Shown here in pieces: positions 1-64,000 of a stretch of 64,000 bases of DNA. Within the stretch, counting starts at the first letter, position 1. Each line of letters starts with the position of its first letter. The position numbers were made by a program, and so were the translations under genes. Below the pieces are notes generated by a model. It made no database searches. It was not told where the DNA came from and worked only from the letters and a program-made list of their open reading frames with translations. The DNA comes from Kiloniellales bacterium (lineage in GTDB: Bacteria; Pseudomonadota; Alphaproteobacteria; Kiloniellales; JAKSDN01), in assembly GCA_028280455.1 (NCBI GenBank), contig JANQLT010000039.1, positions 1 through 64,000 on the forward strand. Direction: 5' to 3'.

Positions 1-707
<707 letters not shown>

Positions 708-853
708 GGTTTCTATCTATGGTCCAGGGGCTTGGCCCGCAAGTTGGAGGGGTTCCAAGGTCGGCGCCGAGCACCCCGCTCGGAACTTTACTTACCCCCA
801 GCCCCCGGCACTGTCCACAGAGCCCGCATCGCGGGCTCTGAGTCTTCGTCGGC

Positions 854-976
854 CCTCAGACGCCGGGCGCGGCCATCCGGCCGCTTGGCTTCGCGCCCAT
901 GGGGGCGCGGGGCCTCAATGGCCCAGTTTTGTCGAGTCCTCAGACGCCGGGAGCGGCCATCCGGCCGCTTGGCTTC
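854..976. repeat. Two near-identical 39-base direct repeats, each with a hairpin
   Basis: Copies at 854-892 and 938-976 differ at one base (GGGCGCGG against GGGAGCGG), with starts 84 bases apart. Each contains the inverted repeat GCGGCC-ATCC-GGCCGC and ends in GCTTGGCTTC. They resemble dispersed intergenic palindromic elements of the REP type; whether they recur elsewhere in the genome cannot be seen here. Confidence 0.8.
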
Positions 977-994
977 AGCGACATCAGGCGCCGC

Positions 995-1030
995 GGAAAG
1001 CAAACGGCGCCGGCCCTAGGGCCGACGCCG
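995..1030 (-). terminator. Intrinsic terminator of recA
   Basis: On the minus strand a 12-bp stem (CGGCGTCGGCCC pairing with GGGCCGGCGCCG, one G-U pair, TA at the tip) is followed by TTTGCTTT. It lies 26 bases past the recA stop codon. Confidence 0.8.
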
Positions 1031-1055
1031 TCGCAGCCTTCGCAGGCGGGGGAAC

Positions 1056-2168
<1,113 letters not shown>

Positions 2169-2227
2169 GACGACGATCCCTTATCCCATAGGGCCCTGCC
2201 CACTGCAACGAGACGGACTGTACGCTC

Positions 2228-2274
2228 TTTGTTCTCGTTATGGCAAGATAAAAGTGGACTGAAATGAGAACAAA
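2228..2274 (-). promoter_or_regulatory. recA promoter framed by an inverted TTTGTTCTC pair
   Basis: On the minus strand TTGTTC (2268-2273) and TTATCT (2246-2251), 16 bases apart, make a plausible -35/-10 pair. An exact 9-base inverted repeat, TTTGTTCTC at 2228-2236 and GAGAACAAA at 2266-2274, brackets it. GTTC is the half-site of alphaproteobacterial LexA boxes (GTTC-N7-GTTC), but the second direct half-site is missing here, so assigning this to LexA is inference. Confidence 0.5.
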
Positions 2275-2416
2275 ACGGCAAAATATCGGTGGATACCCGA
2301 GCCCGCTAGGCGGTCTCCCGCCGTTCCCGTTCGCCGAGTCGCGGCCGGGAATCCGCCCTCAAGCGACCCCTCGAAGGCCCCTCGAACGGCCTGCTGGGCT
2401 GCCGCTCAGGCAACCC

Positions 2417-4984
<2,568 letters not shown>

Positions 4985-5127
4985 GGGCCCTCCGTGATGG
5001 CCCGCAGGCCGCCTTGCACCCGGCCGCGTGCCGCCGAGTCCTTTCTTATCCGCATCGCGCGATTTGCCACAAGGGCCCCGATGGCGCCGCGGCGGCCTTT
5101 GCAATAGTGGGCGGCCCGGCGTCGGCA

Positions 5128-6216
5128 TCACGGCGCGGCCGCACCGGCCTGCCGGCCGCGCAGGCGCATGACGTAGGAGATGATCTCGGCCACCGCCTGA
5201 TAGTGCTCGGGCGGGATCTCCTGGTCGATGTCGACGCTGGCATAGAGCGCGCGCGCCAGCGGCGGGTTCTCGACCAGGGGCACCTCGGCCTCGGTGGCGA
5301 CCTCGCGGATCTTCTCGGCGATGTTGTCGACGCCCTTGGCGGTGACCCGCGGCGCGTTGTCCTCGCCGTGGGCATACTTGAGCGCCACCGCGTAGTGGGT
5401 CGGGTTGGTGACCACCACGTCCGCCTCGGGCACGGCGGACATCATCCGCTGGCGTGCGCGCTCGGTGCGGATCTGGCGCAGCCGCGCCTTGACCATCGGA
5501 TCGCCTTCGGTCTGCTTGAACTCGTCCTTCAGCTCCTGCTTGGACATGCGTAGCTGCTTCATGTGCTGGTAGCGCTGGAAGGCGAAGTCGAGGGCGGCGA
5601 TGACGGTCATGACCGCCAGCGCGGCGACCAGCACGCGGAAGCTGAGCATCTCCATCAGGATCGCGAACTGGCCGATCTCCAGGGTCACCGCATTGGGGAT
5701 CGAGTCCCGCTCGGGCCAGAGCACCATGCCGATCACGGTCGCGACGATGCAGAGCTTGAGGATGCCCTTGGCGAACTCGACCAGGGCGCGGATCGAAAAG
5801 AGCCGCTTGAAGCCGGCGATCAGCGAGATCTTCTCCAGCTTCGGCTTCAAGGGCTCCAGCGACATGATCAGGCCGGTCTGCACGAAGCCGGAGATCAGCG
5901 CGGCGATGACCATCAGGCCGAGCGGCAGCAGCAGGGCGATGCCGACCGCGAAGATCAGGTCGTTGACCAGCAGGCGCAGGCCGTCGCCGCCGATGCTCAG
6001 GTCGTGCGGCCGGGCGACGAAGGGCATCATGGCCTCGCCGATGCCGCCGGCCAGGCCGTGCAGCAGGAAGCCGAGGATCAAAGCGAAACCCAGGAGCGCG
6101 AACCAGTGCGAGACCTCTTGCGACTTGGCGACCTGGCCCTTCTCGCGGGCCTCGCGCAGTCGTTTCTCGGTCGGCTCTTCGGTTTTTTGTGATTCGTCCG
6201 TTTGATCCTCGGCCAT
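5128..6216 (-). CDS. flhB: Flagellar export gate protein FlhB
   Basis: Inner-membrane component of the flagellar type III export gate that switches substrate class from rod/hook to filament proteins. 362 residues: a charged N-terminus with TEKRLREAREKGQVAKS, four membrane segments between about residues 35 and 215, and a cytoplasmic domain with the autocleavage site NPTH at residues 271-274 (VVVTNPTHYAVALKY). It lies 6 bases from fliR within the flgB-flgC-fliE-fliQ-fliR-flhB-cckA run. A separate protein resembling its C-terminal domain is encoded at 9149-9535. Confidence 0.98.
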   Translation of the reverse strand: MAEDQTDESQKTEEPTEKRLREAREKGQVAKSQEVSHWFALLGFALILGFLLHGLAGGIGEAMMPFVARPHDLSIGGDGLRLLVNDLIFAVGIALLLPLGLMVIAALISGFVQTGLIMSLEPLKPKLEKISLIAGFKRLFSIRALVEFAKGILKLCIVATVIGMVLWPERDSIPNAVTLEIGQFAILMEMLSFRVLVAALAVMTVIAALDFAFQRYQHMKQLRMSKQELKDEFKQTEGDPMVKARLRQIRTERARQRMMSAVPEADVVVTNPTHYAVALKYAHGEDNAPRVTAKGVDNIAEKIREVATEAEVPLVENPPLARALYASVDIDQEIPPEHYQAVAEIISYVMRLRGRQAGAAAP

Positions 6217-6222
6217 GGCCGC

Positions 6223-6987
6223 TCAGCCTCCCGCCGTGAAGGGCCGCATGGTCCCTTCGAAGTGGCGCAGGAACCACATGATGGCCACCGGCAGCGCGAA
6301 GAAGAAGACGGCCAGGCCCGCCATGATCTGCACCGGCAGGGCGACGAAGAAGACCTGGACCTGGGGCATCAGGCGCGAGAGCAGGCCGATGCCCAGATAG
6401 AAGATCAAGCCGACGGCCACGAAGGGCGCGGCGATCTGGAAGGACAGGAGAAAGGACTCCGAGACGACCCGCGAGACCATCTCGGCCATGTCGCCGGCGG
6501 GTAGCGCCTCGCCCGGCAGGAAGAGCTGATAGCTGTCGACCACGCCGCGCAGCAGCATGTGGTGCAGGTCCAGCGTGAAGATGGTCAGCAACGCGACGAT
6601 GGCCAGGAAGGAGCCGGCGATCGAGCCCTGCTGGGCGGCGCTCGGGTCGTCGACCAGGGCGTTGGCCAGGGAGCTCATGTAGGCGATGACCATGCCGGCG
6701 GTGGTCAGCGCCGCCATCAGCAGGCGGGCCAGGCCGCCGAGGAACAGGCCGATGACGATCTCGCCGATCAGCAGCAGGATCAGCGACACGGCGCTGGCCG
6801 GCAGCGCCGGCAACTGCGGGGCGACGATCGGCGTCACGATCACCGCCAGCAGCAGCGCGAAGAGCAGGCGGACGCGCGGCGCCACGTAGGGGTCGCCGAT
6901 GCCCGGCATCAGCATGATCGCCGAGCCGACCCGCACGAAGACCAGCAGAAAGGAGAAGAGCTCGGCCGGCAGAAAGCTCGAGAGCAT
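6223..6987 (-). CDS. fliR: Flagellar export gate protein FliR
   Basis: Integral-membrane subunit of the FliP-FliQ-FliR export gate inside the MS ring. 254 residues with about six hydrophobic segments, the usual size. Family-like stretches include FVRVGSAIMLMPGIGD near the N-terminus and SSLANALVDDPSAAQQG in the central loop. It sits 4 bases after fliQ and 6 before flhB, so the three are almost certainly co-transcribed and probably translationally coupled. Confidence 0.97.
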   Translation of the reverse strand: MLSSFLPAELFSFLLVFVRVGSAIMLMPGIGDPYVAPRVRLLFALLLAVIVTPIVAPQLPALPASAVSLILLLIGEIVIGLFLGGLARLLMAALTTAGMVIAYMSSLANALVDDPSAAQQGSIAGSFLAIVALLTIFTLDLHHMLLRGVVDSYQLFLPGEALPAGDMAEMVSRVVSESFLLSFQIAAPFVAVGLIFYLGIGLLSRLMPQVQVFFVALPVQIMAGLAVFFFALPVAIMWFLRHFEGTMRPFTAGG

Positions 6988-6991
6988 GGCC

Positions 6992-7258
6992 TCAGCCCAG
7001 GGCCACGATGCGATCCATCAGCGACTCGCCGAAACCCACCATGGTCGACAGCAGGAATGGCAGGGAGACGATGAGCACCAGGAACATGACGATGATCTTG
7101 GGCACGAAGGTCAGGGTCATCTCCTGGACCTGGGTCAGCGCCTGAATCAGGGCGATCACCAGGCCGACGATGAGCGCCGGCATCAGCAGCGGCGCGCCGA
7201 CGATCAGCATGATGATGACCGCCTCGCGGGCGACCTCGAGAACGTCGGTCGCGCTCAT
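6992..7258 (-). CDS. fliQ: Flagellar export gate protein FliQ
   Basis: Small two-helix membrane subunit of the export gate, assembling as four copies around FliP-FliR. 88 residues, typical length, with two hydrophobic hairpin helices (about residues 12-38 and 50-75) and the conserved link QALTQVQEMTLTFVPKI. ATG start at 7258. Placed between fliE and fliR. Confidence 0.97.
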   Translation of the reverse strand: MSATDVLEVAREAVIIMLIVGAPLLMPALIVGLVIALIQALTQVQEMTLTFVPKIIVMFLVLIVSLPFLLSTMVGFGESLMDRIVALG

Positions 7259-7333
7259 GGCCGCGTCGGTCCGGCCGCGCCCTGCCCCGGTCTGATCATC
7301 AAGCCCCCCCTTAGAAGAGTCCTAGACGGCGCC

Positions 7334-7648
7334 TCAGATCGGCATCCGCAGGACGTCCTGGTAGGCCTGGATCACCCGGTCGCGCACCGCGACCACGGTC
7401 TGCAGTGTCATGTCGGCCTTGGCGACCGCCATCACCACCTCGTTGATGTCGGCGCCGCCGGCCGCGGCCTGCAAGGTCTTGCCCTCGCTCTGGCGCAGCT
7501 CCTGGATGGCCTCCTCGGCGGCCTCGCGGACCATGGAGCCGAAGTCCGGCCCCTTGGGCTCGATCCGGGTCTCGGGCGTGCGCCCGGCAGGCGTGCTGCC
7601 GATTCTGCTGTAGGCCGCTGCCGCGTCGGCCAGGCTGGTCACTGGCAT
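7334..7648 (-). CDS. fliE: MS-ring/rod junction protein FliE
   Basis: Periplasmic adaptor joining the MS ring to the proximal rod. 104 residues; the C-terminal half carries the family pattern AKADMTLQTVVAVRDRVIQAYQ with the small-residue and VRD elements of FliE. The ATG at 7648 has an excellent ribosome site, GGAGGTGAG. It follows flgC by about 90 bases and precedes fliQ, matching the order of a rod/export operon. Confidence 0.95.
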   Translation of the reverse strand: MPVTSLADAAAAYSRIGSTPAGRTPETRIEPKGPDFGSMVREAAEEAIQELRQSEGKTLQAAAGGADINEVVMAVAKADMTLQTVVAVRDRVIQAYQDVLRMPI

Positions 7649-7739
7649 GTCTCACCTCCACGCAGGCGCCGTGGCGCCTTCCAGAGGCCTTCTTGGCCAG
7701 CTCGCGGGCCGCCTTCCTGGCGACCCCTCGGTCTCGGGC

Positions 7740-8150
7740 TCAGCGCAGGATGTCGATGGTCTGCTGGATCATCGCCTGCGAGGAACGGACCACTTGCAGG
7801 TTCGCCTCGTAGCTGCGCTGCGCCTCGCGCATGTCGGTCATCTCGATCAGCGAGTTGACGTTGGACACCAGGATGTAGCCGTCGTCGTCGGCCGAGGGAT
7901 GGCCCGGCTCGTAGCGCCGGCCGAACTCGCTGTTGTCGACGGTCACGCCCTTGACGTAGGCCAGCTCCGCGCCGATCGCCTTGTCGAGCGCGTTGGCGAA
8001 GGTCACCAGCTTGCGCCGGTAGGGCTGGCCGCCCGGCTCCTGGGCCGCGGAATCGGCGTTGGCGATGTTCTCGGCGAGGACCCGGATGCGGGTGCCCTGG
8101 ACCTTCATGCCCGAGGCCGAGATGTTCATCGACTTGACGAGATCGGTCAC
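7740..8150 (-). CDS. flgC: Proximal rod protein FlgC
   Basis: Proximal rod subunit in the periplasm. 136 residues, normal for FlgC, with the N-terminal rod signature NIANADSAAQEPGGQPYRRK and the C-terminal helix MREAQRSYEANLQVVRSSQ. The start is GTG at 8150 with AGGGAG about six bases upstream; an ATG seven codons later would remove part of the first helix and has no better site. It follows flgB by 11 bases. Confidence 0.97.
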   Translation of the reverse strand: MTDLVKSMNISASGMKVQGTRIRVLAENIANADSAAQEPGGQPYRRKLVTFANALDKAIGAELAYVKGVTVDNSEFGRRYEPGHPSADDDGYILVSNVNSLIEMTDMREAQRSYEANLQVVRSSQAMIQQTIDILR

Positions 8151-8161
8151 GCCACGCTCCC

Positions 8162-8554
8162 TTAGCTGCCGCGGCCGAGGGCGGCGCGCATCATGTTCAT
8201 GTGGCGCCGGTAGAGATTGCTGAGCATCCGATAGTTCATCTGGGTCTCGCCGACCTTGATCATCTGCTCCTCGAGCACGACGGCGTTGCCGGAGGGCGCG
8301 ACCTCGTAGGTCCGCGACTGCTCGTCCGAGCGCGCCAGGGCACCGGGGCCGGCGCGGCTATCGAGATGGTTGCGGTGGGTCGCGGCCATGGCCATGGCCG
8401 CCTGCCGGGCCTGCAGCTTGCGGGCGAACTCGCTGGATTTCAGGTCCTTGGGGGCGTAGTCGGGCGTATCGGCATTGGCGATGTTCTGGGCCAGCACGGA
8501 TTGACGCTGGCCGAGCCAGGCCATTTTACGCGAAATGGCGTCGAAGATATTCAA
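8162..8554 (-). CDS. flgB: Proximal rod protein FlgB (TTG start)
   Basis: Innermost proximal rod subunit. 130 residues with the rod motif NIANADTPDYAPKDL and the C-terminal pattern ETQMNYRMLSNLYRRHMNMM. Translation must begin at the TTG at 8554, because an in-frame TAG lies three codons upstream and the next ATG would delete the first helix; AGGTTGG sits just ahead of the TTG. First gene of the minus-strand rod/export operon, reading from a divergent region with a CtrA-like box. Confidence 0.96.
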   Translation of the reverse strand: MNIFDAISRKMAWLGQRQSVLAQNIANADTPDYAPKDLKSSEFARKLQARQAAMAMAATHRNHLDSRAGPGALARSDEQSRTYEVAPSGNAVVLEEQMIKVGETQMNYRMLSNLYRRHMNMMRAALGRGS

Positions 8555-8641
8555 GCCAACCTAGTCCTGCGTCTCGCTCTAAAGCCCGCTGCGGCGCCTT
8601 TGGACCGCCGCTCAATATCAAGGCTTGCTTGTTAATAATCG

Positions 8642-8656
8642 GTAAAAGCGCTTTAA
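8642..8656. promoter_or_regulatory. Candidate CtrA box between flgB and csrA
   Basis: GTAA-AAGCGCT-TTAA on the plus strand, read TTAA-AGCGCTT-TTAC on the minus: seven of the eight bases of the TTAA-N7-TTAA CtrA consensus at the correct spacing. It lies 88 bases before the flgB start in the flgB/csrA divergent region. Early rod/export operons are CtrA targets in Caulobacter, which fits. Confidence 0.55.
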
Positions 8657-8726
8657 TTGCGTGGGGCTTTGCGTATCTGTCTCGCTGTGAGACTCCCTGC
8701 GCACCTATTAGTCGGGCGGGAGCCGA

Positions 8727-8981
8727 ATGCTCTATTTGACCCGAAAGATCGGCGAATCGGTCATCATCAACGACAATATCGAAGTGACCGTCGTCGATAT
8801 CCGCGGCAAGTCCATCAAGCTGGGCTTCACCTTCCCGCCGGAAGCCTCGGTGCTGCGCCGCGAGCTCTACGAGCGGATCCAGGCCGAGAACAAGGCCGCC
8901 GCGGCGGCGGCCAGCAGCGGCGACGGCCTGATGGTCGCCCTGGGCGGCAGCGCCCCGGCGCCCGACAAGAGCGGCGAGTAG
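8727..8981 (+). CDS. csrA: Carbon storage regulator CsrA
   Basis: Dimeric RNA-binding translational regulator that binds GGA motifs, often at ribosome sites of flagellin or flagellar-regulator mRNAs. The first 55 residues are a standard CsrA fold: MLYLTRKIGESVIIND with Leu4 and Arg6, and SVLRRELYERIQ with the RNA-contacting arginine near residue 44. The tail to residue 84 is a low-complexity Ala/Ser/Gly extension. ATG start with GGGAG upstream. It is the first plus-strand gene, divergent from flgB. The presence of fliW at 31707 makes CsrA-FliW control of the flagellins here plausible. Confidence 0.97.
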   Translation: MLYLTRKIGESVIINDNIEVTVVDIRGKSIKLGFTFPPEASVLRRELYERIQAENKAAAAAASSGDGLMVALGGSAPAPDKSGE

Positions 8982-9148
8982 GCGGCCCGCCCCCTTCCCC
9001 CGCTCAACCCCACTGCCCCCAGGGCCTAAGGCGGGGCTTCAACGATTCGTTAAGCATGCCTCGGCGAGGATGACGCCGAGCCGGACAGGCCGCGCCCGGC
9101 GCGCGGCGGCGGCGCCTTCGGACAGCGACGAAGGACCCGACGCGGATC

Positions 9149-9535
9149 GTGGTCGCGAAGAGCCCTGCACCCTCTACCCTCCCTGGCCTCGCCGCCTCCG
9201 CCGAGGACCGCGATAGCCGCCACCTGGCCGTGGCGCTGCGCGGCGCGCCCGAGCAGGCGGCGCGGACCCGGGTCATCGCCAAGGGCGAAGGCGCCCTGGC
9301 CGAGCAGATCCTCGAGATCGCCTTCGACCGCGGCATCAAGGTGCGCAGCGACGCCGACCTGGCCGAGATCCTCTCGGCGGTCGAGGTCGACTGCGAGATC
9401 CCCCTCGAAGCCCTGGCCGCGGTCGCCGAGATCCTGACCTACGTCTACCGGGCGACCAACCGGGACCCGTCCGCCGAGCCTGCCGGCGAGCCGACCGCCA
9501 GCCCCCATGCCGAGCCAGAGGAGGCGCCCGCATGA
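9149..9535 (+). CDS. FlhB C-terminal domain homologue (FhlB-type)
   Basis: 128 residues resembling only the cytoplasmic C-terminal domain of FlhB, without membrane segments: VIAKGEGALAEQILEIAFDR, VEVDCEIPLEALAAVAEIL and YVYRATNR align with the segment of the full FlhB at 5128-6216 that follows its NPTH site. The NPTH cleavage motif itself is absent. Such stand-alone FlhB-like proteins can substitute in part for the FlhB C-terminal domain in other bacteria; the role here is inferred. GTG start at 9149. It overlaps the next gene by four bases (ATGA). Confidence 0.85.
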   Translation: MVAKSPAPSTLPGLAASAEDRDSRHLAVALRGAPEQAARTRVIAKGEGALAEQILEIAFDRGIKVRSDADLAEILSAVEVDCEIPLEALAAVAEILTYVYRATNRDPSAEPAGEPTASPHAEPEEAPA

Positions 9536-9870
9536 CCGCCGACCCCGACCTGCCCCCCGCACTGCCCCCGGAGCTTTCGGAAGAGCTGGCCAGCATCGAC
9601 GGCCTGGTCTCGCGCGCCCGCAACGACCTCGCCGACGGCGCGATCCTCGACCTGGAGCCCCTGGAGCGCCGCGTCGCCCACCTCTGCGCCGGCATCCAGG
9701 CCCTGCCGACCGAGCGCGGCCGGTGCTTCGCGCCGCGCCTGACGGCGCTGCTGAGCGACCTCGAGGCCTTGGGGGGCCAGATCAAGGTCGGCTGCGAGGC
9801 CCTGTCGGCCGAGCTCGGCACCAGCGGCAAGCGGCGCGACGCCATGAGCGCCTACAGCCGCAAGGGATGA
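9532..9870 (+). CDS. Small conserved-context protein, function unknown
   Basis: 112 residues, not recognised. Acidic, predicted largely helical, cytoplasmic, with no signal peptide or membrane segment; visible stretches include ELASIDGLVSRARNDL and EPLERRVAHLCAGI. The ATG overlaps the stop of the FlhB-like gene (ATGA), so the two are translationally coupled, and fliO follows after 63 bases. The size, helical character and place in an export-gene operon would suit a flagellar chaperone or export cofactor, but nothing in the sequence proves this. Confidence 0.6.
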   Translation: MTADPDLPPALPPELSEELASIDGLVSRARNDLADGAILDLEPLERRVAHLCAGIQALPTERGRCFAPRLTALLSDLEALGGQIKVGCEALSAELGTSGKRRDAMSAYSRKG

Positions 9871-9933
9871 GCGCCGAGCACCGCGGCACCCGAGCCACGC
9901 CCCCGACAACAACAGAGAGCCGGACAGCGGGTC

Positions 9934-10260
9934 ATGGACCTGGAGATGTACACGAGATTCCTGCTGGCGCTGATCGCGGTGCTGGCACTGATCGGGGGCA
10001 TCGCCTGGCTGGCCCGCCGGCTCGGCCTGGGCGGCCGGCTGGCGCCGAACCGGGGCAAGAACCCGCGCCTGTCGCTGGTCGAGGTCATGGCGCTCGACTC
10101 GCGCCGGCGCCTGGTGCTGGTCCGGCGCGACGCCAAGGAGCACCTGCTGCTGCTCGGCCCGAGCGGCGATTTGCGGGTGGAATCGGACATTCCGGCACCG
10201 GAACAAGCCGAAGAGGGCCCCAAGCCGGTGGCCTTGAAGAGCGGCGGAGCGGCGTCATGA
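9934..10260 (+). CDS. fliO: Flagellar export assembly protein FliO
   Basis: Small bitopic membrane protein that helps FliP oligomerise during export-gate assembly. 108 residues: one membrane helix at about residues 8-28, then a basic stretch and the typical FliO core VMALDSRRRLVLVRRDAKEH followed by LLLLG. Weakly conserved family, but the shape and the position four bases overlapping fliP make the call firm. Confidence 0.9.
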   Translation: MDLEMYTRFLLALIAVLALIGGIAWLARRLGLGGRLAPNRGKNPRLSLVEVMALDSRRRLVLVRRDAKEHLLLLGPSGDLRVESDIPAPEQAEEGPKPVALKSGGAAS

Positions 10261-11042
10261 GCCGGCGCGCGCGCTTCCCCGCGACACGCGGCCGCAGCCG
10301 GCCGCTCGCTCTGGGTCTCGGACTCGCTTTCGGGGCCGCAACGATCCTCGGCGCCGACCCGGCCCTAGCGCAGACCCTGTCGCTCGACCTGGGCGGCGAG
10401 GACGGCTCGACCGCCGGGCGGATCGTTCAGCTCATCGCCCTGATCACGGTGCTCAGCCTGGCGCCCTCGATCCTGGTGATGATGACCTCTTTCACGCGGA
10501 TCGTCGTGGTCCTGTCGTTCCTGCGCAGCGCGCTCGGCATCCAGCAGACGCCGCCGAACTCGGTGCTGATCTCGCTGGCGCTGTTCCTGACGCTGTTCAT
10601 CATGATGCCGACCCTGGAGGACGTCTACGACGAGGCGCTGGTGCCGCTGATCTCCGAGGACATCGACGAGATGGAGGCCCTCGACCGCGCCTCCGAGCCG
10701 GTCAAGACCTTCATGCTCGGCCATGTCCGCGAGGAGGATCTCGGCCTGTTCCTGGAGATGGCCGAGACCGGGCCGCTGGAGAGCCCCGAGGCGACGCCGA
10801 TGCGCGCCCTGATACCGGCCTTCATGATCAGCGAGCTGCGCCGCGCCTTCGAGATCGGCTTCCTGCTGTTCCTGCCCTTCCTGGTGATCGACATGGTGGT
10901 CGCCTCGGTGCTGATGTCGATGGGCATGATGATGCTGCCGCCGATCCTGATCTCCCTGCCCTTCAAGCTGATCTTCTTCGTGATGGTCGACGGCTGGCAC
11001 CTGGTCGCCGGCAGCCTGGTGCAGAGCTACGGCGGCGCCTGA
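10257..11042 (+). CDS. fliP: Flagellar export gate protein FliP
   Basis: Core pore subunit of the export gate. From the ATG at 10257, which overlaps the fliO stop (ATGA), the protein has 261 residues: a cleavable signal peptide ending near ALAQ (about residue 39), then four membrane segments. Family signatures are SFTRIVVVLSFLRSALG, QTPPNSVLI, IPAFMISELRRAFEIGF and SMGMMMLPP. It ends the csrA-side operon and converges on the TPR gene with only 28 bases between the stop codons. Confidence 0.97.
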   Translation: MSRRARFPATRGRSRPLALGLGLAFGAATILGADPALAQTLSLDLGGEDGSTAGRIVQLIALITVLSLAPSILVMMTSFTRIVVVLSFLRSALGIQQTPPNSVLISLALFLTLFIMMPTLEDVYDEALVPLISEDIDEMEALDRASEPVKTFMLGHVREEDLGLFLEMAETGPLESPEATPMRALIPAFMISELRRAFEIGFLLFLPFLVIDMVVASVLMSMGMMMLPPILISLPFKLIFFVMVDGWHLVAGSLVQSYGGA

Positions 11043-11070
11043 CGGCGCCCGCTTCCCGCCCGAACGCTTT

Positions 11071-14000
11071 CTACTGCCGAGCGGCCTCTTCGCTGAGGCT
11101 GGCTTCCTGCCAGCGCTCGTTGTAGCGGGCGAGGAAGCTGTCGATGTGGGCGACGCCGCGCAGCTCGTCGGCGATCGAGGTGACCATGCCGCGGTCGAGA
11201 TCGCCGGTCAGCATGATGAAGGTGTCCTTGCGATCGCTGAGCTCCATGGAGGGGCCGAAGCGCCACTTGAGGTCGGCCAGGCCACCGAGGTCGTCGGCCA
11301 GCGCGTAGGCCACGGCGAGCGCGGTGATCAGCTCGGCCTGCTCGGCCTCGGGCGGCGCGTCGACCGGCAGCTCCTCGGGCAGCAAGGCGTCGATCACCTC
11401 CGCCGCGCCGGGCCAGTCCCGCCAGCGCCAGCGGATCTCGAAGCGCAGCCGCTGCGCCTGCGCGCTGTCGTCCGGGCCGAGCACGACCAGGGCCTCCTCG
11501 AACTGGTCCTTCAACGACAGGGCGCGCGCGCGCATGTAGCGCCGGGCGCGCTCCAGCGCCTCCGGCAGCGCCTCCTCGACGTCGCTCTCGTCGAGCCCGT
11601 CGAGGGCGCCGAGCGGGTCCTCGTTGAGCAGGTTGAGGTGGGCGATCTCGGCGCCGACCCGCGCCTTCTCGACACCATCGAGCCGATAGGTGACCTGGCG
11701 CTGCAGCAGTATGATGGCCTCGGGCAGCAGGTCCACCGCCGCCAGCTTCTTGGCCAGGCGCTCGACGACCTGATCGCCGGCCTCGCCCGGCGGTGTCAGC
11801 TCGCGAAACTCCTCGTAGAGCGCCAGCATCTTGATCGGCGCCAGCCCCGCGTCGCGCTCGCCCAGGAAGAGCTCGCGGAAGACCTGGCGCATGCGCTCCG
11901 TGACCTTACCGGCGCGGCCGACGTCGGCGAGGTTCGAGGCGGCCCGCCGGAAGGAAATCAGGCCCTCGCGGAACTTGCCCATCTCGATGAAGAGCTCGGC
12001 GCGCCGCTCGAGCAGGCCGAACTCGAAGGCATCGCCGCGCCAGGCGAACTGCAGGCTCTCGAGCGCCTCGATGGCCTGTGCCGGCGTCATCTCGCCGCGC
12101 TCCAGGGCGAGGTCGATCAAGGCCAGCTTGGCGCGGGCCTCGGCCCGGCGGTTGTCGGCCTTGCTGACCACCAGGTCCCAGTAGCGCTTGGCGCTGGAGG
12201 GATCGCTCTCGAGCAGGAGCCGGCGACCCTCCAGATAGCTGACGTCGCTGAGCAGCGCCTCGTCGGGCTCGTCGTCGCGGATCTTGCCGAGGAAGATACC
12301 GGCGGTCGCGGCGTCGCCGACTTCGATCTGGGCTTCCGCGGCCAGCAAGTGCAGCCGATGGCGCACCAGGGGAACGTAGTCGGCGATCAAGGCCGCCGAC
12401 TCCTTGAAGCCGGCGGCGGCATAGGCCCAATCGCGCGACAGCGCGGCCAGGCCCGCGCGCCAGAGGGTGGCCTCCGGCTCGCCCGTCAGGACGGACTCGT
12501 CCAGCAGCTCCCGCGCCTCGGCATACTGCTTGTTCAGGACGAAGCTGGCGCCGCGCATCACCAGCACCTGCGGGTCGCGGGCCAGCCTGGCGTCCTCCTC
12601 GACCAGCACCGCCAGGACGCCGGCCGCCTCGACGGTCAGGGCGTGCGCGAAATAGAAGCGCGCCAGGCGCAGCCGGGCCAGGCTGCGCTCCGGGCCGCGG
12701 GCCTGGGACTGGGCTTTCTGCAGCGCCTTGCGGCGCTTGATGAATTGGCGGAGACCGCCTTCGCGCCAGGCCCAGAGATCGAACAGCCGCTGACCCGGCG
12801 TGGCGACCAGAGGATCCGCTTCCGCCGCCTCGCGCTGCCGGCTCGACGACAGCAGCAGGCCGTTCGGGCCGGTGACCACCAGGGTCGAGCCGACGATCGA
12901 GATGGACAGCGATTCGGTCTTGGGCCGCAGGACGATGCCCTGCTCCGCCGCGAGCACGCGAAACTCGGGAAAGTCGTGCTGGCTGGCCAGCCCCTGGCCC
13001 GCCAGGCGGACCGGCGCCACGTAGAGGCGGTCGCCGAGCGAGGGATCGACGAAGCTCTGCAGGCGGCCGGGCTGCTTGAGCGGCACCATGGCGCGCGGCC
13101 GCACGCTCTTGGCGTCGAGCACGATGGTCAGGGGATGCTCGAGCCGGCTCGGCCGCACCCGCAGGTCGAGCACCCAGGCCATGCCCTCCGGGATCAGACG
13201 CGGCGACAGGCGGTGGGCGGCGGTCAGGCGCACCACGGTGCCGGTCGCCGAGCTCAGCGCGACCGGCGAGAGCTCGGGCGCGACGCCGGCGATCCGCTGG
13301 GCGAGGCCCGCCTCGGTGCGGCGGTCGAAGACCAGCCAGATGTGCTCGCCGCGTCGGAAGGTCGCCGCCGCGGTCGGCTCCGCCCAGTTGAAGCGCAGGG
13401 CGACCGGCTTCTCGCGTGGCGCCAGGTGGCCCGGCAAGGGCGCCGGGTCCGGCACGAAGCGGGCCGCTTCCTCGGCTTCTTCGGCTTCGCCGGCTTCGGC
13501 GTCCTCCGCCGTCGCTTCGCCGTCGGCCTCCACGGCCGCGACGAGATCCTCGGCAGACGTCGCCGCCTCGCCCTCGGCGGCCTCGGTCTCGGCGCTCTCC
13601 GTTTTGGCGCTCTCGGCTTTGGCGTCCTCGGCTTTGGCGGCGTCGGGCTTGGCGTCATCAGGCTTGGCGGCCGTCGCCTCGGGCTCGTCCGCCGCGGGTG
13701 CGGGCGCGGCGGCGTCTTCCGCCGTTTCCTTGGGCGCGGCCGCGTCGCGGGGCTTGGTCAGCGGGATCGGCGCCTTGACGGCGGGGCTCGGCGCCTCTTC
13801 GCTCTCAGGCTCCGGCTGGGGCTCCGGCTGGGGCTCCGGCTGGGGCTCCGGCTGGGGCTCCGGCTCGGACTCGCCGGCGGCCGGCGCGAGCCCGGCCTCG
13901 GCCAGCGCGGCGGCCACGTCTTCGGGCGTCGTCTCGGTCTTCTCCGGCGCCTCTTCGGCGGCAACCATCCGGTGCTGCTCGGACGGCTGAGGACGCTGGG

Positions 14001-14889
14001 CGTTCCAGGGGCCATCCGGCACGAGCCGAAGCGGCCGGCCCGGCTGGGTCGCGCCGGGCTCGACCGGCTTGGCTTTCGCCGCCGCGGCCTCCGCCGACGG
14101 CGCCGAAGGCTTGGCCGGCTCGGGCGGCTCGGCCTGTTTGGCCGGCTCGGGAGGCGGCGCCTTCGGCAGGGGGCGCGACACGTCGACCACGACCCGCAGG
14201 CCGTCTTTCCAATGGCGCAGCTTGGCGCCGCTGCGCAGGTCGATGTCGACGGCGAGCCCCGCGTCGCGCTGCCGAGGACGCACCTTGGCGATCTGCTTGA
14301 GCTTGCCGGTGCGCAGGCGAGTCGTGTCGAGCATGGCGGGCTTGTCGAACTGCAAGCGGACGCCGCCGCGCCGCTTGGCGACCTTGACCGAGACCGGCTC
14401 AGGCCAGTGGAAGACGAGCCGGCTGAGGTTCGAGTCCTGGGCGCCGCGCAGGGCGACGGTCGGCGGCGGCTTGGGCGGCGCCTGGCCCGGCGCCGGGCCG
14501 ACGTCGCGCGCCTTGGCCCGGTCGCCGCTGAAATGCAGGTCGAGGACGACCTTCGGCCCCAAGGTGAAGTGCTTCAGGGCATAGCTGCCCTTCAGCGTGA
14601 AGAGCACGCTGCGGCGATCGCCGGAGACCTGGGCGCCCGCGACGTATTTCTTGAGGCGCCTGTCGAGCACCTTGAGGTCGAAGTCGGCGGGCCGCGCGAA
14701 GCTGACCTCCAGGTAGCCGGCGCGAAGCTCGGCCTTGTAGCCGACCGGCTGCGGCCAATCGAAGACCATGCGCGCGAAGCCCGGGTGGACGCCCGTGCGC
14801 AGGCCGACCCGGCCGGCCTCGGCCGGCGCCGCCAACGCCAGCAGGGACAGGGTCACCAGCAGGGCGGCCAGGAGGCGCAGGGCGCTCAT
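11071..14889 (-). CDS. Large secreted TPR protein with N-terminal beta-type segments; motor accessory candidate
   Basis: 1272 residues from the ATG at 14889. A signal peptide (LLAALLVTLSLLALAAPAEA) is followed by two related beta-rich segments, about residues 28-120 and 140-230, each containing an F-W-P element (MVFDWPQPV, LVFHWPEPV), and a third at about 490-600 (LRFNWAEP). Between lies a 250-residue Pro/Ala/Glu-rich linker containing Pro-Glu-Gln repeats. From about residue 730 to the end the protein is helical with TPR-like repeats. I infer a periplasmic or envelope location. The ATG overlaps the stop of the MotB-like gene upstream (ATGA), tying it to that pair. With motE in the same run, a MotC-like periplasmic motor role is a reasonable guess, not a demonstrated one. 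Confidence 0.75.
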   Translation of the reverse strand: MSALRLLAALLVTLSLLALAAPAEAGRVGLRTGVHPGFARMVFDWPQPVGYKAELRAGYLEVSFARPADFDLKVLDRRLKKYVAGAQVSGDRRSVLFTLKGSYALKHFTLGPKVVLDLHFSGDRAKARDVGPAPGQAPPKPPPTVALRGAQDSNLSRLVFHWPEPVSVKVAKRRGGVRLQFDKPAMLDTTRLRTGKLKQIAKVRPRQRDAGLAVDIDLRSGAKLRHWKDGLRVVVDVSRPLPKAPPPEPAKQAEPPEPAKPSAPSAEAAAAKAKPVEPGATQPGRPLRLVPDGPWNAQRPQPSEQHRMVAAEEAPEKTETTPEDVAAALAEAGLAPAAGESEPEPQPEPQPEPQPEPQPEPESEEAPSPAVKAPIPLTKPRDAAAPKETAEDAAAPAPAADEPEATAAKPDDAKPDAAKAEDAKAESAKTESAETEAAEGEAATSAEDLVAAVEADGEATAEDAEAGEAEEAEEAARFVPDPAPLPGHLAPREKPVALRFNWAEPTAAATFRRGEHIWLVFDRRTEAGLAQRIAGVAPELSPVALSSATGTVVRLTAAHRLSPRLIPEGMAWVLDLRVRPSRLEHPLTIVLDAKSVRPRAMVPLKQPGRLQSFVDPSLGDRLYVAPVRLAGQGLASQHDFPEFRVLAAEQGIVLRPKTESLSISIVGSTLVVTGPNGLLLSSSRQREAAEADPLVATPGQRLFDLWAWREGGLRQFIKRRKALQKAQSQARGPERSLARLRLARFYFAHALTVEAAGVLAVLVEEDARLARDPQVLVMRGASFVLNKQYAEARELLDESVLTGEPEATLWRAGLAALSRDWAYAAAGFKESAALIADYVPLVRHRLHLLAAEAQIEVGDAATAGIFLGKIRDDEPDEALLSDVSYLEGRRLLLESDPSSAKRYWDLVVSKADNRRAEARAKLALIDLALERGEMTPAQAIEALESLQFAWRGDAFEFGLLERRAELFIEMGKFREGLISFRRAASNLADVGRAGKVTERMRQVFRELFLGERDAGLAPIKMLALYEEFRELTPPGEAGDQVVERLAKKLAAVDLLPEAIILLQRQVTYRLDGVEKARVGAEIAHLNLLNEDPLGALDGLDESDVEEALPEALERARRYMRARALSLKDQFEEALVVLGPDDSAQAQRLRFEIRWRWRDWPGAAEVIDALLPEELPVDAPPEAEQAELITALAVAYALADDLGGLADLKWRFGPSMELSDRKDTFIMLTGDLDRGMVTSIADELRGVAHIDSFLARYNERWQEASLSEEAARQ
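13808..13867 (-). repeat. 12-base tandem repeat encoding Pro-Glu-Gln/Pro-Glu-Pro units
   Basis: Five consecutive units of GGCTCCGGCTGG (plus-strand reading), the last one degenerate, in frame within the linker of the TPR protein at about residues 341-360, where they encode PEPQ repeats. A likely site of slippage-driven length variation. Confidence 0.9.
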
Positions 14890-15614
14890 GGCAGGCTCTC
14901 CCCGAGGTCGCCGTGGATCACGATCTCGACCCGGCGGGCCAGCGCCAAGCGATTCGCCGCCGGTTGCCCGGGCGCGGTCTCCGCGAAGCGGGCATCGCCC
15001 CGGCCGAGCGCCGAGAGCGGCCGGCGGTAGCCGGCGGCCTCGATCAGGGCGGCGACCGCCATCGCCCGGCCCAAGGACAGCTCCCAGTTGGAGCCGATCT
15101 CTTCCGGCACCGGCCGCGGATCCGCATGCCCCAGGACCTCGATCCGGTTGTCGATGTTGCGCAGGCTGGCGGCTAGGCCCGCGACCGCGCGCTGCCCGGC
15201 CGGGTCGAGCGTGACCGCGCCGGGCGCGAAGAGCAGGCGCGTCGGCAGGGAGATCACCAGGCGGTCCTCCTGCCGCTCGATCTCGACCTCGCCGAGCGTC
15301 TCGCCCTCGGCCATCGACTGGCGCAGCAGCCCGGCCAGGTAGTCCAGGTCGCGGCCCGGCACCGCCGTGGCGGGCGTCAGCGGCGCCGGCGCATCCGGCA
15401 CGGTGAGCGTGACGGTCGGCCGCAGGTCGTCGCCGTCGCTGAAGCGCAGACGAAGCTTCTCCCAGGTCTCCTCCTCCAAGGCCGACATGGCGAAGAGCAT
15501 CACCATGAAGGTGATCAGCAGGGCCGTGAGGTCGATGAAGGTGACCATCCAGGGCACCCCGGCGCTTTGCGCCGGCCGCGGCACCGAGGACGCCGGCATC
15601 GGGCGGGGCGTCAT
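14886..15614 (-). CDS. MotB/OmpA-type stator-like protein
   Basis: 242 residues. A single N-terminal membrane helix, VPWMVTFIDLTALLITFMVM, places Asp28 where MotB and PomB carry their ion-binding aspartate (the F-x-D-L pattern), and the C-terminal half is an OmpA/peptidoglycan-binding domain with the typical GHADPRP and NRLALARRVEI elements. It therefore looks like a true stator B subunit. It overlaps the preceding MotB-like gene and the following TPR gene by four bases each. The matching A subunit candidate, motA, is encoded about 40 kb away at 56161. Confidence in the family is high; calling it the MotB that pairs with that MotA is inference. Confidence 0.85.
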   Translation of the reverse strand: MTPRPMPASSVPRPAQSAGVPWMVTFIDLTALLITFMVMLFAMSALEEETWEKLRLRFSDGDDLRPTVTLTVPDAPAPLTPATAVPGRDLDYLAGLLRQSMAEGETLGEVEIERQEDRLVISLPTRLLFAPGAVTLDPAGQRAVAGLAASLRNIDNRIEVLGHADPRPVPEEIGSNWELSLGRAMAVAALIEAAGYRRPLSALGRGDARFAETAPGQPAANRLALARRVEIVIHGDLGESLP

Positions 15615-16327
15615 GACGGCGGAACCGCCGCTGGAACAGCATCGGCATTGGCATCGGCGTCGGGCGCCGTCGGCGCGCTGTCGTAGAAGCGGAACAGGAC
15701 CAGCAAGTGCCCGGGCGCGTCGGGCCGGACGCCGGCGGTCAGCCGCTCCGCCGCCAGGCCACGCTCTATCAAGGCGCGGACCAGGGTGCCGGCGCGTCTG
15801 GCGGCGAGCCAGCCCGGCGAGTCCGGCGAGGGCTCGGCGTCCTGTAGATCGGCCGTGCCGTGGAGGATCTCGGTCTCGATCAGGATCGGCCGCTCGGCCT
15901 GACGGGCGATGGCGCCGGCGATTCCGTCGAGCAGCCGTTCGGCCGGGCCGAGCAAGGCAGCGCGCTCGCTGGCGAAGAGCGGCTCCGTGGCAAGCTCGAG
16001 CCGCAGAACGGTGCTGCCGGCCGCGCTGTTCCGCACGACCTCGGCCTGGTCTCCCGCCAAGGCGCCCAAGAGCTCCTCGACCGCCGAGGCGGCCGCCAGC
16101 GCGGCACCGCTCTCGGCCTTCTGGGAGCCGCGCAGCCGCAGCGCCAGGACCTCGTGGTCGAAGGCCTGTTGGACGCTTCTGATGACGTCGCGGGAGCGGC
16201 TCTCGTCGGGATGCGTGAGCGCGTTCAGGAGGATGAAGAAGGCCAGCAGCAGCAGGTAGAGCGCCAGCAGCGTGAAGTGGCTGCGCTCACCGCTGGAGAG
16301 GTCGTCGCTCTGGAGCGGCCGCAGCAT
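15611..16327 (-). CDS. Second MotB/OmpA-like membrane protein, lacking the membrane aspartate
   Basis: 238 residues with one N-terminal membrane helix (HFTLLALYLLLLAFFILLNAL) and a periplasmic part faintly resembling the OmpA/MotB fold (ILIETEILHG, LAARRAGTLVRALIERGL). Unlike its neighbour it has no acidic residue in the membrane helix, so it is unlikely to conduct ions itself. The stop overlaps the start of the aspartate-bearing MotB-like gene (ATGA). A hetero-pair of the two, anchored to the large TPR protein, is a plausible arrangement; this is inference from operon structure. Confidence 0.7.
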   Translation of the reverse strand: MLRPLQSDDLSSGERSHFTLLALYLLLLAFFILLNALTHPDESRSRDVIRSVQQAFDHEVLALRLRGSQKAESGAALAAASAVEELLGALAGDQAEVVRNSAAGSTVLRLELATEPLFASERAALLGPAERLLDGIAGAIARQAERPILIETEILHGTADLQDAEPSPDSPGWLAARRAGTLVRALIERGLAAERLTAGVRPDAPGHLLVLFRFYDSAPTAPDADANADAVPAAVPPS

Positions 16328-16333
16328 GAGCCA

Positions 16334-17020
16334 TCAGTCAAAGCCGAGCAGCGCGTCGATCTCGTCCTGAGTCTTGGCTTCACCCGGCTTTTGCGGGCCG
16401 TTCATGAGGTCCTCGTCCGGCCGCGCGACCTTACCTGGCGGCGGCCCGAGAGGCGTCGGGGAGGTCCCGGGCGCGCCGCCCGGCAGACCCTCGAACTCGG
16501 CACCGAAGGCCTGTAGCAGCCCTTCGATGCGGTGCTCGATGTGCTGCAGAGCGCCGACCACCTTGCCGATCCGCTGACCGGTCAGGTCCTGGAAGCCGCA
16601 GGCTTCGTAGACCTCGGTCACCGCGTTGGTGACCTTCTCGGCGAGCGCCGGATCCATCTCCTCGCAAAGGGTCTCGATGGTCTCGACGGCCGAGAAGATG
16701 CTGTTGGTCGCCTCCTCGGTCTGGCCGACGATCACTTCGAGCTCGTCGGTCGCCGTCGCCAAATGCTCGTGCTTGATCTCTTCCGGACGCAGGGAGGCGA
16801 TCTCCGCCTTGGCCGTCTGGATGAACCTGGCGAGAACTTCGATCTCTCGGAACAGGTTGTGATTGACCGTCGAAACGTCGCCACTTACCGAGGCCATGAC
16901 ACTCTCCACAACATCGACGATGTCGGCCGGATCGACCGTTTCGGGTTTGCGGGCCAACGCCGCGATTTGTTCGTCGAGCTCATCGCGCCGCTGCTGCATT
17001 GCCGCACCCTTCGATCCCAT
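16334..17020 (-). CDS. cheZ: CheZ-type CheY-P phosphatase
   Basis: 228 residues, mostly one long helical bundle. The catalytic region reads ACGFQDLTGQRIGKVV; the Q-D-x-T-G-Q pattern supplies the Asp and Gln used by CheZ to hydrolyse CheY phosphate. The extreme C-terminus, TQDEIDALLGFD, is a CheY-binding tail and looks very like the FliM N-terminal peptide LDQDEIDSLLGLD encoded nearby. The ATG at 17020 has a poor ribosome site; a second ATG at 16999 is preceded by AAGGG eight bases away and may be the true start. Adjacent to cheY. Confidence 0.88.
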   Translation of the reverse strand: MGSKGAAMQQRRDELDEQIAALARKPETVDPADIVDVVESVMASVSGDVSTVNHNLFREIEVLARFIQTAKAEIASLRPEEIKHEHLATATDELEVIVGQTEEATNSIFSAVETIETLCEEMDPALAEKVTNAVTEVYEACGFQDLTGQRIGKVVGALQHIEHRIEGLLQAFGAEFEGLPGGAPGTSPTPLGPPPGKVARPDEDLMNGPQKPGEAKTQDEIDALLGFD

Positions 17021-17035
17021 CCCAAGAGTCGCCGA

Positions 17036-17425
17036 TCAGAAGTTACCGAGGACGGCGTTGAGCTTTCCCTTGAGGGTGGCGGCGTTGAAGGGCTTGACGA
17101 TGTAGTTGTTGACCCCCGCCTCCTTGGCAGCGACCACGTTCTCGCTCTTGCTCTCGGCCGTGACCATGATGAAGGGCGTCTTCTGCAGGCGACCGTCGGC
17201 GCGGACCTCCTTGAGCAGCTCCAGGCCGCTCATGGGCTCCATGTTCCAATCGGAGATCACCAAGCCGAAGTTGCCGTCCCGCAGCTTCTGCAGCGCAGCG
17301 GCACCATCGGTCGCTTCGTCAACGTTGGTGAATCCGAGCTGCTTGAGCAGATTGCGGATGATCCTCAGCATCGTCTTGTAATCGTCGACGATGAGTATCG
17401 GCATGTTCATATCGACAGCGGCCAT
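17036..17425 (-). CDS. cheY: Chemotaxis response regulator CheY
   Basis: 129-residue single-domain receiver: acidic pocket ILIVDDYKTM, phospho-acceptor aspartate in LVISDWNMEPMSG, switch threonine in FIMVTAES and lysine in YIVKPF. When phosphorylated it binds the FliM peptide and changes motor rotation. ATG at 17425 with an AGGAGA ribosome site. It precedes cheZ by 15 bases; a near-consensus CtrA box lies 75 bases upstream. Confidence 0.97.
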   Translation of the reverse strand: MAAVDMNMPILIVDDYKTMLRIIRNLLKQLGFTNVDEATDGAAALQKLRDGNFGLVISDWNMEPMSGLELLKEVRADGRLQKTPFIMVTAESKSENVVAAKEAGVNNYIVKPFNAATLKGKLNAVLGNF

Positions 17426-17499
17426 CGGTTTCTCCTGCTGGCGGATTCGGGCCTGGCAATAGGCCGTATGACAGATCTCAGGACGCTATCGAAGCGCCG

Positions 17500-17514
17500 T
17501 TAAAACTGGGTAAA
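17500..17514 (-). promoter_or_regulatory. Candidate CtrA box upstream of cheY
   Basis: Minus-strand TTTA-CCCAGTT-TTAA: seven of eight bases of TTAA-N7-TTAA at the correct spacing, in the 119-base gap between motE and cheY, suggesting that cheY-cheZ and the motor genes have a CtrA-dependent start of their own. Confidence 0.5.
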
Positions 17515-17544
17515 CCCTGATCGGATGAATTCGGGAATCTCCCG

Positions 17545-18357
17545 CTACTGGCGCGCGAAAGGCATGGTCCGGCGCTGCGCCAGCTCGAGGGTGACGGTCT
17601 TGGCCCTTGTGGGGTTCATCTTGGCGAGGATCGGCGCGCTCTTGCGCTCCTTCATCCGGCCTATCACATCGAGCAAGACCAGAATGTCTAGCTCCTCGAA
17701 GATGCGCGCCGCGTCCTTGGGCTTCATGCTCTCGTAGATCTTGACCAGGCTTTGCAAGCGGGCCTCCTCCTCCTCGTCGTACTGCACGAGAAGGCTCTCG
17801 ATCACCGCCTGCAGCTCCTTCAGCTCGTTCATCTTGTCGGCGATGCGGGCTTCGGTCGCCTCGAGCAGGGATTCCCGCTCGTCCAGCTTGCGGGAGCGCT
17901 CGCTCAAGGCCTCGCGCCGCTCGACCAGGCGCTGGAGCAGCTCCAGCTCTTCGTCCGACATGTCGAAGGGGTCGCGCACCGGGTTGCTCGGCGGCGCCGG
18001 CCCGTCCGAGTCCGTCTCGTCGAGCGCGGCGGTCTCGGCCTCCCCGGACTCGTCCGAGGCTTCCGCTTCGTCGGCGCCGGCGGCCGGCTCGATGAGGGCT
18101 TCGGGCGACGGCGGCAGGGCGAGCGGCGCCTCGGCGACGCTGCGCGGCACCATGCCATCGGCGCCGAGCGACGTCGGCCGGGCCTCGTCCGCCATCGGCT
18201 GAATGTCGGCCAGCGCGCGGGTGATCGAAGGCGGCCGCTCGTCTCGCTCGGCCTCGTCACCATCGACGACGGCGAACATCACGCCGCCGGCCTTGCCGAC
18301 CAGCGCGACGGCGGCCAGGACGGCGAGGACCGGCAATATGCGGACCGCCTGAAACAT
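17545..18357 (-). CDS. motE: MotE-like flagellar motor chaperone
   Basis: 270 residues: an N-terminal membrane or signal segment (about residues 8-30), a variable acidic linker, a coiled coil (about 130-195, ERREALSERSRKLDERESLL), and a C-terminal MgtE-N-like domain with VKIYESMKPKDAARIFEEL and ILAKMNPTRAKTVT. This architecture is that of MotE, which in Sinorhizobium is a periplasmic chaperone for the motor protein MotC. No recognisable MotC is in the window; the secreted TPR protein at 11071 is the best candidate client. Follows the pflI-like gene by 11 bases. Confidence 0.85.
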   Translation of the reverse strand: MFQAVRILPVLAVLAAVALVGKAGGVMFAVVDGDEAERDERPPSITRALADIQPMADEARPTSLGADGMVPRSVAEAPLALPPSPEALIEPAAGADEAEASDESGEAETAALDETDSDGPAPPSNPVRDPFDMSDEELELLQRLVERREALSERSRKLDERESLLEATEARIADKMNELKELQAVIESLLVQYDEEEEARLQSLVKIYESMKPKDAARIFEELDILVLLDVIGRMKERKSAPILAKMNPTRAKTVTLELAQRRTMPFARQ

Positions 18358-18368
18358 GGCTCGGCGCC

Positions 18369-18917
18369 TCAGCGCATACCGCGCAGCGCTTTGACGATCG
18401 ATCCGCCGGCGGCCCGTGCCGGCTCTTCCGCCTCCTCCTCGGCCAGGCCGACGAAGAGCTTGGCCGGCGTCGGCCGCGCCTTGGACCTGGGCTTGGGTGC
18501 CGGCGCAGGCTCGGCGACGGGCTTGGGCTTGCGGTCGAGCGGCAGGCGCTCGACGACCTCGTCCTGGAAGGCCTGCGCCCCGGCGTCCTCGTGGCGGCGG
18601 GCCACGCTGATCGCCGTCTCCAGGCGGCTCGCGGCCAGCTCGGCGCGCTCGATCAGGGCCTCGATCTCGCCGCCATGGCCGCGGGCGCTGTCGATCTTGC
18701 GGTCGAGGTCGCGGCCCAGGCTGTTGGCGACGTTGTGGATCTCGTTCAAGCCGGAGTCGGCCTGGCTGATGGCTTCGGCCAGGGAGTTGACCACCCGCTC
18801 CAGCTCGCCGCGGGAATCGCGCAAGACGCGAAGCCGCTGGTTGAGCACGTAGGCGTAGCCGATCGCGACGCCAAGCAGCAGCACGATCAGGGCATCGAAG
18901 ATGTAGCTGAGGATCAT
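18369..18917 (-). CDS. DUF6468 flagellar protein (PflI-like)
   Basis: 182 residues: one N-terminal membrane helix (LSYIFDALIVLLLGVAIGYA), then a coiled-coil region (about residues 28-105, RDSRGELERVVNSLAEAIS) and a proline-rich basic tail. Matches in size, shape and place the protein encoded just after fliM in alphaproteobacteria, called PflI in Caulobacter, where it affects flagellar positioning. Its ATG overlaps the fliM stop by one base (TGATG). Family assignment by recognition; function by context. Confidence 0.75.
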   Translation of the reverse strand: MILSYIFDALIVLLLGVAIGYAYVLNQRLRVLRDSRGELERVVNSLAEAISQADSGLNEIHNVANSLGRDLDRKIDSARGHGGEIEALIERAELAASRLETAISVARRHEDAGAQAFQDEVVERLPLDRKPKPVAEPAPAPKPRSKARPTPAKLFVGLAEEEAEEPARAAGGSIVKALRGMR

Positions 18918-20008
18918 CAGACGTTCTCGGGATCGCGGATCAGACGGTCGTTGACGCGGAGTGCGATGTTGCTGTTACGGCGGCCCATCTGGCCGCGGAA
19001 CATCTTCACGTCGCCGCAGCGCAGCTCGACCATGGAGCTCGGGGTGCAGGCCAGCTCGAGCCGGCTGCCCTCCCTCCAGCGCATGACCTCGCCGAGGGTC
19101 AGCTCGAGCTCGTCGAGCACGCCCTTGATCTCGACCTCGGTCTGCCAGAGCTCGGCGGTCAAGTGGCCTTCCCAGATCGAGTCACGGCCGAACTTCTCGC
19201 CCATGAACATCTGCAGCAGCAGCTCGCGCACCGGCTCCAGGGTGGCGTAGGGCAGCAGCAGCTCGACCCGGCCGCCGCGGTCCTCCATGTCGACGCGCAG
19301 CTTGGCCACGATGGCCGCGTTGCCGGGCCGGGCGATGGTCGCGAAGCGCGGGTTGGTCTCCAGGCGCTCGAAGCGGAAGGTCACCGGCGAGAGCGGATCG
19401 AAGGCGGCGGAGAGGTCGGCCAGCACGACGTGCAGCATGCGCTCGACCAGGTTGCGCTCGATGGTCGTGTAGGGCCGGCCCTCGATGCGCATCGCCGCCG
19501 TGCCCCGGCGGCCGCCGAGCAGGACGTCGACGATCGAGTAGATCAGCGCGCTGTCGACCGTCATAAGGCCGAAGTTGTCCCACTCCTCGGCCTTGAAGAC
19601 CGTCAGCATGGCCGGCAGCGGAATCGAGTTCAGATAGTCGCCGAAACGGGCCGAGGTGATGCTGTCCAGGCTGACCTCGACGTTGTCGGAGGTGAAGTTG
19701 CGCAGCGAGGTCGACATCATGCGCACGAGGCGGTCGAAGACCACCTCGAGCATCGGCAGGCGCTCGTAGGAGACCAGCGCCGAGTTGAGGATCGCCGAGA
19801 TGCCCGACTGGTCGTTGTCGTCAGAGGCCGCGGCGTCGAGGCCGAGGAGCGAGTCGATCTCGTCCTGGTCCAGGACGCGCATGGCATTGCCGTCGTCGGC
19901 GCCCATATCGCCGCCGCCGTCGTCGTCGGCCATGGCCTCCCATTCGGCCATCAAGGCGTCTTGATCGACTTCGCCCTCTTCTACAGTGCCGTCTGGCGCT
20001 TCCGCCAT
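18917..20008 (-). CDS. fliM: Flagellar switch protein FliM
   Basis: C-ring protein that binds CheY-P and transmits the directional signal to FliG. 363 residues. The N-terminal region includes an acidic extension, then the CheY-binding peptide LDQDEIDSLLGLD at about residues 45-57; the middle CheC-like domain contains VDSALIYSIVDVLLGG; the C-terminal FliN-like domain follows (TEVEIKGVLDELELTLGEVM). The peptide is displaced from the usual extreme N-terminus by roughly 40 residues of acidic sequence. Downstream of fliL and coupled to the pflI-like gene. Confidence 0.98.
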   Translation of the reverse strand: MAEAPDGTVEEGEVDQDALMAEWEAMADDDGGGDMGADDGNAMRVLDQDEIDSLLGLDAAASDDNDQSGISAILNSALVSYERLPMLEVVFDRLVRMMSTSLRNFTSDNVEVSLDSITSARFGDYLNSIPLPAMLTVFKAEEWDNFGLMTVDSALIYSIVDVLLGGRRGTAAMRIEGRPYTTIERNLVERMLHVVLADLSAAFDPLSPVTFRFERLETNPRFATIARPGNAAIVAKLRVDMEDRGGRVELLLPYATLEPVRELLLQMFMGEKFGRDSIWEGHLTAELWQTEVEIKGVLDELELTLGEVMRWREGSRLELACTPSSMVELRCGDVKMFRGQMGRRNSNIALRVNDRLIRDPENV

Positions 20009-20047
20009 GCTTGCTCCCGTTGACTCAACGCCTGCCCCTTTGGGCGG

Positions 20048-20584
20048 TTATTGGACCAGCATCTCCCGAAACAGCAGATCGTCGACCACGTGCGACTGGG
20101 CCGCCGCGTTGACCCGCAGCAAGAGCTCCTCGCGCAGACGCTGAATGCCGGCCGAGCCGCTGAGGTCCTCGACCCGCAGCTCGCGCAGATAGACCTGGAA
20201 GCTGTCGACGATGCGCGGCTGCACCTGGTCGACCAGGCCCCAGGCATCGTTGCTGACGACCTCGAGGCTTACGCTGAGGCGCAGGAAGGCCTGGCCGCGG
20301 TCGCCGGTGTTGAGGTTCACCAGCATGTCGGGCAGGTCGTAGTAGAGCGCGGTCGGCAGGGGTGCCAGCTCTTCGTGCTGCGCCTCGCCCTCCGGCGCCT
20401 TGCCGAGAAGCGAGTCGAGCATGCCGCTGGCGAAGAGCCCGCCGCCGATGGCCAGCAGCAAGACGATCGGCAGGACGATGAAGAGCACCAGCTTCTTGCC
20501 GGAGAGCCCTTTCTTCTTGGGACCGGTCTCGACTTCGACATCGCCGTCGCCGGCGGCATCCTGTGTTGCGGCTTGATCGCTCAC
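20048..20584 (-). CDS. fliL: Flagellar basal-body protein FliL
   Basis: Bitopic membrane protein that surrounds and supports the stators. 178 residues from the GTG at 20584: basic GPKKKGLSGKK, a membrane helix (LVLFIVLPIVLLLAIGGGLF), and a periplasmic SPFH-like domain (YYDLPDMLVNLNTGDR near its start, REELLLRVN near its end). A longer reading from a TTG at 20632 is possible, but the GTG has AGGA five bases upstream and gives the usual N-terminus. First gene of the fliL-fliM-pflI-motE run, divergent from flgF. Confidence 0.95.
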   Translation of the reverse strand: MSDQAATQDAAGDGDVEVETGPKKKGLSGKKLVLFIVLPIVLLLAIGGGLFASGMLDSLLGKAPEGEAQHEELAPLPTALYYDLPDMLVNLNTGDRGQAFLRLSVSLEVVSNDAWGLVDQVQPRIVDSFQVYLRELRVEDLSGSAGIQRLREELLLRVNAAAQSHVVDDLLFREMLVQ

Positions 20585-20709
20585 GGCCTTCCTGTCCTGG
20601 AAACTGCTGCGCTGCAGGGAAACGAGGCCCAAAAGCTAGCAATCGCTTGGTTAAGAACTGGTTGCGCCCGGCCGAGGTCGCCGCCCTTGCCTCGCCGGTA
20701 AGCTCTGCC

Positions 20710-20724
20710 CGGCAAGAGCTGCCG
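20710..20724. promoter_or_regulatory. Dyad GGCA-N5-TGCC upstream of flgF (proposed FlbD site)
   Basis: CGGCAAGAGCTGCCG, a 5-bp-arm dyad centred about 140 bases upstream of the flgF sigma-54 promoter, an enhancer-like distance. The same arms recur upstream of flgI, both flagellins and fliF. Confidence 0.55.
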
Positions 20725-20856
20725 CCGCCGCCCCGCCGCGCGCCTGGACGGCATCGGCGCGGCCGGCCGAGGCCGGCCGGCAAAGCCCCGGGTTTCCTCG
20801 GTTTGGCGCCGCGGCGCGGGCCTGGCGGCGGGGCGCGGCCCGGGGCGCCGTCCGCT

Positions 20857-20872
20857 TGGCACGGCCCCTGCA
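20857..20872 (+). promoter_or_regulatory. Sigma-54 promoter of flgF
   Basis: TGGCACGGCCCCTGCA: matches TGGCACG-N4-TTGCW at all but one fixed base, with the invariant GG and GC 12 bases apart. Predicted start about 20883, leaving a 50-base leader to the flgF ATG. Confidence 0.85.
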
Positions 20873-20932
20873 TCGGGTCCGGGCAAGCCACGCCGTGACA
20901 CCGGACAGCCAAGCCGAGGACCTGCCCGCCAG

Positions 20933-21652
20933 ATGGAAACAAGCGGTTACATCGCCCTCTCCAGCCAGATGGCCCTGCGCCAGCGCCTGGACGTCATCTC
21001 GCAGAACGTCGCCAACCTGAACACCAGCGGATTCAAGGGCGAAGACATGGTGTTCAGCGAGTTCCTCCAGGAGACCGAGGACGGCAAGACCCTGAGCTTC
21101 GTTGAAAACGTGGCCATGGTCCGCAACCTCAGCTCCGGCCCGCTGGCCCTGACGGCCAACGCCCTGGACGTGGCGATCCGCGGCGAAGGCTACTTCGGCG
21201 TCGATACGCCGCTCGGCGAGCGCTACACGCGGGCCGGCAGCTTCCGCCTGGACGGCGACGGCCGGATCGTCACCGCCGACGGCCACCCGGTGAAGAGCGA
21301 CGTCGGCGGCGAGATCGTCGTGCCGCCGGATTCCGGCGAGGTGGTCATCGCCCGCGACGGCACGGTCTCGGTGGAGACCGGCGAGCTCGGCCGCATCGGC
21401 GTGTTCCGCTTCGAGGACGAGACCCTGCTCGTGAAGACCGAGGCGCAGCTCTACGACCCCGTCGACCAGGTCGCCGAGCAGGTTCAGGACGCGACCGTCG
21501 AGCAGGGCATGATCGAAGGCTCCAACGTCCAGGGCGTCATCGAGATGACCAAGCTGATCGAGACGGTTCGCCGTTATCAGTCCGCGAACAAGCTGGTCGA
21601 GGACGAACACCGCCGGCAGCGCCAGATGCTCGAAGCGCTGGGCGGCAACTAG
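20933..21652 (+). CDS. flgF: Proximal rod protein FlgF
   Basis: Rod subunit connecting the proximal and distal rod. 239 residues, usual length. The N-terminal rod motif is NVANLNTSGFKGEDMVFSE, the central beta domain includes LDVAIRGEGYFGVDTP and YTRAGSFRLD, and the C-terminal helix has VQGVIEMTKLIETVRRYQSA. ATG at 20933. First gene of flgF-flgG-flgA-flgH under a sigma-54 promoter. Confidence 0.97.
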   Translation: METSGYIALSSQMALRQRLDVISQNVANLNTSGFKGEDMVFSEFLQETEDGKTLSFVENVAMVRNLSSGPLALTANALDVAIRGEGYFGVDTPLGERYTRAGSFRLDGDGRIVTADGHPVKSDVGGEIVVPPDSGEVVIARDGTVSVETGELGRIGVFRFEDETLLVKTEAQLYDPVDQVAEQVQDATVEQGMIEGSNVQGVIEMTKLIETVRRYQSANKLVEDEHRRQRQMLEALGGN

Positions 21653-21676
21653 TAGCGCGGGAAGGAACAGACCGAC

Positions 21677-22462
21677 ATGAGATCGCTCGACATCGCAGCC
21701 ACGGGCATGCTGGCACAGCAGCTCAACGTGGACGTGATCTCCAACAACATCGCCAACATGAACACCACCGGCTACAAGCGGCAGAGGGCCGAGTTTCAGG
21801 ACCTGCTCTACCAGAACCTGCGCCGGGTCGGCTCGGCCTCCTCGGAGGCGGGCACGGTCCTGCCCTCCGGCATCCAGCTCGGCGTCGGCGTCAAGCCGGC
21901 GGCCGTCTACCGCATGACCGGCCAGGGCGCGCTGTCGATCACCGACAACCCGCTGGACCTGGCGATCAACGGCCAGGGCTACTTCCAGGTCCAGCTACCC
22001 TCGGGCGAGACCGCCTACAGCCGGGCCGGCACCTTCCAGATCAGCGCCGACGGCGAGGTCGTGACCGCCGACGGCTACATGGTCCAGCCGGGCATCACCA
22101 TCCCCTCGAACGCCATCGGCGTCTCGGTCAACTCCAGCGGCCAGATCTCGGTGAACATCGACGGCCAGATCGTCGACCAGATCGTCGGCCAGCTCGAGCT
22201 GGCCACCTTCCCCAATCCCCCGGGTCTCGACGCCGTCGGCAAGAACCTCTTCCTGGAGACCACCGCCTCCGGCCAGGCCTCGACCGGCACCCCGGGCAGC
22301 GCCGGCTACGGCAGCATCGAGCAGGGCGCCCTGGAGGCGGCCAACGTCGACGTGGTGACCGAGATCACCAACCTGATCCGCGCCCAGCGGGCCTACGAGA
22401 TGAACTCGCGGGTGATCCAGGCCGCCGACGAGATGATGTCGAGCGTGGCGCAGCTCCGCTAA
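21677..22462 (+). CDS. flgG: Distal rod protein FlgG
   Basis: Distal rod subunit that forms the drive shaft through the P and L rings. 261 residues, near the 260 typical of the family, with MRSLDIAATGMLAQQLNVD, NIANMNTTGYKRQRAEFQDL, INGQGYFQVQLPSGETAYSR and the C-terminal RAQRAYEMNSRVIQAADEMM. Twenty-four bases after flgF. Confidence 0.99.
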   Translation: MRSLDIAATGMLAQQLNVDVISNNIANMNTTGYKRQRAEFQDLLYQNLRRVGSASSEAGTVLPSGIQLGVGVKPAAVYRMTGQGALSITDNPLDLAINGQGYFQVQLPSGETAYSRAGTFQISADGEVVTADGYMVQPGITIPSNAIGVSVNSSGQISVNIDGQIVDQIVGQLELATFPNPPGLDAVGKNLFLETTASGQASTGTPGSAGYGSIEQGALEAANVDVVTEITNLIRAQRAYEMNSRVIQAADEMMSSVAQLR

Positions 22463-22478
22463 GCGACGAGGCCGCAGG

Positions 22479-23471
22479 ATGAAACGAACGATCCGACGCG
22501 CTCTGGCACCGCTCCTGGCCGCCGCCCTGGTGGCCCTGCCGTCGCTCGCCGCGCTGGCGGAGACCCTGGCCCAGGGCCCGAGCTTCACCCCGATCACCCT
22601 CAAGCAGCAGGCCGTGATCCACGGCGACATCGTCCGGCTGGGCGATCTCTTCGACGGCCTGGACCGGCAGGCCGGCGTCGCCATCGCCCGGGCGCCGAAG
22701 CCCGGCAAGCGGGTCGAGCTGGACGCGCGCTGGCTGGCCGCCCTGGCGCGCGGTCACGACCTGGCCTGGCGGCCGCAGTCGCGCTTCGAGACCATCCAGG
22801 TCGAGCGGGCCAGCCTGACCATCCCGACCGAGCAGATCCGCGATTCCCTGCTGCTGGCGCTGACCCGCGAGGCGCCGGACGCCGACTTCGAGATCACCCT
22901 CGACAATCCGGCCCTGCGCCTGACCCTGCCCGCGGAGGCCGAGGCCAGCCTGGCGGTCAAAGGCCTCGTCTACCACGGCGCCAGCGGCCGCTTCCGGGCC
23001 CAGCTCGTGTCGCCGGCCGAGGGCCCGCCCCTGCTGCGCAGCGGCATCAGCGGCCGCGCCGTGCGCATGGCCGAGATCCCGGTCCTGCGCCGCCGGGTGG
23101 CGCCGGGCGTGGCCATCACCGAGGCGGACATCGGCTGGCTGCGCGTCCGCCACGGACGCAGCCAGCGGGGCATCGTGCGCGACATCGACAGCCTGGCCGG
23201 CAAGAGCCCGCGGCGGCCGATCTCGGTCGACCAGCCCGTGCGCTTCGGCGACCTGCGCGAGCCGGTCGTGATCGCCAAGAACAGCCTGGTGGTGATCCGC
23301 CTGGCCACCGACCGCATGACCCTGACCGCGCAAGGCCGCGCCCTGGAGGACGGCTCCGAGGGGGCCGGCATCCGGGTCATGAACACGAAGTCCAACACCG
23401 TCGTCAACGCGACCGTGGTCCAGGCGGGCCTGGTCGAGGTCGTGGCCGCGACCCGCGTCGCGGCCCAATGA
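22479..23471 (+). CDS. flgA: P-ring assembly chaperone FlgA
   Basis: Periplasmic chaperone for assembling the FlgI P ring. 330 residues, longer than the 220 or so of enteric FlgA because of an extended N-terminal half. It has a signal peptide (PLLAAALVALPSLAALA) and the C-terminal SAF-type domain: RRRVAPGVAITEADIGWLRV, SLAGKSPRRPISVDQPV and IRVMNTKSNTVVNATVVQ. The stop overlaps the flgH ATG by four bases. Confidence 0.93.
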   Translation: MKRTIRRALAPLLAAALVALPSLAALAETLAQGPSFTPITLKQQAVIHGDIVRLGDLFDGLDRQAGVAIARAPKPGKRVELDARWLAALARGHDLAWRPQSRFETIQVERASLTIPTEQIRDSLLLALTREAPDADFEITLDNPALRLTLPAEAEASLAVKGLVYHGASGRFRAQLVSPAEGPPLLRSGISGRAVRMAEIPVLRRRVAPGVAITEADIGWLRVRHGRSQRGIVRDIDSLAGKSPRRPISVDQPVRFGDLREPVVIAKNSLVVIRLATDRMTLTAQGRALEDGSEGAGIRVMNTKSNTVVNATVVQAGLVEVVAATRVAAQ

Positions 23472-24256
23472 GGGAGATGCGCTTGCTTTCCAGACCTGCG
23501 TTGAGGGCGCCGAAGCGCCCCGCCCGGCTGCTCGCCGTCGCCGTCCTGGCCCTGTCGCTCGGCGCCTGCAACGCCCTGACTCGGCTCTCGGAAGTCGGCT
23601 CGGCACCGGCCTTCACGACGATCGACAACCCCTCGGTGCTGCACGGCAACCAGCCGGTGCAGATGCCGATGCCGGCCCCCGTCGCCGTCGCCCATCACCC
23701 GAACTCGCTCTGGCGGCCCGGCGCCCGGCATTTCCTCAAGGACCAGCGGGCCGGCGAGACCGGCGACCTGGTCACGGTGGTCATCGCCATCGCCGACAAC
23801 GCGGTGGTCAACAACACCACCACCCGCACGCGGGGCGCCAGCGAGGACGCCTCGCTGAACAACTTCCTGGGCTACGAGCAGGCGCTCAACCAGATCTTCC
23901 CGGAGGAGATCAACAACGTCACCCTGGTCGACGCCGACAGCACCTCCTCCTCGACCGGTGCCGGCAACGTCAACCGCGGCGAGACCATCAACCTGCAGGT
24001 CGCCGCCGTGGTCACCCAGGTCCTGCCCAACGGCAACCTGGTGATCGCCGGCCGGCAGGAGGTCCGGGTCAACCACGAGCTGCGGCAGCTCCAGGTGGCC
24101 GGGATCATCCGGCCCGAGGACATCACCTCGACCAACACCATCAGCTTCGAGCAGATCGCCGAGGCGCGGATCGCCTACGGCGGCCGGGGCACCATCTCCG
24201 ACGTCCAGCAGCCGCGCTACGGCCAGCAGATCTACGACATCTTCTGGCCCTTCTGA
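23468..24256 (+). CDS. flgH: L-ring lipoprotein FlgH
   Basis: Outer-membrane lipoprotein forming the L ring. 262 residues with a lipobox LSLGAC (Cys34 from the ATG at 23468; Cys31 if the fourth-codon ATG is used). Conserved parts include NSLWRPGARHFLKDQRAGE, GDLVTVVIAIADNAVV, NGNLVIAGRQEVRVNHE and the C-terminal ARIAYGGRGTISDVQQPRYG. Last gene of the flgF operon, followed by a strong terminator. Confidence 0.97.
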   Translation: MREMRLLSRPALRAPKRPARLLAVAVLALSLGACNALTRLSEVGSAPAFTTIDNPSVLHGNQPVQMPMPAPVAVAHHPNSLWRPGARHFLKDQRAGETGDLVTVVIAIADNAVVNNTTTRTRGASEDASLNNFLGYEQALNQIFPEEINNVTLVDADSTSSSTGAGNVNRGETINLQVAAVVTQVLPNGNLVIAGRQEVRVNHELRQLQVAGIIRPEDITSTNTISFEQIAEARIAYGGRGTISDVQQPRYGQQIYDIFWPF

Positions 24257-24285
24257 CCGGCTCGACAAGGAGCGGACAACGAAAG

Positions 24286-24315
24286 GCCCGGCCCCCGAAC
24301 GAGGGGCCGGGCTTT
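24286..24315 (+). terminator. Intrinsic terminator of the flgF-flgG-flgA-flgH operon
   Basis: Perfect 10-bp stem GCCCGGCCCC / GGGGCCGGGC around a 7-base loop, followed by TTT and a T-rich run (TTTCGTCTTTC), 30 bases after the flgH stop. Confidence 0.9.
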
Positions 24316-24393
24316 CGTCTTTCGACCGTCACTCGGCGCCCGGGGAACACCGTAAGGCTCGCCACTCCTGGACAATACGCAGAGAATACGTAG

Positions 24394-24630
24394 AACTCGT
24401 GCTATCTGACGAGCGCCACGGAGAAGCGGCATGGCCGGCGCGAGTTCGTGCTGATGTCGGCGGACCACTATGACTGGCTGGTGGCGGCGGCCCGGCGCTG
24501 CGGCCGAGCGGCCGAGGCCCCGAAGGTCGTCGTCGATGCCGTTCGCCGCGCCGAGATGGACCCGGATCAAGCCGCTCTCGACGACCAGTGGCCGCCAGCG
24601 ATTCCATCCCCAACCCCAGGTTCGCGGTGA
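24394..24630 (+). pseudogene. Phd/YefM-type antitoxin remnant (5' part missing)
   Basis: An open frame directly after a TAG (24391-24393) reads ATEKRHGRREFVLMSADHYD then WLVAAARR, the shape of the middle of Phd/YefM antitoxins (an HGRREFVLMS-type strand followed by a tyrosine-containing helix), and continues to MDPDQAALDDQW. No N-terminal DNA-binding part is present in frame. It is followed, overlapping, by a short frame with toxin-like position. I read it as a decayed antitoxin gene between two flagellar operons. Low confidence, as it rests on a short motif. Confidence 0.4.
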
Positions 24631-24845
24631 TCCTGCCGACTACCCACAGGTCGCCCAGCTGGGTGATCGTATCGGAACACAACGTCGACGAATGGCAGAC
24701 GGCGGGTCTCGCGCCGCTCCCCGGGCGCCCCGGGCTCTTTGCCTACGGCTTCATTCCGCCACGGCTGTTCGCGGCGGTGAAGGCCAGGTTCCTGGCCTTG
24801 AGCGACCGCAGGCAGAGCCGCGGCGTCCAGCGAATTGAGGAGTAG
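24588..24845 (+). CDS. Short unknown protein, possible toxin partner of the upstream remnant
   Basis: 85 residues from a GTG. Reads PRFAVILPTTHRSPSWVIVS then DEWQTAGLAPLPGRPGLF and IPPRLFAAVKARFLAL. A D-x-W-Q-x-A-G-L element recalls the C-terminal part of PemK/MazF-type toxins, and overlap with a Phd-like remnant fits a toxin-antitoxin pair, but a full PemK N-terminus is absent and I do not recognise the family with certainty. It may be a broken gene. Confidence 0.4.
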   Translation: MAASDSIPNPRFAVILPTTHRSPSWVIVSEHNVDEWQTAGLAPLPGRPGLFAYGFIPPRLFAAVKARFLALSDRRQSRGVQRIEE

Positions 24846-24901
24846 CCCGAAGACCGGAGAGATCAAAAGATCTCAGGAGACCGCCCAGCGGCGTCGGAAA
24901 C

Positions 24902-25312
24902 CTAGTCGTCCCGGTGGGTGCGCTCCATGCGCTCGTGGCGTTCCTGGGCCTCGATCGAGAGGGTCGCGATCGGCCGGGCCTCGAGGCGCTTGATGGAGAT
25001 CGGCTCCATGGTCTCCTCGCAGAAGCCGTAGGTGCCGTCCTCGATGCGCTGCAGGGCCGAGTCGATCTTGGCGATCAGCTTGCGCTCGCGGTCGCGCGTG
25101 CGCAGCTCCAGCGAGCGGTCGGTCTCGAGCGAGGCCCGGTCCGCGAGGTCCGGCTCGGTCGCCCCGCCTTCCTGCAGGCTGTTCAGGGTCTCCGAGGACT
25201 CACGCAGTAACTCGTCCCGCCAGGAGAGCAGCTTTCTGCGGAAGTACTCCCGCATCTTCGCGCTCATGAAGGGCTCTTTCTCGCTCGGTCGATACTTCGA
25301 CGATATCTTCAT
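24902..25312 (-). CDS. dksA: DksA family transcription factor, alphaproteobacterial type
   Basis: Secondary-channel RNA polymerase regulator acting with ppGpp. 136 residues from the ATG at 25312, giving the familiar start MKISSKYRPSEKEPFMS; an ATG nine codons earlier is less likely. The coiled-coil tip carries ADRASLETDRS. The zinc-finger region reads GTYGFCEETMEPISIKRLEA then RPIATLSIEAQERHE: only one of the four zinc cysteines remains, as is usual for alphaproteobacterial DksA. A short perfect hairpin, GAGATC-AAAA-GATCTC (24859-24874), lies just past the stop without a T tract. Confidence 0.95.
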   Translation of the reverse strand: MKISSKYRPSEKEPFMSAKMREYFRRKLLSWRDELLRESSETLNSLQEGGATEPDLADRASLETDRSLELRTRDRERKLIAKIDSALQRIEDGTYGFCEETMEPISIKRLEARPIATLSIEAQERHERMERTHRDD

Positions 25313-25459
25313 CCTCGTTCCCTGCGCCCCATTGACCATAAGGTCGCCCCTGTGGCGGCGGAGTATATGAATTCCAGTTCCCCGGACAAGTCTTAGATTC
25401 TCCGGGGTCGCCGCGTCATATAACTGAAAAATATGGATAAATGGTGACCGGGGGTTGTC

Positions 25460-25876
25460 TCAGCCTCGGTACTTGGCGAGCTCGACGGCGGCCCGCAGCT
25501 CGATATCCGCAAGTAGTCGGGCCAGAGCGGGCTCCTCGACGGCCTCGCGCCGCTCGGCCAGAACGGCCGACAGCCGCTCCAGCTCGCCCCGCTCGATGGC
25601 GCCGGTCAGCAGGCCGAGCCTGATCTGCTCCAGGCTCTCGATCAGGTCGGCGCCCCGCTTGACGCTTCGCCGGCGCCGCTCCAGGGGGTCCCCGGTCTCC
25701 TGCAGGGCGAGGATCGAATCGATCCGGCCGAGGGTCACCGGCGGCGCGGCCGGCGCCGTCGGGCTGCTGGCCTGGCCGAGGACCCGCGCGAAGCCGCCGT
25801 TGCTCGGGGCTGAGCCACCGCGATCGCTCCGGCGCAGGGACCCCGAGCGGCCCGGGGACAAGGGATCGATCTTCAT
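25460..25876 (-). CDS. fliX: Flagellar assembly regulator FliX
   Basis: Trans-acting factor that couples basal-body assembly to the activity of the sigma-54 activator FlbD. 138 residues from the ATG at 25876: a disordered basic N-terminus, then IDSILALQETGDPLERRRRS, VKRGADLIESLEQIRLGLL and LLADIELRAAVELAKYRG, the last being the characteristic FliX ending. It is divergent from flgI, as in Caulobacter, with a perfect CtrA box in between. flbD is at 57030. Confidence 0.95.
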   Translation of the reverse strand: MKIDPLSPGRSGSLRRSDRGGSAPSNGGFARVLGQASSPTAPAAPPVTLGRIDSILALQETGDPLERRRRSVKRGADLIESLEQIRLGLLTGAIERGELERLSAVLAERREAVEEPALARLLADIELRAAVELAKYRG

Positions 25877-25923
25877 GCGTAACACGTGATGGGATCGGAA
25901 GCCCGACCATCGCAGCCGGCCCC

Positions 25924-25938
25924 TTAACAAGCGGTTAA
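25924..25938. promoter_or_regulatory. Perfect CtrA box upstream of fliX
   Basis: TTAA-CAAGCGG-TTAA matches the CtrA consensus TTAA-N7-TTAA at all eight positions. It lies 48 bases upstream of the fliX start codon in the fliX/flgI divergent region. Confidence 0.8.
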
Positions 25939-25952
25939 GCGGCGGCCGGACC

Positions 25953-25990
25953 GGGCACGAACTGCCCAGCGCCGCCGGCCAAGCTTGCCG
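25953..25990. promoter_or_regulatory. Two dyads upstream of flgI (proposed FlbD sites)
   Basis: GGGCACGAACTGCCC at 25953-25967 and the weaker CGGCCAAGCTTGCCG at 25976-25990, centres 23 bases apart (about two helical turns), 75-115 bases upstream of the flgI sigma-54 promoter. The first has the same GGCA-N5-TGCC arms as the sites before flgF, fliF and both flagellins. Confidence 0.5.
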
Positions 25991-26065
25991 GGTGGTCCGG
26001 CCGGCGGCCGCGCCGGGGCCCGGTGGAAGCCACGGAATCGGCGGCTTTCGGCCGCTGGGGCGCCG

Positions 26066-26081
26066 TGGCACGGCATTCGCA
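26066..26081 (+). promoter_or_regulatory. Sigma-54 promoter of flgI
   Basis: TGGCACGGCATTCGCA: one mismatch to TGGCACG-N4-TTGCA, with invariant GG and GC correctly spaced. Predicted start near 26092 gives a 42-base leader to the ATG at 26134 and rules out a longer reading of flgI from 26023. Confidence 0.85.
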
Positions 26082-26133
26082 AGGCGAGAGACCGCAGGCA
26101 AGACCCGGCGATCGCGAAGGAAACGGATCCAGA

Positions 26134-27309
26134 ATGAAGCGACCCGAGACCACTCGGCGAAAGGCCCGCCGACTCAGCGCCGCGCTGCGGCCGGGCGCGG
26201 CCCCGATGCTCGCCCTGCTGCTCGCCCTGCTGCCGCCCCTCTTCGCCGCCGAGCCGGCCGCCGCCCAGTCGCGGATCAAGGACATCGCCTCCTTCGAGGG
26301 CGTCCGCGACAACCTGCTGGTCGGCTACGGCCTGGTGGTCGGCCTGGACGGCACCGGCGACGACCTGGGCAGCGCCGTCTTCACCCGGGAGAGCCTGATC
26401 GGCGTGCTGCAGCGGCTCGGCGTCAACGCCCGCGACCCGGACCTCGACACCGACAACGTGGCGGCGGTCATGATCACCGCCAACCTGCCGCCCTTCTCGC
26501 GCCAGGGCAGCCGCATCGACATCTCGGTCCACGCCATCGGCGACGCCAGCAGCCTGCTCGGCGGCACCCTGCTGGTCACCCCGATGCTCGGCGCCGACGG
26601 CGAGGTCTACGCCGTGGCCCAGGGCTCGATCGCGGTGGCCGGCTTCAGCGCCACCGGCGCCGCCCAGAGCATCACCAAGGGCGTGCCGACCTCCGGACGG
26701 ATCCCCAACGGCGCGATCATCGAGCGCGAGCTGGGCTTCGAGCTGGAACAGCTCACCAGCGTCAAGGTCTCGCTGCGCAACCCCGACTTCACGACGGCCC
26801 GACGGGTGGCCCAGGCGATCAACGCCATGGCCGGCCAGCCGCTGTCGCGGCCCAGCGACCCGGCGACCGTCATGGTCACCGTGCCGCCGAGCTATCCGGG
26901 CGACACGGTCGGCCTGATCACCGACATCGAGCAGCTCACCGTGCAGGCCGACCAGGTCGCCCGGGTGATCATCGACGAAGCCTCCGGCGTCATCGTCATG
27001 GGCGAGAACGTGCGCATCAGCACGGTCGCCATCGCCCAGGGCAACCTGACCATCCGCATCACCGAGACGCCGCAGGTCAGCCAGCCCTCGCCCTTCTCCG
27101 AGACCGGCACCACGGCGATCGTCGACCGGACCAACATCGAGGTCTCCGAGGACGGCGACCGCCAGCTCGCGGTCCTGCCCTCCGGGGTCAGCCTGCAGGA
27201 GCTGGTCAACGGCTTGAACGCGCTGGGCGTCGGGCCGCGCGACATGATCGTCATCCTGCAGGCCATCAAGGCGGCCGGCGCCCTGCAGGCCGAGATCGAG
27301 GTGCTGTGA
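26134..27309 (+). CDS. flgI: P-ring protein FlgI
   Basis: Periplasmic P-ring subunit. 391 residues from the ATG at 26134, with a long signal region (MLALLLALLPPLFAAEPAAA) followed by the mature start SRIKDIASFEGVRDNLLVGY, GLVVGLDGTGDD, NVAAVMITANLPPFSRQGSR and a C-terminal LNALGVGPRDMIVILQAIKA. The stop TGA shares one base with the flgJ ATG. First gene of flgI-flgJ-flgN-flgK-flgL. Confidence 0.98.
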   Translation: MKRPETTRRKARRLSAALRPGAAPMLALLLALLPPLFAAEPAAAQSRIKDIASFEGVRDNLLVGYGLVVGLDGTGDDLGSAVFTRESLIGVLQRLGVNARDPDLDTDNVAAVMITANLPPFSRQGSRIDISVHAIGDASSLLGGTLLVTPMLGADGEVYAVAQGSIAVAGFSATGAAQSITKGVPTSGRIPNGAIIERELGFELEQLTSVKVSLRNPDFTTARRVAQAINAMAGQPLSRPSDPATVMVTVPPSYPGDTVGLITDIEQLTVQADQVARVIIDEASGVIVMGENVRISTVAIAQGNLTIRITETPQVSQPSPFSETGTTAIVDRTNIEVSEDGDRQLAVLPSGVSLQELVNGLNALGVGPRDMIVILQAIKAAGALQAEIEVL

Positions 27310-27665
27310 TGGAAGCCCTGATCAGCGCCCAGGCCCGGGACCCGATCGGCCGCGCCTTCGCGGAGAGCCGCGCGAAGATCGGCGAGCTGGCCGAGAACGC
27401 CAGGGGCGCCAAGCTGAGCGAGGCGGAGCGCGGTCACATCCGCCAGGCCGCCGAGGAATTCGAAGCGGTGTTCCTCAGCCAGATGCTGACGCCGATGTTC
27501 GAGTCGCTGGAGACCGACGGCCTGTTCGGCGGCGGCTCCGGCGAGCGCATGTATCGCAGCCTGATGGTCGAGGAATACGGCAAGGCCCTGTCGCGCAGCG
27601 GCGGTGTCGGCATCGCCGACACCGTGGCGCGGCAGATCATCGCATCCCAGGAGGTGCCCTCATGA
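27309..27665 (+). CDS. flgJ: Rod-binding protein FlgJ (short form, no muramidase)
   Basis: 118 residues corresponding only to the N-terminal rod-capping domain of FlgJ; the enteric peptidoglycan-hydrolase domain is absent, as is usual in alphaproteobacteria. The key stretch is AAEEFEAVFLSQMLTPMFES followed by GGGSGERMYRSLMVEEYGK. The ATG overlaps the flgI stop by one base (TGATG) and its stop overlaps the next gene (ATGA). Confidence 0.93.
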   Translation: MEALISAQARDPIGRAFAESRAKIGELAENARGAKLSEAERGHIRQAAEEFEAVFLSQMLTPMFESLETDGLFGGGSGERMYRSLMVEEYGKALSRSGGVGIADTVARQIIASQEVPS

Positions 27666-28108
27666 AGCAAGACACGTCTCGCGCCCAGGACCTCCTCAAG
27701 GTCCTGAACCAGCTCATCGACGTCCTGAACGAGGAGATCCGCCTGCTGCGCCTGATGCGCCCCGGCGAGGTCCAGAGCCTGCAGCAGGACAAGATCGTCC
27801 TCACGGCCGCCTATGAATCCCTGGTCACCGCCCTGCGCGACGAGCCGGGCGCGCTGCGGGATCTCGAGCCCGCCCTGCGCGAGCAGGTGCTGCAGACCAG
27901 CGCCCGCTTCCAGGCCGCGCTGACCGAGAACGCCCAGGCGCTGCACGCGGTCCGCGAGGCCAACGAGCGGCTGTTTCGCGCGGTGGTCCGGGCCGTCGAG
28001 GACAAGCGCAAGGAGAGCCGCGGCTATGCCGCCAGCGGCGCCTTCCTGCCGAGCTCCACGGCCGTCGCCGTGCAGCCGGTCTCCGTCGCCGTAAACCAGA
28101 GCCTCTGA
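27662..28108 (+). CDS. flgN: FlgN-type export chaperone for hook-associated proteins
   Basis: 148 residues, almost entirely helical: LLKVLNQLIDVLNEEIRLLR near the N-terminus, a central LQQDKIVLTAAYESLVTAL, and a long C-terminal helix. Size, helical pattern and position immediately before flgK and flgL match FlgN, the cytoplasmic chaperone that delivers FlgK and FlgL to the export gate. Sequence conservation in this family is low, so the call leans on context. Confidence 0.8.
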   Translation: MKQDTSRAQDLLKVLNQLIDVLNEEIRLLRLMRPGEVQSLQQDKIVLTAAYESLVTALRDEPGALRDLEPALREQVLQTSARFQAALTENAQALHAVREANERLFRAVVRAVEDKRKESRGYAASGAFLPSSTAVAVQPVSVAVNQSL

Positions 28109-28139
28109 GCCCCGGCCGGACGCCGCAGCGGAGCCCGCC

Positions 28140-30011
28140 ATGTCCCTCACCCTGTCATTGAACACGGCGTTGAGCGGCCTGCAGACGAACCAGGCGAGTC
28201 TGCAGATCGTCTCCAACAACGTCACCAATGCAGGCACGGAAGGCTACACGCGCAAGACCGCCGAGCGCACGGCCCTGACGCTCCAGGGGCTGGGCGCCGG
28301 GGTCGAGCTGGGCGAGATCAAGCGCCTGGTCGACCAGACCCTGATCGGCGAGATGCGCGACACCCTGGCGCTGCTGTCGCGCGACCAGGTGCAGCAGCCC
28401 TACTACCAGCAGATGCAGGATCTCTTCGGCAAGCCCGGCGACGATTCCTCCATCGGCGCGACCATCACCACCCTGGCGACCGCCCTCGAAGGCCTGGCGA
28501 CGACGCCCGAGGGACAGACCCAGCGCGTCCAGGTGGTCAACGCGGCGCTCGACCTGGCCCGCCAGTTCAACACCATGTCCGGCGAGATCCAGCGCCTGCG
28601 CGGCGACGCCGAGCGCCAGCTCAGCGCCACCGTCGACCAGGTCAACGCCAGCCTGCAGCAGATCTCCGACCTGAATGACGAGATCGTGCTGCGCAAGGCC
28701 TCGCAGCAGACCACGGCCGAGCTGGAAGACAAGCGCGACACGGCGATGACCAAGCTCGCCGGCTTCATGGACATCCAGACCTTCACGCGCGGCACCGGCG
28801 AGGTGGTGATCTTCACCAGCGAAGGCACGCTGCTCGACCACTTCCCGAACTTCCTGAGCCACAACGGCCTGCAACTGCTGCAGCCCGGCGCCAGCCACGC
28901 CAACGGCGACATCGACGGCATCTCGCTCAACAACCGCGACATCACCACGACCCTGCAGGGCGGCGAGCTGAAGGGCCTGATCGAGCTGCGCGACACGGTC
29001 CTGCCCAACCTGCAGGCGGAGATCGACCAGCTCGCCGCGCGGCTGCGCGACGAGGTCAACGCCCTGCACAACAAGGGCACCAGCTTCCCGCCGCCGAGCT
29101 CGCTGAGCAGCGGCCGCCTATTCGATTCGACCAGCGACGTCGTCACCGTCTCGGGCTCGATCCAGTTCGCGGTGGTCGACGCCAAGGGCGACGTGCCGGA
29201 GAACCTGGCGACCGCCCAGCCCTTCTCGGTCGACCTCGGCGCCATCGCCGCGCCGGCGACGATCCAGGACGTGGTCAACGCCATCAACACCCAAGCGGCG
29301 AGCCAGCCGCCGCAGGTGATCCAGGCGCAGCTCGTCTCCGTCGGCTCCCAGTTCCAGCTGCAGATCTCGACGCTGAACAGCAATCACCGCCTGGTCCTCG
29401 ACGAGTCGACCTCGGCGGTCACCGGCTTCACGCCGAACGGCGGGACGGCCCAGAGCGTCGCCCTGGAGACCGGCAACAGCCCGGGCTTCTCGCACTTCTT
29501 CGGGCTGAACGACCTCTTCGTCACCACCGGCTTCAACAGCGGCGAGACGCTCTCCCCCGGCCTGACCCGGGCCATGAAGGTGCGCGACGACCTGGTCGGC
29601 GATCCCAGCAAGCTGTCGCGCGCGGCGACCGCCTTCACCATGCCGCTGACCGGCGGCGACAACCTGATCGCGGCCGGCGGCGGCGCGATCGCCGAGGCCA
29701 TGGCGGCCAAGTTCGACGAAGCCCTGTCCTTCTCCGCGACCGGCGGCCTCGGCGTCACCTCGACGACCCTGGCCGGCTACGGCGCCGAGATCACCTTCGC
29801 CAACGCCACCGCCGCCGCCCGGGCCGACAGCAACGTGGCCATCCAGGGCGCCCTGCACCAGGAGCTGAAGTTCCGCTCGGACTCGCTGAGCGGCGTCAAT
29901 CTCGACGAAGAGCTGTCGCAGATGATCGTCATCCAGCAGGCCTACAGCGCCTCGGCGCGGATCGTCACCACCGTCCAGGAGCTCTTCGCCGTGCTCCAGC
30001 AGATGGTCTGA
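28140..30011 (+). CDS. flgK: Hook-associated protein 1, FlgK
   Basis: Hook-filament junction protein. 623 residues, somewhat longer than enteric FlgK (about 550). N-terminal rod/hook motif NNVTNAGTEGYTRKTAERTA; helical FlgK core with VNAALDLARQFNTMSGEIQR; C-terminal LDEELSQMIVIQQAYSASAR and the helix ending VQELFAVLQQM. Thirty-one bases after flgN. Confidence 0.97.
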   Translation: MSLTLSLNTALSGLQTNQASLQIVSNNVTNAGTEGYTRKTAERTALTLQGLGAGVELGEIKRLVDQTLIGEMRDTLALLSRDQVQQPYYQQMQDLFGKPGDDSSIGATITTLATALEGLATTPEGQTQRVQVVNAALDLARQFNTMSGEIQRLRGDAERQLSATVDQVNASLQQISDLNDEIVLRKASQQTTAELEDKRDTAMTKLAGFMDIQTFTRGTGEVVIFTSEGTLLDHFPNFLSHNGLQLLQPGASHANGDIDGISLNNRDITTTLQGGELKGLIELRDTVLPNLQAEIDQLAARLRDEVNALHNKGTSFPPPSSLSSGRLFDSTSDVVTVSGSIQFAVVDAKGDVPENLATAQPFSVDLGAIAAPATIQDVVNAINTQAASQPPQVIQAQLVSVGSQFQLQISTLNSNHRLVLDESTSAVTGFTPNGGTAQSVALETGNSPGFSHFFGLNDLFVTTGFNSGETLSPGLTRAMKVRDDLVGDPSKLSRAATAFTMPLTGGDNLIAAGGGAIAEAMAAKFDEALSFSATGGLGVTSTTLAGYGAEITFANATAAARADSNVAIQGALHQELKFRSDSLSGVNLDEELSQMIVIQQAYSASARIVTTVQELFAVLQQMV

Positions 30012-30024
30012 CGGAGGCCGCGCC

Positions 30025-31641
30025 ATGGTCACGCATATCTCCACCTTCGCGGTCCAGCAGCTCGTCTTCGACGCCACGCAGACGGCGCAGAACCGCAGCA
30101 GCGATCTGCAGATCGCCGTTTCCACCGGGCAGAAGAGCCGCGACTACAAGGGCCTCGAGGGCCAGGCCCGCGAGCTACTCAACGTCGAGATGCTGCGCGA
30201 GCGCGCCCTCGGCTTCCAGAGCAACATCAACACCGGCGATCAGCGGCTGCAGACCATGGAGACCAGCACCGGCCAGATCCTCGACCTGGCCAGCGACGTC
30301 CGCACCCTGCTGGTCACTGCCACCTCGGGCCAGAACGCGCCGGATCTCGTCCTGGCCGAGCAGGCGACCCGCTACATGGAGCAGATCGCCGGCCTGCTGA
30401 ACAGCGACTACGACGGGGTCTACGTCTTCGGCGGCACCGACAACAGCGAGCCGCCGGTCGATCTCGACGCCCTGCTGAAGCCGACGACCAAGCTCGTCGA
30501 CACGGCCGAGTTCACCGGCGCGGCGACCACCGGCGGCACCGGCTTCACTAACCTGACGGGCGTGGTCTCCATGCGGGTCGCCTCGGGCAGCGTCGGCGAC
30601 GCCCTGCAGCTCACCTACGACGGGGCCGGCACGCTGACCGTGACCAACCTCGACAACGGCGCCACCGACAGCGAGCCCATCACAGCCGCGCCGGCGCCCG
30701 GCACGACCAGCGACTTCACCTTCACCCTGGCCGGCGAGACCGTGGTGCTGACCCTCGACAGCAATTTCCCGACGGCGACGCCGATCACCACCGCGGCCAT
30801 CACCGGCAGCGTCGGCGGCGGCACGGGCGCCTTCGGCGCGATCTCGATGACCCAGACGCTCGGCAACATCAGCCAGATCAACAACCGGATCATCGACATC
30901 TCGAGCCCGACCGCCGATGCCGCCAACGCGACGCTGACGCTGTCCTCCGCCGACGGCAACTTCGTGGCCACCGGCGTCGACCTGGAGAGCGCGACCGGCG
31001 CCCGCGACATCATCCTGACCAACGCCTCGACCGGCGCCCAGGTGACGATCAACGTCGACGTCACCACGGTGATCTCGGATGCGGCGATCAACAACGCCGC
31101 CACCCAGATCGACCTGGGCAACTTCCTGGTCAACATGGCCGCCAGCAACGGCGCGCTGAACCCGGCGGCGGCCCTGCCGACCGACCCCAACTACGACCCG
31201 ACGCAGCCGATCTACTATCAGGGCGACCAGAACAGCGTGAACGTCCGCGCCGACGAGCAGGTGACGGTCGGCTACGACGTCAACGCCACGGCCAGCGGCT
31301 TCGAGAAGATCATCCGCGCGCTCTACTTCGTCCGCGACGCCGCCAGCGACGTCAACAACATCAACATGGACGACCTCGACATGGCCCTCGGCCTGGCCGT
31401 CGAGGCGATCGACGAGATCGCCAATCACCGCTCGGAGATCGGCACGGCCCGCAAGTCGCTGGAATCCCTGAACACGGCGCAGGACAACATGACCCTGCTG
31501 GCCGACGAGGCCATCGGCGACATCGAGAACACGGACGTCGCCGAGGCCCTGACCCTGCTGTCCCAATACACCACGACCATCGAGGCGTCCTACGCGACGC
31601 TCAGCCGCCTGAACTCTCTAAGCCTGCTCGAGTTCATATGA
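30025..31641 (+). CDS. flgL: Hook-associated protein 3, FlgL, enlarged
   Basis: Second junction protein, flagellin-like at both ends. 538 residues, against about 300 in enterics; the increase lies in a central beta-rich, threonine-rich domain (about residues 165-400). The N-terminus has TQTAQNRSSDLQIAVSTGQK and LLNVEMLRERALGFQSNINT; the C-terminus has SEIGTARKSLESLNTAQDNM and EALTLLSQYTTTIEASYATL. Fourteen bases after flgK. Confidence 0.95.
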   Translation: MVTHISTFAVQQLVFDATQTAQNRSSDLQIAVSTGQKSRDYKGLEGQARELLNVEMLRERALGFQSNINTGDQRLQTMETSTGQILDLASDVRTLLVTATSGQNAPDLVLAEQATRYMEQIAGLLNSDYDGVYVFGGTDNSEPPVDLDALLKPTTKLVDTAEFTGAATTGGTGFTNLTGVVSMRVASGSVGDALQLTYDGAGTLTVTNLDNGATDSEPITAAPAPGTTSDFTFTLAGETVVLTLDSNFPTATPITTAAITGSVGGGTGAFGAISMTQTLGNISQINNRIIDISSPTADAANATLTLSSADGNFVATGVDLESATGARDIILTNASTGAQVTINVDVTTVISDAAINNAATQIDLGNFLVNMAASNGALNPAAALPTDPNYDPTQPIYYQGDQNSVNVRADEQVTVGYDVNATASGFEKIIRALYFVRDAASDVNNINMDDLDMALGLAVEAIDEIANHRSEIGTARKSLESLNTAQDNMTLLADEAIGDIENTDVAEALTLLSQYTTTIEASYATLSRLNSLSLLEFI

Positions 31642-31650
31642 GAGATCCGA

Positions 31651-31666
31651 CGGCACAGTTCTTGCT
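31651..31666 (+). promoter_or_regulatory. Sigma-54 promoter of fliW
   Basis: CGGCACAGTTCTTGCT: differs from TGGCACG-N4-TTGCW at positions 1 and 7 only, with GG and GC correctly spaced. It starts 10 bases after the flgL stop; predicted start near 31677, 30 bases before the fliW ATG. Confidence 0.75.
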
Positions 31667-31706
31667 TGAGAAATCGCCAAAGCCCTAGGGCGAGGAGACG
31701 AGGTCG

Positions 31707-32213
31707 ATGCTGGAATCGAACGCTGCACGCGCAAGCACCCTGGACGACAAGGACGCCGAGACGGCGGAACGGGTCACGATCGAGACTCGCTTCGGCATCT
31801 TGGAGTTCGGTCCGGAAAACCGGCTCTTCATGCCGGTCGGGCTGCTCGGCTTCTCGGAGTATCGCCACTTCGGCCTGGCCGAGATGCCGCAGCCTGAGCT
31901 GGCCGACTTCCGGCTCATGCAGTCCCTGCAGGACGACAAGCTGAGCTTCATCGTCACGCCGATCAAGCTCGACGGCGGCGAAGTGGCCCACGAGGACCTG
32001 GAGGACGCCGCCCTCTCCGTCGGCGTGCCGGTCGACTCGGCCGCCTTCGTGCTGATCGTCACCATCCGCCCGACGGCCGACGGCAGCCACGTGACCGTCA
32101 ACCAGCGCGCGCCGGTGGTGATCGACGTCAACCGCGCCATCGCCCGCCAAGTGGTCATGGCCAACAGCAGCTACCCGATCCAGCAGCCGCTGCAGCTTCT
32201 CAGACAAGGTTAA
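31707..32213 (+). CDS. fliW: Flagellar assembly factor FliW
   Basis: Protein antagonist of CsrA: in Bacillus and Campylobacter it is sequestered by cytoplasmic flagellin, and when freed by flagellin export it binds CsrA and releases flagellin translation. 168 residues with the family core VTIETRFGILEFGPENRLFM, PVGLLGFSEYRHFGLAEM and LMQSLQDDKLSFIVTPIKLD; later VTVNQRAPVVIDVNRAIARQ. It has an N-terminal extension of about 20 residues. ATG with GAGGAG upstream and a sigma-54 promoter of its own. The partner csrA is at 8727. Confidence 0.93.
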   Translation: MLESNAARASTLDDKDAETAERVTIETRFGILEFGPENRLFMPVGLLGFSEYRHFGLAEMPQPELADFRLMQSLQDDKLSFIVTPIKLDGGEVAHEDLEDAALSVGVPVDSAAFVLIVTIRPTADGSHVTVNQRAPVVIDVNRAIARQVVMANSSYPIQQPLQLLRQG

Positions 32214-32269
32214 CGGGACCTTCACCTCGCCTCGGGCTTAGTGGCCCAAGACCTCAGCCGAGAGCGAGC

Positions 32270-34561
32270 ATGAGCCAGGCCCAGAGAGCCCTTCGCGAGA
32301 CTTCCGACCAGAATCGCCAACAGCGCCGGCAGGCCAAGCGCCTGGCCCGCCGCGGCCTGAAGCGCGGGCTGGGCGGCCTGTCGCCGCTCGAGGCCGCCGA
32401 CCGGCAGCACCGCGCCGGCAACCTGGCCGAGGCCGAGACGCTCTACCGCCGGGTGCTCGACGAGGCCCCGGACGACCTGATCGCGCTCAGCCAGCTCGGT
32501 GCCCTCTGCGCCCAGACCCAGCGCTACGACGAGGCCGTGCCGCTGCTCGAGAAGGCCCTGGCGGTCGATCCGCAGCATGGCCCGACGCACATGAACCTCG
32601 GCGTCATCCACGCCGCCCAGGGCCGCGACGCGCAGGCCGACGCGAGCTTCCGCAGCGGCGCCGCGAGCGCGCCGGGCGATCCGGAGACCCAGAAGAACTA
32701 CGCCACCTGGTGCCACAAGCACGGCCGCCTGGAGGAGTCCGCCGCCGCGCTGGAGCGGGGCCTCGCCGCCGAGCCGCAGGATCTGGCCCGGCAAAGCCTG
32801 CTGGGTCAGATCTACGGCCAGCTCGGCGACCGCGACAAGGCGCGCCGCCGCTTCGAGCAGGCCCTGGCGCTCTTCCCCGAGGACGCCGAGCTTCATGCGC
32901 GGCTCGGCGCGCTGCTGGCGACCGGCGGCGACCCCAAGGCGGCCCTGCCGCACCTGGCGCGCGGCCTATCGCACATGGCGCAGTCGCGTCACTACAAGGC
33001 GCTCTTCCTCGAGGCTCTCGGGGCCATCGAGATCGAAAGCTACGACCCGGCCCTCGAGGCGGCCCTCTTGGCCTGCCTGGAGGACCCGAAGATCGAGGCG
33101 CAGCGCCTGAGCGCCGCCCTCGGCAGCACGCTCTGGCTGAAGTACGTGCGCGGCGCGAGCCTGCAGGACGGCAGCACCGGCAAGGGCCCGACGCTGCAGA
33201 TGGACGGGGTCCTGATCGACGCCGGCCTGCTGCGGCTGCTGCAGGACCTGGTCAACGTGAACCTCGGCCTCGAGGTCCTACTGGTGCCGCTGCGCCGGCT
33301 GCTGCTCTTCAAGATGCGCGAGAAGGCCGCCCAGATCCCGGAGATCAGGCGCTTCGTCGCGGCCTTCGCCATGCAGTGCCACGCCAACAGCTACATCTTC
33401 CAGACCAGCGAGCCGGAGCTGGCCGAGGTCGATCGGCTGCAGGCGGGCCTCGAAGCGCGCCTCGCCGCCCCGGTCGTGATCGATCCGGCCTTCGAAACCG
33501 AGATCGCTCTCTTCGCCCTCTACCGGCCGATCCATAGGCTCGACGGTTTCGCGTGCCTCTGCGCCCTGCCCGCCACGGCCTGGTCCGAGCCCATGCAGCC
33601 GCTGATCCGGCGGGCCCTGACCGAGCCGACGGAGGAGCAGAGACTCAAGACTGCGATCCCGCGCTTCGGGGCGATCGAAAACGAGGTCTCCCGTGCCGTG
33701 CGCGCGCAGTACGAGGACAACCCTTACCCGCGCTGGGTCTCGCTGCCGCAAACCGAGTCCGGTCCGCTGCAGGCCCTGGTCCGCGCCGGTGGCGTGGATT
33801 TCAGCGTGCCGGACGGCATCGATGAGAGCCTGAAGTGCCTGATCGCCGGCTGCGGCACCGGCCGGCATCCGATCTCGGTCGCCCTGGTGCTGCGCCATGC
33901 CGAGGTGACGGCCGTCGACCTGAGCCTCTCGAGCCTGGCCTACGCCAAGCGCATGGCGGCCCGCTACGACCTGGACCGGATCCGCTTCCTACAGGGCGAC
34001 CTGCTCGACGTCGGCGCCCTGGGCCAAGCCTTCGGCCTGATCGAGAGCATGGGCGTGCTGCATCACATGGCGGAGCCCGAGCGCGGCCTCGAAGCCCTGC
34101 TCGGCGTGCTGAAGCCCGACGGGCTCCTGCACCTCGGCCTCTACAGCGCGACGGCCCGCCAGGCGGTGCAGCGCGCCCGCGAGCGGATCGAGGAGCTCGG
34201 CCTCGACAGCTCGCCGGAGGCGATCCGCGACTTCCGCCGGCGGACCATCGTCGGCCAGGAGCCCGACATCCGCGACCTGGCCGGCATGGCCGACTTCTTC
34301 GACCTGGACAGCTTTCGGGACCTGGTGTTCCACGTCCAGGAGCACCAGTTCACGATCCCCGAGCTCGACGCGCTGCTGTCCCGACAGGGCCTGACCTTCC
34401 TCGGGTTCTCCGGCCTTCGGCGGCCGATCCAGCAGGCCTTCGCCGAGCGCTTCCCGCAGGACGGCGCGCAGCGCGACCTCGAGGCCTGGCACGGCTTCGA
34501 GGCCGACAATCCAGCGACCTTCCGCGGCATGTACAAGTTCTGGTGTCGACGAAAGGGCTAG
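32270..34561 (+). CDS. TPR protein fused to a SAM-dependent methyltransferase, copy 1
   Basis: 763 residues. A basic N-terminus (NRQQRRQAKRLARRGLKR) is followed by about five TPR units (residues 40-245; for example EAVPLLEKALAVDPQHGPTH), a helical middle part, the motif NPYPRW at about residue 484, and a class I methyltransferase fold with SAM motif I LIAGCGTGRHPISVAL, an acidic end of the next strand (VTAVDLSLSS) and IESMGVLHHMAEPERGL. The C-terminal part shares DFFDLDSFRDLVFHVQEH with the next gene. TPR-methyltransferases of this form often modify proteins or sugars. Placed between fliW and the flagellin gene, flagellin or its glycan is the obvious candidate substrate, but that is inference. 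Confidence 0.85.
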   Translation: MSQAQRALRETSDQNRQQRRQAKRLARRGLKRGLGGLSPLEAADRQHRAGNLAEAETLYRRVLDEAPDDLIALSQLGALCAQTQRYDEAVPLLEKALAVDPQHGPTHMNLGVIHAAQGRDAQADASFRSGAASAPGDPETQKNYATWCHKHGRLEESAAALERGLAAEPQDLARQSLLGQIYGQLGDRDKARRRFEQALALFPEDAELHARLGALLATGGDPKAALPHLARGLSHMAQSRHYKALFLEALGAIEIESYDPALEAALLACLEDPKIEAQRLSAALGSTLWLKYVRGASLQDGSTGKGPTLQMDGVLIDAGLLRLLQDLVNVNLGLEVLLVPLRRLLLFKMREKAAQIPEIRRFVAAFAMQCHANSYIFQTSEPELAEVDRLQAGLEARLAAPVVIDPAFETEIALFALYRPIHRLDGFACLCALPATAWSEPMQPLIRRALTEPTEEQRLKTAIPRFGAIENEVSRAVRAQYEDNPYPRWVSLPQTESGPLQALVRAGGVDFSVPDGIDESLKCLIAGCGTGRHPISVALVLRHAEVTAVDLSLSSLAYAKRMAARYDLDRIRFLQGDLLDVGALGQAFGLIESMGVLHHMAEPERGLEALLGVLKPDGLLHLGLYSATARQAVQRARERIEELGLDSSPEAIRDFRRRTIVGQEPDIRDLAGMADFFDLDSFRDLVFHVQEHQFTIPELDALLSRQGLTFLGFSGLRRPIQQAFAERFPQDGAQRDLEAWHGFEADNPATFRGMYKFWCRRKG

Positions 34562-34599
34562 GCAGCGCCCAGGCGCGTGCCCAACAGAGACAGGAAGCC

Positions 34600-36921
34600 A
34601 TGACCCAGCCATTGCCGATCGACCAGAGCAAGGCCAGACCGCTCAACCGCAAGCAACGCCGCCAGGCGCAGAAGCGGGCCAAGAGCCGTCAGGCGAAGGG
34701 AGCCGCGGCGACCGGCCTGCCGAGGGGCCCGGCCGACGACAAGCTCGACAAGGCGGCGCTGCACCACCAAGCCGGCGACTATGCCCCGGCCGAGGCGCTC
34801 TACCACGAAGCGCTCGCCCTCGACCCGGGGAACGCCACGGCGAGCTTCCGGCTGGGCTCGCTGCTGGCCCAGACCGGGCGCTATCAGGAGGCCCAGCCGC
34901 TGCTCGAACGCGCCCGGGAAGCCGCCCCGGACAACGTCCACATCCACAACAATCTGGGCGTGATCTACCGCGCCCTGGGCCAGAGCGAGCAGGCCGGCCA
35001 GAGCCTGCGCCGGGCCTACGAGATCGGCCGAGGCGACGCCGACGCCGCCAAGAACTACGGCTCCTGGTGCTTCGACGCCGGTCGCTTCGTCGAGGCCGTC
35101 GAGGCGCTCGAGCGGGGTCTGGCGATCGCGCCGAGGGACGCGCGCCGATGCCACGAGCTGGCCGTCGCGCTCTCCAACCTGGAGCGCTTCGAGGAGGCGC
35201 GAGTCCGCTTCGGGCAGGCCCTCGCGCTCGATCCCGGCAACGCGGAGATGTCGATCCAGCTCGGCGTCGCGCAGGCCGCGACCGGCTTCTGGGACGAGGC
35301 CTTTCCCAATCTCGCACGCGGTATCGCCGGCGGCTTCACCAAGCCCGAGTTCCAGATCTTCTTCGCCCGCGCGGCCACGCAGTCGCCGCTGGAGGACTAC
35401 GACGAGACCGTCGAGCGCGCCTTCATCGCCTGCTTCGAGAGCGAGGTCGCGGACCTCGGCAAGCTCGCCCTGCAGGCAGGCCGGCTCATCGGCCTGAAAT
35501 ACATGCAGAACTCGCGCGTGGAGCAAGGCCAAGCGGGCAACGGCCAGAGCACGATGCACCTGGACGGGATCCTCGGCGACCGGCTGCTCGTCCTCATGCT
35601 GCAGAAAACCGTGGCCAAGCAGATCGGCTTGGAGAACCTGCTCTGCCCGCTGCGCCGGGTGCTCCTGAAGAAGGCGCGCGGCCTCGCCGAGATCGGCGTC
35701 GAGCCGCTGCGCTTCATGGTCGCCTTCGCGATGCAGTGCCACCACAACAGCTACGTCTATAGCTGCGGCGAGGACGAACTGCGCGAGGCCGAGGAGGTGA
35801 TGCGGGCGCTGGCCAAGCGCCTCGGCCGAGACAAGTCGCCCGACACGCGCATGGAGATCGCGCTGGCGCTCTCGGCCATGTATCGGCCGCTGCACGACCT
35901 CGAGCACTTCGAGAAGCTGCTCGCCTTTCCGCTCGACGCCTGGTCCGAGGAGCTGCGGCCGCTGATCGAGCTGAGCCTGTTCAACCCGGCCGAGGAGCAG
36001 GATCTCAAGGCCGGCATCGCCAGCTTCGGTGCGATCGACGACGCCACCTCCCAGGCGGTTCGCTCCCAGTACGAGGAGAACCCCTATCCGCGCTGGAGCA
36101 CGATGCCCATGCAGCGGGCGCTCGGCTTCCCGGCATACCTCAAGATCAACTTCCCCTGGTTCGAGCCGCAGCCGGAGGCGCCGGAGGCGCCGAGCGTCCT
36201 GATCGCCGGCTGCGGCACCGGCCGGCACCCGATCGGCGTCGCCCGAGAGCTGCCGAAGGCGCAGGTGCTGGCGATCGACCTGAGCCTGGCCAGCATGGCC
36301 TACGCCAAGCGCATGGCACGGCGCTACGACGTCCGGAATCTCGACTTCCGGCACGGCGACCTGCTGCAAGTCGGCGCCCTGGGCCAGCAGTTCGACGTCA
36401 TCGAGTCGGTCGGCGTGCTGCATCACTTGCGCGAGCCGGAGGCCGGGCTCGCGGCCCTGATCGGCGTCCTCAAGCCCGGCGGCTACCTGAAGATCGGGCT
36501 CTACTCGGCCATGGCGCGCCGCTGGATCACGGCGGCGCGAGAGCGCGTCCGGGAACTGGGGCTGGAGCCGACGACAGAGGATATCCGGCAGTTCCGCCAA
36601 CGGGTCATCGGCGGCCAGGAACCGAACCTGGACCGCTACGTCGGCATGTCGGATTTCTTCGACCTGGACAGCTTCCGGGATCTCGTGTTCCACGTCCAGG
36701 AGCACTGCTTCACGGTCCCGCAGATCAAGGCGCTCCTGGAGCGCCACGGCCTGGTCTTCCTCGGCCTGCCGGAGACCAGCGCCAAAGAGCGGGATCTCTA
36801 CCGCGCGCTGTTTCCCGACGACGAGGAAATGCGCGACCTCGACCGCTGGCACGAGGTCGAGCTGGCCAATCCGGACTGCTTCATCTCGATGTACGACTTG
36901 TGGTGCCGCAAGCCGCTGTGA
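34600..36921 (+). CDS. TPR protein fused to a SAM-dependent methyltransferase, copy 2
   Basis: 773 residues from the ATG at 34600 (GGAAG upstream), a full-length paralogue of the preceding gene: basic N-terminus (LNRKQRRQAQKRAKSRQAK), TPR units at about residues 45-250 (YHEALALDPGNATASFRLGS), middle domain with FMVAFAMQCHHNSYVYS (copy 1 has FVAAFAMQCHANSYIFQ), NPYPRW, then LIAGCGTGRHPIGVAREL, AIDLSLASMAYAKRMARRYD and IESVGVLHHLREPEAGL. The two copies have diverged well beyond recent duplication, so both have probably been kept under selection. Followed by the flagellin control region. Confidence 0.85.
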   Translation: MTQPLPIDQSKARPLNRKQRRQAQKRAKSRQAKGAAATGLPRGPADDKLDKAALHHQAGDYAPAEALYHEALALDPGNATASFRLGSLLAQTGRYQEAQPLLERAREAAPDNVHIHNNLGVIYRALGQSEQAGQSLRRAYEIGRGDADAAKNYGSWCFDAGRFVEAVEALERGLAIAPRDARRCHELAVALSNLERFEEARVRFGQALALDPGNAEMSIQLGVAQAATGFWDEAFPNLARGIAGGFTKPEFQIFFARAATQSPLEDYDETVERAFIACFESEVADLGKLALQAGRLIGLKYMQNSRVEQGQAGNGQSTMHLDGILGDRLLVLMLQKTVAKQIGLENLLCPLRRVLLKKARGLAEIGVEPLRFMVAFAMQCHHNSYVYSCGEDELREAEEVMRALAKRLGRDKSPDTRMEIALALSAMYRPLHDLEHFEKLLAFPLDAWSEELRPLIELSLFNPAEEQDLKAGIASFGAIDDATSQAVRSQYEENPYPRWSTMPMQRALGFPAYLKINFPWFEPQPEAPEAPSVLIAGCGTGRHPIGVARELPKAQVLAIDLSLASMAYAKRMARRYDVRNLDFRHGDLLQVGALGQQFDVIESVGVLHHLREPEAGLAALIGVLKPGGYLKIGLYSAMARRWITAARERVRELGLEPTTEDIRQFRQRVIGGQEPNLDRYVGMSDFFDLDSFRDLVFHVQEHCFTVPQIKALLERHGLVFLGLPETSAKERDLYRALFPDDEEMRDLDRWHEVELANPDCFISMYDLWCRKPL

Positions 36922-37010
36922 ACGCCACGCCAAGACGTCGTGGTTAAGACCGACGAAAGGATATTTCTTGCCGTCGCCGATGCCGTACTGGGCAGAAATT
37001 GCCGCAAAGC

Positions 37011-37025
37011 CGGCAAAACTTGCCG
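37011..37025. promoter_or_regulatory. Dyad upstream of flagellin 1 (proposed FlbD site)
   Basis: CGGCAAAACTTGCCG, a dyad with six-base arms (CGGCAA / TTGCCG) 57 bases before the sigma-54 promoter. Single TTGCCG half-sites also occur at 36968-36973 and 36999-37004. Confidence 0.6.
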
Positions 37026-37081
37026 CGCAGTGGGCCATTGATTCCGGGCACAAGGCAAGAATTGCAGGGGGTTAGGAAGAT

Positions 37082-37097
37082 TGGCCCCGCTCTTGCA
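37082..37097 (+). promoter_or_regulatory. Sigma-54 promoter of flagellin 1
   Basis: TGGCCCCGCTCTTGCA: TGGC and TTGCA are exact and the GG-GC spacing is right; two differences fall in the less conserved -24 flank. Predicted start near 37108, giving a leader of about 94 bases. Confidence 0.85.
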
Positions 37098-37106
37098 GGT
37101 AACCGG

Positions 37107-37139
37107 ATGGGTCGGAAGGCTTTGCCCGCTGCCACCCAT
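37107..37139 (+). promoter_or_regulatory. 5' leader hairpin with GGA motifs in the flagellin 1 mRNA
   Basis: ATGGGT (37107-37112) can pair with ACCCAT (37134-37139) right at the predicted 5' end of the transcript. The enclosed stretch has a GGA (37114-37116), another lies just before the hairpin in the DNA (37105-37107), one at 37142-37144, and the ribosome site is TAGGAGAG. GGA in a loop plus GGA at the ribosome site is the pattern CsrA recognises; CsrA binding here is inference. Confidence 0.4.
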
Positions 37140-37201
37140 CGGGGACAGGTAGTCCTCATCGGCACGTAGTCGAAACACATATCCAAGTAGGAGAGCCATC
37201 A

Positions 37202-39535
37202 ATGCCTCTTAATATCATCTCCAACTTTGCCGCCAACGTGGCGCACCGCAATCTGGCCATGTCAGACCGCGGTGCATCGGCCTCGGTCGCCAAGATCTCG
37301 GCCGGCTCGCGCGTTTTGGCGGCACGCGACGACGCCGCGGCCCTGGCCATCGGCTCCCGGCTCCGTGCCGAGGTTGCTGCGATGAAACAGGCCAGCGTCA
37401 ATGCCGGCCAGGCCGTGTCCATGCTCCAGATCGCCGACGGCGCGATGGCGCAGGTCAACGACACCCTGGTCCGCATGCAGGCCCTGAGTGTGCAGGCCGG
37501 TTCCGATCAGCTCGGCAGCGTCGAGCGGAGCCTGATCGACGCCGAGTTCCAGCAGCTGCTTCTCGAAGTCGACCGTATCGCGGCCGACACCGAGTTCAAC
37601 GGCCAGTCGCTGATCAGCGGCGGCACCCTGTTCAACCTGGTCCAGGCCTCCGACGCCGGCACCGACGGCTTCTCGAGCATCGCGTTCGATTCTTCCGTTA
37701 CCGGCTCCTCGGTCTTCCAGTACAGCTACGCCTCTTCGACCGAGACCCTGACGGTGACCAAGACGGCCGTCGACGGCACCCAGCTGAACACGGCCACCGG
37801 CGTGGACTCGACCAACTTCACGGACAACAACATCTCCGTGACGCTGGCGAGCGGTGTCGATCCGGACTCCTTCACCTACAGCTACGCCGAAGCGACGCAG
37901 CAGCTGACGGTGAACAACATCAACACCGGCGAGACCGCGACGGTCGACATCACCGACTCGTTCAATGCCGCCTTCGGCTCCTCGACCAACATCCTCACCG
38001 CCGGGCAGACGCTCGACGTCGAGTTCGCCTCCCTGGGCGTCACGGTCACCTTCGACCAGGGATTCGATCGGACTTCGGCTCTGTCGGTGGCCAACGCCGC
38101 GGCCACGCAGGCCTCGGCCAGTATTGCTGACGACACCAACGGCAACGGCACGATCTCCGCGATCTCCCAGGCCACGACCGGTGTCACCGCCAATGCGATC
38201 GAGGTCCTCAAGGCCCTCAACTCCGCCGGTGCCGCGGTCTACGACGCTGCTGCGGGCACCCTGACCTTGACCCTCAATCTGGGCGTCGCCGACACCATCA
38301 GCTTGAACGGCGGCAACCGGATCACCACGGCGTTCGGCAACTTCGACTTCAACGGCAACGCCAACGTGACCGCCGACGGCAACGCCGGCAACTTCACCCT
38401 CGACTTCGACGGTGTCAGCCTCTTCACGCTGACTCAGAACACCGATATCGACGGCGGCGGTGACGACACCGGCACCTTGACCGTGACGGTCGGCAACCTC
38501 TTCTCGAACGTGCAGAGCAACTCCGCTGGCTCGAACGAGACGGTGCAGATCGATCTCACCGACAACATCGATGCGGTGGCCGGGACCGGCAACAACCTGT
38601 CCTTCGACCAGACGCTCGATGTCGATGTCGAGCAGTTCGGCGTGACCCTGACCCTCGACAAGGGCTTCGACCGGACCAGCAACGTCACGACCACGACCGG
38701 TACCGTTACCGACAGCTCGACCTCGGTGACGGGCACCGACTCCTTCGCGGTCAACTCCGGCTTCCTGACGGCCGACGTCTACGATGCCCTGCTCAAACTG
38801 GGCTTCGACGCGGCCACCGGTGTCGGCTACAACGCCAATACCGGTGTCCTGACGCTGGGCACGACGGAAAGCACCTCCGGTAACGGCTCCGCCGTGTTGG
38901 ATGGTCTGGCCGGAATTCGCTACGACAACGGCGTCTCCGGTGAGGCGAGCTCCAACCTCGAGAACGCCACCAGCACCGTTGCCATCGGCCTGGTTCTGGC
39001 CAACGGCAGCACCGTCGATCTTGGCGACTACACGGCGGCCTTCCGCAACGCGGCTGCCAATGGCTCGACGGGCTCGGTCGGCATCCAGCTCGGCCGGGGC
39101 GTGTTCTACAATCAGGTGAACGCCAATGCCTCGAGCAACAGCTTCACCTTCAAGATCGGCACCGGCCAGGAGACCCAGGACAGCGTGACTCTCGAGCTCA
39201 ACTCGGTGACCACGCAGGCCTTGGGAATCAATGGTCTGGATACCACGACGTCGACCAACGCCGACACCGCCGCTGCGGCGATCTCTGGTGGTATCACGAC
39301 CTTGAACAAGGCCCGGGCCAACATCGGTGCGTCTCAGAACCGTCTCGAAATCGCCGTCTCCAACCTGGCGACTGCGACCGAGAATACTGAGGCCGCCAGA
39401 AGCGCCCTCTTGGACCTCGACGTGGCACAGGAAATCACGACCTTCACGTCGAAGCAGATCCTGGTCCAGGCTGGTGTCTCGATGCTGGCACAGGCCAACC
39501 AGCTGCCGCAGAACCTGCTACGTCTGCTGCAGTAA
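37202..39535 (+). CDS. Flagellin 1, very long
   Basis: 777 residues; most alphaproteobacterial flagellins are about 270-500. The conserved ends are clear: MPLNIISNFAANVAHRNLAM, SRVLAARDDAAALAIGSRLR and IDAEFQQLLLEVDRIAADTE at the N-terminus; TTLNKARANIGASQNRLEIA, VAQEITTFTSKQILVQAGVS and MLAQANQLPQNLLRLLQ at the C-terminus. The surface-exposed middle (about residues 165-620) is rich in Thr, Asn, Asp and Gly and contains two related modules at about residues 268 and 469, both ending in GFDRTS. ATG with AGGAGAG upstream, sigma-54 promoter, followed by flaG, fliD and fliS. Paralogous along its length to the flagellin at 44027. Confidence 0.97.
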   Translation: MPLNIISNFAANVAHRNLAMSDRGASASVAKISAGSRVLAARDDAAALAIGSRLRAEVAAMKQASVNAGQAVSMLQIADGAMAQVNDTLVRMQALSVQAGSDQLGSVERSLIDAEFQQLLLEVDRIAADTEFNGQSLISGGTLFNLVQASDAGTDGFSSIAFDSSVTGSSVFQYSYASSTETLTVTKTAVDGTQLNTATGVDSTNFTDNNISVTLASGVDPDSFTYSYAEATQQLTVNNINTGETATVDITDSFNAAFGSSTNILTAGQTLDVEFASLGVTVTFDQGFDRTSALSVANAAATQASASIADDTNGNGTISAISQATTGVTANAIEVLKALNSAGAAVYDAAAGTLTLTLNLGVADTISLNGGNRITTAFGNFDFNGNANVTADGNAGNFTLDFDGVSLFTLTQNTDIDGGGDDTGTLTVTVGNLFSNVQSNSAGSNETVQIDLTDNIDAVAGTGNNLSFDQTLDVDVEQFGVTLTLDKGFDRTSNVTTTTGTVTDSSTSVTGTDSFAVNSGFLTADVYDALLKLGFDAATGVGYNANTGVLTLGTTESTSGNGSAVLDGLAGIRYDNGVSGEASSNLENATSTVAIGLVLANGSTVDLGDYTAAFRNAAANGSTGSVGIQLGRGVFYNQVNANASSNSFTFKIGTGQETQDSVTLELNSVTTQALGINGLDTTTSTNADTAAAAISGGITTLNKARANIGASQNRLEIAVSNLATATENTEAARSALLDLDVAQEITTFTSKQILVQAGVSMLAQANQLPQNLLRLLQ

Positions 39536-39550
39536 TTCTTGCCCATCGGT

Positions 39551-39574
39551 CCGGGGAGGTTGCCGCCTCCCCGG
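39551..39574 (+). terminator. Hairpin after flagellin 1 without a T tract
   Basis: Perfect 9-bp stem CCGGGGAGG / CCTCCCCGG with a 6-base loop, 15 bases after the stop and with no T run behind it. It probably acts as a 3' stabiliser or partial attenuator between an abundant flagellin message and flaG, rather than as a full terminator. Confidence 0.6.
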
Positions 39575-39590
39575 GCCACGGCGCGCCCGC

Positions 39591-39606
39591 CGGGCCGGTC
39601 TTTGCA
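39591..39606 (+). promoter_or_regulatory. Probable sigma-54 promoter of flaG
   Basis: CGGGCCGGTCTTTGCA: GG at -24, GC at -12 and TTGCA are in place, but the -24 flank is poorer than in the other flagellar promoters. It would serve flaG, fliD and fliS. Predicted start near 39617. Confidence 0.5.
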
Positions 39607-39701
39607 ACGGCCTTAGTAATCTTGCAAAGGAATTGAGGACGCTGGCGTAGAACCGCTACCTGGGAAAGGGGGGACGTGAGGCGCCAGCGCCAGGAGAGAA
39701 T

Positions 39702-40064
39702 ATGATGGAGGTCAAAAACGTCAGTCCGGTTGCCTTCGGCACCCCGAGACCGCAGCCCAACACGGCGCGGAGCTCCGGGGCGGTCGACGCGGCAGCCCAG
39801 CCGGACCCGGCCTCGACCAAGGTCCCTGGCGAGATCTCCGGGCAACTGGCCCGGCGACTGCTCGCCGACAGTGGCATCAAGCAGGCGGACATGGACCGCT
39901 TCCGCGTCAAGCTCGATATCGACGGCGATACCGGGCGCGTGGTGGCAGAGGTCCGCAACCGGGAGACCAACGAGCTCGTGACGGAAGTCCCCTCGCGAAA
40001 GCTCCTGCGTCACGCCGCGATGCTCAAAGAGACCCTTGGCATGATTCTTGATAAGCCAGTCTGA
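39702..40064 (+). CDS. flaG: FlaG family protein
   Basis: 120 residues. The C-terminal half is the FlaG domain: FRVKLDIDGDTGRVVAEVRN and NELVTEVPSRKLLRHAAML. FlaG proteins influence filament length in several bacteria; the mechanism is unclear. The N-terminal 55 residues are disordered and proline/alanine-rich. ATG with AGGAGAG. Lies between flagellin 1 and fliD, the usual place for flaG. Confidence 0.9.
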   Translation: MMEVKNVSPVAFGTPRPQPNTARSSGAVDAAAQPDPASTKVPGEISGQLARRLLADSGIKQADMDRFRVKLDIDGDTGRVVAEVRNRETNELVTEVPSRKLLRHAAMLKETLGMILDKPV

Positions 40065-40102
40065 GGCCAAACGCGCCGTTTCGGCGGCGCCGGGAAGCGG
40101 AC

Positions 40103-43102
40103 ATGGTCAGTAGTCTGAATCTTAACAACTTCTCGGTTGACGAGAACGGCCGGGTCACGGTCGCCGGTATCAGCTCCGGAATCGACTTCACGAGCGCCGT
40201 CGACAGCATTATCGCCGCCAGGCGGATCCCCGTGGACCGCCTGGAGGCCTCGGTCGAATCCAAGAGCGCTCAGATTACGGCCCTGGAGGATCTGCGGAAC
40301 CTCTTCAACACCCTCCGCACATCCCTGAACGACCTGCGCGGCCGCGTCACCTTCGGCGATGCCGGCGACGTCTTCGAGGCCAAGGACGTCTTCGCCTCGA
40401 CGACCGCCACCAGCGGCACGCCCTCAGCCGCCGGCACCTTGATGGGGGTCAGCGTCACCAACGCCGCCGCCACCGGCAGCCACAGCATCGAGCTGCTGCA
40501 GATCGCGGCGGCTCACCAGTTCTCGACGGACACCGCCGTCTCCAACACCGACAACCTGGGACTGGCCTTCGGCGGCAGCAGCCAGTCGGTCCACGGCGCC
40601 TTCGAGATCAACGGCAAGAGGATCACGGTCGAGCCCGGCGACAACCTGGTCGACCTGGCCGAGCGGATCAACAACGCCAACACCGGCTCCAGCGCCTCGG
40701 GCGTGACGGCCTCGGTGGTCTCCGTGACCAGCAGCCAGCACGTGCTGGTCCTGACCGCCGACGACACCGGCCAGAGCGTCACGGTGGCCAAGTCGCACCG
40801 GATCGGCGGCAGCACGGTGACCAGCACGACTGACGACCTGGGCACCGCCCTCGGGCTCGGCGCGAACGCCGTGGAAGGCGCCTTCGAGATCAACGGCAAG
40901 CAGATCGACGTGACCGCGAGCGACACGCTGTCCACTCTGGTCACCAAGATCAACAGCGCCAGCACCGGCGCCACCGCCTCGGTCCTGACCGTCAACGGCA
41001 CCAGCCGGCTGGCCCTGACCACCGACACCGCCAGCAGCAACGTCACGCTGGACCTCAATCACCGGGTCGGCTCGGGCACGGCGACGGACACGACCAGCGA
41101 TCTCGGCACCGCCCTGGGCCTCGGCGCGGGCACCGTGGCCGGCGACTTCAACCTGAACGGCCAGGCCATCTCGGTCACCACCAGCGACACCCTGACCACG
41201 CTGCGCGACAAGATCAACGCGGCCAACGCCGGCGCCACGGCAAAGATCATCACCAGCGGCGCCAACAACACCCTCGCCATCACCTCGGACAACGCCACCC
41301 AGCAGCTCGCCTTCACCGGCGAGACCGGCAGCGTGCTCAGCGAGCTCGGCATCTCCAACGACGGCGGCACGACCTTCCTCAACGAGCTCAGCGTCAGCAA
41401 CGACGTCCTGTCGGACCTCGGCCTCTCGACCGACGGCGGCTCGACCTTCGTGACGACCCTGAGCACGACCAACGACGTCCTGGCCGGCCTCGGCATCTCG
41501 GCCGACGGCGGCACGACCCTGACCAACGAGCTGCGCACCGCGCAGAACGCCCGCTTCCGGACCGACGGCCTGATCGACCTAAGCGCCTCGCAGACCTCAG
41601 GGGTGGCGAGCGCGACGACGGCCTTCAACCAGTCGGGCACGCTCTCGATCACCCTGCCCGACAACACCACGGAGGACATCTCCGTGGTCGTCGGCGACAC
41701 GCCGAACAGCCTGCGCGACAAGATCAACGCCAGCAGCAACCTCTCCGATGCCGGCATCACCGCCAGCGTCATCCAGGACGACGACGGCAACTACCGGGTC
41801 GAGATCCGCCAGAGCGAGCTGACCACGGCCGACCCCGGCGGCGTGCTCAACCTCAGCCTCGACGACCCTGCGACGACGCAGGTCGGGGTCACCAACACGC
41901 TGACCTTCAACTTCGGCACCAGCCAGATCGCCACGATCAACGTCACCGCGACCGACACGCTCAACGGCGTGCGCGACGCGATCAACGCCGACGTCAACCT
42001 GACCAGCGCCGGCGTCAGCGCCACGGTGGTGACCGAGGGCGGCAAATCCCGCCTGGTCGTTCAGCACGATGCGGACCTGACCGTCTCGGGGCCCTCCGGG
42101 CTCGGCCTCGCCACCCCGGAGCTGATCGTCGAGCGCAGCTCGAACACGGTCAGCGACCTCTTCGAGGGCGTCACCCTCTCCTTCTTCCAAGCCGAGGTCG
42201 GCACCACGGTCCAGCTCGACATCGAGCAGAACCTGGCCACCGCCCGGCAGGAGATCCTCGACTTCGTCGACGCCTACAACGCGGTCAAGAGCTTCCTCAA
42301 CCAGCAGCGCCTGACCGATCCCGAGACCGGCGGACCCTCGGCCGATGCCGGCGCCCTGTTCGGCAACCCCGTGGTCGGCAGCATCGAAGGCGCCATCTCC
42401 AGGACCCTCGGCCAGGGCGCCCAGGGCCTGAGCAGCGGCTTCCAGGTGCTCAACGAGATCGGCATCGAGTTCATCGACAACGCCGGCCTGAGCGATCCGC
42501 TGCTCGCCGACACCCTGCAGATCGACGAGACCGTGCTCGACGAGAAGCTGGTCAACGATCCTGGCGCGGTGCGCAACCTCTTCGCCTTCGACTTCTCGTC
42601 CTCGGATTCGCAGGTCGCCCTGCTCGACTTCACCGGCGAGACCACGGTCAAGAGCGGCGGCTACAGCCTCGACGTGACGGTCACCAACGGCGTGATCACG
42701 GCGGCCACCATCGACGGCGTGGCCAACTCGACGACGATCAGCGGCACCACGATCACCGCCACCAATGCCACGGGCGCCTCCGGGCTGAAGCTGGTCTTCA
42801 CCGGCAGCTCCTCGGTCTCCAACGTCAACCTGAACTTCTCGACCGGCGTCGGCTCGGACCTCTTCTTCGAGGTCGACAACCTGCTCAACGAGCAGACCGG
42901 CTCGATCCAGCTCGAGGCCGACAATCTGACCGAGCAGAACGAGCTGACCCAGTCGCGCATCGACACCCTGCTGGAGCGGCTCGCGGTTCAGCGCCAGCAG
43001 CTCCTGGACCGCTACGTCGCCATGGAGCAGGCCCTGGTCTCGATGAACAACACACTCGACACGATCCGCACGCAGATCGACGCGCTGACGGCGGACAACT
43101 AG
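40103..43102 (+). CDS. fliD: Filament cap protein FliD, greatly enlarged
   Basis: Cap at the filament tip that folds incoming flagellin. 999 residues, about twice the usual 450-500. N-terminal FliD domain: TVAGISSGIDFTSAVDSIIA then ARRIPVDRLEASVESKSAQI. The central region contains three hook-IN-like modules (GAFEINGKRITVEPGDNL, GAFEINGKQIDVTASDTL, GDFNLNGQAISVTTSDTL) and then three exact-length 24-residue tandem repeats. The C-terminal FliD domain has FVDAYNAVKSFLNQQ and ends in a coiled coil with LLDRYVAMEQALVSMNNTLD. ATG at 40103. Followed by fliS. Confidence 0.96.
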   Translation: MVSSLNLNNFSVDENGRVTVAGISSGIDFTSAVDSIIAARRIPVDRLEASVESKSAQITALEDLRNLFNTLRTSLNDLRGRVTFGDAGDVFEAKDVFASTTATSGTPSAAGTLMGVSVTNAAATGSHSIELLQIAAAHQFSTDTAVSNTDNLGLAFGGSSQSVHGAFEINGKRITVEPGDNLVDLAERINNANTGSSASGVTASVVSVTSSQHVLVLTADDTGQSVTVAKSHRIGGSTVTSTTDDLGTALGLGANAVEGAFEINGKQIDVTASDTLSTLVTKINSASTGATASVLTVNGTSRLALTTDTASSNVTLDLNHRVGSGTATDTTSDLGTALGLGAGTVAGDFNLNGQAISVTTSDTLTTLRDKINAANAGATAKIITSGANNTLAITSDNATQQLAFTGETGSVLSELGISNDGGTTFLNELSVSNDVLSDLGLSTDGGSTFVTTLSTTNDVLAGLGISADGGTTLTNELRTAQNARFRTDGLIDLSASQTSGVASATTAFNQSGTLSITLPDNTTEDISVVVGDTPNSLRDKINASSNLSDAGITASVIQDDDGNYRVEIRQSELTTADPGGVLNLSLDDPATTQVGVTNTLTFNFGTSQIATINVTATDTLNGVRDAINADVNLTSAGVSATVVTEGGKSRLVVQHDADLTVSGPSGLGLATPELIVERSSNTVSDLFEGVTLSFFQAEVGTTVQLDIEQNLATARQEILDFVDAYNAVKSFLNQQRLTDPETGGPSADAGALFGNPVVGSIEGAISRTLGQGAQGLSSGFQVLNEIGIEFIDNAGLSDPLLADTLQIDETVLDEKLVNDPGAVRNLFAFDFSSSDSQVALLDFTGETTVKSGGYSLDVTVTNGVITAATIDGVANSTTISGTTITATNATGASGLKLVFTGSSSVSNVNLNFSTGVGSDLFFEVDNLLNEQTGSIQLEADNLTEQNELTQSRIDTLLERLAVQRQQLLDRYVAMEQALVSMNNTLDTIRTQIDALTADN
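41333..41548 (+). repeat. Three 72-base tandem repeats within fliD
   Basis: Units 41333-41404, 41405-41476 and 41477-41548 each encode 24 residues of the pattern VLSxLGxSxDGGTTF then xxxLxxxND. The DNA copies differ mainly by synonymous or conservative changes, so the array is old enough to have drifted but keeps strict length. Confidence 0.9.
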
Positions 43103-43171
43103 GGATCGGACGCTAGGGGGGCGGGCCCGCCGCGAAGGCTGGCCAACAACAGGAACTCGGGACGACTTGTC

Positions 43172-43660
43172 ATGGATCGCAGCGCTCTAAGGACATACGG
43201 GACCCAGCAGGTCATGACCTCTTCGCCCGTGAAGCTGGTCGCGCTGCTCTATGACAAGGCCATCGTCTCCCTGCGCGAGGCGGTCGAGGCGATCGAAAGC
43301 GGCGACGTCCAGGCCCGCTGGAAAGCCAACAACCGGGCGACCGAGATCCTGACCCACCTCTGCACCACGCTCGACCACGAGTCCGGCGGCGATATCGCCC
43401 GCAACCTCCATCAGCTCTACCAGTTCATGCTGGGCCGGCTGTTCGAGGTCGACATGAAGAACGATGCCGCGGCGGCGCGCGAGGTCATCGGCCTGCTGGA
43501 GCCGCTGCGGGATTCCTGGCGCGAGCTCGCCGAGCAGACGCACGACAGCAGCCAGACCGTCCTGCCCCAGAGCCGCCCGTCCCTCGACACGGCGGCGCGC
43601 AAGGAGGCGCCCGGCGCCGACCATCCGCAGCCCAGCGAACCCCTCGACCTCTCCGCCTGA
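43172..43660 (+). CDS. fliS: Flagellin export chaperone FliS, copy 1
   Basis: Cytoplasmic chaperone that holds flagellin monomers before export. 162 residues: SALRTYGTQQVMTSSPVKLV, ALLYDKAIVSLREAVEAIES, and ARNLHQLYQFMLGRLFEVDM are classic FliS; the last 40 residues are a disordered tail. Downstream of fliD as in most genomes. A shorter, divergent FliS-like protein follows flagellin 2. Confidence 0.95.
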   Translation: MDRSALRTYGTQQVMTSSPVKLVALLYDKAIVSLREAVEAIESGDVQARWKANNRATEILTHLCTTLDHESGGDIARNLHQLYQFMLGRLFEVDMKNDAAAAREVIGLLEPLRDSWRELAEQTHDSSQTVLPQSRPSLDTAARKEAPGADHPQPSEPLDLSA

Positions 43661-43696
43661 GCCCCGCCGCAAGGCCCGAAAGGGCGCCGAGACAGG

Positions 43697-43731
43697 ACCG
43701 CCGCTCCCCCGCAGGAGCGGCGGTTTTCTTT
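43697..43731 (+). terminator. Intrinsic terminator after fliS
   Basis: Perfect 11-bp stem ACCGCCGCTCC / GGAGCGGCGGT with a six-base loop, followed by TTTTCTTT. It ends the flagellin 1-flaG-fliD-fliS unit. Confidence 0.95.
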
Positions 43732-43750
43732 GCCCGCTTGCCGGCCGCAC

Positions 43751-43765
43751 CGGCACAAACTGCCG
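43751..43765. promoter_or_regulatory. Dyad upstream of flagellin 2 (proposed FlbD site)
   Basis: CGGCACAAACTGCCG, 108 bases before the sigma-54 promoter, with the same CGGCA / TGCCG arms and N5 spacing as upstream of flgF and an A-rich centre like the flagellin 1 site. Confidence 0.6.
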
Positions 43766-43872
43766 ATAGGTAACGCAGTCTTTGCCGCCCGCACCGGCGG
43801 CGAAACCGGGCCCCTCGCCGGCCTGATCTGAAAAACCTCCCATTTTCAATGGATTGGCGTCCCGCCGCCGAC

Positions 43873-43888
43873 TGGCACGGCGGTTGCT
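43873..43888 (+). promoter_or_regulatory. Sigma-54 promoter of flagellin 2
   Basis: TGGCACGGCGGTTGCT: an exact match to TGGCACG-N4-TTGCW. Predicted start near 43899. An in-frame upstream start at 43916 would be possible on this transcript but lacks any flagellin homology. Confidence 0.95.
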
Positions 43889-44026
43889 CCTATCCCCACG
43901 CCTGCCAGGAAGAAAGTGAGTCCCGGCAAGCGCAGCGAAAGTCCCGCGGGACCGGAAGCGACGAGAGACAGAGATCACCCTCGGGACGGACGCATAGCCG
44001 ACCTAAGAGACGCAGGAGACGAGACC

Positions 44027-46357
44027 ATGCCTCTGACAGTCATCTCCAACTTCGCGGCCAATGTGGCGCATCGGAACTTGGCCAAGTCCGACATGGAGAC
44101 GACCCGATCGCTGACCCAGCTGTCCAGCGGTCAAAGGGTCGTCAGCGCGCGCGACGACGCCGCCTCGATGGCGATCGGCTCTCGGCTCCGCGCCGAAGTC
44201 GCGGCCCTGCAGGCCGCCCGGGTCAACGCCGGCCAGGCCGTTTCGATGCTGCAGATCGCGGAAGGCGCGATGGGTCAGGTCGACGGCATCCTGGTGCGCA
44301 TGAAGTCGCTGGCGATCCAGGCCGGCTCCTCGCAGTTCGGCAGCGTCGAGCGAAGCCTGATCGACGCCGAGTTCCAGCAACTGCTGCTGGAGATCGACCG
44401 CATCGCCCAGGACACGGAGTTCAACGGCGCCAACCTGCTGGACGGCGGCGAGGCCAGCGTCCTGCTCCAGGCCAGCGACCCGGTGAACGACGGCATCTCC
44501 AAGATCACCGTCGACTCCAGCGTCGATGCCGACTCGGTGTTCCGCTACAGCTACGACGCCTCCAACGAGATTCTCTCGGTCACCAAGATGGGCGTCAGCA
44601 ACGTCATCGAGAACCGGGCGAAGGAGCTGTTCGACCAGGCCAACATCGGCTTCTCCTTCGGCTCGACGGTCGCCGACAACGCCACCTTCTCCTACAGCTT
44701 CGACCAGGCGACCGACGCCTTCACGATCACCAACCTGCTGACCAGCGAGACCTCGACGCTCGATCTCACCTCGGTGGTCGAGCAGGCCTTCGGCGCCGGC
44801 GCGGCCGGCGGCCAGGTCCCGTCCGGACAGAGCCTGGACGTCGACTTCTCCTCGCTCGGCGTGACGGTCACCTTCGGCGACAGCTTCGACTTCTCCTCGT
44901 CGCTGACCGCCATCACCAGCGTCACCCAGACCAACGTCACGAACGGCAACGGCAGCGGCGTCGCCACCACCTACAACAGCGGCCTCAGCGACCAGGCGAT
45001 CTCGGTCCTGAGCGGCCTGCTGGCCAGCGGCACGGCCGGCCAGCTCGCCCTGGCCACCACCGACGGCGGCAACGGCAACGGCCAGGTCTTCGACGCCCTG
45101 GCCGGCGTCGCCTTCTCGGTCGACGGCGGCACGGTCGGCACCCTCGGCGCCGCGACCGCCGCCCTCGCCGACGGCAACCACACCCTGGGCGTCCACATCG
45201 ACGCCGACGGCGACGGCACAGCCGACACGCAAGTTGCAAACGTGACGCTCACAGGCATGGCCGACGCCCAGGGCAACGGCAACGTCACCATCGACTTCCG
45301 CCAGCGGCTTTCCAATACACAGACCGTGGAAGCACTGGACGACCAGCAGATCCAGCTCGACCTGACCAATAGGATCGACACCTTGGCCGGCACCGGATTG
45401 AACCTGCAGGTCGGGCAGGAGCTCGACATCGATATTCCGCAATTCGGCGTCCAGCTCACACTGGACAAGGGCTTCGACCGGACGGTCAGCCTGGCCAACA
45501 CGATCGGCTCGGCCAGCGACACGGCCGGAACCACCGTGGCCAACGCCGCCTTCACGCCCAACACCACCTTCCTGACCGCCGACGTCTACTCGGCGCTCCT
45601 GGGGCTGGGCTTCGACAACACGACCGGCGTCGGCTACGACCCCAATACTGGCCTGTTGCGCCTGTCCGTCTCCGACGACAGCTCGGCCAACGGTGCCGGC
45701 AACGTGACGCTCGACGGCAAGACCGGGCTCAGTTTCGGCTTCGGTGTCGGCAACCCGACCGGCGATCTCAACGGCAACGGCTCGACCGTCGACATCTCCC
45801 TGACCCTGGCCGACGGCAGCGCGGTCGAGCTCGGCACGCTGACCGCCGACTTCTCCAATGCCGGCAACAACGGCGGCACGGTCGGCCGCCAGGGCACGAT
45901 CGACATCCAGCTCGGTCGCGGCATCTTCGCCAACCAGGTCGACGCCAACGCGCTGATCAACACCTTCAAGTTCCGGATCGGCACCGGCGAGGCGGCCTCG
46001 GACGAGATCAACCTGACCATCGACTCCGTCAACACGACGGCGCTCGGCCTGGCCGGCGTCGATACCTCGACGGAGGAGAACGCCAACGCCGCCTCGGTGG
46101 CGGTGAGCAACGCGGTCACCGGTCTCAACCGGGCGCGCGCCAACCTCGGCGCCCTGCAGAACCGGCTGGACATCGCCTCCACCAACCTCGCCGTCTCCCT
46201 GGAGAACAGCGAGGCGGCCCGCAGCCAGCTTCTCGACCTCGACATGGCCCAGGAGATCACGAACTTCACCTCGAAGCAGATCCTCCTGCAGGCCGGTGTC
46301 TCGATGCTGGCCCAGGCGAACCAGCTACCGCAGAACCTGCTGCGACTCTTCCAGTAG
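44027..46357 (+). CDS. Flagellin 2, very long
   Basis: 776 residues, paralogous to flagellin 1 over the whole length. N-terminus MPLTVISNFAANVAHRNLAK, SARDDAASMAIGSRLRAEVA and IDAEFQQLLLEIDRIAQDTE; C-terminus VTGLNRARANLGALQNRLDI and MAQEITNFTSKQILLQAGVS. The middle carries the same two modules at about residues 266 and 462 (LDVDFSSLGVTVTFGDSFDF; LDIDIPQFGVQLTLDKGFDR). The ATG at 44027 with GCAGGAGAC upstream gives the N-terminus shared with flagellin 1; a start 37 codons earlier adds unrelated sequence. Followed by a second fliS-like gene. Confidence 0.97.
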   Translation: MPLTVISNFAANVAHRNLAKSDMETTRSLTQLSSGQRVVSARDDAASMAIGSRLRAEVAALQAARVNAGQAVSMLQIAEGAMGQVDGILVRMKSLAIQAGSSQFGSVERSLIDAEFQQLLLEIDRIAQDTEFNGANLLDGGEASVLLQASDPVNDGISKITVDSSVDADSVFRYSYDASNEILSVTKMGVSNVIENRAKELFDQANIGFSFGSTVADNATFSYSFDQATDAFTITNLLTSETSTLDLTSVVEQAFGAGAAGGQVPSGQSLDVDFSSLGVTVTFGDSFDFSSSLTAITSVTQTNVTNGNGSGVATTYNSGLSDQAISVLSGLLASGTAGQLALATTDGGNGNGQVFDALAGVAFSVDGGTVGTLGAATAALADGNHTLGVHIDADGDGTADTQVANVTLTGMADAQGNGNVTIDFRQRLSNTQTVEALDDQQIQLDLTNRIDTLAGTGLNLQVGQELDIDIPQFGVQLTLDKGFDRTVSLANTIGSASDTAGTTVANAAFTPNTTFLTADVYSALLGLGFDNTTGVGYDPNTGLLRLSVSDDSSANGAGNVTLDGKTGLSFGFGVGNPTGDLNGNGSTVDISLTLADGSAVELGTLTADFSNAGNNGGTVGRQGTIDIQLGRGIFANQVDANALINTFKFRIGTGEAASDEINLTIDSVNTTALGLAGVDTSTEENANAASVAVSNAVTGLNRARANLGALQNRLDIASTNLAVSLENSEAARSQLLDLDMAQEITNFTSKQILLQAGVSMLAQANQLPQNLLRLFQ

Positions 46358-46374
46358 CAGCCCCCAAGGACCCG

Positions 46375-46397
46375 GCCGCCGCCTCCATAGCGGCGGC
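46375..46397 (+). terminator. Hairpin after flagellin 2 without a T tract
   Basis: Perfect 8-bp stem GCCGCCGC / GCGGCGGC, 7-base loop, 17 bases after the stop and with no T run. Same position relative to the stop as the hairpin after flagellin 1, although the sequence differs. Confidence 0.6.
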
Positions 46398-46429
46398 AGC
46401 GACCAGACGAGATCACAAGGAGAGCCAAG

Positions 46430-46888
46430 ATGCTGCACCACTTCACCGAGGAGCGCCGCCAGGCCCTGGCCACCGCGAGGCCGGAGCAGGCCGTGGTGCT
46501 GGCCTACGACCAGGCCATCGAATGCCTGCACAAGGCGATCAGCGCGATCGCCCGCAAGGCCATCGCCGAGCGCTGCAATTCGACCACGGCGGCGATCGAG
46601 ATCCTCAGCGAGATGGTGCAGTGCCTGGAGCTCGAGGCCCTCGACGACATCGGCTACAACATCGCGCGCATCCATCGCTTCGTGATCGCGCGCCTGCCGC
46701 AGGTCAACCTCTACAACGACGCCAAGTTCGCGGCCGAGTCCGTGCGCATGCTGAGCGAGCTGCGCGACGCCTTCGCCGCCGTCGACCGCCAGAACAAGGC
46801 GGTGCTCGACGCCCAGCCCGAGATGCCGCGGGTGCCGCAGCCGGTCGCCGGCAAGGTCCGGCTCTCGCTGGTCCCACCCGTGGCCTAA
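46430..46888 (+). CDS. FliS-like chaperone, copy 2
   Basis: 152 residues with a FliS outline: EQAVVLAYDQAIECLHKAIS corresponds to the VALLYDKAIVSLREAV part of copy 1, and NIARIHRFVIARLPQVNLYN to ARNLHQLYQFMLGRLFEVDM. Much diverged from copy 1. It follows flagellin 2 directly, so each flagellin unit has a FliS-type gene; a dedicated chaperone for flagellin 2 is a reasonable inference. ATG with AAGGAGAG. Confidence 0.8.
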   Translation: MLHHFTEERRQALATARPEQAVVLAYDQAIECLHKAISAIARKAIAERCNSTTAAIEILSEMVQCLELEALDDIGYNIARIHRFVIARLPQVNLYNDAKFAAESVRMLSELRDAFAAVDRQNKAVLDAQPEMPRVPQPVAGKVRLSLVPPVA

Positions 46889-46918
46889 GGCCAACCCCAG
46901 CAGCGGACCAGGCAGGTC

Positions 46919-48649
46919 ATGCAAGGCATCGGGATCATCCCGGAGGCAGGAAGCCTCGCCGGCGGCAAGAGCGCCGGCGGCAAGGCCGCGTCGCAATCGA
47001 CGTCGGCGGCCGACGGCTTCCTGGCCTTGCTGGCGGCGCTCGACGGTGGCGCCGGCCTGCTGCTGCCCCAAGACCTCCGCAGCGAGCAGCAAAAGGCCAA
47101 GGCCCAGGCAGCCCTGGGCCAGGCCCAGACGGCGACTGCCGGCCAGGCCGCGGCCGTCACGCCGAACGGTCAGGCGGAAGCCGGGATCGCCGATCCGGCC
47201 GGCACCGATCCGGCTTTGGTGGTGCCGGCCAGCAACGGCACGCAGAACCCGGCCCTCGGCACGCCAAGCCAGACCGCAAGCGCCACGCCGACCGCGCCAG
47301 GCGCGCAACCCGGCGCGACGCCGCCCCAGGCCGGCCAGCAGCCGGGCGCGGATCTCCCGCTGCCGCCGACCGGCCAGCCGCTCGATCGGCCGTCGGCGGC
47401 CGCTCCGACGACTCAAGGCCGGCCGGGGCCGAGCGGCGACGCACCCCTCGCCCCGCCGCCGAACGCGACGGCGTCCGGCGGCCAGGCAGCGACGCCGCCC
47501 GCGGCGGCGTCCGAGAACGCGACCCGGAACCAAGCCGCGCCGGCACCCTCGGCGAGCCCGGCCAAAACGCCCGCGCAGGCATCGCAGGCAGCGCAGCAGC
47601 CCGCCACCGACGCGGCCAAGACCGCGTCGGCCATGGCCCGGGCGGCCGCCAGGCCCGAGCCGCAGCAGAGCGTCCAGGCCAGCACCGCGGTGCCGCAGCA
47701 GACGCAGAGCCAGGCGCCGTCGCAGGCCGCGGCCGCCAGCGGCTTGCCGGGCGCCATCGCGCCGCGCGGCACGACCAACGCCAGCGGCGACCCGCAGGTC
47801 ACGCCCGGCAGCGCGCTGCCGAGCGAGGGTGGCGACGCCGGCCTCGGCGAGCGGCCGGCGGCGCGCGGCGAGCGCACTTTGATGGCCAGCACGCATCCGG
47901 CGAAGGCCGCCGCAAAGGCGAAGCTCGCACAGCAGGCCGCGACGCCGGCCGAGACCGCGCAGGCCGAGCAGATCGTCAAGCCGCAGACCGCGGCCGGCCA
48001 GCCGCAGGCGGCCCAAGGCGCCCAGCCGGCCGCCCAGCCGCCGCTGTGGAGCGCCGCGCTCGCCAGCTTGCAGCTCCTGCAGAGCATCGACGCCGACGGA
48101 CTCGGCCAGGGCATGGCCACGCTCGACGGCTCGGTCGAGCCGCTGACCGGCATGACCGGCAACAACAGCACCAGCGCCAAGGCCGGCAGCGAGGGCTACA
48201 GCCAGGCCGCCAGCCGCCTGGTCAGCCTGCCGCCGAGCGAGCAGCTCGCCGTGCAGATCCAGCGGGCGATGAACGCCCAGGTGCAGCGCTTCAGCATCCG
48301 CCTCGAGCCGGCCGAGCTCGGCCGGATCGACGTGCGGCTCGACTTCGCGCGCGACGGCAACGTCAAGGCCGCCATCACCATCGAGCGACCGGAGACCTTC
48401 GATCTGATGCAGCGCGACATCCAGTCCCTCGAGCGCAGCCTCAAGGAGAGCGGTATCCAGGGCCAGGGCTTGACGCTCGACCTGCAGCTCGGCGCCGGCG
48501 GCCATGAGCAGCAGGAAGCCATGCCCGAGCAGGACGGACGCTCGGCCGCGCAACAGGAGACCGGCGATGATGACGGCGCGGCGCTGCCGGACCTGCCGGC
48601 CATCGTCCGTGCCGGCGCCATGACCGGCTTGATCGACATCCGGGCCTAG
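46919..48649 (+). CDS. fliK: Flagellar hook-length control protein FliK
   Basis: Exported molecular ruler that stops hook growth and flips FlhB specificity. 576 residues. The first 370 are low-complexity, rich in Ala, Gln, Pro and Gly, as FliK linkers are; the conserved C-terminal domain begins near residue 435 with LAVQIQRAMNAQVQRFSIRL and EPAELGRIDVRLDFARDGN, followed by the helix-rich QSLERSLKESGIQGQGLTLD. Its length suits a ruler for a hook built of a large FlgE. Followed by flgD and flgE in the usual order. Confidence 0.93.
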   Translation: MQGIGIIPEAGSLAGGKSAGGKAASQSTSAADGFLALLAALDGGAGLLLPQDLRSEQQKAKAQAALGQAQTATAGQAAAVTPNGQAEAGIADPAGTDPALVVPASNGTQNPALGTPSQTASATPTAPGAQPGATPPQAGQQPGADLPLPPTGQPLDRPSAAAPTTQGRPGPSGDAPLAPPPNATASGGQAATPPAAASENATRNQAAPAPSASPAKTPAQASQAAQQPATDAAKTASAMARAAARPEPQQSVQASTAVPQQTQSQAPSQAAAASGLPGAIAPRGTTNASGDPQVTPGSALPSEGGDAGLGERPAARGERTLMASTHPAKAAAKAKLAQQAATPAETAQAEQIVKPQTAAGQPQAAQGAQPAAQPPLWSAALASLQLLQSIDADGLGQGMATLDGSVEPLTGMTGNNSTSAKAGSEGYSQAASRLVSLPPSEQLAVQIQRAMNAQVQRFSIRLEPAELGRIDVRLDFARDGNVKAAITIERPETFDLMQRDIQSLERSLKESGIQGQGLTLDLQLGAGGHEQQEAMPEQDGRSAAQQETGDDDGAALPDLPAIVRAGAMTGLIDIRA

Positions 48650-48677
48650 GCAGGCCCGGCGAAGGGAGCGACACGAC

Positions 48678-49364
48678 ATGGAAGTGAACGGTGTACCGAT
48701 CGTTGAGCCGTCGGCAGGCAGCGCCTCGGGCTCGGTCACGCTTGCGGAAGACTTCGATACCTTCCTGACCCTGCTGACCACCCAGCTCGAGAATCAGGAT
48801 CCGCTGTCGCCGCTCGATACGACCGAGTTCACGAACCAGCTCACGAGCTTCGCCCAGGTCGAGCAGGCCATCAACACCAACAACAAGCTCGATCGCCTGA
48901 TCGACCTACAGGGCATCACCGACCTGACCACCGGCGTCGGCTACATCGGCATGATCGCCGAGGCCACCGGCGACAAGCTGATCCTCGAGGACGGCGCGGG
49001 CCGGATCGGCTACGAGATCCAGCAGGACGCGGCCAAGACCGTGATCACCATCGTCGACCAGTTCGGCGTGCCGGTGCTCTCGACCTCGGGCAACACCAGC
49101 CCCGGCCGCCACATCTTCGATTGGAACGGCGTCGACGACGTCGGCAACGAGCTTCAGGACGGCGTCTACAGCGTCCTGGTCAGCGCCTTCGACGCCGAAG
49201 ACGAGCTGCTCGACAGCTCGACCACGACCTTCGGCAAGGTGACCGGCGTGGAATCGGTCGACGGCGAGGTGACCCTGGTGATGGGCCCCTTGAGCGTCGA
49301 TCTGAGCGAGGTCCACTCGGTCCAGGCGCCCGACAGCGGCGACGACGAAAGCGACGACAGCTAG
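48678..49364 (+). CDS. flgD: Hook cap protein FlgD
   Basis: Scaffold at the growing hook tip, required for FlgE polymerisation. 228 residues, standard length. Near the N-terminus FDTFLTLLTTQLENQDPLSP and LDTTEFTNQLTSFAQVEQAI are diagnostic; the C-terminal tudor/FnIII-like part contains SPGRHIFDWNGVDDVGNELQ and DGVYSVLVSAFDAEDE. Ends with an acidic tail. Confidence 0.97.
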   Translation: MEVNGVPIVEPSAGSASGSVTLAEDFDTFLTLLTTQLENQDPLSPLDTTEFTNQLTSFAQVEQAINTNNKLDRLIDLQGITDLTTGVGYIGMIAEATGDKLILEDGAGRIGYEIQQDAAKTVITIVDQFGVPVLSTSGNTSPGRHIFDWNGVDDVGNELQDGVYSVLVSAFDAEDELLDSSTTTFGKVTGVESVDGEVTLVMGPLSVDLSEVHSVQAPDSGDDESDDS

Positions 49365-49442
49365 CGAGAGACAGCGCCGGACGGCCGGCACATGAGGATT
49401 ACCTGACGGTCAAGACGACCGCGAGCAAGGGGAGATCAAGGT

Positions 49443-51491
49443 ATGTCTATCTTCGGTGCAATGAATGCCGGCGTATCCGGCCTGAGCGCCCAGGCCCAGG
49501 CGATGGGCATGATCGCGGACAACATCGCGAACGTGAACACCATCGGCTACAAAGGCGTCGCGGCACGCTTCTCGAGCCTCGTCACGGTCGAGCCGACCCG
49601 GACCTTCCACACCCCCGGCGGCGTGCGCTCCAACCGCTTCCAGGAGATCGAGAAGCAGGGCCTGCTGCAGTCCAGCCCCTCGAAGACCGACCTGGGCGTC
49701 GCCGGCGACGGCATGTTCGTGGTCCGCGAGACCGCGACCTCGACGGCGACCAGCGAGTTCCTCTTCACGCGCGACGGCTCCTTCATCACCGACGCCGACG
49801 GCAACCTGATGACCTCGACCGGCAGCCTGTTCCTGCAGGGCCTGCGGTTCGACACCAACGGCAACGTGCCGACCCTGGCCTTCGCCAACCTCGAGACCGT
49901 CAACATCCAGGGCCTCAGCGTGACGGCCGAGCCGACGACCATGATGGAGATCGCCGCCAACCTGCCGGCCGACGACGCCATCGGCTCGGTGCATCAGATC
50001 ACGCTGCCGCTCTACGACTCGCAGGGCACGCTGCAGTCGATGGACTACTTCTTCGTCAAGACGGCGAACAACACCTGGGCGATGAGCGGCCGCTTTTCGG
50101 ACGCCAACACGAACTTCGCCGACAGCGACACCACCACGGCGAACCTCGACAACACCCGCCTGACCGATATCACCAACTTCACCTTCAGCGCCGCGACCGG
50201 CAACTTCTTCGGCTCGGTCAGGACCGGCGCCAGCGACATCACGGTGACCAAGACCGACTCCTCGACCGTGAACATCTCGGTCGCGATCGGTGCCGACACC
50301 TTCGAGACCACCGTGGCGATCCCCAATGCGCTGACGGCCGTCACCAACTTCACCTACGCCTCGGCGACGACGACCACCGCCGGCGCGACCGTCCCCAACA
50401 TCAACGGCGCCTTCGGTGCCGCCAGCACCGTGGTCACCGCCGGCGCGCCCCACACCGTGGCGATCACGATCGGCGGCACGGTCTACACGGCAAGCGTGCC
50501 GATGGTGGCCGGCGACGAGCTGACCCCGCCCGGCACGCTCGCCTTCGTCAACGGCAACGACACCATCACCCTGAACCTGGCCGGCGCCACGACCTACGAT
50601 CTGGACGTGGCCGGCGACCGGACCGCTTTGAAGACCAACCTGGATGCCGCCCTGGCCGGCTTGACCTTTTCGAGCGGCTCGATCGTCGACGGCGTCAACG
50701 ACCTGGCACCGGCCAGCACCTTGACCCTGACCTCCTCGGGCGGCCAGACCTTCGCGCTCACCATTCCCGCCGGCGGCGCCTCCTACGACCTCTCCAACGA
50801 CACCAACATGGCCAGCTTGGATACCAACCTGACGGCCGCGCTCAGCGGTGTCGTGCTCTCCAACAACGGGGTCGGCTTCCGCATGGCGGACGTCAGCTTC
50901 AGCTCCGCCGGCAGGCTGCAGGGCATCACCGCCCTGAACGCGCCCTACGTCTCGGTCAACGCCAACAACGAGGTCGAGTTCTTCATCGACTACGACAACA
51001 ACGCCGCGACCGACACCACCCAGGACCGCAACCAGATCACCCTCGATCTCGGCACCTTCGGCGAGCTCGACGGCCTGAAGCAGTTCGCCGGCGACTTCAC
51101 CGTCGGCAAGACTGACCAGAACGGCAAGCGCTTCGGCAACTTCTCGACCCTGGAGATCTCCGAGGACGGCCTGGTCACGGCGGTCTTCGACAACGGCGAG
51201 CGCACCGACATCTATCAGCTCGTGCTGGCCGACTTCGCCAACACCAACGGCCTCGAGCCCCGCTCCAACAACGCCTTCCAGGAGACCGACTTCTCCGGCC
51301 CGGCGCAGATCCTGCTGCCGACCACGGCCGGCGCCGGCGGGATCGCCTCGGGGGCGCTGGAATCCTCGACCGTCGACATCGCCGAGGAGTTCACCCGCAT
51401 GATCGTCACGCAGCGGGCCTATTCGGCGAGCGCCAAGATCATCACCACGGCCGACGAGATGCTCGAAGAGCTCCTGAGAATCCGCCGATAA
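49443..51491 (+). CDS. flgE: Hook protein FlgE, enlarged
   Basis: Structural subunit of the hook. 682 residues, against about 400 in enterics; the extra length is in the outer beta domains (roughly residues 200-480, Thr/Ala-rich). N-terminal SIFGAMNAGVSGLSAQAQAM and NIANVNTIGYKGVAARFSSL; C-terminal IAEEFTRMIVTQRAYSASAK and the helix ending LEELLRIRR. ATG with GGGGAGATCAAGGT upstream. Ends the flagellin 2-fliS-fliK-flgD-flgE run. Confidence 0.97.
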   Translation: MSIFGAMNAGVSGLSAQAQAMGMIADNIANVNTIGYKGVAARFSSLVTVEPTRTFHTPGGVRSNRFQEIEKQGLLQSSPSKTDLGVAGDGMFVVRETATSTATSEFLFTRDGSFITDADGNLMTSTGSLFLQGLRFDTNGNVPTLAFANLETVNIQGLSVTAEPTTMMEIAANLPADDAIGSVHQITLPLYDSQGTLQSMDYFFVKTANNTWAMSGRFSDANTNFADSDTTTANLDNTRLTDITNFTFSAATGNFFGSVRTGASDITVTKTDSSTVNISVAIGADTFETTVAIPNALTAVTNFTYASATTTTAGATVPNINGAFGAASTVVTAGAPHTVAITIGGTVYTASVPMVAGDELTPPGTLAFVNGNDTITLNLAGATTYDLDVAGDRTALKTNLDAALAGLTFSSGSIVDGVNDLAPASTLTLTSSGGQTFALTIPAGGASYDLSNDTNMASLDTNLTAALSGVVLSNNGVGFRMADVSFSSAGRLQGITALNAPYVSVNANNEVEFFIDYDNNAATDTTQDRNQITLDLGTFGELDGLKQFAGDFTVGKTDQNGKRFGNFSTLEISEDGLVTAVFDNGERTDIYQLVLADFANTNGLEPRSNNAFQETDFSGPAQILLPTTAGAGGIASGALESSTVDIAEEFTRMIVTQRAYSASAKIITTADEMLEELLRIRR

Positions 51492-51584
51492 GCCGATAGC
51501 CGGCGGGGGCTGGCGGTCGGTTCCTGGCAAGCAGGGGCCGGCCGCGTTCTTCTTTGCTTCTTGTTAATAGCGCTCAAGATATAC

Positions 51585-51599
51585 TTAATCGTTCAATAA
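51585..51599. promoter_or_regulatory. Candidate CtrA box upstream of sciP
   Basis: TTAA-TCGTTCA-ATAA (minus strand TTAT-TGAACGA-TTAA): seven of eight consensus bases at the right spacing, in an A+T-rich patch 83 bases before the sciP start. In Caulobacter sciP is itself a CtrA target. Confidence 0.5.
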
Positions 51600-51681
51600 A
51601 AACCGCAGCTTAGGTATTTGTAAAGGCGGCACGACTAACATCCCTACAGCACCGCGATTTCCGCTGTGGAGAGCAAGAATC

Positions 51682-51969
51682 GTGTCAGATACCCAAGGTA
51701 TGGCACCGAAAACGATCGGTCCGGCAGGTGAGCCGCTGACGATTAACGATCTGCCGCCGCCCAACACGAAGCGCTGGGTAATTCGGCGCAAGGCGGAGGT
51801 TGTCGCCGCCGTCCGCGGCGGCCTGATCAGCCTCGAAGACGCTTGCGAACGTTATACTCTCTCGGTCGAGGAGTTTCTCTCCTGGCAGCGTCTGATCGAT
51901 CGCCACGGCATGCGTGGCCTGCGCACCACCCGCCTGCAGCAGTACCGCCGGCCGATCGACGACGAGTGA
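51682..51969 (+). CDS. sciP: CtrA inhibitor SciP (DUF1153)
   Basis: Small helix-turn-helix protein that binds CtrA and blocks its transcription activation without removing it from DNA. 95 residues, the family size: LPPPNTKRWVIRRKAEVVAA, VRGGLISLEDACERYTLSVE and EFLSWQRLIDRHGMRGLRTT. GTG start at 51682 with GGAGAG upstream. Its position directly ahead of CtrA-boxed fliF is notable. Confidence 0.95.
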   Translation: MSDTQGMAPKTIGPAGEPLTINDLPPPNTKRWVIRRKAEVVAAVRGGLISLEDACERYTLSVEEFLSWQRLIDRHGMRGLRTTRLQQYRRPIDDE

Positions 51970-52110
51970 CCTCTTCGGGGCGCCCTCGGGTGCCCACCGC
52001 CCATCCTGCCGCCGGGACCTGAGCCGGCCGAAGCGCCTCCGGCGCCGCTGCCCGACTCCTCGCCCGGACTCCGGCGCTTCAACAAAAGCGGCAATATCTT
52101 CCCAGTGCTA

Positions 52111-52143
52111 GGCAGAAGCTGCCTGTCGTTAACGGGCGCTTTA
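52111..52143 (+). promoter_or_regulatory. fliF control site: proposed FlbD dyad next to a CtrA box
   Basis: GGCA-GAAGC-TGCC at 52111-52123 (flanked A...T) and, five bases on, TTAA-CGGGCGC-TTTA at 52129-52143, seven of eight bases of the CtrA consensus. In Caulobacter CtrA activates fliF and FlbD represses it through an ftr element at the same promoter, so this arrangement is what that model predicts. The rest of the 283-base gap 51970-52252 shows no gene. Confidence 0.65.
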
Positions 52144-52252
52144 CTGCAACTGGATAGCTTGGCCGACGTCGGCGCGGCGGAACCCACCCTTAGCTGCCAC
52201 CTGCGCCGCCGGAGACGTCTTCAGCGCCCAGCGATCCAGGACGGTCAGCTAC

Positions 52253-53959
52253 GTGAACGCCTTTCTTCAGACCTTGAGCAACCTCGGCCCCATGAGGTTG
52301 GCCGCCATGGCTGGCGTGGCGGCGAGCATTCTCGCTTTCTTCATCTACCTGACCAGCCGCCTGGCCACGCCGGAGATGTCCCTGCTCTACGGCGATCTCG
52401 ACAGCCAGGACAGCGGCCAGATCGTCTCGCTCCTCGAGCAGCAGAACGTACCTTATAAGCTGGGGCCCAACGGCACGCAGATCTACGTCCCGGGCAACCA
52501 GGTGGGACGCCTGCGCTTGTCCATGGCCGAGCAGGGCCTGCCCAACGGCGGCTCCATCGGCTACGAGATCTTCGACCGCTCCGACGGCCTCGGCACGACC
52601 AACTTCGTGCAGAACGTCAACCACCTGCGCGCCCTGGAAGGCGAGCTGGCGCGGACCATCCAGTCGATCGGCGACGTCAAGCGGGCCCGGGTCCACCTGG
52701 TCATGCCCAAGCGCGAGCTGTTCAGCCGCGACCGCCAGGAGCCCAGCGCCTCGATCGTCGTCACCATGGACGGCAACCGGCGCTTCGATCGCCATCAGGT
52801 AGCGGCCATCCAGCACCTGGTCGCCGCGGCGGTGCCCGGCCTCAAGCCGCGCATGATCTCCATCGTCGACAACCAAGGCTCGCTGCTGGCCCGCGGCAGC
52901 GACGACCAGAGCGCCGAGGCCAACGCCAACACGGCCGAGGAGATGCGCGCGGCCTACGAGCGGCGGGTGACCCGGACCATCGAGGAGCTGATCGAGCGCT
53001 ACGTCGGCCCCGGCAACGTCCGCGCCGAGGTCCGCATCGACATGGACTTCGACCGGATCACCGAGAACGCGGAGATCTACGATCCCGACGGCCAGGTGGT
53101 CCGCTCGACCCAGACCGTCGAGGAATCCTCCGACAACCAGGAAGGCGGCGACGCCGACGCGGTGACCGTGGCCAACAACCTGCCGGACGCCGAGCTGGGC
53201 GGGCTCGACGGCGGCGGCGCCCAGAGCCGCACCGCGCGCACGGAAGAGACGGTGAACTACGAGATCTCCCGCACCGTGCGCACCCACGTGCGCGAGACCG
53301 GCGAGGTCCGCAAGCTCTCGGTCGCCGTGCTGGTCAACGGCAGCTACATCGAGAACGAAGAGGGCGACGTGGTCTACCAGGAGCGCGCGCCGGAGGAGCT
53401 GGAGAAGCTCCAGGCGCTGGTCCGCTCGGCGGTCGGCTTCGACGAGGCCCGGGGCGACAGCCTCGAGGTCGTCAACATGCGCTTCTACGACCTCGAGACA
53501 GAGATCGAGACCACGGCCGGCAAGCTGGTCATGGGCTTCACCCAGGCCGAGATCATGCGCATCGTCGAGCTGCTGGTGCTGGGCGTGGTGGCGATCCTGA
53601 TGCTGCTCTTCGTCATCCGGCCGCTGATCACCCGCGTCCTCGAGATGCCGAAGAGCAAGCCGGCAGCCCAGCACAACGAGTTCGGCCTGCTGCCGGACCC
53701 GACCGGCGCCCAGCCGATGCTCGCCGGGCCGGACTTCGACGCGGCGGGCGGGCTGCCGGCGGCAGCCCCCGAGGGCGGCGGCGTGCCGCAGCCGTCGAGC
53801 GCCGCGGAGAACTCCGGCGCGCTCGAGCAGAAGATCGACATGAGCCGGATCGAGGGCCAGGTGCGCGCCTCCTCCGTCAAGAAGATCGCCGAGATCGTCG
53901 AGAGCAACCCGGAGGAGGTCGTCGGCCTCCTGCGGCAGTGGATCTATCAGGAAACCTAG
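52253..53959 (+). CDS. fliF: MS-ring protein FliF
   Basis: Inner-membrane ring on which the flagellum is built. 568 residues from a GTG: first membrane helix LAAMAGVAASILAFFIYLTS, ring-building motifs with YKLGPNGTQIYVPGNQVGRL and ARVHLVMPKRELFSRDRQEP, second membrane helix IVELLVLGVVAILMLLFVIR, and a C-terminal FliG-binding peptide (VKKIAEIVESNPEEVVGLLR QWI, split here). First gene of fliF-fliG-fliH-fliN-motA-flbD-flhA-flhF-flhG. Confidence 0.98.
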   Translation: MNAFLQTLSNLGPMRLAAMAGVAASILAFFIYLTSRLATPEMSLLYGDLDSQDSGQIVSLLEQQNVPYKLGPNGTQIYVPGNQVGRLRLSMAEQGLPNGGSIGYEIFDRSDGLGTTNFVQNVNHLRALEGELARTIQSIGDVKRARVHLVMPKRELFSRDRQEPSASIVVTMDGNRRFDRHQVAAIQHLVAAAVPGLKPRMISIVDNQGSLLARGSDDQSAEANANTAEEMRAAYERRVTRTIEELIERYVGPGNVRAEVRIDMDFDRITENAEIYDPDGQVVRSTQTVEESSDNQEGGDADAVTVANNLPDAELGGLDGGGAQSRTARTEETVNYEISRTVRTHVRETGEVRKLSVAVLVNGSYIENEEGDVVYQERAPEELEKLQALVRSAVGFDEARGDSLEVVNMRFYDLETEIETTAGKLVMGFTQAEIMRIVELLVLGVVAILMLLFVIRPLITRVLEMPKSKPAAQHNEFGLLPDPTGAQPMLAGPDFDAAGGLPAAAPEGGGVPQPSSAAENSGALEQKIDMSRIEGQVRASSVKKIAEIVESNPEEVVGLLRQWIYQET

Positions 53960-53977
53960 GCCGGAGCCCGATAGCCC

Positions 53978-54994
53978 ATGCGGATGCGCGACGACTATCG
54001 CTCTCTGACCGGCGCCGAGAAGGCGGCGCTGCTGGTCATGTCCGTCGGCGAGGAGAACGCCGCGCGGCTCTTCGAGCTGATGGAGGAAGAGGAGATCAAG
54101 GAGATCTCCCAGACCATGTCGAGCCTCGGCGGCGTCAGCTCCGACGTGATCGAGAAGCTCTTCGTCGAGTTCGTCGACCAGCTCTCCTCGACCAGCTCCC
54201 TGGTCGGCAGCATGGAGAGCACCGAGCGCCTGCTCATGCGGGTCCTCAACAAGGACCGCGTCGACACCATCATGGAGGAGATCCGCGGCCCGGCCGGCCG
54301 GACCATGTGGGAGAAGCTGGCCAACGTGAACGAGTCGGTGCTCGCCAACTACCTGAAGAACGAGTACCCGCAGACCGTCGCCGTGGTCCTCTCCAAGATC
54401 AAGACCGAGCACGCCTCGCGCGTCCTGGGGATCCTGCCCGAGCCCTTCGCCATGGAAGTCATCATGCGCATGCTGCGCATGGAGTCGGTGCAGCGCGAGG
54501 TGCTCGACGACGTCGAGCGCACCCTGAGGAACGAGTTCATGAGCAACCTCTCGCGCACCAACCGCCGCGACGCCCACGAGCTGATGGCCGACATCTTCAA
54601 CTTCCTCGATACCGGCACCGAGAACCGCTTCATGGCCTCGCTCGAGGAGCGGAACCGCGAGGCCGCGGAGAAGATCAAGGCCCTGATGTTCACCTTCGAG
54701 GACCTGATGAAGCTCGACCCGACCGGCATCCAGACCCTGATCCGCTCGGCCGAGAACGACAAGATCGTGCTCTCGCTCAAGGGCGCCTCCGAGGCGATCA
54801 AGGAGCTCTTCTTCTCCAATATGTCGGAGCGCGCCGCCAAGATCATGAAGGAAGACATGGAGGCCATGGGCCCGGTGCGGGTGCGCGACGTCGACGAGGC
54901 GCAGATGCACATGGTCACCGTGGCCAAGGATCTCTCGGCGCGCGGCGAGATCGTGATCTCGGACAGCAAGGGCGAGGACGAGCTCATCTACTGA
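53978..54994 (+). CDS. fliG: Flagellar switch protein FliG
   Basis: C-ring protein that transmits stator torque. 338 residues, usual length. [20 protein letters not shown] (N-terminal FliF-binding domain), the middle [20 protein letters not shown] and [20 protein letters not shown], and a C-terminal torque helix region with [20 protein letters not shown]. Charged residues for stator contact are present in that helix. Confidence 0.98.
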
Positions 54995-55010
54995 GCGCGA
55001 CGGACAACCG

Positions 55011-55730
55011 ATGACCGCCATTCGCAAATTCCTGTTCGACACCTCCTTCGACGTCTACCGGCCGGCCGCGCCGGTCGAGGTCGAAGAGGAGCCGGAGGTC
55101 CCCGAGCCCGAGGAGCCGAGCTTCAGCGAGGCCGAGCTCGACGCGGCCCGGCGCGAGGCCTTCGAGGCGGGCCAGAACGAGGGACGAAGCGAGGCGCTGC
55201 AGGGCATCGAGCAGGGCCTGGCCAGCAGCCTGCAGAGCGCGCAGCAACAGCTCGACGCGCTCTTCCAGCAACTGCAGGGCGACAAGGAGACCCGCCGCGC
55301 CGAGGCCATGGAGCTGGCGCTGGAAGCGCTCGGCTCGCTCTTCCCCTGCCTGCAGAAGAACTTCGGCTTCGCCGAGATCGAGACGGCCATCGCCGAGTCC
55401 CTGCGGCGGCTCGAAGCCGAGCCGCGGGTGGTGATCCGGGCGGCCGATGAAGTCATCGACCCGCTGCGCGAAAGACTCGACGACCTGGCCGCGGGCAGCG
55501 CCTTCGAGGGCAAGCTGGTGCTGGTGCCCGACGGCGCCCTGGATCAGGGCGCCGTGCGGATCGAGTGGGCGAGCGGCGGTGCCGAGCTCGACAGCGCGCA
55601 AGTCTGGCAGGAGCTCCAGACCCTGATCGACGAACGCGCTGCGGCGCTCAGACAGAGCCGGGGCGACGCGCCGGCAGGCGACAAAGGTCCAAGCCCTGAT
55701 CCAGCGGATCAGGCGCCGGCCGAGATCTAG
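55011..55730 (+). CDS. fliH: Export ATPase regulator FliH
   Basis: Stalk and negative regulator of the FliI ATPase. 239 residues: a short N-terminus (RKFLFDTSFDVYRPA), an acidic proline-rich part, a coiled coil with AFEAGQNEGRSEALQGIEQG and a C-terminal domain with LGSLFPCLQKNFGFAEIETA and LVPDGALDQGAVRIEWASGG. fliI and fliJ, its usual partners, are not in the window. Confidence 0.9.
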   Translation: MTAIRKFLFDTSFDVYRPAAPVEVEEEPEVPEPEEPSFSEAELDAARREAFEAGQNEGRSEALQGIEQGLASSLQSAQQQLDALFQQLQGDKETRRAEAMELALEALGSLFPCLQKNFGFAEIETAIAESLRRLEAEPRVVIRAADEVIDPLRERLDDLAAGSAFEGKLVLVPDGALDQGAVRIEWASGGAELDSAQVWQELQTLIDERAAALRQSRGDAPAGDKGPSPDPADQAPAEI

Positions 55731-55753
55731 CTCGAAAGGAAGGAATTGAGACC

Positions 55754-56107
55754 ATGGCGGACGGTGAAGGCTTGGACCTGACGGACCTCGACAACGACGG
55801 CGCACAGCCGGAGGACGCGGTCGACGCGGCGTCGCAAGAGGAAGAGAAGGTCCCGACGAATGCCAAGGAGCTGGAGGCGGTCTACGAGATCCCGGTCCAG
55901 GTCTCCGCGGTGCTCGGCAAGGCGAACATGCAGGTGAGCCAGCTCCTCAAGCTGGGCCGCGGCGCGGTGGTCGAGCTGGACCGAAAGGTCGGCGAAGCCA
56001 TCGACATCTACGTCAACAACCGGCTGGTCGCCCGCGGCGAGGTCGTCGTGGTCGAGGACCGGCTGGGCGTGACCATGACCGAGATCATCAAGATGGAGCG
56101 TTCCTGA
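55754..56107 (+). CDS. fliN: Flagellar switch protein FliN
   Basis: C-ring component and docking site for the export ATPase complex. 117 residues: an acidic N-terminal 35, then the SpoA-type domain VYEIPVQVSAVLGKANMQVS, QLLKLGRGAVVELDRKVGEA and VNNRLVARGEVVVVEDRLGV. Twenty-three bases after fliH. Confidence 0.97.
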   Translation: MADGEGLDLTDLDNDGAQPEDAVDAASQEEEKVPTNAKELEAVYEIPVQVSAVLGKANMQVSQLLKLGRGAVVELDRKVGEAIDIYVNNRLVARGEVVVVEDRLGVTMTEIIKMERS

Positions 56108-56160
56108 GGCCATGAGCCGGCGGCCCGGACTCGGCCCGCGCGAGAAGAGGCGAGACTACG

Positions 56161-57003
56161 ATGGCTGACGCCACGACCGACAACGTTCAGGCGGCGATCC
56201 CCAAGGAGCGGTTCCCCGCCGCCCCCGAGCCGACCTTCGACCTCTCGACCCTGACCGGTGTCCTGGGGGGCTTCATCCTGATCGCCGGCGCCGTCGCCAT
56301 CGGCGGCTCGATCGACCGCTTCCTCGACGTCCCCGCCCTGCTGATCGTGGTCGGCGGCACGACCTTCGTCACCGCCATCTCCTACGGCCTGTCGGACTTC
56401 CTCAAGGTGCCGGCCGTCTTCCTGCAGACCATGGTCTACAACGTCGACAAGCCGCAGGCGGCCGCACAGCGCGTCCTGGTGCTGGCCCTGGAGGCGCGGC
56501 AACACGGGCCGCTCGGGCTGGACCGCCATATCCGCCGGCTGCGCCACACGCCCTTCCTGCGCCTGGCCCTCTCCATGGTGGTCGACGGCCACGTCGAGCA
56601 ACACATCGAATCGACCCTGCGCAACGAGGCGGAGGCCAGCGCCGAGCGCGACTACCGCTCGACCGCGATCTTCCGGCGCGCCGGCGAAGTGGCGCCGGCG
56701 ATGGGCCTGATCGGCACCCTGATCGGCCTGGTCCAGATGCTCGGCCGGCTGGACGACCCCAGCGCGATCGGGCCGGCGATGGCCGTCGCGCTGCTGACCA
56801 CCTTCTACGGCGCCGTCATGGCCCACATGATCTTCCTGCCGCTCGCCCACAAGATCGAGCGAAACGCCCACCAGGAACAGCTGGTCAAGCGCATCTACGC
56901 CGCGGGGATGCTCTCGGTCGCGCGCCAGGAGAACCCCCGGCATCTCGAGACAACGCTCAACGCCATGCTCGCCCCGAGCGAGCGCCTCAGAATCTACGGT
57001 TGA
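56161..57003 (+). CDS. motA: Stator A subunit MotA/PomA
   Basis: Inner-membrane stator component that couples ion flow to torque. 280 residues, four membrane segments (two near the N-terminus with GGFILIAGAVAIGGS, and two with PAMGLIGTLIGLVQML and MAVALLTTFYGAVMAHM). The short-loop form resembles PomA and sodium-type stators more than enteric MotA, but ion choice cannot be read here. It is unusual in having no motB next to it; the candidates are at 14886 and 15611. Its end overlaps a possible early start of flbD. Confidence 0.95.
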   Translation: MADATTDNVQAAIPKERFPAAPEPTFDLSTLTGVLGGFILIAGAVAIGGSIDRFLDVPALLIVVGGTTFVTAISYGLSDFLKVPAVFLQTMVYNVDKPQAAAQRVLVLALEARQHGPLGLDRHIRRLRHTPFLRLALSMVVDGHVEQHIESTLRNEAEASAERDYRSTAIFRRAGEVAPAMGLIGTLIGLVQMLGRLDDPSAIGPAMAVALLTTFYGAVMAHMIFLPLAHKIERNAHQEQLVKRIYAAGMLSVARQENPRHLETTLNAMLAPSERLRIYG

Positions 57004-57029
57004 TCGCCAGGACGGAAAGGTCAGGTCAC

Positions 57030-58418
57030 ATGCGCCTTCTCATCGTCGGAACCTTGGACGGCCATATCGCCTCGGCGGGCAAGATCGCCCTGGAGCGCGG
57101 CGCCAAGATCGCCCATGTCGACGACATCACCGCCGCGATGAAGGCTCTGCGGGCCGGCCAGGGCGCCGACCTGCTGATGGTCGACGTGATGCTCGACATC
57201 AAGCAGCTCATCGAGGGCCTCGAGGCCGAGCGCATCTTCGTCCCGGTGGTGGCCTGCGGCATCGGCACCGAGACGGAGCAGGCGGTCCGGGCGATCCGCG
57301 CCGGCGCCAAGGAGTTCGTGCCCCTGCCCCCCGATGCCGAGCTGATCGCCGCGGTGCTGGCGGCCGTGGCCGAGGAGACGACCCACTTCATCACCCGCGA
57401 CCCGGCCATGGGCAAGGTGCTGCGCCTGGCCGAGCAGATCGCCCCGGCCGACGCCTCCGTGCTGATCACCGGCGAGTCGGGCACCGGCAAGGAAGTCATG
57501 GCGCGCTACATCCACAGCAAGTCTCGCCGGGCCTCCGCCACCTTCGTCTCGGTGAACTGCGCGGCGATCCCCGACAACCTTCTCGAGTCCGAGCTGTTCG
57601 GCCACGAGAAGGGCGCCTTCACGGGCGCCGTCGCCCGGCGCATCGGCAAGTTCGAGGAGGCCAACGGCGGGACCCTGCTGCTGGACGAGATCTCCGAGAT
57701 GGATCCGCGCCTGCAGGCCAAGCTGCTGCGCGCCATCCAGGAGCGGGAGATCGACCGGGTCGGCGGCACCCAGCCGATCAAGGTCGACATCCGCCTGATC
57801 GCCACCTCCAACCGCGACCTCGAGGAGGCGGTCCGCAAGGGCAGCTTCCGCGAGGACCTGTTCTTCCGCCTCAACGTGGTGACCGTCGCCCTGCCGCCCC
57901 TACGCGAGCGGGTCGGCGACGTCGAGGTGCTGGCCAAGCACTTCGCGGCCAAGTACGCCGCCGCCAACGGCATGGCCACGCCCGGGCTGGCGCCCGAGGC
58001 GCTGGAAGAGCTGCGCAGCCACCATTGGCGGGGCAACGTCCGCGAGCTCGAGAACACCATGCACCGGGCGATCCTGCTCGCCACCGAGGACCGCATCGGG
58101 CCGCAGGCCATTCAGCTAACCGGCGCCAAGCTGGCACCGGAGCCGGCCGACGCCGAGGCGAGCTTGGGCCAAGGTCACGCCGCGACGGCCGACGCCGAGG
58201 CCGGCCCGGGCGGCACCCGCGAGCTGGTCGGCCGCACCGTCGCCGACGTCGAGCGCGACCTGATCATCGACACCCTGAGCCACTGCCTGGGCAACCGGAC
58301 GCACGCCGCCAACATCCTCGGCATCTCGATCCGCACCCTGCGCAACAAGCTCAAGCTCTACAGCCAGGAGGGCGTCTCGGTGCCCGCGCCCGGCGAGCCG
58401 GAGCGGGTCCATATCTGA
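57030..58418 (+). CDS. flbD: Sigma-54 activator FlbD
   Basis: Enhancer-binding protein that switches on class III/IV flagellar genes and represses fliF in Caulobacter. 462 residues from the ATG at 57030; a TTG at 57000 would add ten residues but the ATG gives the usual N-terminus. The N-terminal receiver-like domain starts [11 protein letters not shown], without the acidic pair of phosphorylated receivers. The AAA+ domain has Walker A GESGTGKE (about residues 148-155), the sigma-54 contact GAFTGA at 195-200 and Walker [11 protein letters not shown]. The C-terminal HTH reads [20 protein letters not shown]. Its partner fliX is at 25460. Confidence 0.96.
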
Positions 58419-58453
58419 GCGCCGGCGCCTAGGGCTCCGACAGAGACGCGCCG

Positions 58454-60580
58454 ATGTCTGACATCGCGACACGAGAGGAGAGCGCGGCGGCGCCCGCGGC
58501 CGCGGGGCCGGGCGCCGCCAGCCGCCTGATCGACGCCGTCAAGCGCGGCGACATCGCGCTGGCGCTCGGCGTGGTCTGCATCCTGGCGGTGCTGATCCTG
58601 CCGATGCCGAGCTGGATGCTCGACTTCTCGCTGGCCATGTCGATGACGCTCTCGGTCCTGATCCTGATGACCGTGCTGTTCATCAACCGGGCGCTCGACT
58701 TCAGCTCCTTCCCGACCATCCTGCTGATCGCCACCATGCTGCGCCTGGCGCTCAACCTGGCCTCGACGCGGCTGATCCTGGCGCAGGGGCACGAGGGCAC
58801 CGACGCCGCCGGCCAGGTCATCCAGGCCTTCGGCAACTTCGTGATGGGCGGCAACTTCGTCATCGGCATCATTGTCTTCGGCATCCTGGTGATCGTGAAC
58901 TTCATCGTCATCACCAAGGGCTCCGGGCGCATCGCCGAGGTCTCGGCGCGCTTCAGCCTGGATGCCATGCCCGGCAAGCAGATGGCGATCGACGCCGACC
59001 TCTCGGCCGGCCTGATCAACGAGAACGAGGCCCGCGAGCGGCGCCGGACCCTGGAGGACGAGAGCAACTTCTACGGCGCCATGGACGGCGCCGCGAAGTT
59101 CGTGCGCGGCGACGCCATCGCCGGCCTGCTGATCACCCTGATCAACATCATCGGCGGCATCATCGTCGGCGTCGTGCAGAACGACATGAGCTTCGGCGAC
59201 GCGGCCCATAGTTACACCCTGCTGACCGTCGGCGACGGCCTGGTCACCCAGATCCCGGCCATCGTGGTCTCGACGGCCGCCGGCCTGCTGGTCTCCAAGT
59301 CGGCGGCCATCGGCTCGGCCGACAAGGCGCTGTTCGGCCAGCTCGGCGGCTATCCGCGGGCGATCGGCCTCTCGGCGGTGCTGATGTTCGCCCTCGCCCT
59401 GGTGCCCGGCGTGCCCATGCTGCCCTTCATGACCCTGGCCGGCGTCGCCGGCGGCCTGGCCTGGGCCAGCAGCCGCAAGCAGGTCGCCGTGGAGCGGGCC
59501 GAGATCGAGGCCCAGACGCTGGCCGAGGAGCCGCCGCCGGTCGCCGAGGAGCCGATCGCCAACGTCCTGCAGATCGACCACGTGCGCCTCGAGCTGGGCT
59601 ACGGACTGCTGAGCCTGATCAACAACCAGAGTGGCCACCGGGTCACCGACCAGATCAAGGCGCTGCGCCGGCAGCTCGCCCAGGAGGCCGGCTTCGTGCT
59701 GCCCTCGGTGCGCATCCAGGACAACCTGCAGCTCCCGCCGAACAGCTACTTCGTGCGGATCAAGGAGATCGAGGCCGGGCGCGGCGAACTGCGCCCGAAC
59801 ATGCTGCTGGTGATGGATCCGCGCGGCGACAAGATCAGCCTGCCGGGCGAGGAGACGATCGAGCCGACCTTCGGCCTGCCGGCCATGTGGGTCGACGAAA
59901 GCCAGCGCGAGGAGTCGCTGTTCCGCGGCTATACGGTGGTCGATCCGCCGACGGTGATCGCCACGCACCTGACCGAGATCATCAAGGACAACATGGCCGA
60001 GCTGCTGTCCTACGCCGAGACGCAGAAGCTGCTCGACGACCTGGACAAGGACCAGCAGAAGCTGGTCGCCGACCTGGTGCCCAACCAGATCTCGGTCGGC
60101 GGCGTGCAGCGCTGCCTGCAGAGCCTGCTCGCCGAGCGGATCTCGATCCGCGACCTGCCGACCATCCTGGAGGGCATTTCGGAGGCCTGCGGCTATACCC
60201 GCAACATCACCACCATCACCGAGCACGTCCGCAGCCGCCTGGGCCGGCAGATCTCCAACGCGCACACCAACGACCAGGGCTATCTGCCGCTGATCACGCT
60301 CTCGCCCGAATGGGAAGAAGCCTTCGCCGAGTCGCTGCACGGCGAAGGCGAGGAGCGGCAGCTCGCCATGGCGCCCTCGAAGATCCAGGACTTCATCGTC
60401 AAGATCCGCGAGACCTTCGACCGCCACGCCATGATGGGGGAAGCCCCGGTCTTGTTGACCAGCCCCGGCATACGGCCCTATGTGCGCTCGATCGTCGAGC
60501 GCTGCCGGCCCTCGACGGCCGTGCTGTCGCAGAACGAAATCCACGCCAAGGCTAGAATCAGAACCCTCGGACAGATTTGA
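58454..60580 (+). CDS. flhA: Export gate protein FlhA
   Basis: Nonameric export-gate protein with a large cytoplasmic ring that docks chaperone-substrate complexes. 708 residues: N-terminal membrane half (about residues 25-330) with the diagnostic cytoplasmic loop SLDAMPGKQMAIDADLSAGL, and a soluble C-terminal domain with QDNLQLPPNSYFVRIKEIEA and VGGVQRCLQSLLAERISIRD. Thirty-five bases after flbD. Confidence 0.98.
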   Translation: MSDIATREESAAAPAAAGPGAASRLIDAVKRGDIALALGVVCILAVLILPMPSWMLDFSLAMSMTLSVLILMTVLFINRALDFSSFPTILLIATMLRLALNLASTRLILAQGHEGTDAAGQVIQAFGNFVMGGNFVIGIIVFGILVIVNFIVITKGSGRIAEVSARFSLDAMPGKQMAIDADLSAGLINENEARERRRTLEDESNFYGAMDGAAKFVRGDAIAGLLITLINIIGGIIVGVVQNDMSFGDAAHSYTLLTVGDGLVTQIPAIVVSTAAGLLVSKSAAIGSADKALFGQLGGYPRAIGLSAVLMFALALVPGVPMLPFMTLAGVAGGLAWASSRKQVAVERAEIEAQTLAEEPPPVAEEPIANVLQIDHVRLELGYGLLSLINNQSGHRVTDQIKALRRQLAQEAGFVLPSVRIQDNLQLPPNSYFVRIKEIEAGRGELRPNMLLVMDPRGDKISLPGEETIEPTFGLPAMWVDESQREESLFRGYTVVDPPTVIATHLTEIIKDNMAELLSYAETQKLLDDLDKDQQKLVADLVPNQISVGGVQRCLQSLLAERISIRDLPTILEGISEACGYTRNITTITEHVRSRLGRQISNAHTNDQGYLPLITLSPEWEEAFAESLHGEGEERQLAMAPSKIQDFIVKIRETFDRHAMMGEAPVLLTSPGIRPYVRSIVERCRPSTAVLSQNEIHAKARIRTLGQI

Positions 60581-60609
60581 GTTAACCAGGGAGCGACGTT
60601 GAAACCGCG

Positions 60610-61587
60610 ATGAAGCTGAAAACCTTCACAGCCAGTTCCATGCCCGAGGCGATGCAGCAGCTCCGCGAGCTGCTCGGGCCCGATGCGGTGATCCTCTCGA
60701 CCAGTACCGAAAAAGGCAGCGGCCTGGTCTCGATCACCGCGGCGATCGAAGACGAGCCGCCGGTCACGCCCAACAAGGCCGCGGCGGTCGACGACCTGCG
60801 CCATGCCGACCGGATCCGCGCGGCCCTGCGCTTTCACCGCGCCCCGGACGACCTGATCGAGCGGCTGATCGGGCGCACCGCCGGGCTCGGCGATGTCTCG
60901 GCCAGCAAGGCGCTGGCCGGCGCGCTCGGCGCCGAGCTGGCCTTCGCGCCGCCGAACCTGAAGCGCGGCGCCCGGCCGCTGCTCCTGGCCGGGCCGCCCG
61001 GCGCCGGCAAGAGCGCCACCGTGGCCAAGCTCTGCGCCAGGGCGCGGCTGGCCGGCCTCGACGTCGCCGTGATCACGGCCGATACCGGCAAGGCCGGCGG
61101 CCAGGAGCAGATGGCGACCTTCGCGCGCGCGCTCGAGGTGCCGCTTCATCTGGCACAGGAGCTGCCGGCCCTGGCGGAGGCGCTCGAGGCGGTGACCGCG
61201 GACCTGGTCTTCATCGACACCCCGGGTCTCGATCCCTTCGACTCCTCGGCGGTCGCCCTGCTCGCCGACTCCGCCCGGGACGCCGAGGCCGACTGCATCC
61301 TGGCCCTGCCGGCCGGCCTGGACGCCTCGGAGTCGGCCGAGACCGCGCTGGTCTTCAAGGAGGCCGGCGCGACCGGCATGTTCGTCACCAAGATCGACGT
61401 GACCCGGCGCCTTGGCGGCATCATCAGCGCCGGCAAGATCAGCGGCCTCGCCCTGCTCGGCGCCGGCGTGGCACCGACCATCGCCGACGGGCTGGCACCG
61501 CTCGGCCCCATCGCCCTCGCCCGCCTGCTCTTGCCGGACAGCGCATCGATGGCCTCACCCACGCTCGCCATGGGGACCCAGTCATGA
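60610..61587 (+). CDS. flhF: Flagellar SRP-like GTPase FlhF
   Basis: SRP-family GTPase that sets the place and number of flagella, usually at the pole. 325 residues, short for FlhF (350-450), because of a brief linker after the N-terminal KLKTFTASSMPEAMQQLREL. G1 GPPGAGKSATVAKLCARA, G2/G3 TADTGKAGGQEQ and VFIDTPGLDPFD, G4 FVTKIDVTRRLGGI. The stop overlaps the flhG ATG (ATGA), so the pair is coupled. Confidence 0.94.
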   Translation: MKLKTFTASSMPEAMQQLRELLGPDAVILSTSTEKGSGLVSITAAIEDEPPVTPNKAAAVDDLRHADRIRAALRFHRAPDDLIERLIGRTAGLGDVSASKALAGALGAELAFAPPNLKRGARPLLLAGPPGAGKSATVAKLCARARLAGLDVAVITADTGKAGGQEQMATFARALEVPLHLAQELPALAEALEAVTADLVFIDTPGLDPFDSSAVALLADSARDAEADCILALPAGLDASESAETALVFKEAGATGMFVTKIDVTRRLGGIISAGKISGLALLGAGVAPTIADGLAPLGPIALARLLLPDSASMASPTLAMGTQS

Positions 61588-62381
61588 CCCAGCCCGCCGT
61601 TCTCTACGCCCCGACCGCCGCCGTCCGGACCCATCCCAAGCTGATCGCCATCGCCTCGGGCAAGGGCGGCGTCGGCAAGACCTGGCTGGCCATCAGCCTG
61701 TCCCATGCGCTGACCGAGATCGGCCTCTCGACCCTGCTGTTCGACGGCGATCTCGGCCTGGCCAATGTCGACGTGCAGCTCGGGCTGGTGCCGGAGCGCG
61801 ATCTCAGCGCCGTCCTGCGCGGCGAGTGCAGCCTGGCGGCGGCGCGCAGCCGCCATCCCGATGCCGGCTTCGACGTCATCGCCGGCCGCTCGGGCGCCGG
61901 CGGCCTGGCCGGCCTGGCGGCCGAGAAGCTCGCCGACCTGACCGACTCGCTGTTCCGCCTGGCCGGCGACTACGACCGGGTGATCCTCGACCTGGCCGCC
62001 GGCGTCGAGCGGCCGGTGCGCTTCCTCGCCGCGCAGTCCGGGCTGTGCATCGTCGTGGTCACGGACGAGCCGACGTCGCTGACCGACGCCTACGCCTTCA
62101 TCAAGCTGCTGGTCATGCGCACGCCCCAGGCGCTGCCCAAGATCGTGGTCAACCAGGCCGGCAGCGTCAGCGAAGGCGAGAAGACCTACCAGGCCCTCGC
62201 CAAGGCCTGCGAGAGCTTCCTCGGCCTGCGCCCGGCCCTGCTCGGCATCGTGCCGCGCGACGGCAAGGTCAAGGCGGCGATCCGCAAGCAGACGCCGCTG
62301 CTGACGCGCCACCCGGACTCCGCCGCCGCCGAGTCCCTGCGCCGCCTGGCCCGCGACATCGCCGAAGCGCCGCCCGGCTGA
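61584..62381 (+). CDS. flhG: MinD-like ATPase FlhG (FleN)
   Basis: Partner of FlhF that limits flagellar number. 265 residues: deviant Walker A IASGKGGVGKTWLAISLS, then LLFDGDLGLANVDVQLG, LILDLAAGVERPVRFL-type region and IVVVTDEPTSLTDAYAFIKL. ATPase of the ParA/MinD type. The usual C-terminal amphipathic membrane helix is not obvious. Presence of flhF-flhG points to a polar or otherwise numerically controlled flagellum. Confidence 0.94.
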   Translation: MTQPAVLYAPTAAVRTHPKLIAIASGKGGVGKTWLAISLSHALTEIGLSTLLFDGDLGLANVDVQLGLVPERDLSAVLRGECSLAAARSRHPDAGFDVIAGRSGAGGLAGLAAEKLADLTDSLFRLAGDYDRVILDLAAGVERPVRFLAAQSGLCIVVVTDEPTSLTDAYAFIKLLVMRTPQALPKIVVNQAGSVSEGEKTYQALAKACESFLGLRPALLGIVPRDGKVKAAIRKQTPLLTRHPDSAAAESLRRLARDIAEAPPG

Positions 62382-62393
62382 CGTCGTGATGCC

Positions 62394-64000
62394 ATGAGCG
62401 AGGTCACTCTCCCGACCAGGCCCGCCGCCCCGCCGACCCACCAGGCGGCCGGCTCGAGCGCGCCGGGCACGGTGAGCGACCCGCCGACCGCCGCCCTGCG
62501 GCTGGGGCCGGGCAGCCTGCTGCACGGCGTCGTCTCCGGCCAGAACCGGCAGGGCCAGCTCCTGGTGCAGACCAACGCCGGCCTGCTCGCCGTCGCCACC
62601 AAGCTCGCCCTGCCGCCGGGCCGCGAGGTCTCCCTGCAGATCCGCAGCGCCGGCTCGCAACTGCACATCACGATCCTGCCGCTGGAGTCCGCGCCGCCGG
62701 CCTCCCCGCCGGCCGGCGGCCGGCCGGCGCCCAGCCCGCTGCCGAGCGCGCTACCCGCCCCGGGCGGCGGCGGCGCCCTCGGCGACCCGGCGGTGATCCG
62801 CGAGCCGCCGCCCGCCGCCGCGCGCCTGCCGGCGGGCAGCCTGCTGGCGGCCTCCGTCATCGACCGCGACCCCGACGGCGGCTTCATCCTGCGCAGCGAG
62901 ATCGGTCAGCTCCGGGTCAGCACCAACGCGGCCCTGGTCCGCGGCGACCAGCTCTCGCTCCAGGTCAGGAGCCTGCAACCGGACCTGCAGGTCACCCTGC
63001 TGCCGCGCCAAGCCGGGGCCGACGCGCTCGGCCAGCGCGCCGGGCCAGCGGGCGGCCTGCTCGCGAGCGGACAGGGCGCGGCCGGCGGCGCCGGCACGCC
63101 GACGCCGGCCCTCGGCCACGCCACCCCGACCGTCGACGTGCTCGCCGTCGGTCGGCCGATCCAAGCGCTGGTTCTCTCGGCCGGCACGCAAGCCGGCGCG
63201 ACGGCCGGCCAAAGCCCGACCGGCGCTGCCGGCGCTCTACTCGGCGCGGCAAAGCTCGGCAGCGGCGCGGCACCGACGGCGGCTGCCGGTCCGACAGCGT
63301 CGCTCAATCCCGGGACGACTCTCGAGGTCCGCATTCAACAGGTCACGCCGCCCGGACAGGCGACCGTGGCGACGGCCCAGGCGGGTCCCACGCTCGGCGC
63401 CTCGCCGACCCAGCCACAGCAGTCCCTGCTCACCCACCTGGCCGGCCTGGCGCCGGCGCGCTTGGCCGCCGCCCTGGACATCGCCGCCGTCGGCCGCAGC
63501 CCGGCGACGCAGCCGGTGCTGCAGGGCCGGGTCATCGGCAGCGCGGCGGGCGGTCAGCCGATTCTCGAAACGCCGCGCGGCACCCTGCAGCTCGCCGTCG
63601 AGACGGCGCTGCCGAAAGGCACGCGGCTGCTGCTGACCCTACCGGACGGCATGCCGCAGCCCGGCGCCGAGACGCGGGCCGCCGGCGGCAGCCCGGCCAT
63701 CGAGGCCCTGGCGCGCCAGTGGCCGGCGCTCGAAGCGCTGTTGCCGCTGCTGGAGGACACGGAGCTGAGCGCGCCGACGAGTCAGAGCGCGACCCAGCCG
63801 AGCGGGACCTCGGTGCCCCAGCCCGGCCCGAAGCTGGCCTCGAGCCTGCTGTTCTTCCTCAACGCGCTGACCGGCGGCGATCCCGGCGCCTGGCTCGACG
63901 GCTTCGGTCACGGCCGCCTGACGGCGCGGCTGGAAGCGCTCGGCCACCAGGGGCTGCTCGCCCGGCTGCGCGGCGACCTGGGCCGCATGGCCGCGCAGGC
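62394..64000 (+). CDS. FliK-like low-complexity protein, C-terminus beyond right edge
   Basis: At least 535 residues with no stop before the window end. From the ATG at 62394 the frame reads MSEVTLPTRPAAPP, then at least three degenerate units of the form LxxGSLLxGxV...G..LLVQT...L..G..LSLQV (LGPGSLLHGVVSGQNRQGQL; LPAGSLLAASVIDRDPDGGF; ATQPVLQGRVIGSAAGGQPI), separated by Ala/Gly/Pro/Gln-rich linkers. Such repeats are typical of the N-terminal parts of FliK-like hook-length proteins. Twelve bases after flhG. It would be a second FliK-type gene in addition to fliK at 46919; the C-terminal domain needed to prove this is outside the window. Confidence 0.65.
   Translation, partial: MSEVTLPTRPAAPPTHQAAGSSAPGTVSDPPTAALRLGPGSLLHGVVSGQNRQGQLLVQTNAGLLAVATKLALPPGREVSLQIRSAGSQLHITILPLESAPPASPPAGGRPAPSPLPSALPAPGGGGALGDPAVIREPPPAAARLPAGSLLAASVIDRDPDGGFILRSEIGQLRVSTNAALVRGDQLSLQVRSLQPDLQVTLLPRQAGADALGQRAGPAGGLLASGQGAAGGAGTPTPALGHATPTVDVLAVGRPIQALVLSAGTQAGATAGQSPTGAAGALLGAAKLGSGAAPTAAAGPTASLNPGTTLEVRIQQVTPPGQATVATAQAGPTLGASPTQPQQSLLTHLAGLAPARLAAALDIAAVGRSPATQPVLQGRVIGSAAGGQPILETPRGTLQLAVETALPKGTRLLLTLPDGMPQPGAETRAAGGSPAIEALARQWPALEALLPLLEDTELSAPTSQSATQPSGTSVPQPGPKLASSLLFFLNALTGGDPGAWLDGFGHGRLTARLEALGHQGLLARLRGDLGRMAAQ

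Follow-up and report, generated by a model that had tools for sequence, protein, structure and literature searches.

The inverted repeat GGCA-N5-TGCC is most probably the operator of FlbD, with FlbD itself as the likely binder; on the strength of sequence comparison, we put the probability of this reading at roughly nine in ten. Judged from their sequences, most of the FlbD-bearing alphaproteobacteria examined carry the dyad before the same flagellar genes, and the comparison brings out its conservation, its helical phasing, its fixed spacing and its tracking of FlbD. Binding by FlbD and the direction of control are what we infer.

The window, by which we mean the whole 64,000-nucleotide stretch analysed, belongs to a contig of a 5.94-Mb draft genome and carries a large flagellar cluster. 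A first-pass annotation had placed five such dyads in flagellar control regions. When the window sequence was checked, all five 15-mers were present at their coordinates, and so was a perfect sixth flagellar copy, GGCAGAAATTGCC at 36991-37003, which the annotation had missed. It had also reported a weaker copy near the flgI dyad, which our matrix recovers, and the presence of flbD and fliX, both of which are indeed encoded. The fliX frame differs from a 164-residue open frame at the same place, for which no Pfam or NCBIfam family was matched. The features are as follows.

20697..20709, weak tandem partner of the flgF dyad at a spacing of 14, matrix score 4.4
20711..20723, FlbD-type dyad GGCAAGAGCTGCC upstream of flgF, matrix score 12.8
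20857..20872, plus strand, sigma-54-like promoter of flgF, 11 of 12 consensus positions
20933..21652, plus strand, flgF, with Pfam rod/hook domains; name from the first-pass annotation and gene order
25469..25876, minus strand, fliX, divergent from flgI, PF10768 E 4.4e-34
25925..25939, perfect CtrA-type box TTAA-N7-TTAA before fliX; read toward fliX, it stands 28 bp from the best dyad
25954..25966, FlbD-type dyad GGCACGAACTGCC between fliX and flgI, matrix score 15.0
25977..25989, weaker tandem copy at fliX/flgI, spacing 23, matrix score 8.4
26066..26081, plus strand, sigma-54-like promoter of flgI, 11 of 12 consensus positions
26134..27309, plus strand, flgI (Pfam), start read from the sequence
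36991..37003, FlbD-type dyad GGCAGAAATTGCC upstream of flagellin 1, matrix score 21.0
37012..37024, FlbD-type dyad GGCAAAACTTGCC upstream of flagellin 1, score 22.8, the window's best, 21 bp from the copy at 36991
37054..37066, weaker third copy upstream of flagellin 1, score 11.5, 42 bp from 37012
37082..37097, plus strand, sigma-54-like promoter of flagellin 1, 10 of 12 consensus positions
37202..39535, plus strand, flagellin 1 (Pfam), 777 aa
43752..43764, FlbD-type dyad GGCACAAACTGCC upstream of flagellin 2, matrix score 15.9
43774..43786, weak tandem copy at flagellin 2, spacing 22, matrix score 4.7
43873..43888, plus strand, sigma-54-like promoter of flagellin 2, 12 of 12 consensus positions
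44027..46357, plus strand, flagellin 2 (Pfam), start codon at 44027
52090..52102, tandem copy GGCAATATCTTCC upstream of fliF, one core mismatch, score 14.7, 21 bp from 52111
52111..52123, FlbD-type dyad GGCAGAAGCTGCC upstream of the fliF CtrA box, matrix score 16.5
52129..52143, plus strand, CtrA-type box of fliF TTAACGGGCGCTTTA with a single mismatch, 18 bp beyond the dyad start
52253..53959, plus strand, fliF (Pfam)
57000..58418, plus strand, flbD, NF050807 776.6 bits against a cut-off of 750, HTH; start more likely at 57030, MRLLIVG

Over the 64-kb window the core GGCA-N5-TGCC occurs seven times against 2.01 expected, a count reached by none of 100 shuffles of the window. Six of the seven matches lie in the five flagellar control regions (flgF, fliX/flgI, flagellin 1 with two, flagellin 2 and fliF), and the seventh, at 2103-2115, lies within recA (Pfam). 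At the genome rate of 198 in 5.94 Mb, 0.05 dyads would be expected in the 1,489 bp of flagellar control DNA that hold these six (Poisson p of about 2e-11, without correction for the choice of the motif by eye). In the genome as a whole the bare core is hardly enriched, with 198 matches compared with 170 for the reversed pattern. This suggests that the context carries the meaning, and the bare core was rejected as a genome-wide predictor. The near-equality of the two counts also speaks for the view that the dyads are chance palindromes in G+C-rich DNA, an explanation that we find scarcely credible because it is contradicted by their recurrence at the same genes in many families, by their exact spacing from the CtrA box and by their helical phasing.

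A narrower form of the dyad, GGCANRANYTGCC, was fitted to the window sites and has 31 matches in the genome, six of them in the window. Coding context was judged from codon usage, with a score trained on the genes of the window in which values below -40 count as clearly non-coding. Five of the window sites have a locus, with scores from -61 to -87, and one is without; among the 25 matches outside the window three are clearly non-coding and six more score -2 to -27. The Pfam-matched neighbours of these three are MltA, phasin and Rieske/TetR, none of them flagellar. With a matrix from other genomes only, the six window dyads all fall within the window's top seven sites, and the remaining one is the tandem partner at 52090.

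To avoid hindsight, a ranking was carried out on sets from other genomes, in which 256 half-sites combined with 17 spacers gave 4,352 dyads. The fliX set came from the best 30 matches, which had loci, with the window's own (L102) left out of training and counts. The named fliF set used 59 of 80 loci, 12 being without a fliF start within the locus and nine (L271-L279) being left out as not counted among FlbD orthologues, and the flagellin set comprised those 30 of the many flagellin matches for which a locus was available. GGCA-N5-TGCC was the best of all dyads upstream of fliX (21/29 loci) and of fliF (17/27 loci, and 39/59 in the named genomes), although some nearly identical genomes recur across the named, diverse and relative sets. 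In the flagellin upstream regions it was present in 11/30 and tied for the top with its own register-shifted form; the other 19 of the 30 had no perfect dyad. First-order simulations gave mean counts of the dyad below 0.5, and the reversed sequences yielded 1, 0 and 0 in the fliX, fliF and named fliF sets.

One could read the dyad as a sigma-54 promoter that is degenerate or acts as a decoy, a look-alike of GGCAC...TTGC, given that GGCA and TGC are common to both. The spacing is 5 in the dyad, however, as opposed to 7 in the -24/-12 elements, and GGCA-Nk-TGCC with k = 7 was found in 0/29 fliX, 0/27 fliF, 3/30 flagellin and 1/59 named fliF regions. Moreover, the fliF dyad of the window is without a sigma-54-like site at the threshold used. 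We give this explanation next to no weight; it and the chance reading were both rejected by the dyad ranking in other genomes.

The matrix was derived from about 107-108 sites, none from the window's genome, and leans to the dyad core because the core was required when the sites were collected. Its centre is A/T-rich. It finds no site in 4/27 and 4/59 fliF regions of FlbD-bearing loci and in 5/29 fliX regions of FliX-bearing loci; one clade without a matrix site has an intact FlbD helix. The Caulobacteraceae loci L203-L207 have no perfect core at fliF, and the fliF promoter of Caulobacter segnis has, beside its CtrA box and in the -25 register, a core with one mismatch. In six rod/hook loci of C. 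segnis there were no perfect dyads, and one-mismatch copies occurred in two (L317 and L321).

The presence of the dyad follows that of FlbD. When the matrix was built solely from fliX and flagellin sites, it found fliF sites in 23/27 and 55/59 FlbD-bearing loci and in 0/30 loci, all of one family, from the order of the FlbD-less genome G079, the absence of FlbD from that order being based on G079 alone. In 30 diverse FliX-bearing genomes, all 27 with FliF carry a close FlbD, and the three without FliF (G082, G115 and G116) have no close FlbD either; FlgI was found in only 8/62 FliX-negative genomes. Five of these eight, all flagellated (G065, G069, G079, G113 and G160), do not exceed 375 bits against the FlbD model, whose cut-off is 750, and show no dyad either at flgI or in front of fliF. 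Another of the eight, G123, has a partial FlgI only and lacks FliF. In G106, where FlbD is present but FliX is unmatched, a perfect dyad is retained before fliF and none occurs in the short flgI locus. The FlbD-like protein of G185 scores 595 bits, below the cut-off, and there is no perfect dyad at fliF or flgI in this genome.

The ten residues of the FlbD recognition helix are identical in 107 of 111 sequences; in the other four the helix stretch is absent and the locus ends inside the gene. This bears on the proposal that the dyad is bound by another enhancer-binding protein (NtrC, NtrX or TacA-like), with FlbD as a bystander. The window's genome and most genomes searched do encode further NtrC-family proteins. 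However, such proteins are also present in the FlbD-less flagellated genomes, which lack the dyad, and three NtrC-like sequences differ from FlbD in the recognition helix (GLNRNTLRKK or GINRNTLRKK), so that we regard the proposal as improbable. The first-pass annotation had named FlbD as the binder by inference; co-occurrence, the recognition helix and the position of the dyad at fliF and fliX/flgI now lend strong comparative support to FlbD.

The sites often occur in tandem. Of 155 non-redundant regions (18 from the set made up of relatives and the window), 129 contain at least one site, and multiple sites occur in 45. Spacings between neighbours, 48 in all, are concentrated at 21-23 (20/48) and 30-33 (10/48), with further ones at 39-43, 53-54 and 63-65; the commonest is 21, and the steps are about 10.5 bp. 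A test for 10.5-bp phase gave R 0.69 and p of about 1e-10, in which the pairs were treated as independent although they are only partly so. The tandem spacings in the window are 21, 42, 23, 22 and 21, plus 14 at flgF, and three of the weaker partners score just 4.4 to 8.4.

Putative sigma-54 promoters were scored against a consensus of the -24/-12 type. The gaps from dyad end to the predicted site are 133 bp at flgF, 99 bp at flgI, 57 bp at flagellin 1 and 108 bp at flagellin 2, which agrees with the enhancer distance claimed in the first-pass annotation as far as a consensus can predict it. Sites of this kind are not rare, since the two strands of the window together hold eight that score at least 10, four of them being these promoters. 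No sigma-54-like site was found for fliF at the threshold used.

At fliF the dyad keeps one of two registers to the CtrA box. Offsets were classed within set ranges, with two mismatches allowed and ties settled toward 25 and 18. The box precedes the dyad in 41 of 96 non-redundant regions, 35 of them at exactly -25, and follows it in 42, of which 40 are at +17 to +20; the remainder comprise five with a dyad and no box and eight without a site. In a second count, which took in every box having no more than one mismatch and lying up to 60 bp from the best dyad, 24 stood at -25 and 33 at +17 to +20, and a third peak of 10 at 38-40 corresponds to one tandem step further. From one batch of 20 regions, L336 (9 bases) was left out; G022 was classed as type A with a doubtful box. 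The -25 type is found in Caulobacter, Brevundimonas, Bradyrhizobium (with boxes of two mismatches) and Roseibium, and Devosia has this type plus a second site on the other side. The window, with an offset of +18 and its dyad 5 bp upstream of the CtrA box, shares the upstream-dyad type with Azospirillum, Thalassospira, Pelagibius and Kiloniella. On a quick FlbD tree of 111 sequences, which is unrooted and has many weakly supported deep branches, the two registers need two changes (98 sequences labelled A or B, 13 others left uncounted). Of the 16 regions before fliX that have both elements, the window among them, nine place the box 28-30 after the dyad; in the window a perfect CtrA box lies at 28.

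This geometry might suggest that the site belongs to the CtrA circuit, being bound by CtrA or a co-factor such as SciP and not by FlbD, since the distance to the CtrA box is fixed at fliF and often at fliX. Against this, the same dyad precedes sigma-54-type flagellin promoters and is absent from the FlbD-less flagellated genomes tested, and we consider a CtrA-circuit site very improbable. The first-pass annotation was correct that the fliF dyad abuts the CtrA box, but it had invoked the repression known from Caulobacter. The dyad lies on the upstream side, as opposed to the downstream side in Caulobacter relatives, and Caulobacter FlbD-fliF repression is therefore not simply transferable.

Taking FlbD as the binder, we suggest the following mechanism. 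FlbD, an NtrC-type activator (57000-58418), would read the GGCA half-sites with a Fis-type HTH dimer across a 5-bp, usually A/T-rich centre. At flgF, flgI and both flagellins, one or more phased FlbD dimers 57-133 bp before the sigma-54 promoter would activate transcription, and FliX would gate this activation until the early basal body is built, as is known in Caulobacter. At fliX and fliF, FlbD may feed back on CtrA-driven early genes, which the fixed distance between operator and CtrA box would allow. Both sigma-54 activation and feedback on CtrA-driven genes are proposed from the FlbD biology of Caulobacter, as described in PMC3930126 and PMC7064773. A gap of 5 bp separates the window dyad from the fliF CtrA box downstream of it, and FlbD placed just upstream of CtrA would therefore most likely hinder CtrA, with co-activation as the alternative. 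If, as we suppose, the -35 region is covered by the CtrA box, the dyad of the -25 type would overlap the core promoter, an arrangement that would fit repression by occlusion. We propose tentatively, at slightly below even odds, that the FlbD operator at fliF crossed the CtrA box (two changes, rigid registers) and that FlbD of the upstream type acts on CtrA itself by exclusion or co-binding, with a mechanism, and possibly a sign, unlike those of Caulobacter repression.

FlbD sites as such are already known as ftr elements. According to PMC3930126, FlbD acts at ftr4 of Caulobacter fliF and has both activator and repressor roles, and PMC12421884 credits FlbD sites to Fumeaux et al. The flbD mutants of Rhodospirillum centenum lose the polar flagellum, according to an unpublished result mentioned in PMC2890560, in keeping with FlbD having a flagellar role beyond Caulobacter. 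The GGCA-N5-TGCC consensus may already be in print; a class-wide consensus and the two fliF registers were not found in the literature searched, which does not include the primary ftr and Fumeaux papers, and the sole match of a letter-pattern search of that literature concerns MftR. What were Caulobacter-specific FlbD elements become a candidate class-wide operator with a simple consensus, from which FlbD regulons should be predictable in unstudied alphaproteobacteria. Atop the flagellar cascade, CtrA (cell cycle) and FlbD (flagellum assembly) appear to be coupled through a fixed geometry that was built in two ways, which would make the evolution of the feedback directly testable.

Compared with the ftr elements of Caulobacter crescentus, the dyads share FlbD as the presumed partner and the location at flagellar sigma-54 promoters and fliF. 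They differ in having perfect cores in the window and an fliF site on the upstream side of the CtrA box, and the likeness is one of context. The enhancer sites of the NtrC family are dyads for a Fis-type HTH, that is, inverted repeats upstream of sigma-54 promoters. The dyads of the window resemble them in being inverted repeats upstream of such promoters, and they are tandem and helically phased, as expected for an HTH_8 dimer, whereas the GGCA half-site and the FlbD recognition helix set them apart.

In the promoters of fliF of the Devosia type (loci L217, L222, L233 and L261), FlbD-type sites flank the CtrA box on both sides. In one clade (L247, L248 and L123/L153, the last from genome G192), the matrix finds no fliF site; the FlbD recognition helix is intact in this clade, and G192 keeps the dyad at fliX (L096). 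Perhaps only the feedback at fliF has been lost in this clade in the course of evolution. Another genome, G116 (L092), which is rated 100% complete, has FliX with a dyad nearby, and neither a FliF match nor a close FlbD was found in it. Two of the alphaproteobacterial flbD loci, L201 and L243, lie in records titled Bordetella and Anaerolineae, which are probably mislabelled metagenome bins.

Both flagellins of the window are unusually large, and the genes around them include the following:

31707-32213, FliW
32270-34561, first of two TPR and methyltransferase proteins, directly ahead of flagellin 1
about 34560-36921, second of the two, likewise directly ahead of flagellin 1
37202-39535 (+), flagellin 1, 777 residues
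43172-43660, FliS, farther down the cluster from flagellin 1
44027-46357 (+), flagellin 2, about 776 residues
46430-46888, FliS, farther down the cluster from flagellin 2

The two TPR and methyltransferase proteins are candidates for flagellin modification, and the presence of the FliW gene suggests that flagellin translation is under FliW-CsrA control.

Elsewhere in the window, an open frame of 1,527 residues (11071-15654, minus strand), flanked by fliP and the fliM/fliL group, gave zero Pfam matches. On the minus strand, the stretch 1056-6277 holds recA and, adjoining it, a PAS hybrid histidine kinase with a receiver domain, which is CckA-like by its domain make-up, the name being putative.

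Follow-up and report, generated by a model that had tools for sequence, protein, structure and literature searches.

What do two adjacent methyltransferase genes do between fliW and a flagellin gene in the genome of a Kiloniellales bacterium? Methylation of flagellin is known, yet to our knowledge most cases still lack an assigned enzyme, FliB accounting for one kind only. We analyzed a stretch of 64,000 nucleotides (the window), in which a first-pass annotation had marked the two genes as a possible pair of enzymes methylating flagellin side chains or a flagellin glycan. The gene order on the plus strand was fliW, P0001, P0002, and flagellin 1, with flagellin 2 further on, as follows.

31707..32213, + strand: fliW (flagellin assembly factor, 168 aa), the upstream neighbor; PF02623, E 3e-17
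32270..34561, + strand: TPR-methyltransferase 1 (P0001), 763 aa; ORF, Pfam, and pairwise alignment
34600..36921, + strand: TPR-methyltransferase 2 (P0002), 773 aa; ORF, Pfam, pairwise alignment, and structure model
36954..36981, + strand: sigma-28-like box, putative flagellin promoter; CTAAAG-N16-GCCGWW with one mismatch
37202..39535, + strand: flagellin 1, 777 aa, 9 Lys, probable substrate; Flagellin_N and lysine count
44027..46357, + strand: flagellin 2, 776 aa, 9 Lys, probable substrate; Flagellin_N and lysine count

The start of P0002 was placed at the ATG at 34600, within a longer open frame, which yields 773 aa, and the length of flagellin 2 was counted from the ATG at 44027. The annotation had described two full-length paralogues of 763 and 773 residues between fliW and a flagellin gene; both ORFs were recovered at these coordinates and on this strand, with PF02623 encoded upstream and Flagellin_N downstream. 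The pairwise alignment also bore out its description of diverged copies that keep the same domains, as P0001 and P0002 shared 47% identity over 749 residues with two gaps and the same Pfam domains, both ORFs being intact. The intergenic gaps of 56 bp (fliW–P0001) and 38 bp (P0001–P0002) suggest that the pair is probably part of the flgKL-fliW transcript. The sigma-28-like box between P0002 and flagellin 1 was the sole match in the window with one mismatch and is weak evidence, because many three-mismatch hits arise by chance.

In both proteins, Pfam recognized TPRs in the first third and a class I methyltransferase in the last. The parts of P0002, and the corresponding motif of P0001, are located as follows.

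34600..34713, + strand: basic N-terminal tail of P0002, residues 1–38, with the motif NRKQRR; low model confidence at its start
34729..35442, + strand: TPR arm of P0002, residues about 44–281, about seven helix pairs; Pfam and model
35560..36045, + strand: conserved helical middle domain of P0002, residues about 321–482; no Pfam, NCBIfam, or PDB fold match
36079..36096, + strand: NPYPRW motif of P0002, residues 494–499; invariant or nearly so in 73 sequences
36079..36918, + strand: methyltransferase with helical insert of P0002, residues about 494–773; fold of Rv2067c and of Rickettsia PKMT2 and PKMT1
33716..33733, + strand: NPYPRW motif of P0001, residues 483–488; translated ORF

The features of a class I SAM-dependent methyltransferase were present, with Methyltransf_11/25/31 above the Pfam cut-off and a Rossmann core in the model. 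TPRs, NPYPRW, and a methyltransferase with LIAGCGTGRH had been claimed for both copies, and Pfam together with an alignment of 73 sequences confirmed them, the two motifs being nearly invariant across the alignment. Its 18 invariant columns included P497 and W499 of NPYPRW, the glycines of the SAM motif (G537, G539, and G541), the acidic residue after beta 2 (D560), and D587, H608, H609, R693, and E701. Since the family-invariant residues and the SAM motifs are kept in P0001 and P0002, both are predicted from their sequences to be active. The P0001 counterpart of the basic NRKQRR motif is NRQQRR. A basic N-terminal NRxxRR motif was rejected as a family hallmark, being present in 10 of 141 members versus 2.3 expected by shuffling; it also occurs in some TPR-sulfotransferases and is not general.

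The structure model of P0002 had a mean pLDDT of 93 and a pTM of 0.89. Its TPR arm best matched the TPRs of MamA, PilF, and OGT (Z 20–23). Residues 492–773 aligned with Rv2067c (8hkr) with a VIA-align Z of 24.0 and an rmsd of 3.2 Å over 261 residues, and the catalytic half also aligned with PKMT2 of R. typhi (5dpl; VIA-align Z 20.2, 3.5 Å, 254 residues) and PKMT1 of R. prowazekii (5do0; Z 19.4, 254 residues). Profile matches covered the core through the post-core region for 8hkr (E 1e-38) and a stretch beginning before NPYPRW for Rickettsia PKMT2 (E 1e-11), whereas the match to the D-glucose O-methyltransferase 6uv6 was limited to the core. Over its full length, the catalytic half is thus nearest, among solved structures, to protein lysine methyltransferases and not to sugar methyltransferases. 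In Rv2067c, the active site lies in a trough that takes extended, unfolded protein substrates, with the highly conserved Tyr20 directed at SAM (PMC10739865). Tyr496 of NPYPRW would match Tyr20, judging from the terminal residues of the structural alignment (492 against 16), and by analogy such a trough would suit flagellin prior to export.

Between the TPRs and the methyltransferase, about 160 residues had no Pfam match, and none was found in NCBIfam. Modelled alone, this middle domain reached a pLDDT of 90.6, and searches against the PDB returned no significant match (Foldseek best E 1.7, VIA-align best Z 5.9), a null result that does not prove a new fold.

Each of the known systems resembles a part of these proteins. 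Rv2067c is the H3K79 methyltransferase of M. tuberculosis, whose substrate is a host histone (PDB 8HKR, PMC10739865); it was the best match of the catalytic half and shares the catalytic core and the inserted helical dimerisation subdomains with P0001 and P0002, but it has neither the TPR arm nor the middle domain and carries a C-terminal domain of its own. Rickettsia PKMT1 and PKMT2 and Acinetobacter KmtA are surface-protein lysine methyltransferases with an outer-membrane protein and an adhesin as substrates (PMC11784438). PKMT1 and PKMT2 share the fold of the catalytic half (Z about 20), both in the surroundings of NPYPRW and in the part that follows the core, whereas the later PKMT domains are unmatched and the methyltransferase of P0001 and P0002 is C-terminal, behind the TPRs and the middle domain. 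The two proteins end at the catalytic half and have their extra domains before it, unlike the Rv2067c/PKMT type with one or more domains after it. The known substrates of PKMT1, PKMT2, and KmtA are large surface proteins; the substrate proposed here is flagellin. Caulobacter FlmG is a TPR protein with a glycosyltransferase acting on flagellin, and its TPR part binds flagellins (PMC7591256). Like FlmG, P0001 and P0002 join an N-terminal TPR arm and a modifying enzyme of the cytoplasm in one polypeptide, in an organism with an alphaproteobacterial flagellum, but their catalytic half is a methyltransferase rather than a GT-B glycosyltransferase and their genes lie inside the flagellin locus. FliB, the flagellin lysine-N-methylase (NF038110), would have the same outcome, methylated flagellin. 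The annotation's statement that the pair is not FliB held for the architecture, which differs; NF038110 was absent from the NCBIfam hits listed and gave no match at E 1e-3 in the window genome, in a search in which the control genomes were silent too. A TPR arm with an enzyme acting on flagellin (FlmG) and this methyltransferase fold acting on surface proteins (PKMT1/2, KmtA) are known parts. Our literature search, with subscription papers outside its scope, returned no paper on TPR-methyltransferases and flagellin, and in the literature searched we found no description of the TPR-methyltransferase combination, the middle domain, or the recurrent placement at flagellin loci.

The distribution of the family was surveyed with a profile covering the middle domain and everything C-terminal to it. 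Occurrence was patchy: a class-wide draw of 387 alphaproteobacterial genomes had members in 66, and members were present in 16 of 61 genomes of the window's own order, 17 of 397 across the phylum, and 7 of 29 in one genus. Most surveyed genomes were drafts, gene calls outside the window were simple ones, and flagellins were searched afresh within the fetched loci. The window genome has three members, the tandem pair and a third paralogue on contig C161, next to a gene that we take, from its sequence alone, to be acrylyl-CoA-reductase-like.

No member of the first homologue set lay within about 10 kb of any flagellin gene, and most of the 157 members eventually collected, the C161 paralogue included, are away from flagellar genes. 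The non-flagellar sites were heavy-metal islands, a conjugative-pilus region, sites beside glycosyltransferases, and sites among housekeeping genes; plasmid-borne members occurred within heavy-metal islands, close to genes for a conjugative pilus, or together with glycosyltransferases. Plasmids of Phenylobacterium, Hydrogenophaga, and Caulobacter (L076, L077, and L080) carry family TPR-methyltransferases among heavy-metal efflux genes. At L216/L217, a shorter family member adjoins an mnmA-like tRNA-modification gene on the opposite strand, followed by fliK-flgD-flgE-fliF-fliG. We rejected the idea that the whole family is flagellar, as the majority of members lie elsewhere, and flagellin is accordingly not the family's general substrate.

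The opposite idea, that there is no link to flagella at all, was rejected by the class survey with flagellin positions. In the class draw, the methyltransferase adjoined flagellin genes in five genomes (G406, G109, G196, G276, and G155). With the window genome left out, 4 of 83 methyltransferases lay <1 kb from a flagellin gene versus 0.17 expected (P 3e-5) and 5 of 83 lay <2 kb versus 0.28 expected (P 1e-5), under a chance calculation of random gene placement that ignores operon and island structure. Flagellin loci held 15 of the 157 collected members, counting the window pair, which is not a frequency estimate because the collection includes targeted fetching within two genera. All 15 were on the flagellin strand, and in 12 of them the flagellin start was 120–300 bp downstream (P0002, L115, L125, L128, L147, L190, L193, L194, L196, L197, L200, and P0001, the tandem taken as one unit). 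Placement at a flagellin locus thus recurs in unrelated genomes and on separate branches; the strand is that of the flagellin in every case, and the position is mostly immediately upstream of it. The first-pass annotation had asked how often such genes accompany flagellin genes and had counted homologues mostly away from flagellar genes against its proposal. That is what we found for the family as a whole, and a general flagellin system had to be given up; it is not what we found for the lineage of the window.

The flagellin-associated members fell into four lineages that were separate on the tree, with a parsimony count of four changes. Lineage A comprised P0001, P0002, and L128 (G109), a locus that starts at a contig end and has the same order as the window (methyltransferase-flagellin-flaG-fliD-fliS-flagellin). 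Lineage B (L115, L196, L197, and L200, one genus) occupied the slot after fliW and before flagellin, with one flagellin intervening in L197; 4 of the 7 family-bearing genomes of this genus have the methyltransferase in that slot. Lineage C (L125, L135, and L190–L194, another genus) lay within arrays of FlaF/FlbT-type flagellins, and did so in 7 of 7 genomes bearing that subtype. Thirteen other genomes of the lineage C genus bear a different, shorter subtype instead, with no flagellin nearby in seven fetched loci (L162, L164, L170, and L220–L223). In this genus, that of G196, a single member was present in each of 20 of 24 genomes: 7 had the long form of the flagellin arrays and 13 the shorter one, never both. 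Lineage D was represented by L147, with flbT, flaF, the methyltransferase in two frames, and flagellin; this broken gene (L147:8988-10744) is a pseudogene or an assembly error. The flagellins were FliW-linked in lineages A and B and FlaF/FlbT-linked in C and D, and fliW was not found in the stretches fetched around the latter two.

The trees were quick searches, and AU tests were run on 44 rows. A single clade was rejected for A + B (p 0.0028) and for A + B + C (p 0.0012); A + C was borderline (p 0.0504), a single origin not being rejected, and B + C was not rejected (p 0.126). Together with the tree, these results support at least two independent flagellin associations, and the tree shape suggests three or four. 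P0002 grouped with L128 rather than with P0001 (support 96–97), indicating that the duplication predates the split of the window genome and G109.

At 19 loci, the gene touching the methyltransferase encoded another TPR-fused enzyme, of the GT41, other GT, 2OG-Fe(II) oxygenase, or sulfotransferase type; this adjacency places the methyltransferase among modifying enzymes built to a shared design. Like P0001 and P0002, the TPR-sulfotransferases, TPR-GT41, and TPR-2OG-Fe(II) oxygenases of the same genomes consist of a TPR arm and a catalytic half, and they differ in chemistry. We found no described function for the bacterial TPR-sulfotransferase and TPR-oxygenase forms in the literature searched. 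TPR-sulfotransferases lay between lineage C flagellin genes at three loci, as follows.

L192:2890-9296: four ORFs, one confirmed by Pfam and the others resembling L135 in the N-terminal part
L191:4404-5975: one TPR-sulfotransferase
L135:6084-7661: one TPR-sulfotransferase

Their position amid flagellin genes beside a TPR-methyltransferase suggests sulfated flagellin. A swap of TPR arms between methyltransferase and TPR-sulfotransferase within one flagellin array was unsupported, each arm being nearest to the TPRs of its own enzyme type. Elsewhere in the window genome, contig C48 (L228) has a TPR-sulfotransferase, a TPR-GT41, and a TPR-2OG oxygenase side by side, and contig C219 (L227) has a very long ORF rich in repeats, next to which lie a TPR-GT41 and a further TPR protein. 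The genome also has three NeuB-type synthase genes and TPR-glycosyltransferases, none close to the P0001/P0002 pair. We tentatively entertain a wider scheme, at less than even odds, in which exchangeable TPR arms would bring methylation, sulfation, hydroxylation, and glycosylation to the same exported proteins in Alphaproteobacteria; flagellin would have been recruited several times, and some filaments would carry methyl and sulfo groups.

The two window flagellins contain nine lysines each in 777 and 776 residues, about five and six of them in the variable part, and the L115 flagellins had zero in the stretch counted. By composition, the flagellins are rich in Thr, Ser, Asn, and Asp. So few lysines are a poor fit for large-scale lysine methylation such as that by FliB, and this composition makes a glycan acceptor a serious rival. 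A third flagellin of the window genome (816 aa; L224:10927-13377, contig C155 about 38926-41376) contains, inserted between its Flagellin_N and Flagellin_C domains, a complete subtilase (Peptidase_S8, E 3e-55) whose Asp, His, and Ser motifs look intact; an ABC transporter gene (PF00664 + PF00005) adjoins it. Known proteolytic flagellins bear a metallopeptidase, and the main text of the report on them does not mention subtilisin (PMC5595980).

We put the probability that P0001 and P0002 carry out TPR-guided methylation of flagellin side chains in the cytoplasm before export at about 0.5. Both would work in the cytoplasm as SAM-dependent methyltransferases, and their TPR arms, by analogy with FlmG, would hold flagellin monomers before export; the Rv2067c/PKMT-type catalytic half may then methylate side chains of the unfolded flagellin, with reaction, timing, and a polypeptide acceptor all predicted, and the filament would be built from methylated subunits. 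Because relatives have come to adjoin flagellin genes repeatedly during evolution, the enzymes probably decorate flagellin before export.

The acceptor might instead be a glycan on flagellin (a nonulosonic acid, for instance) or the precursor of that glycan; the TPR arm would then recruit the enzymes to glycosylated flagellin. The Ser/Thr/Asn-rich, Lys-poor flagellins, the NeuB-type and TPR-glycosyltransferase genes of the genome, the TPR-GT41 and other TPR-GT genes touching family members elsewhere, and the TylF- and Methyltransf_23-type methyltransferase genes and the TPR protein near L147 all agree with this, yet the whole catalytic half is nearest to protein lysine methyltransferases, 6uv6 matches the core only, and no glycosylation gene adjoins the pair within the window; we consider a glycan acceptor rather unlikely. 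It is improbable that the family is mobile cargo with unrelated protein substrates and an accidental adjacency to flagellin: such cargo would explain why the family is so unevenly spread (66 of 387 genomes, 7 of 29 in one genus) and the members on plasmids and in heavy-metal islands, but not the same strand in 15 of 15, the shared slot of separate lineages, the proximity to flagellin (P about 3e-5 if genes are placed at random), the retention in seven genomes of one genus, or the two diverged yet intact copies. Least probable by our estimate, and hardly to be expected, is another flagellar target (FliW, FliS, hook-filament proteins, or a regulator), whose modification would time flagellin synthesis or export instead of decorating the filament. 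Probable co-transcription with flgKL-fliW across the 56 and 38 bp gaps, and the related enzyme near fliK-flgD-flgE-fliF rather than flagellin at L216/L217, would suit such a target; the neighbor common to the lineages is flagellin, however, and the stretches fetched around C and D have no fliW.

Methylation of flagellin side chains remains our preferred reading. A TPR-fused relative of surface-protein methyltransferases that recurs at flagellin loci is a testable candidate flagellin methylase. It suggests a general rule by which the TPR arm would select the exported protein while the catalytic half is exchangeable, and it would link flagellin modification to the surface-protein lysine methylation of Rickettsia and Acinetobacter.
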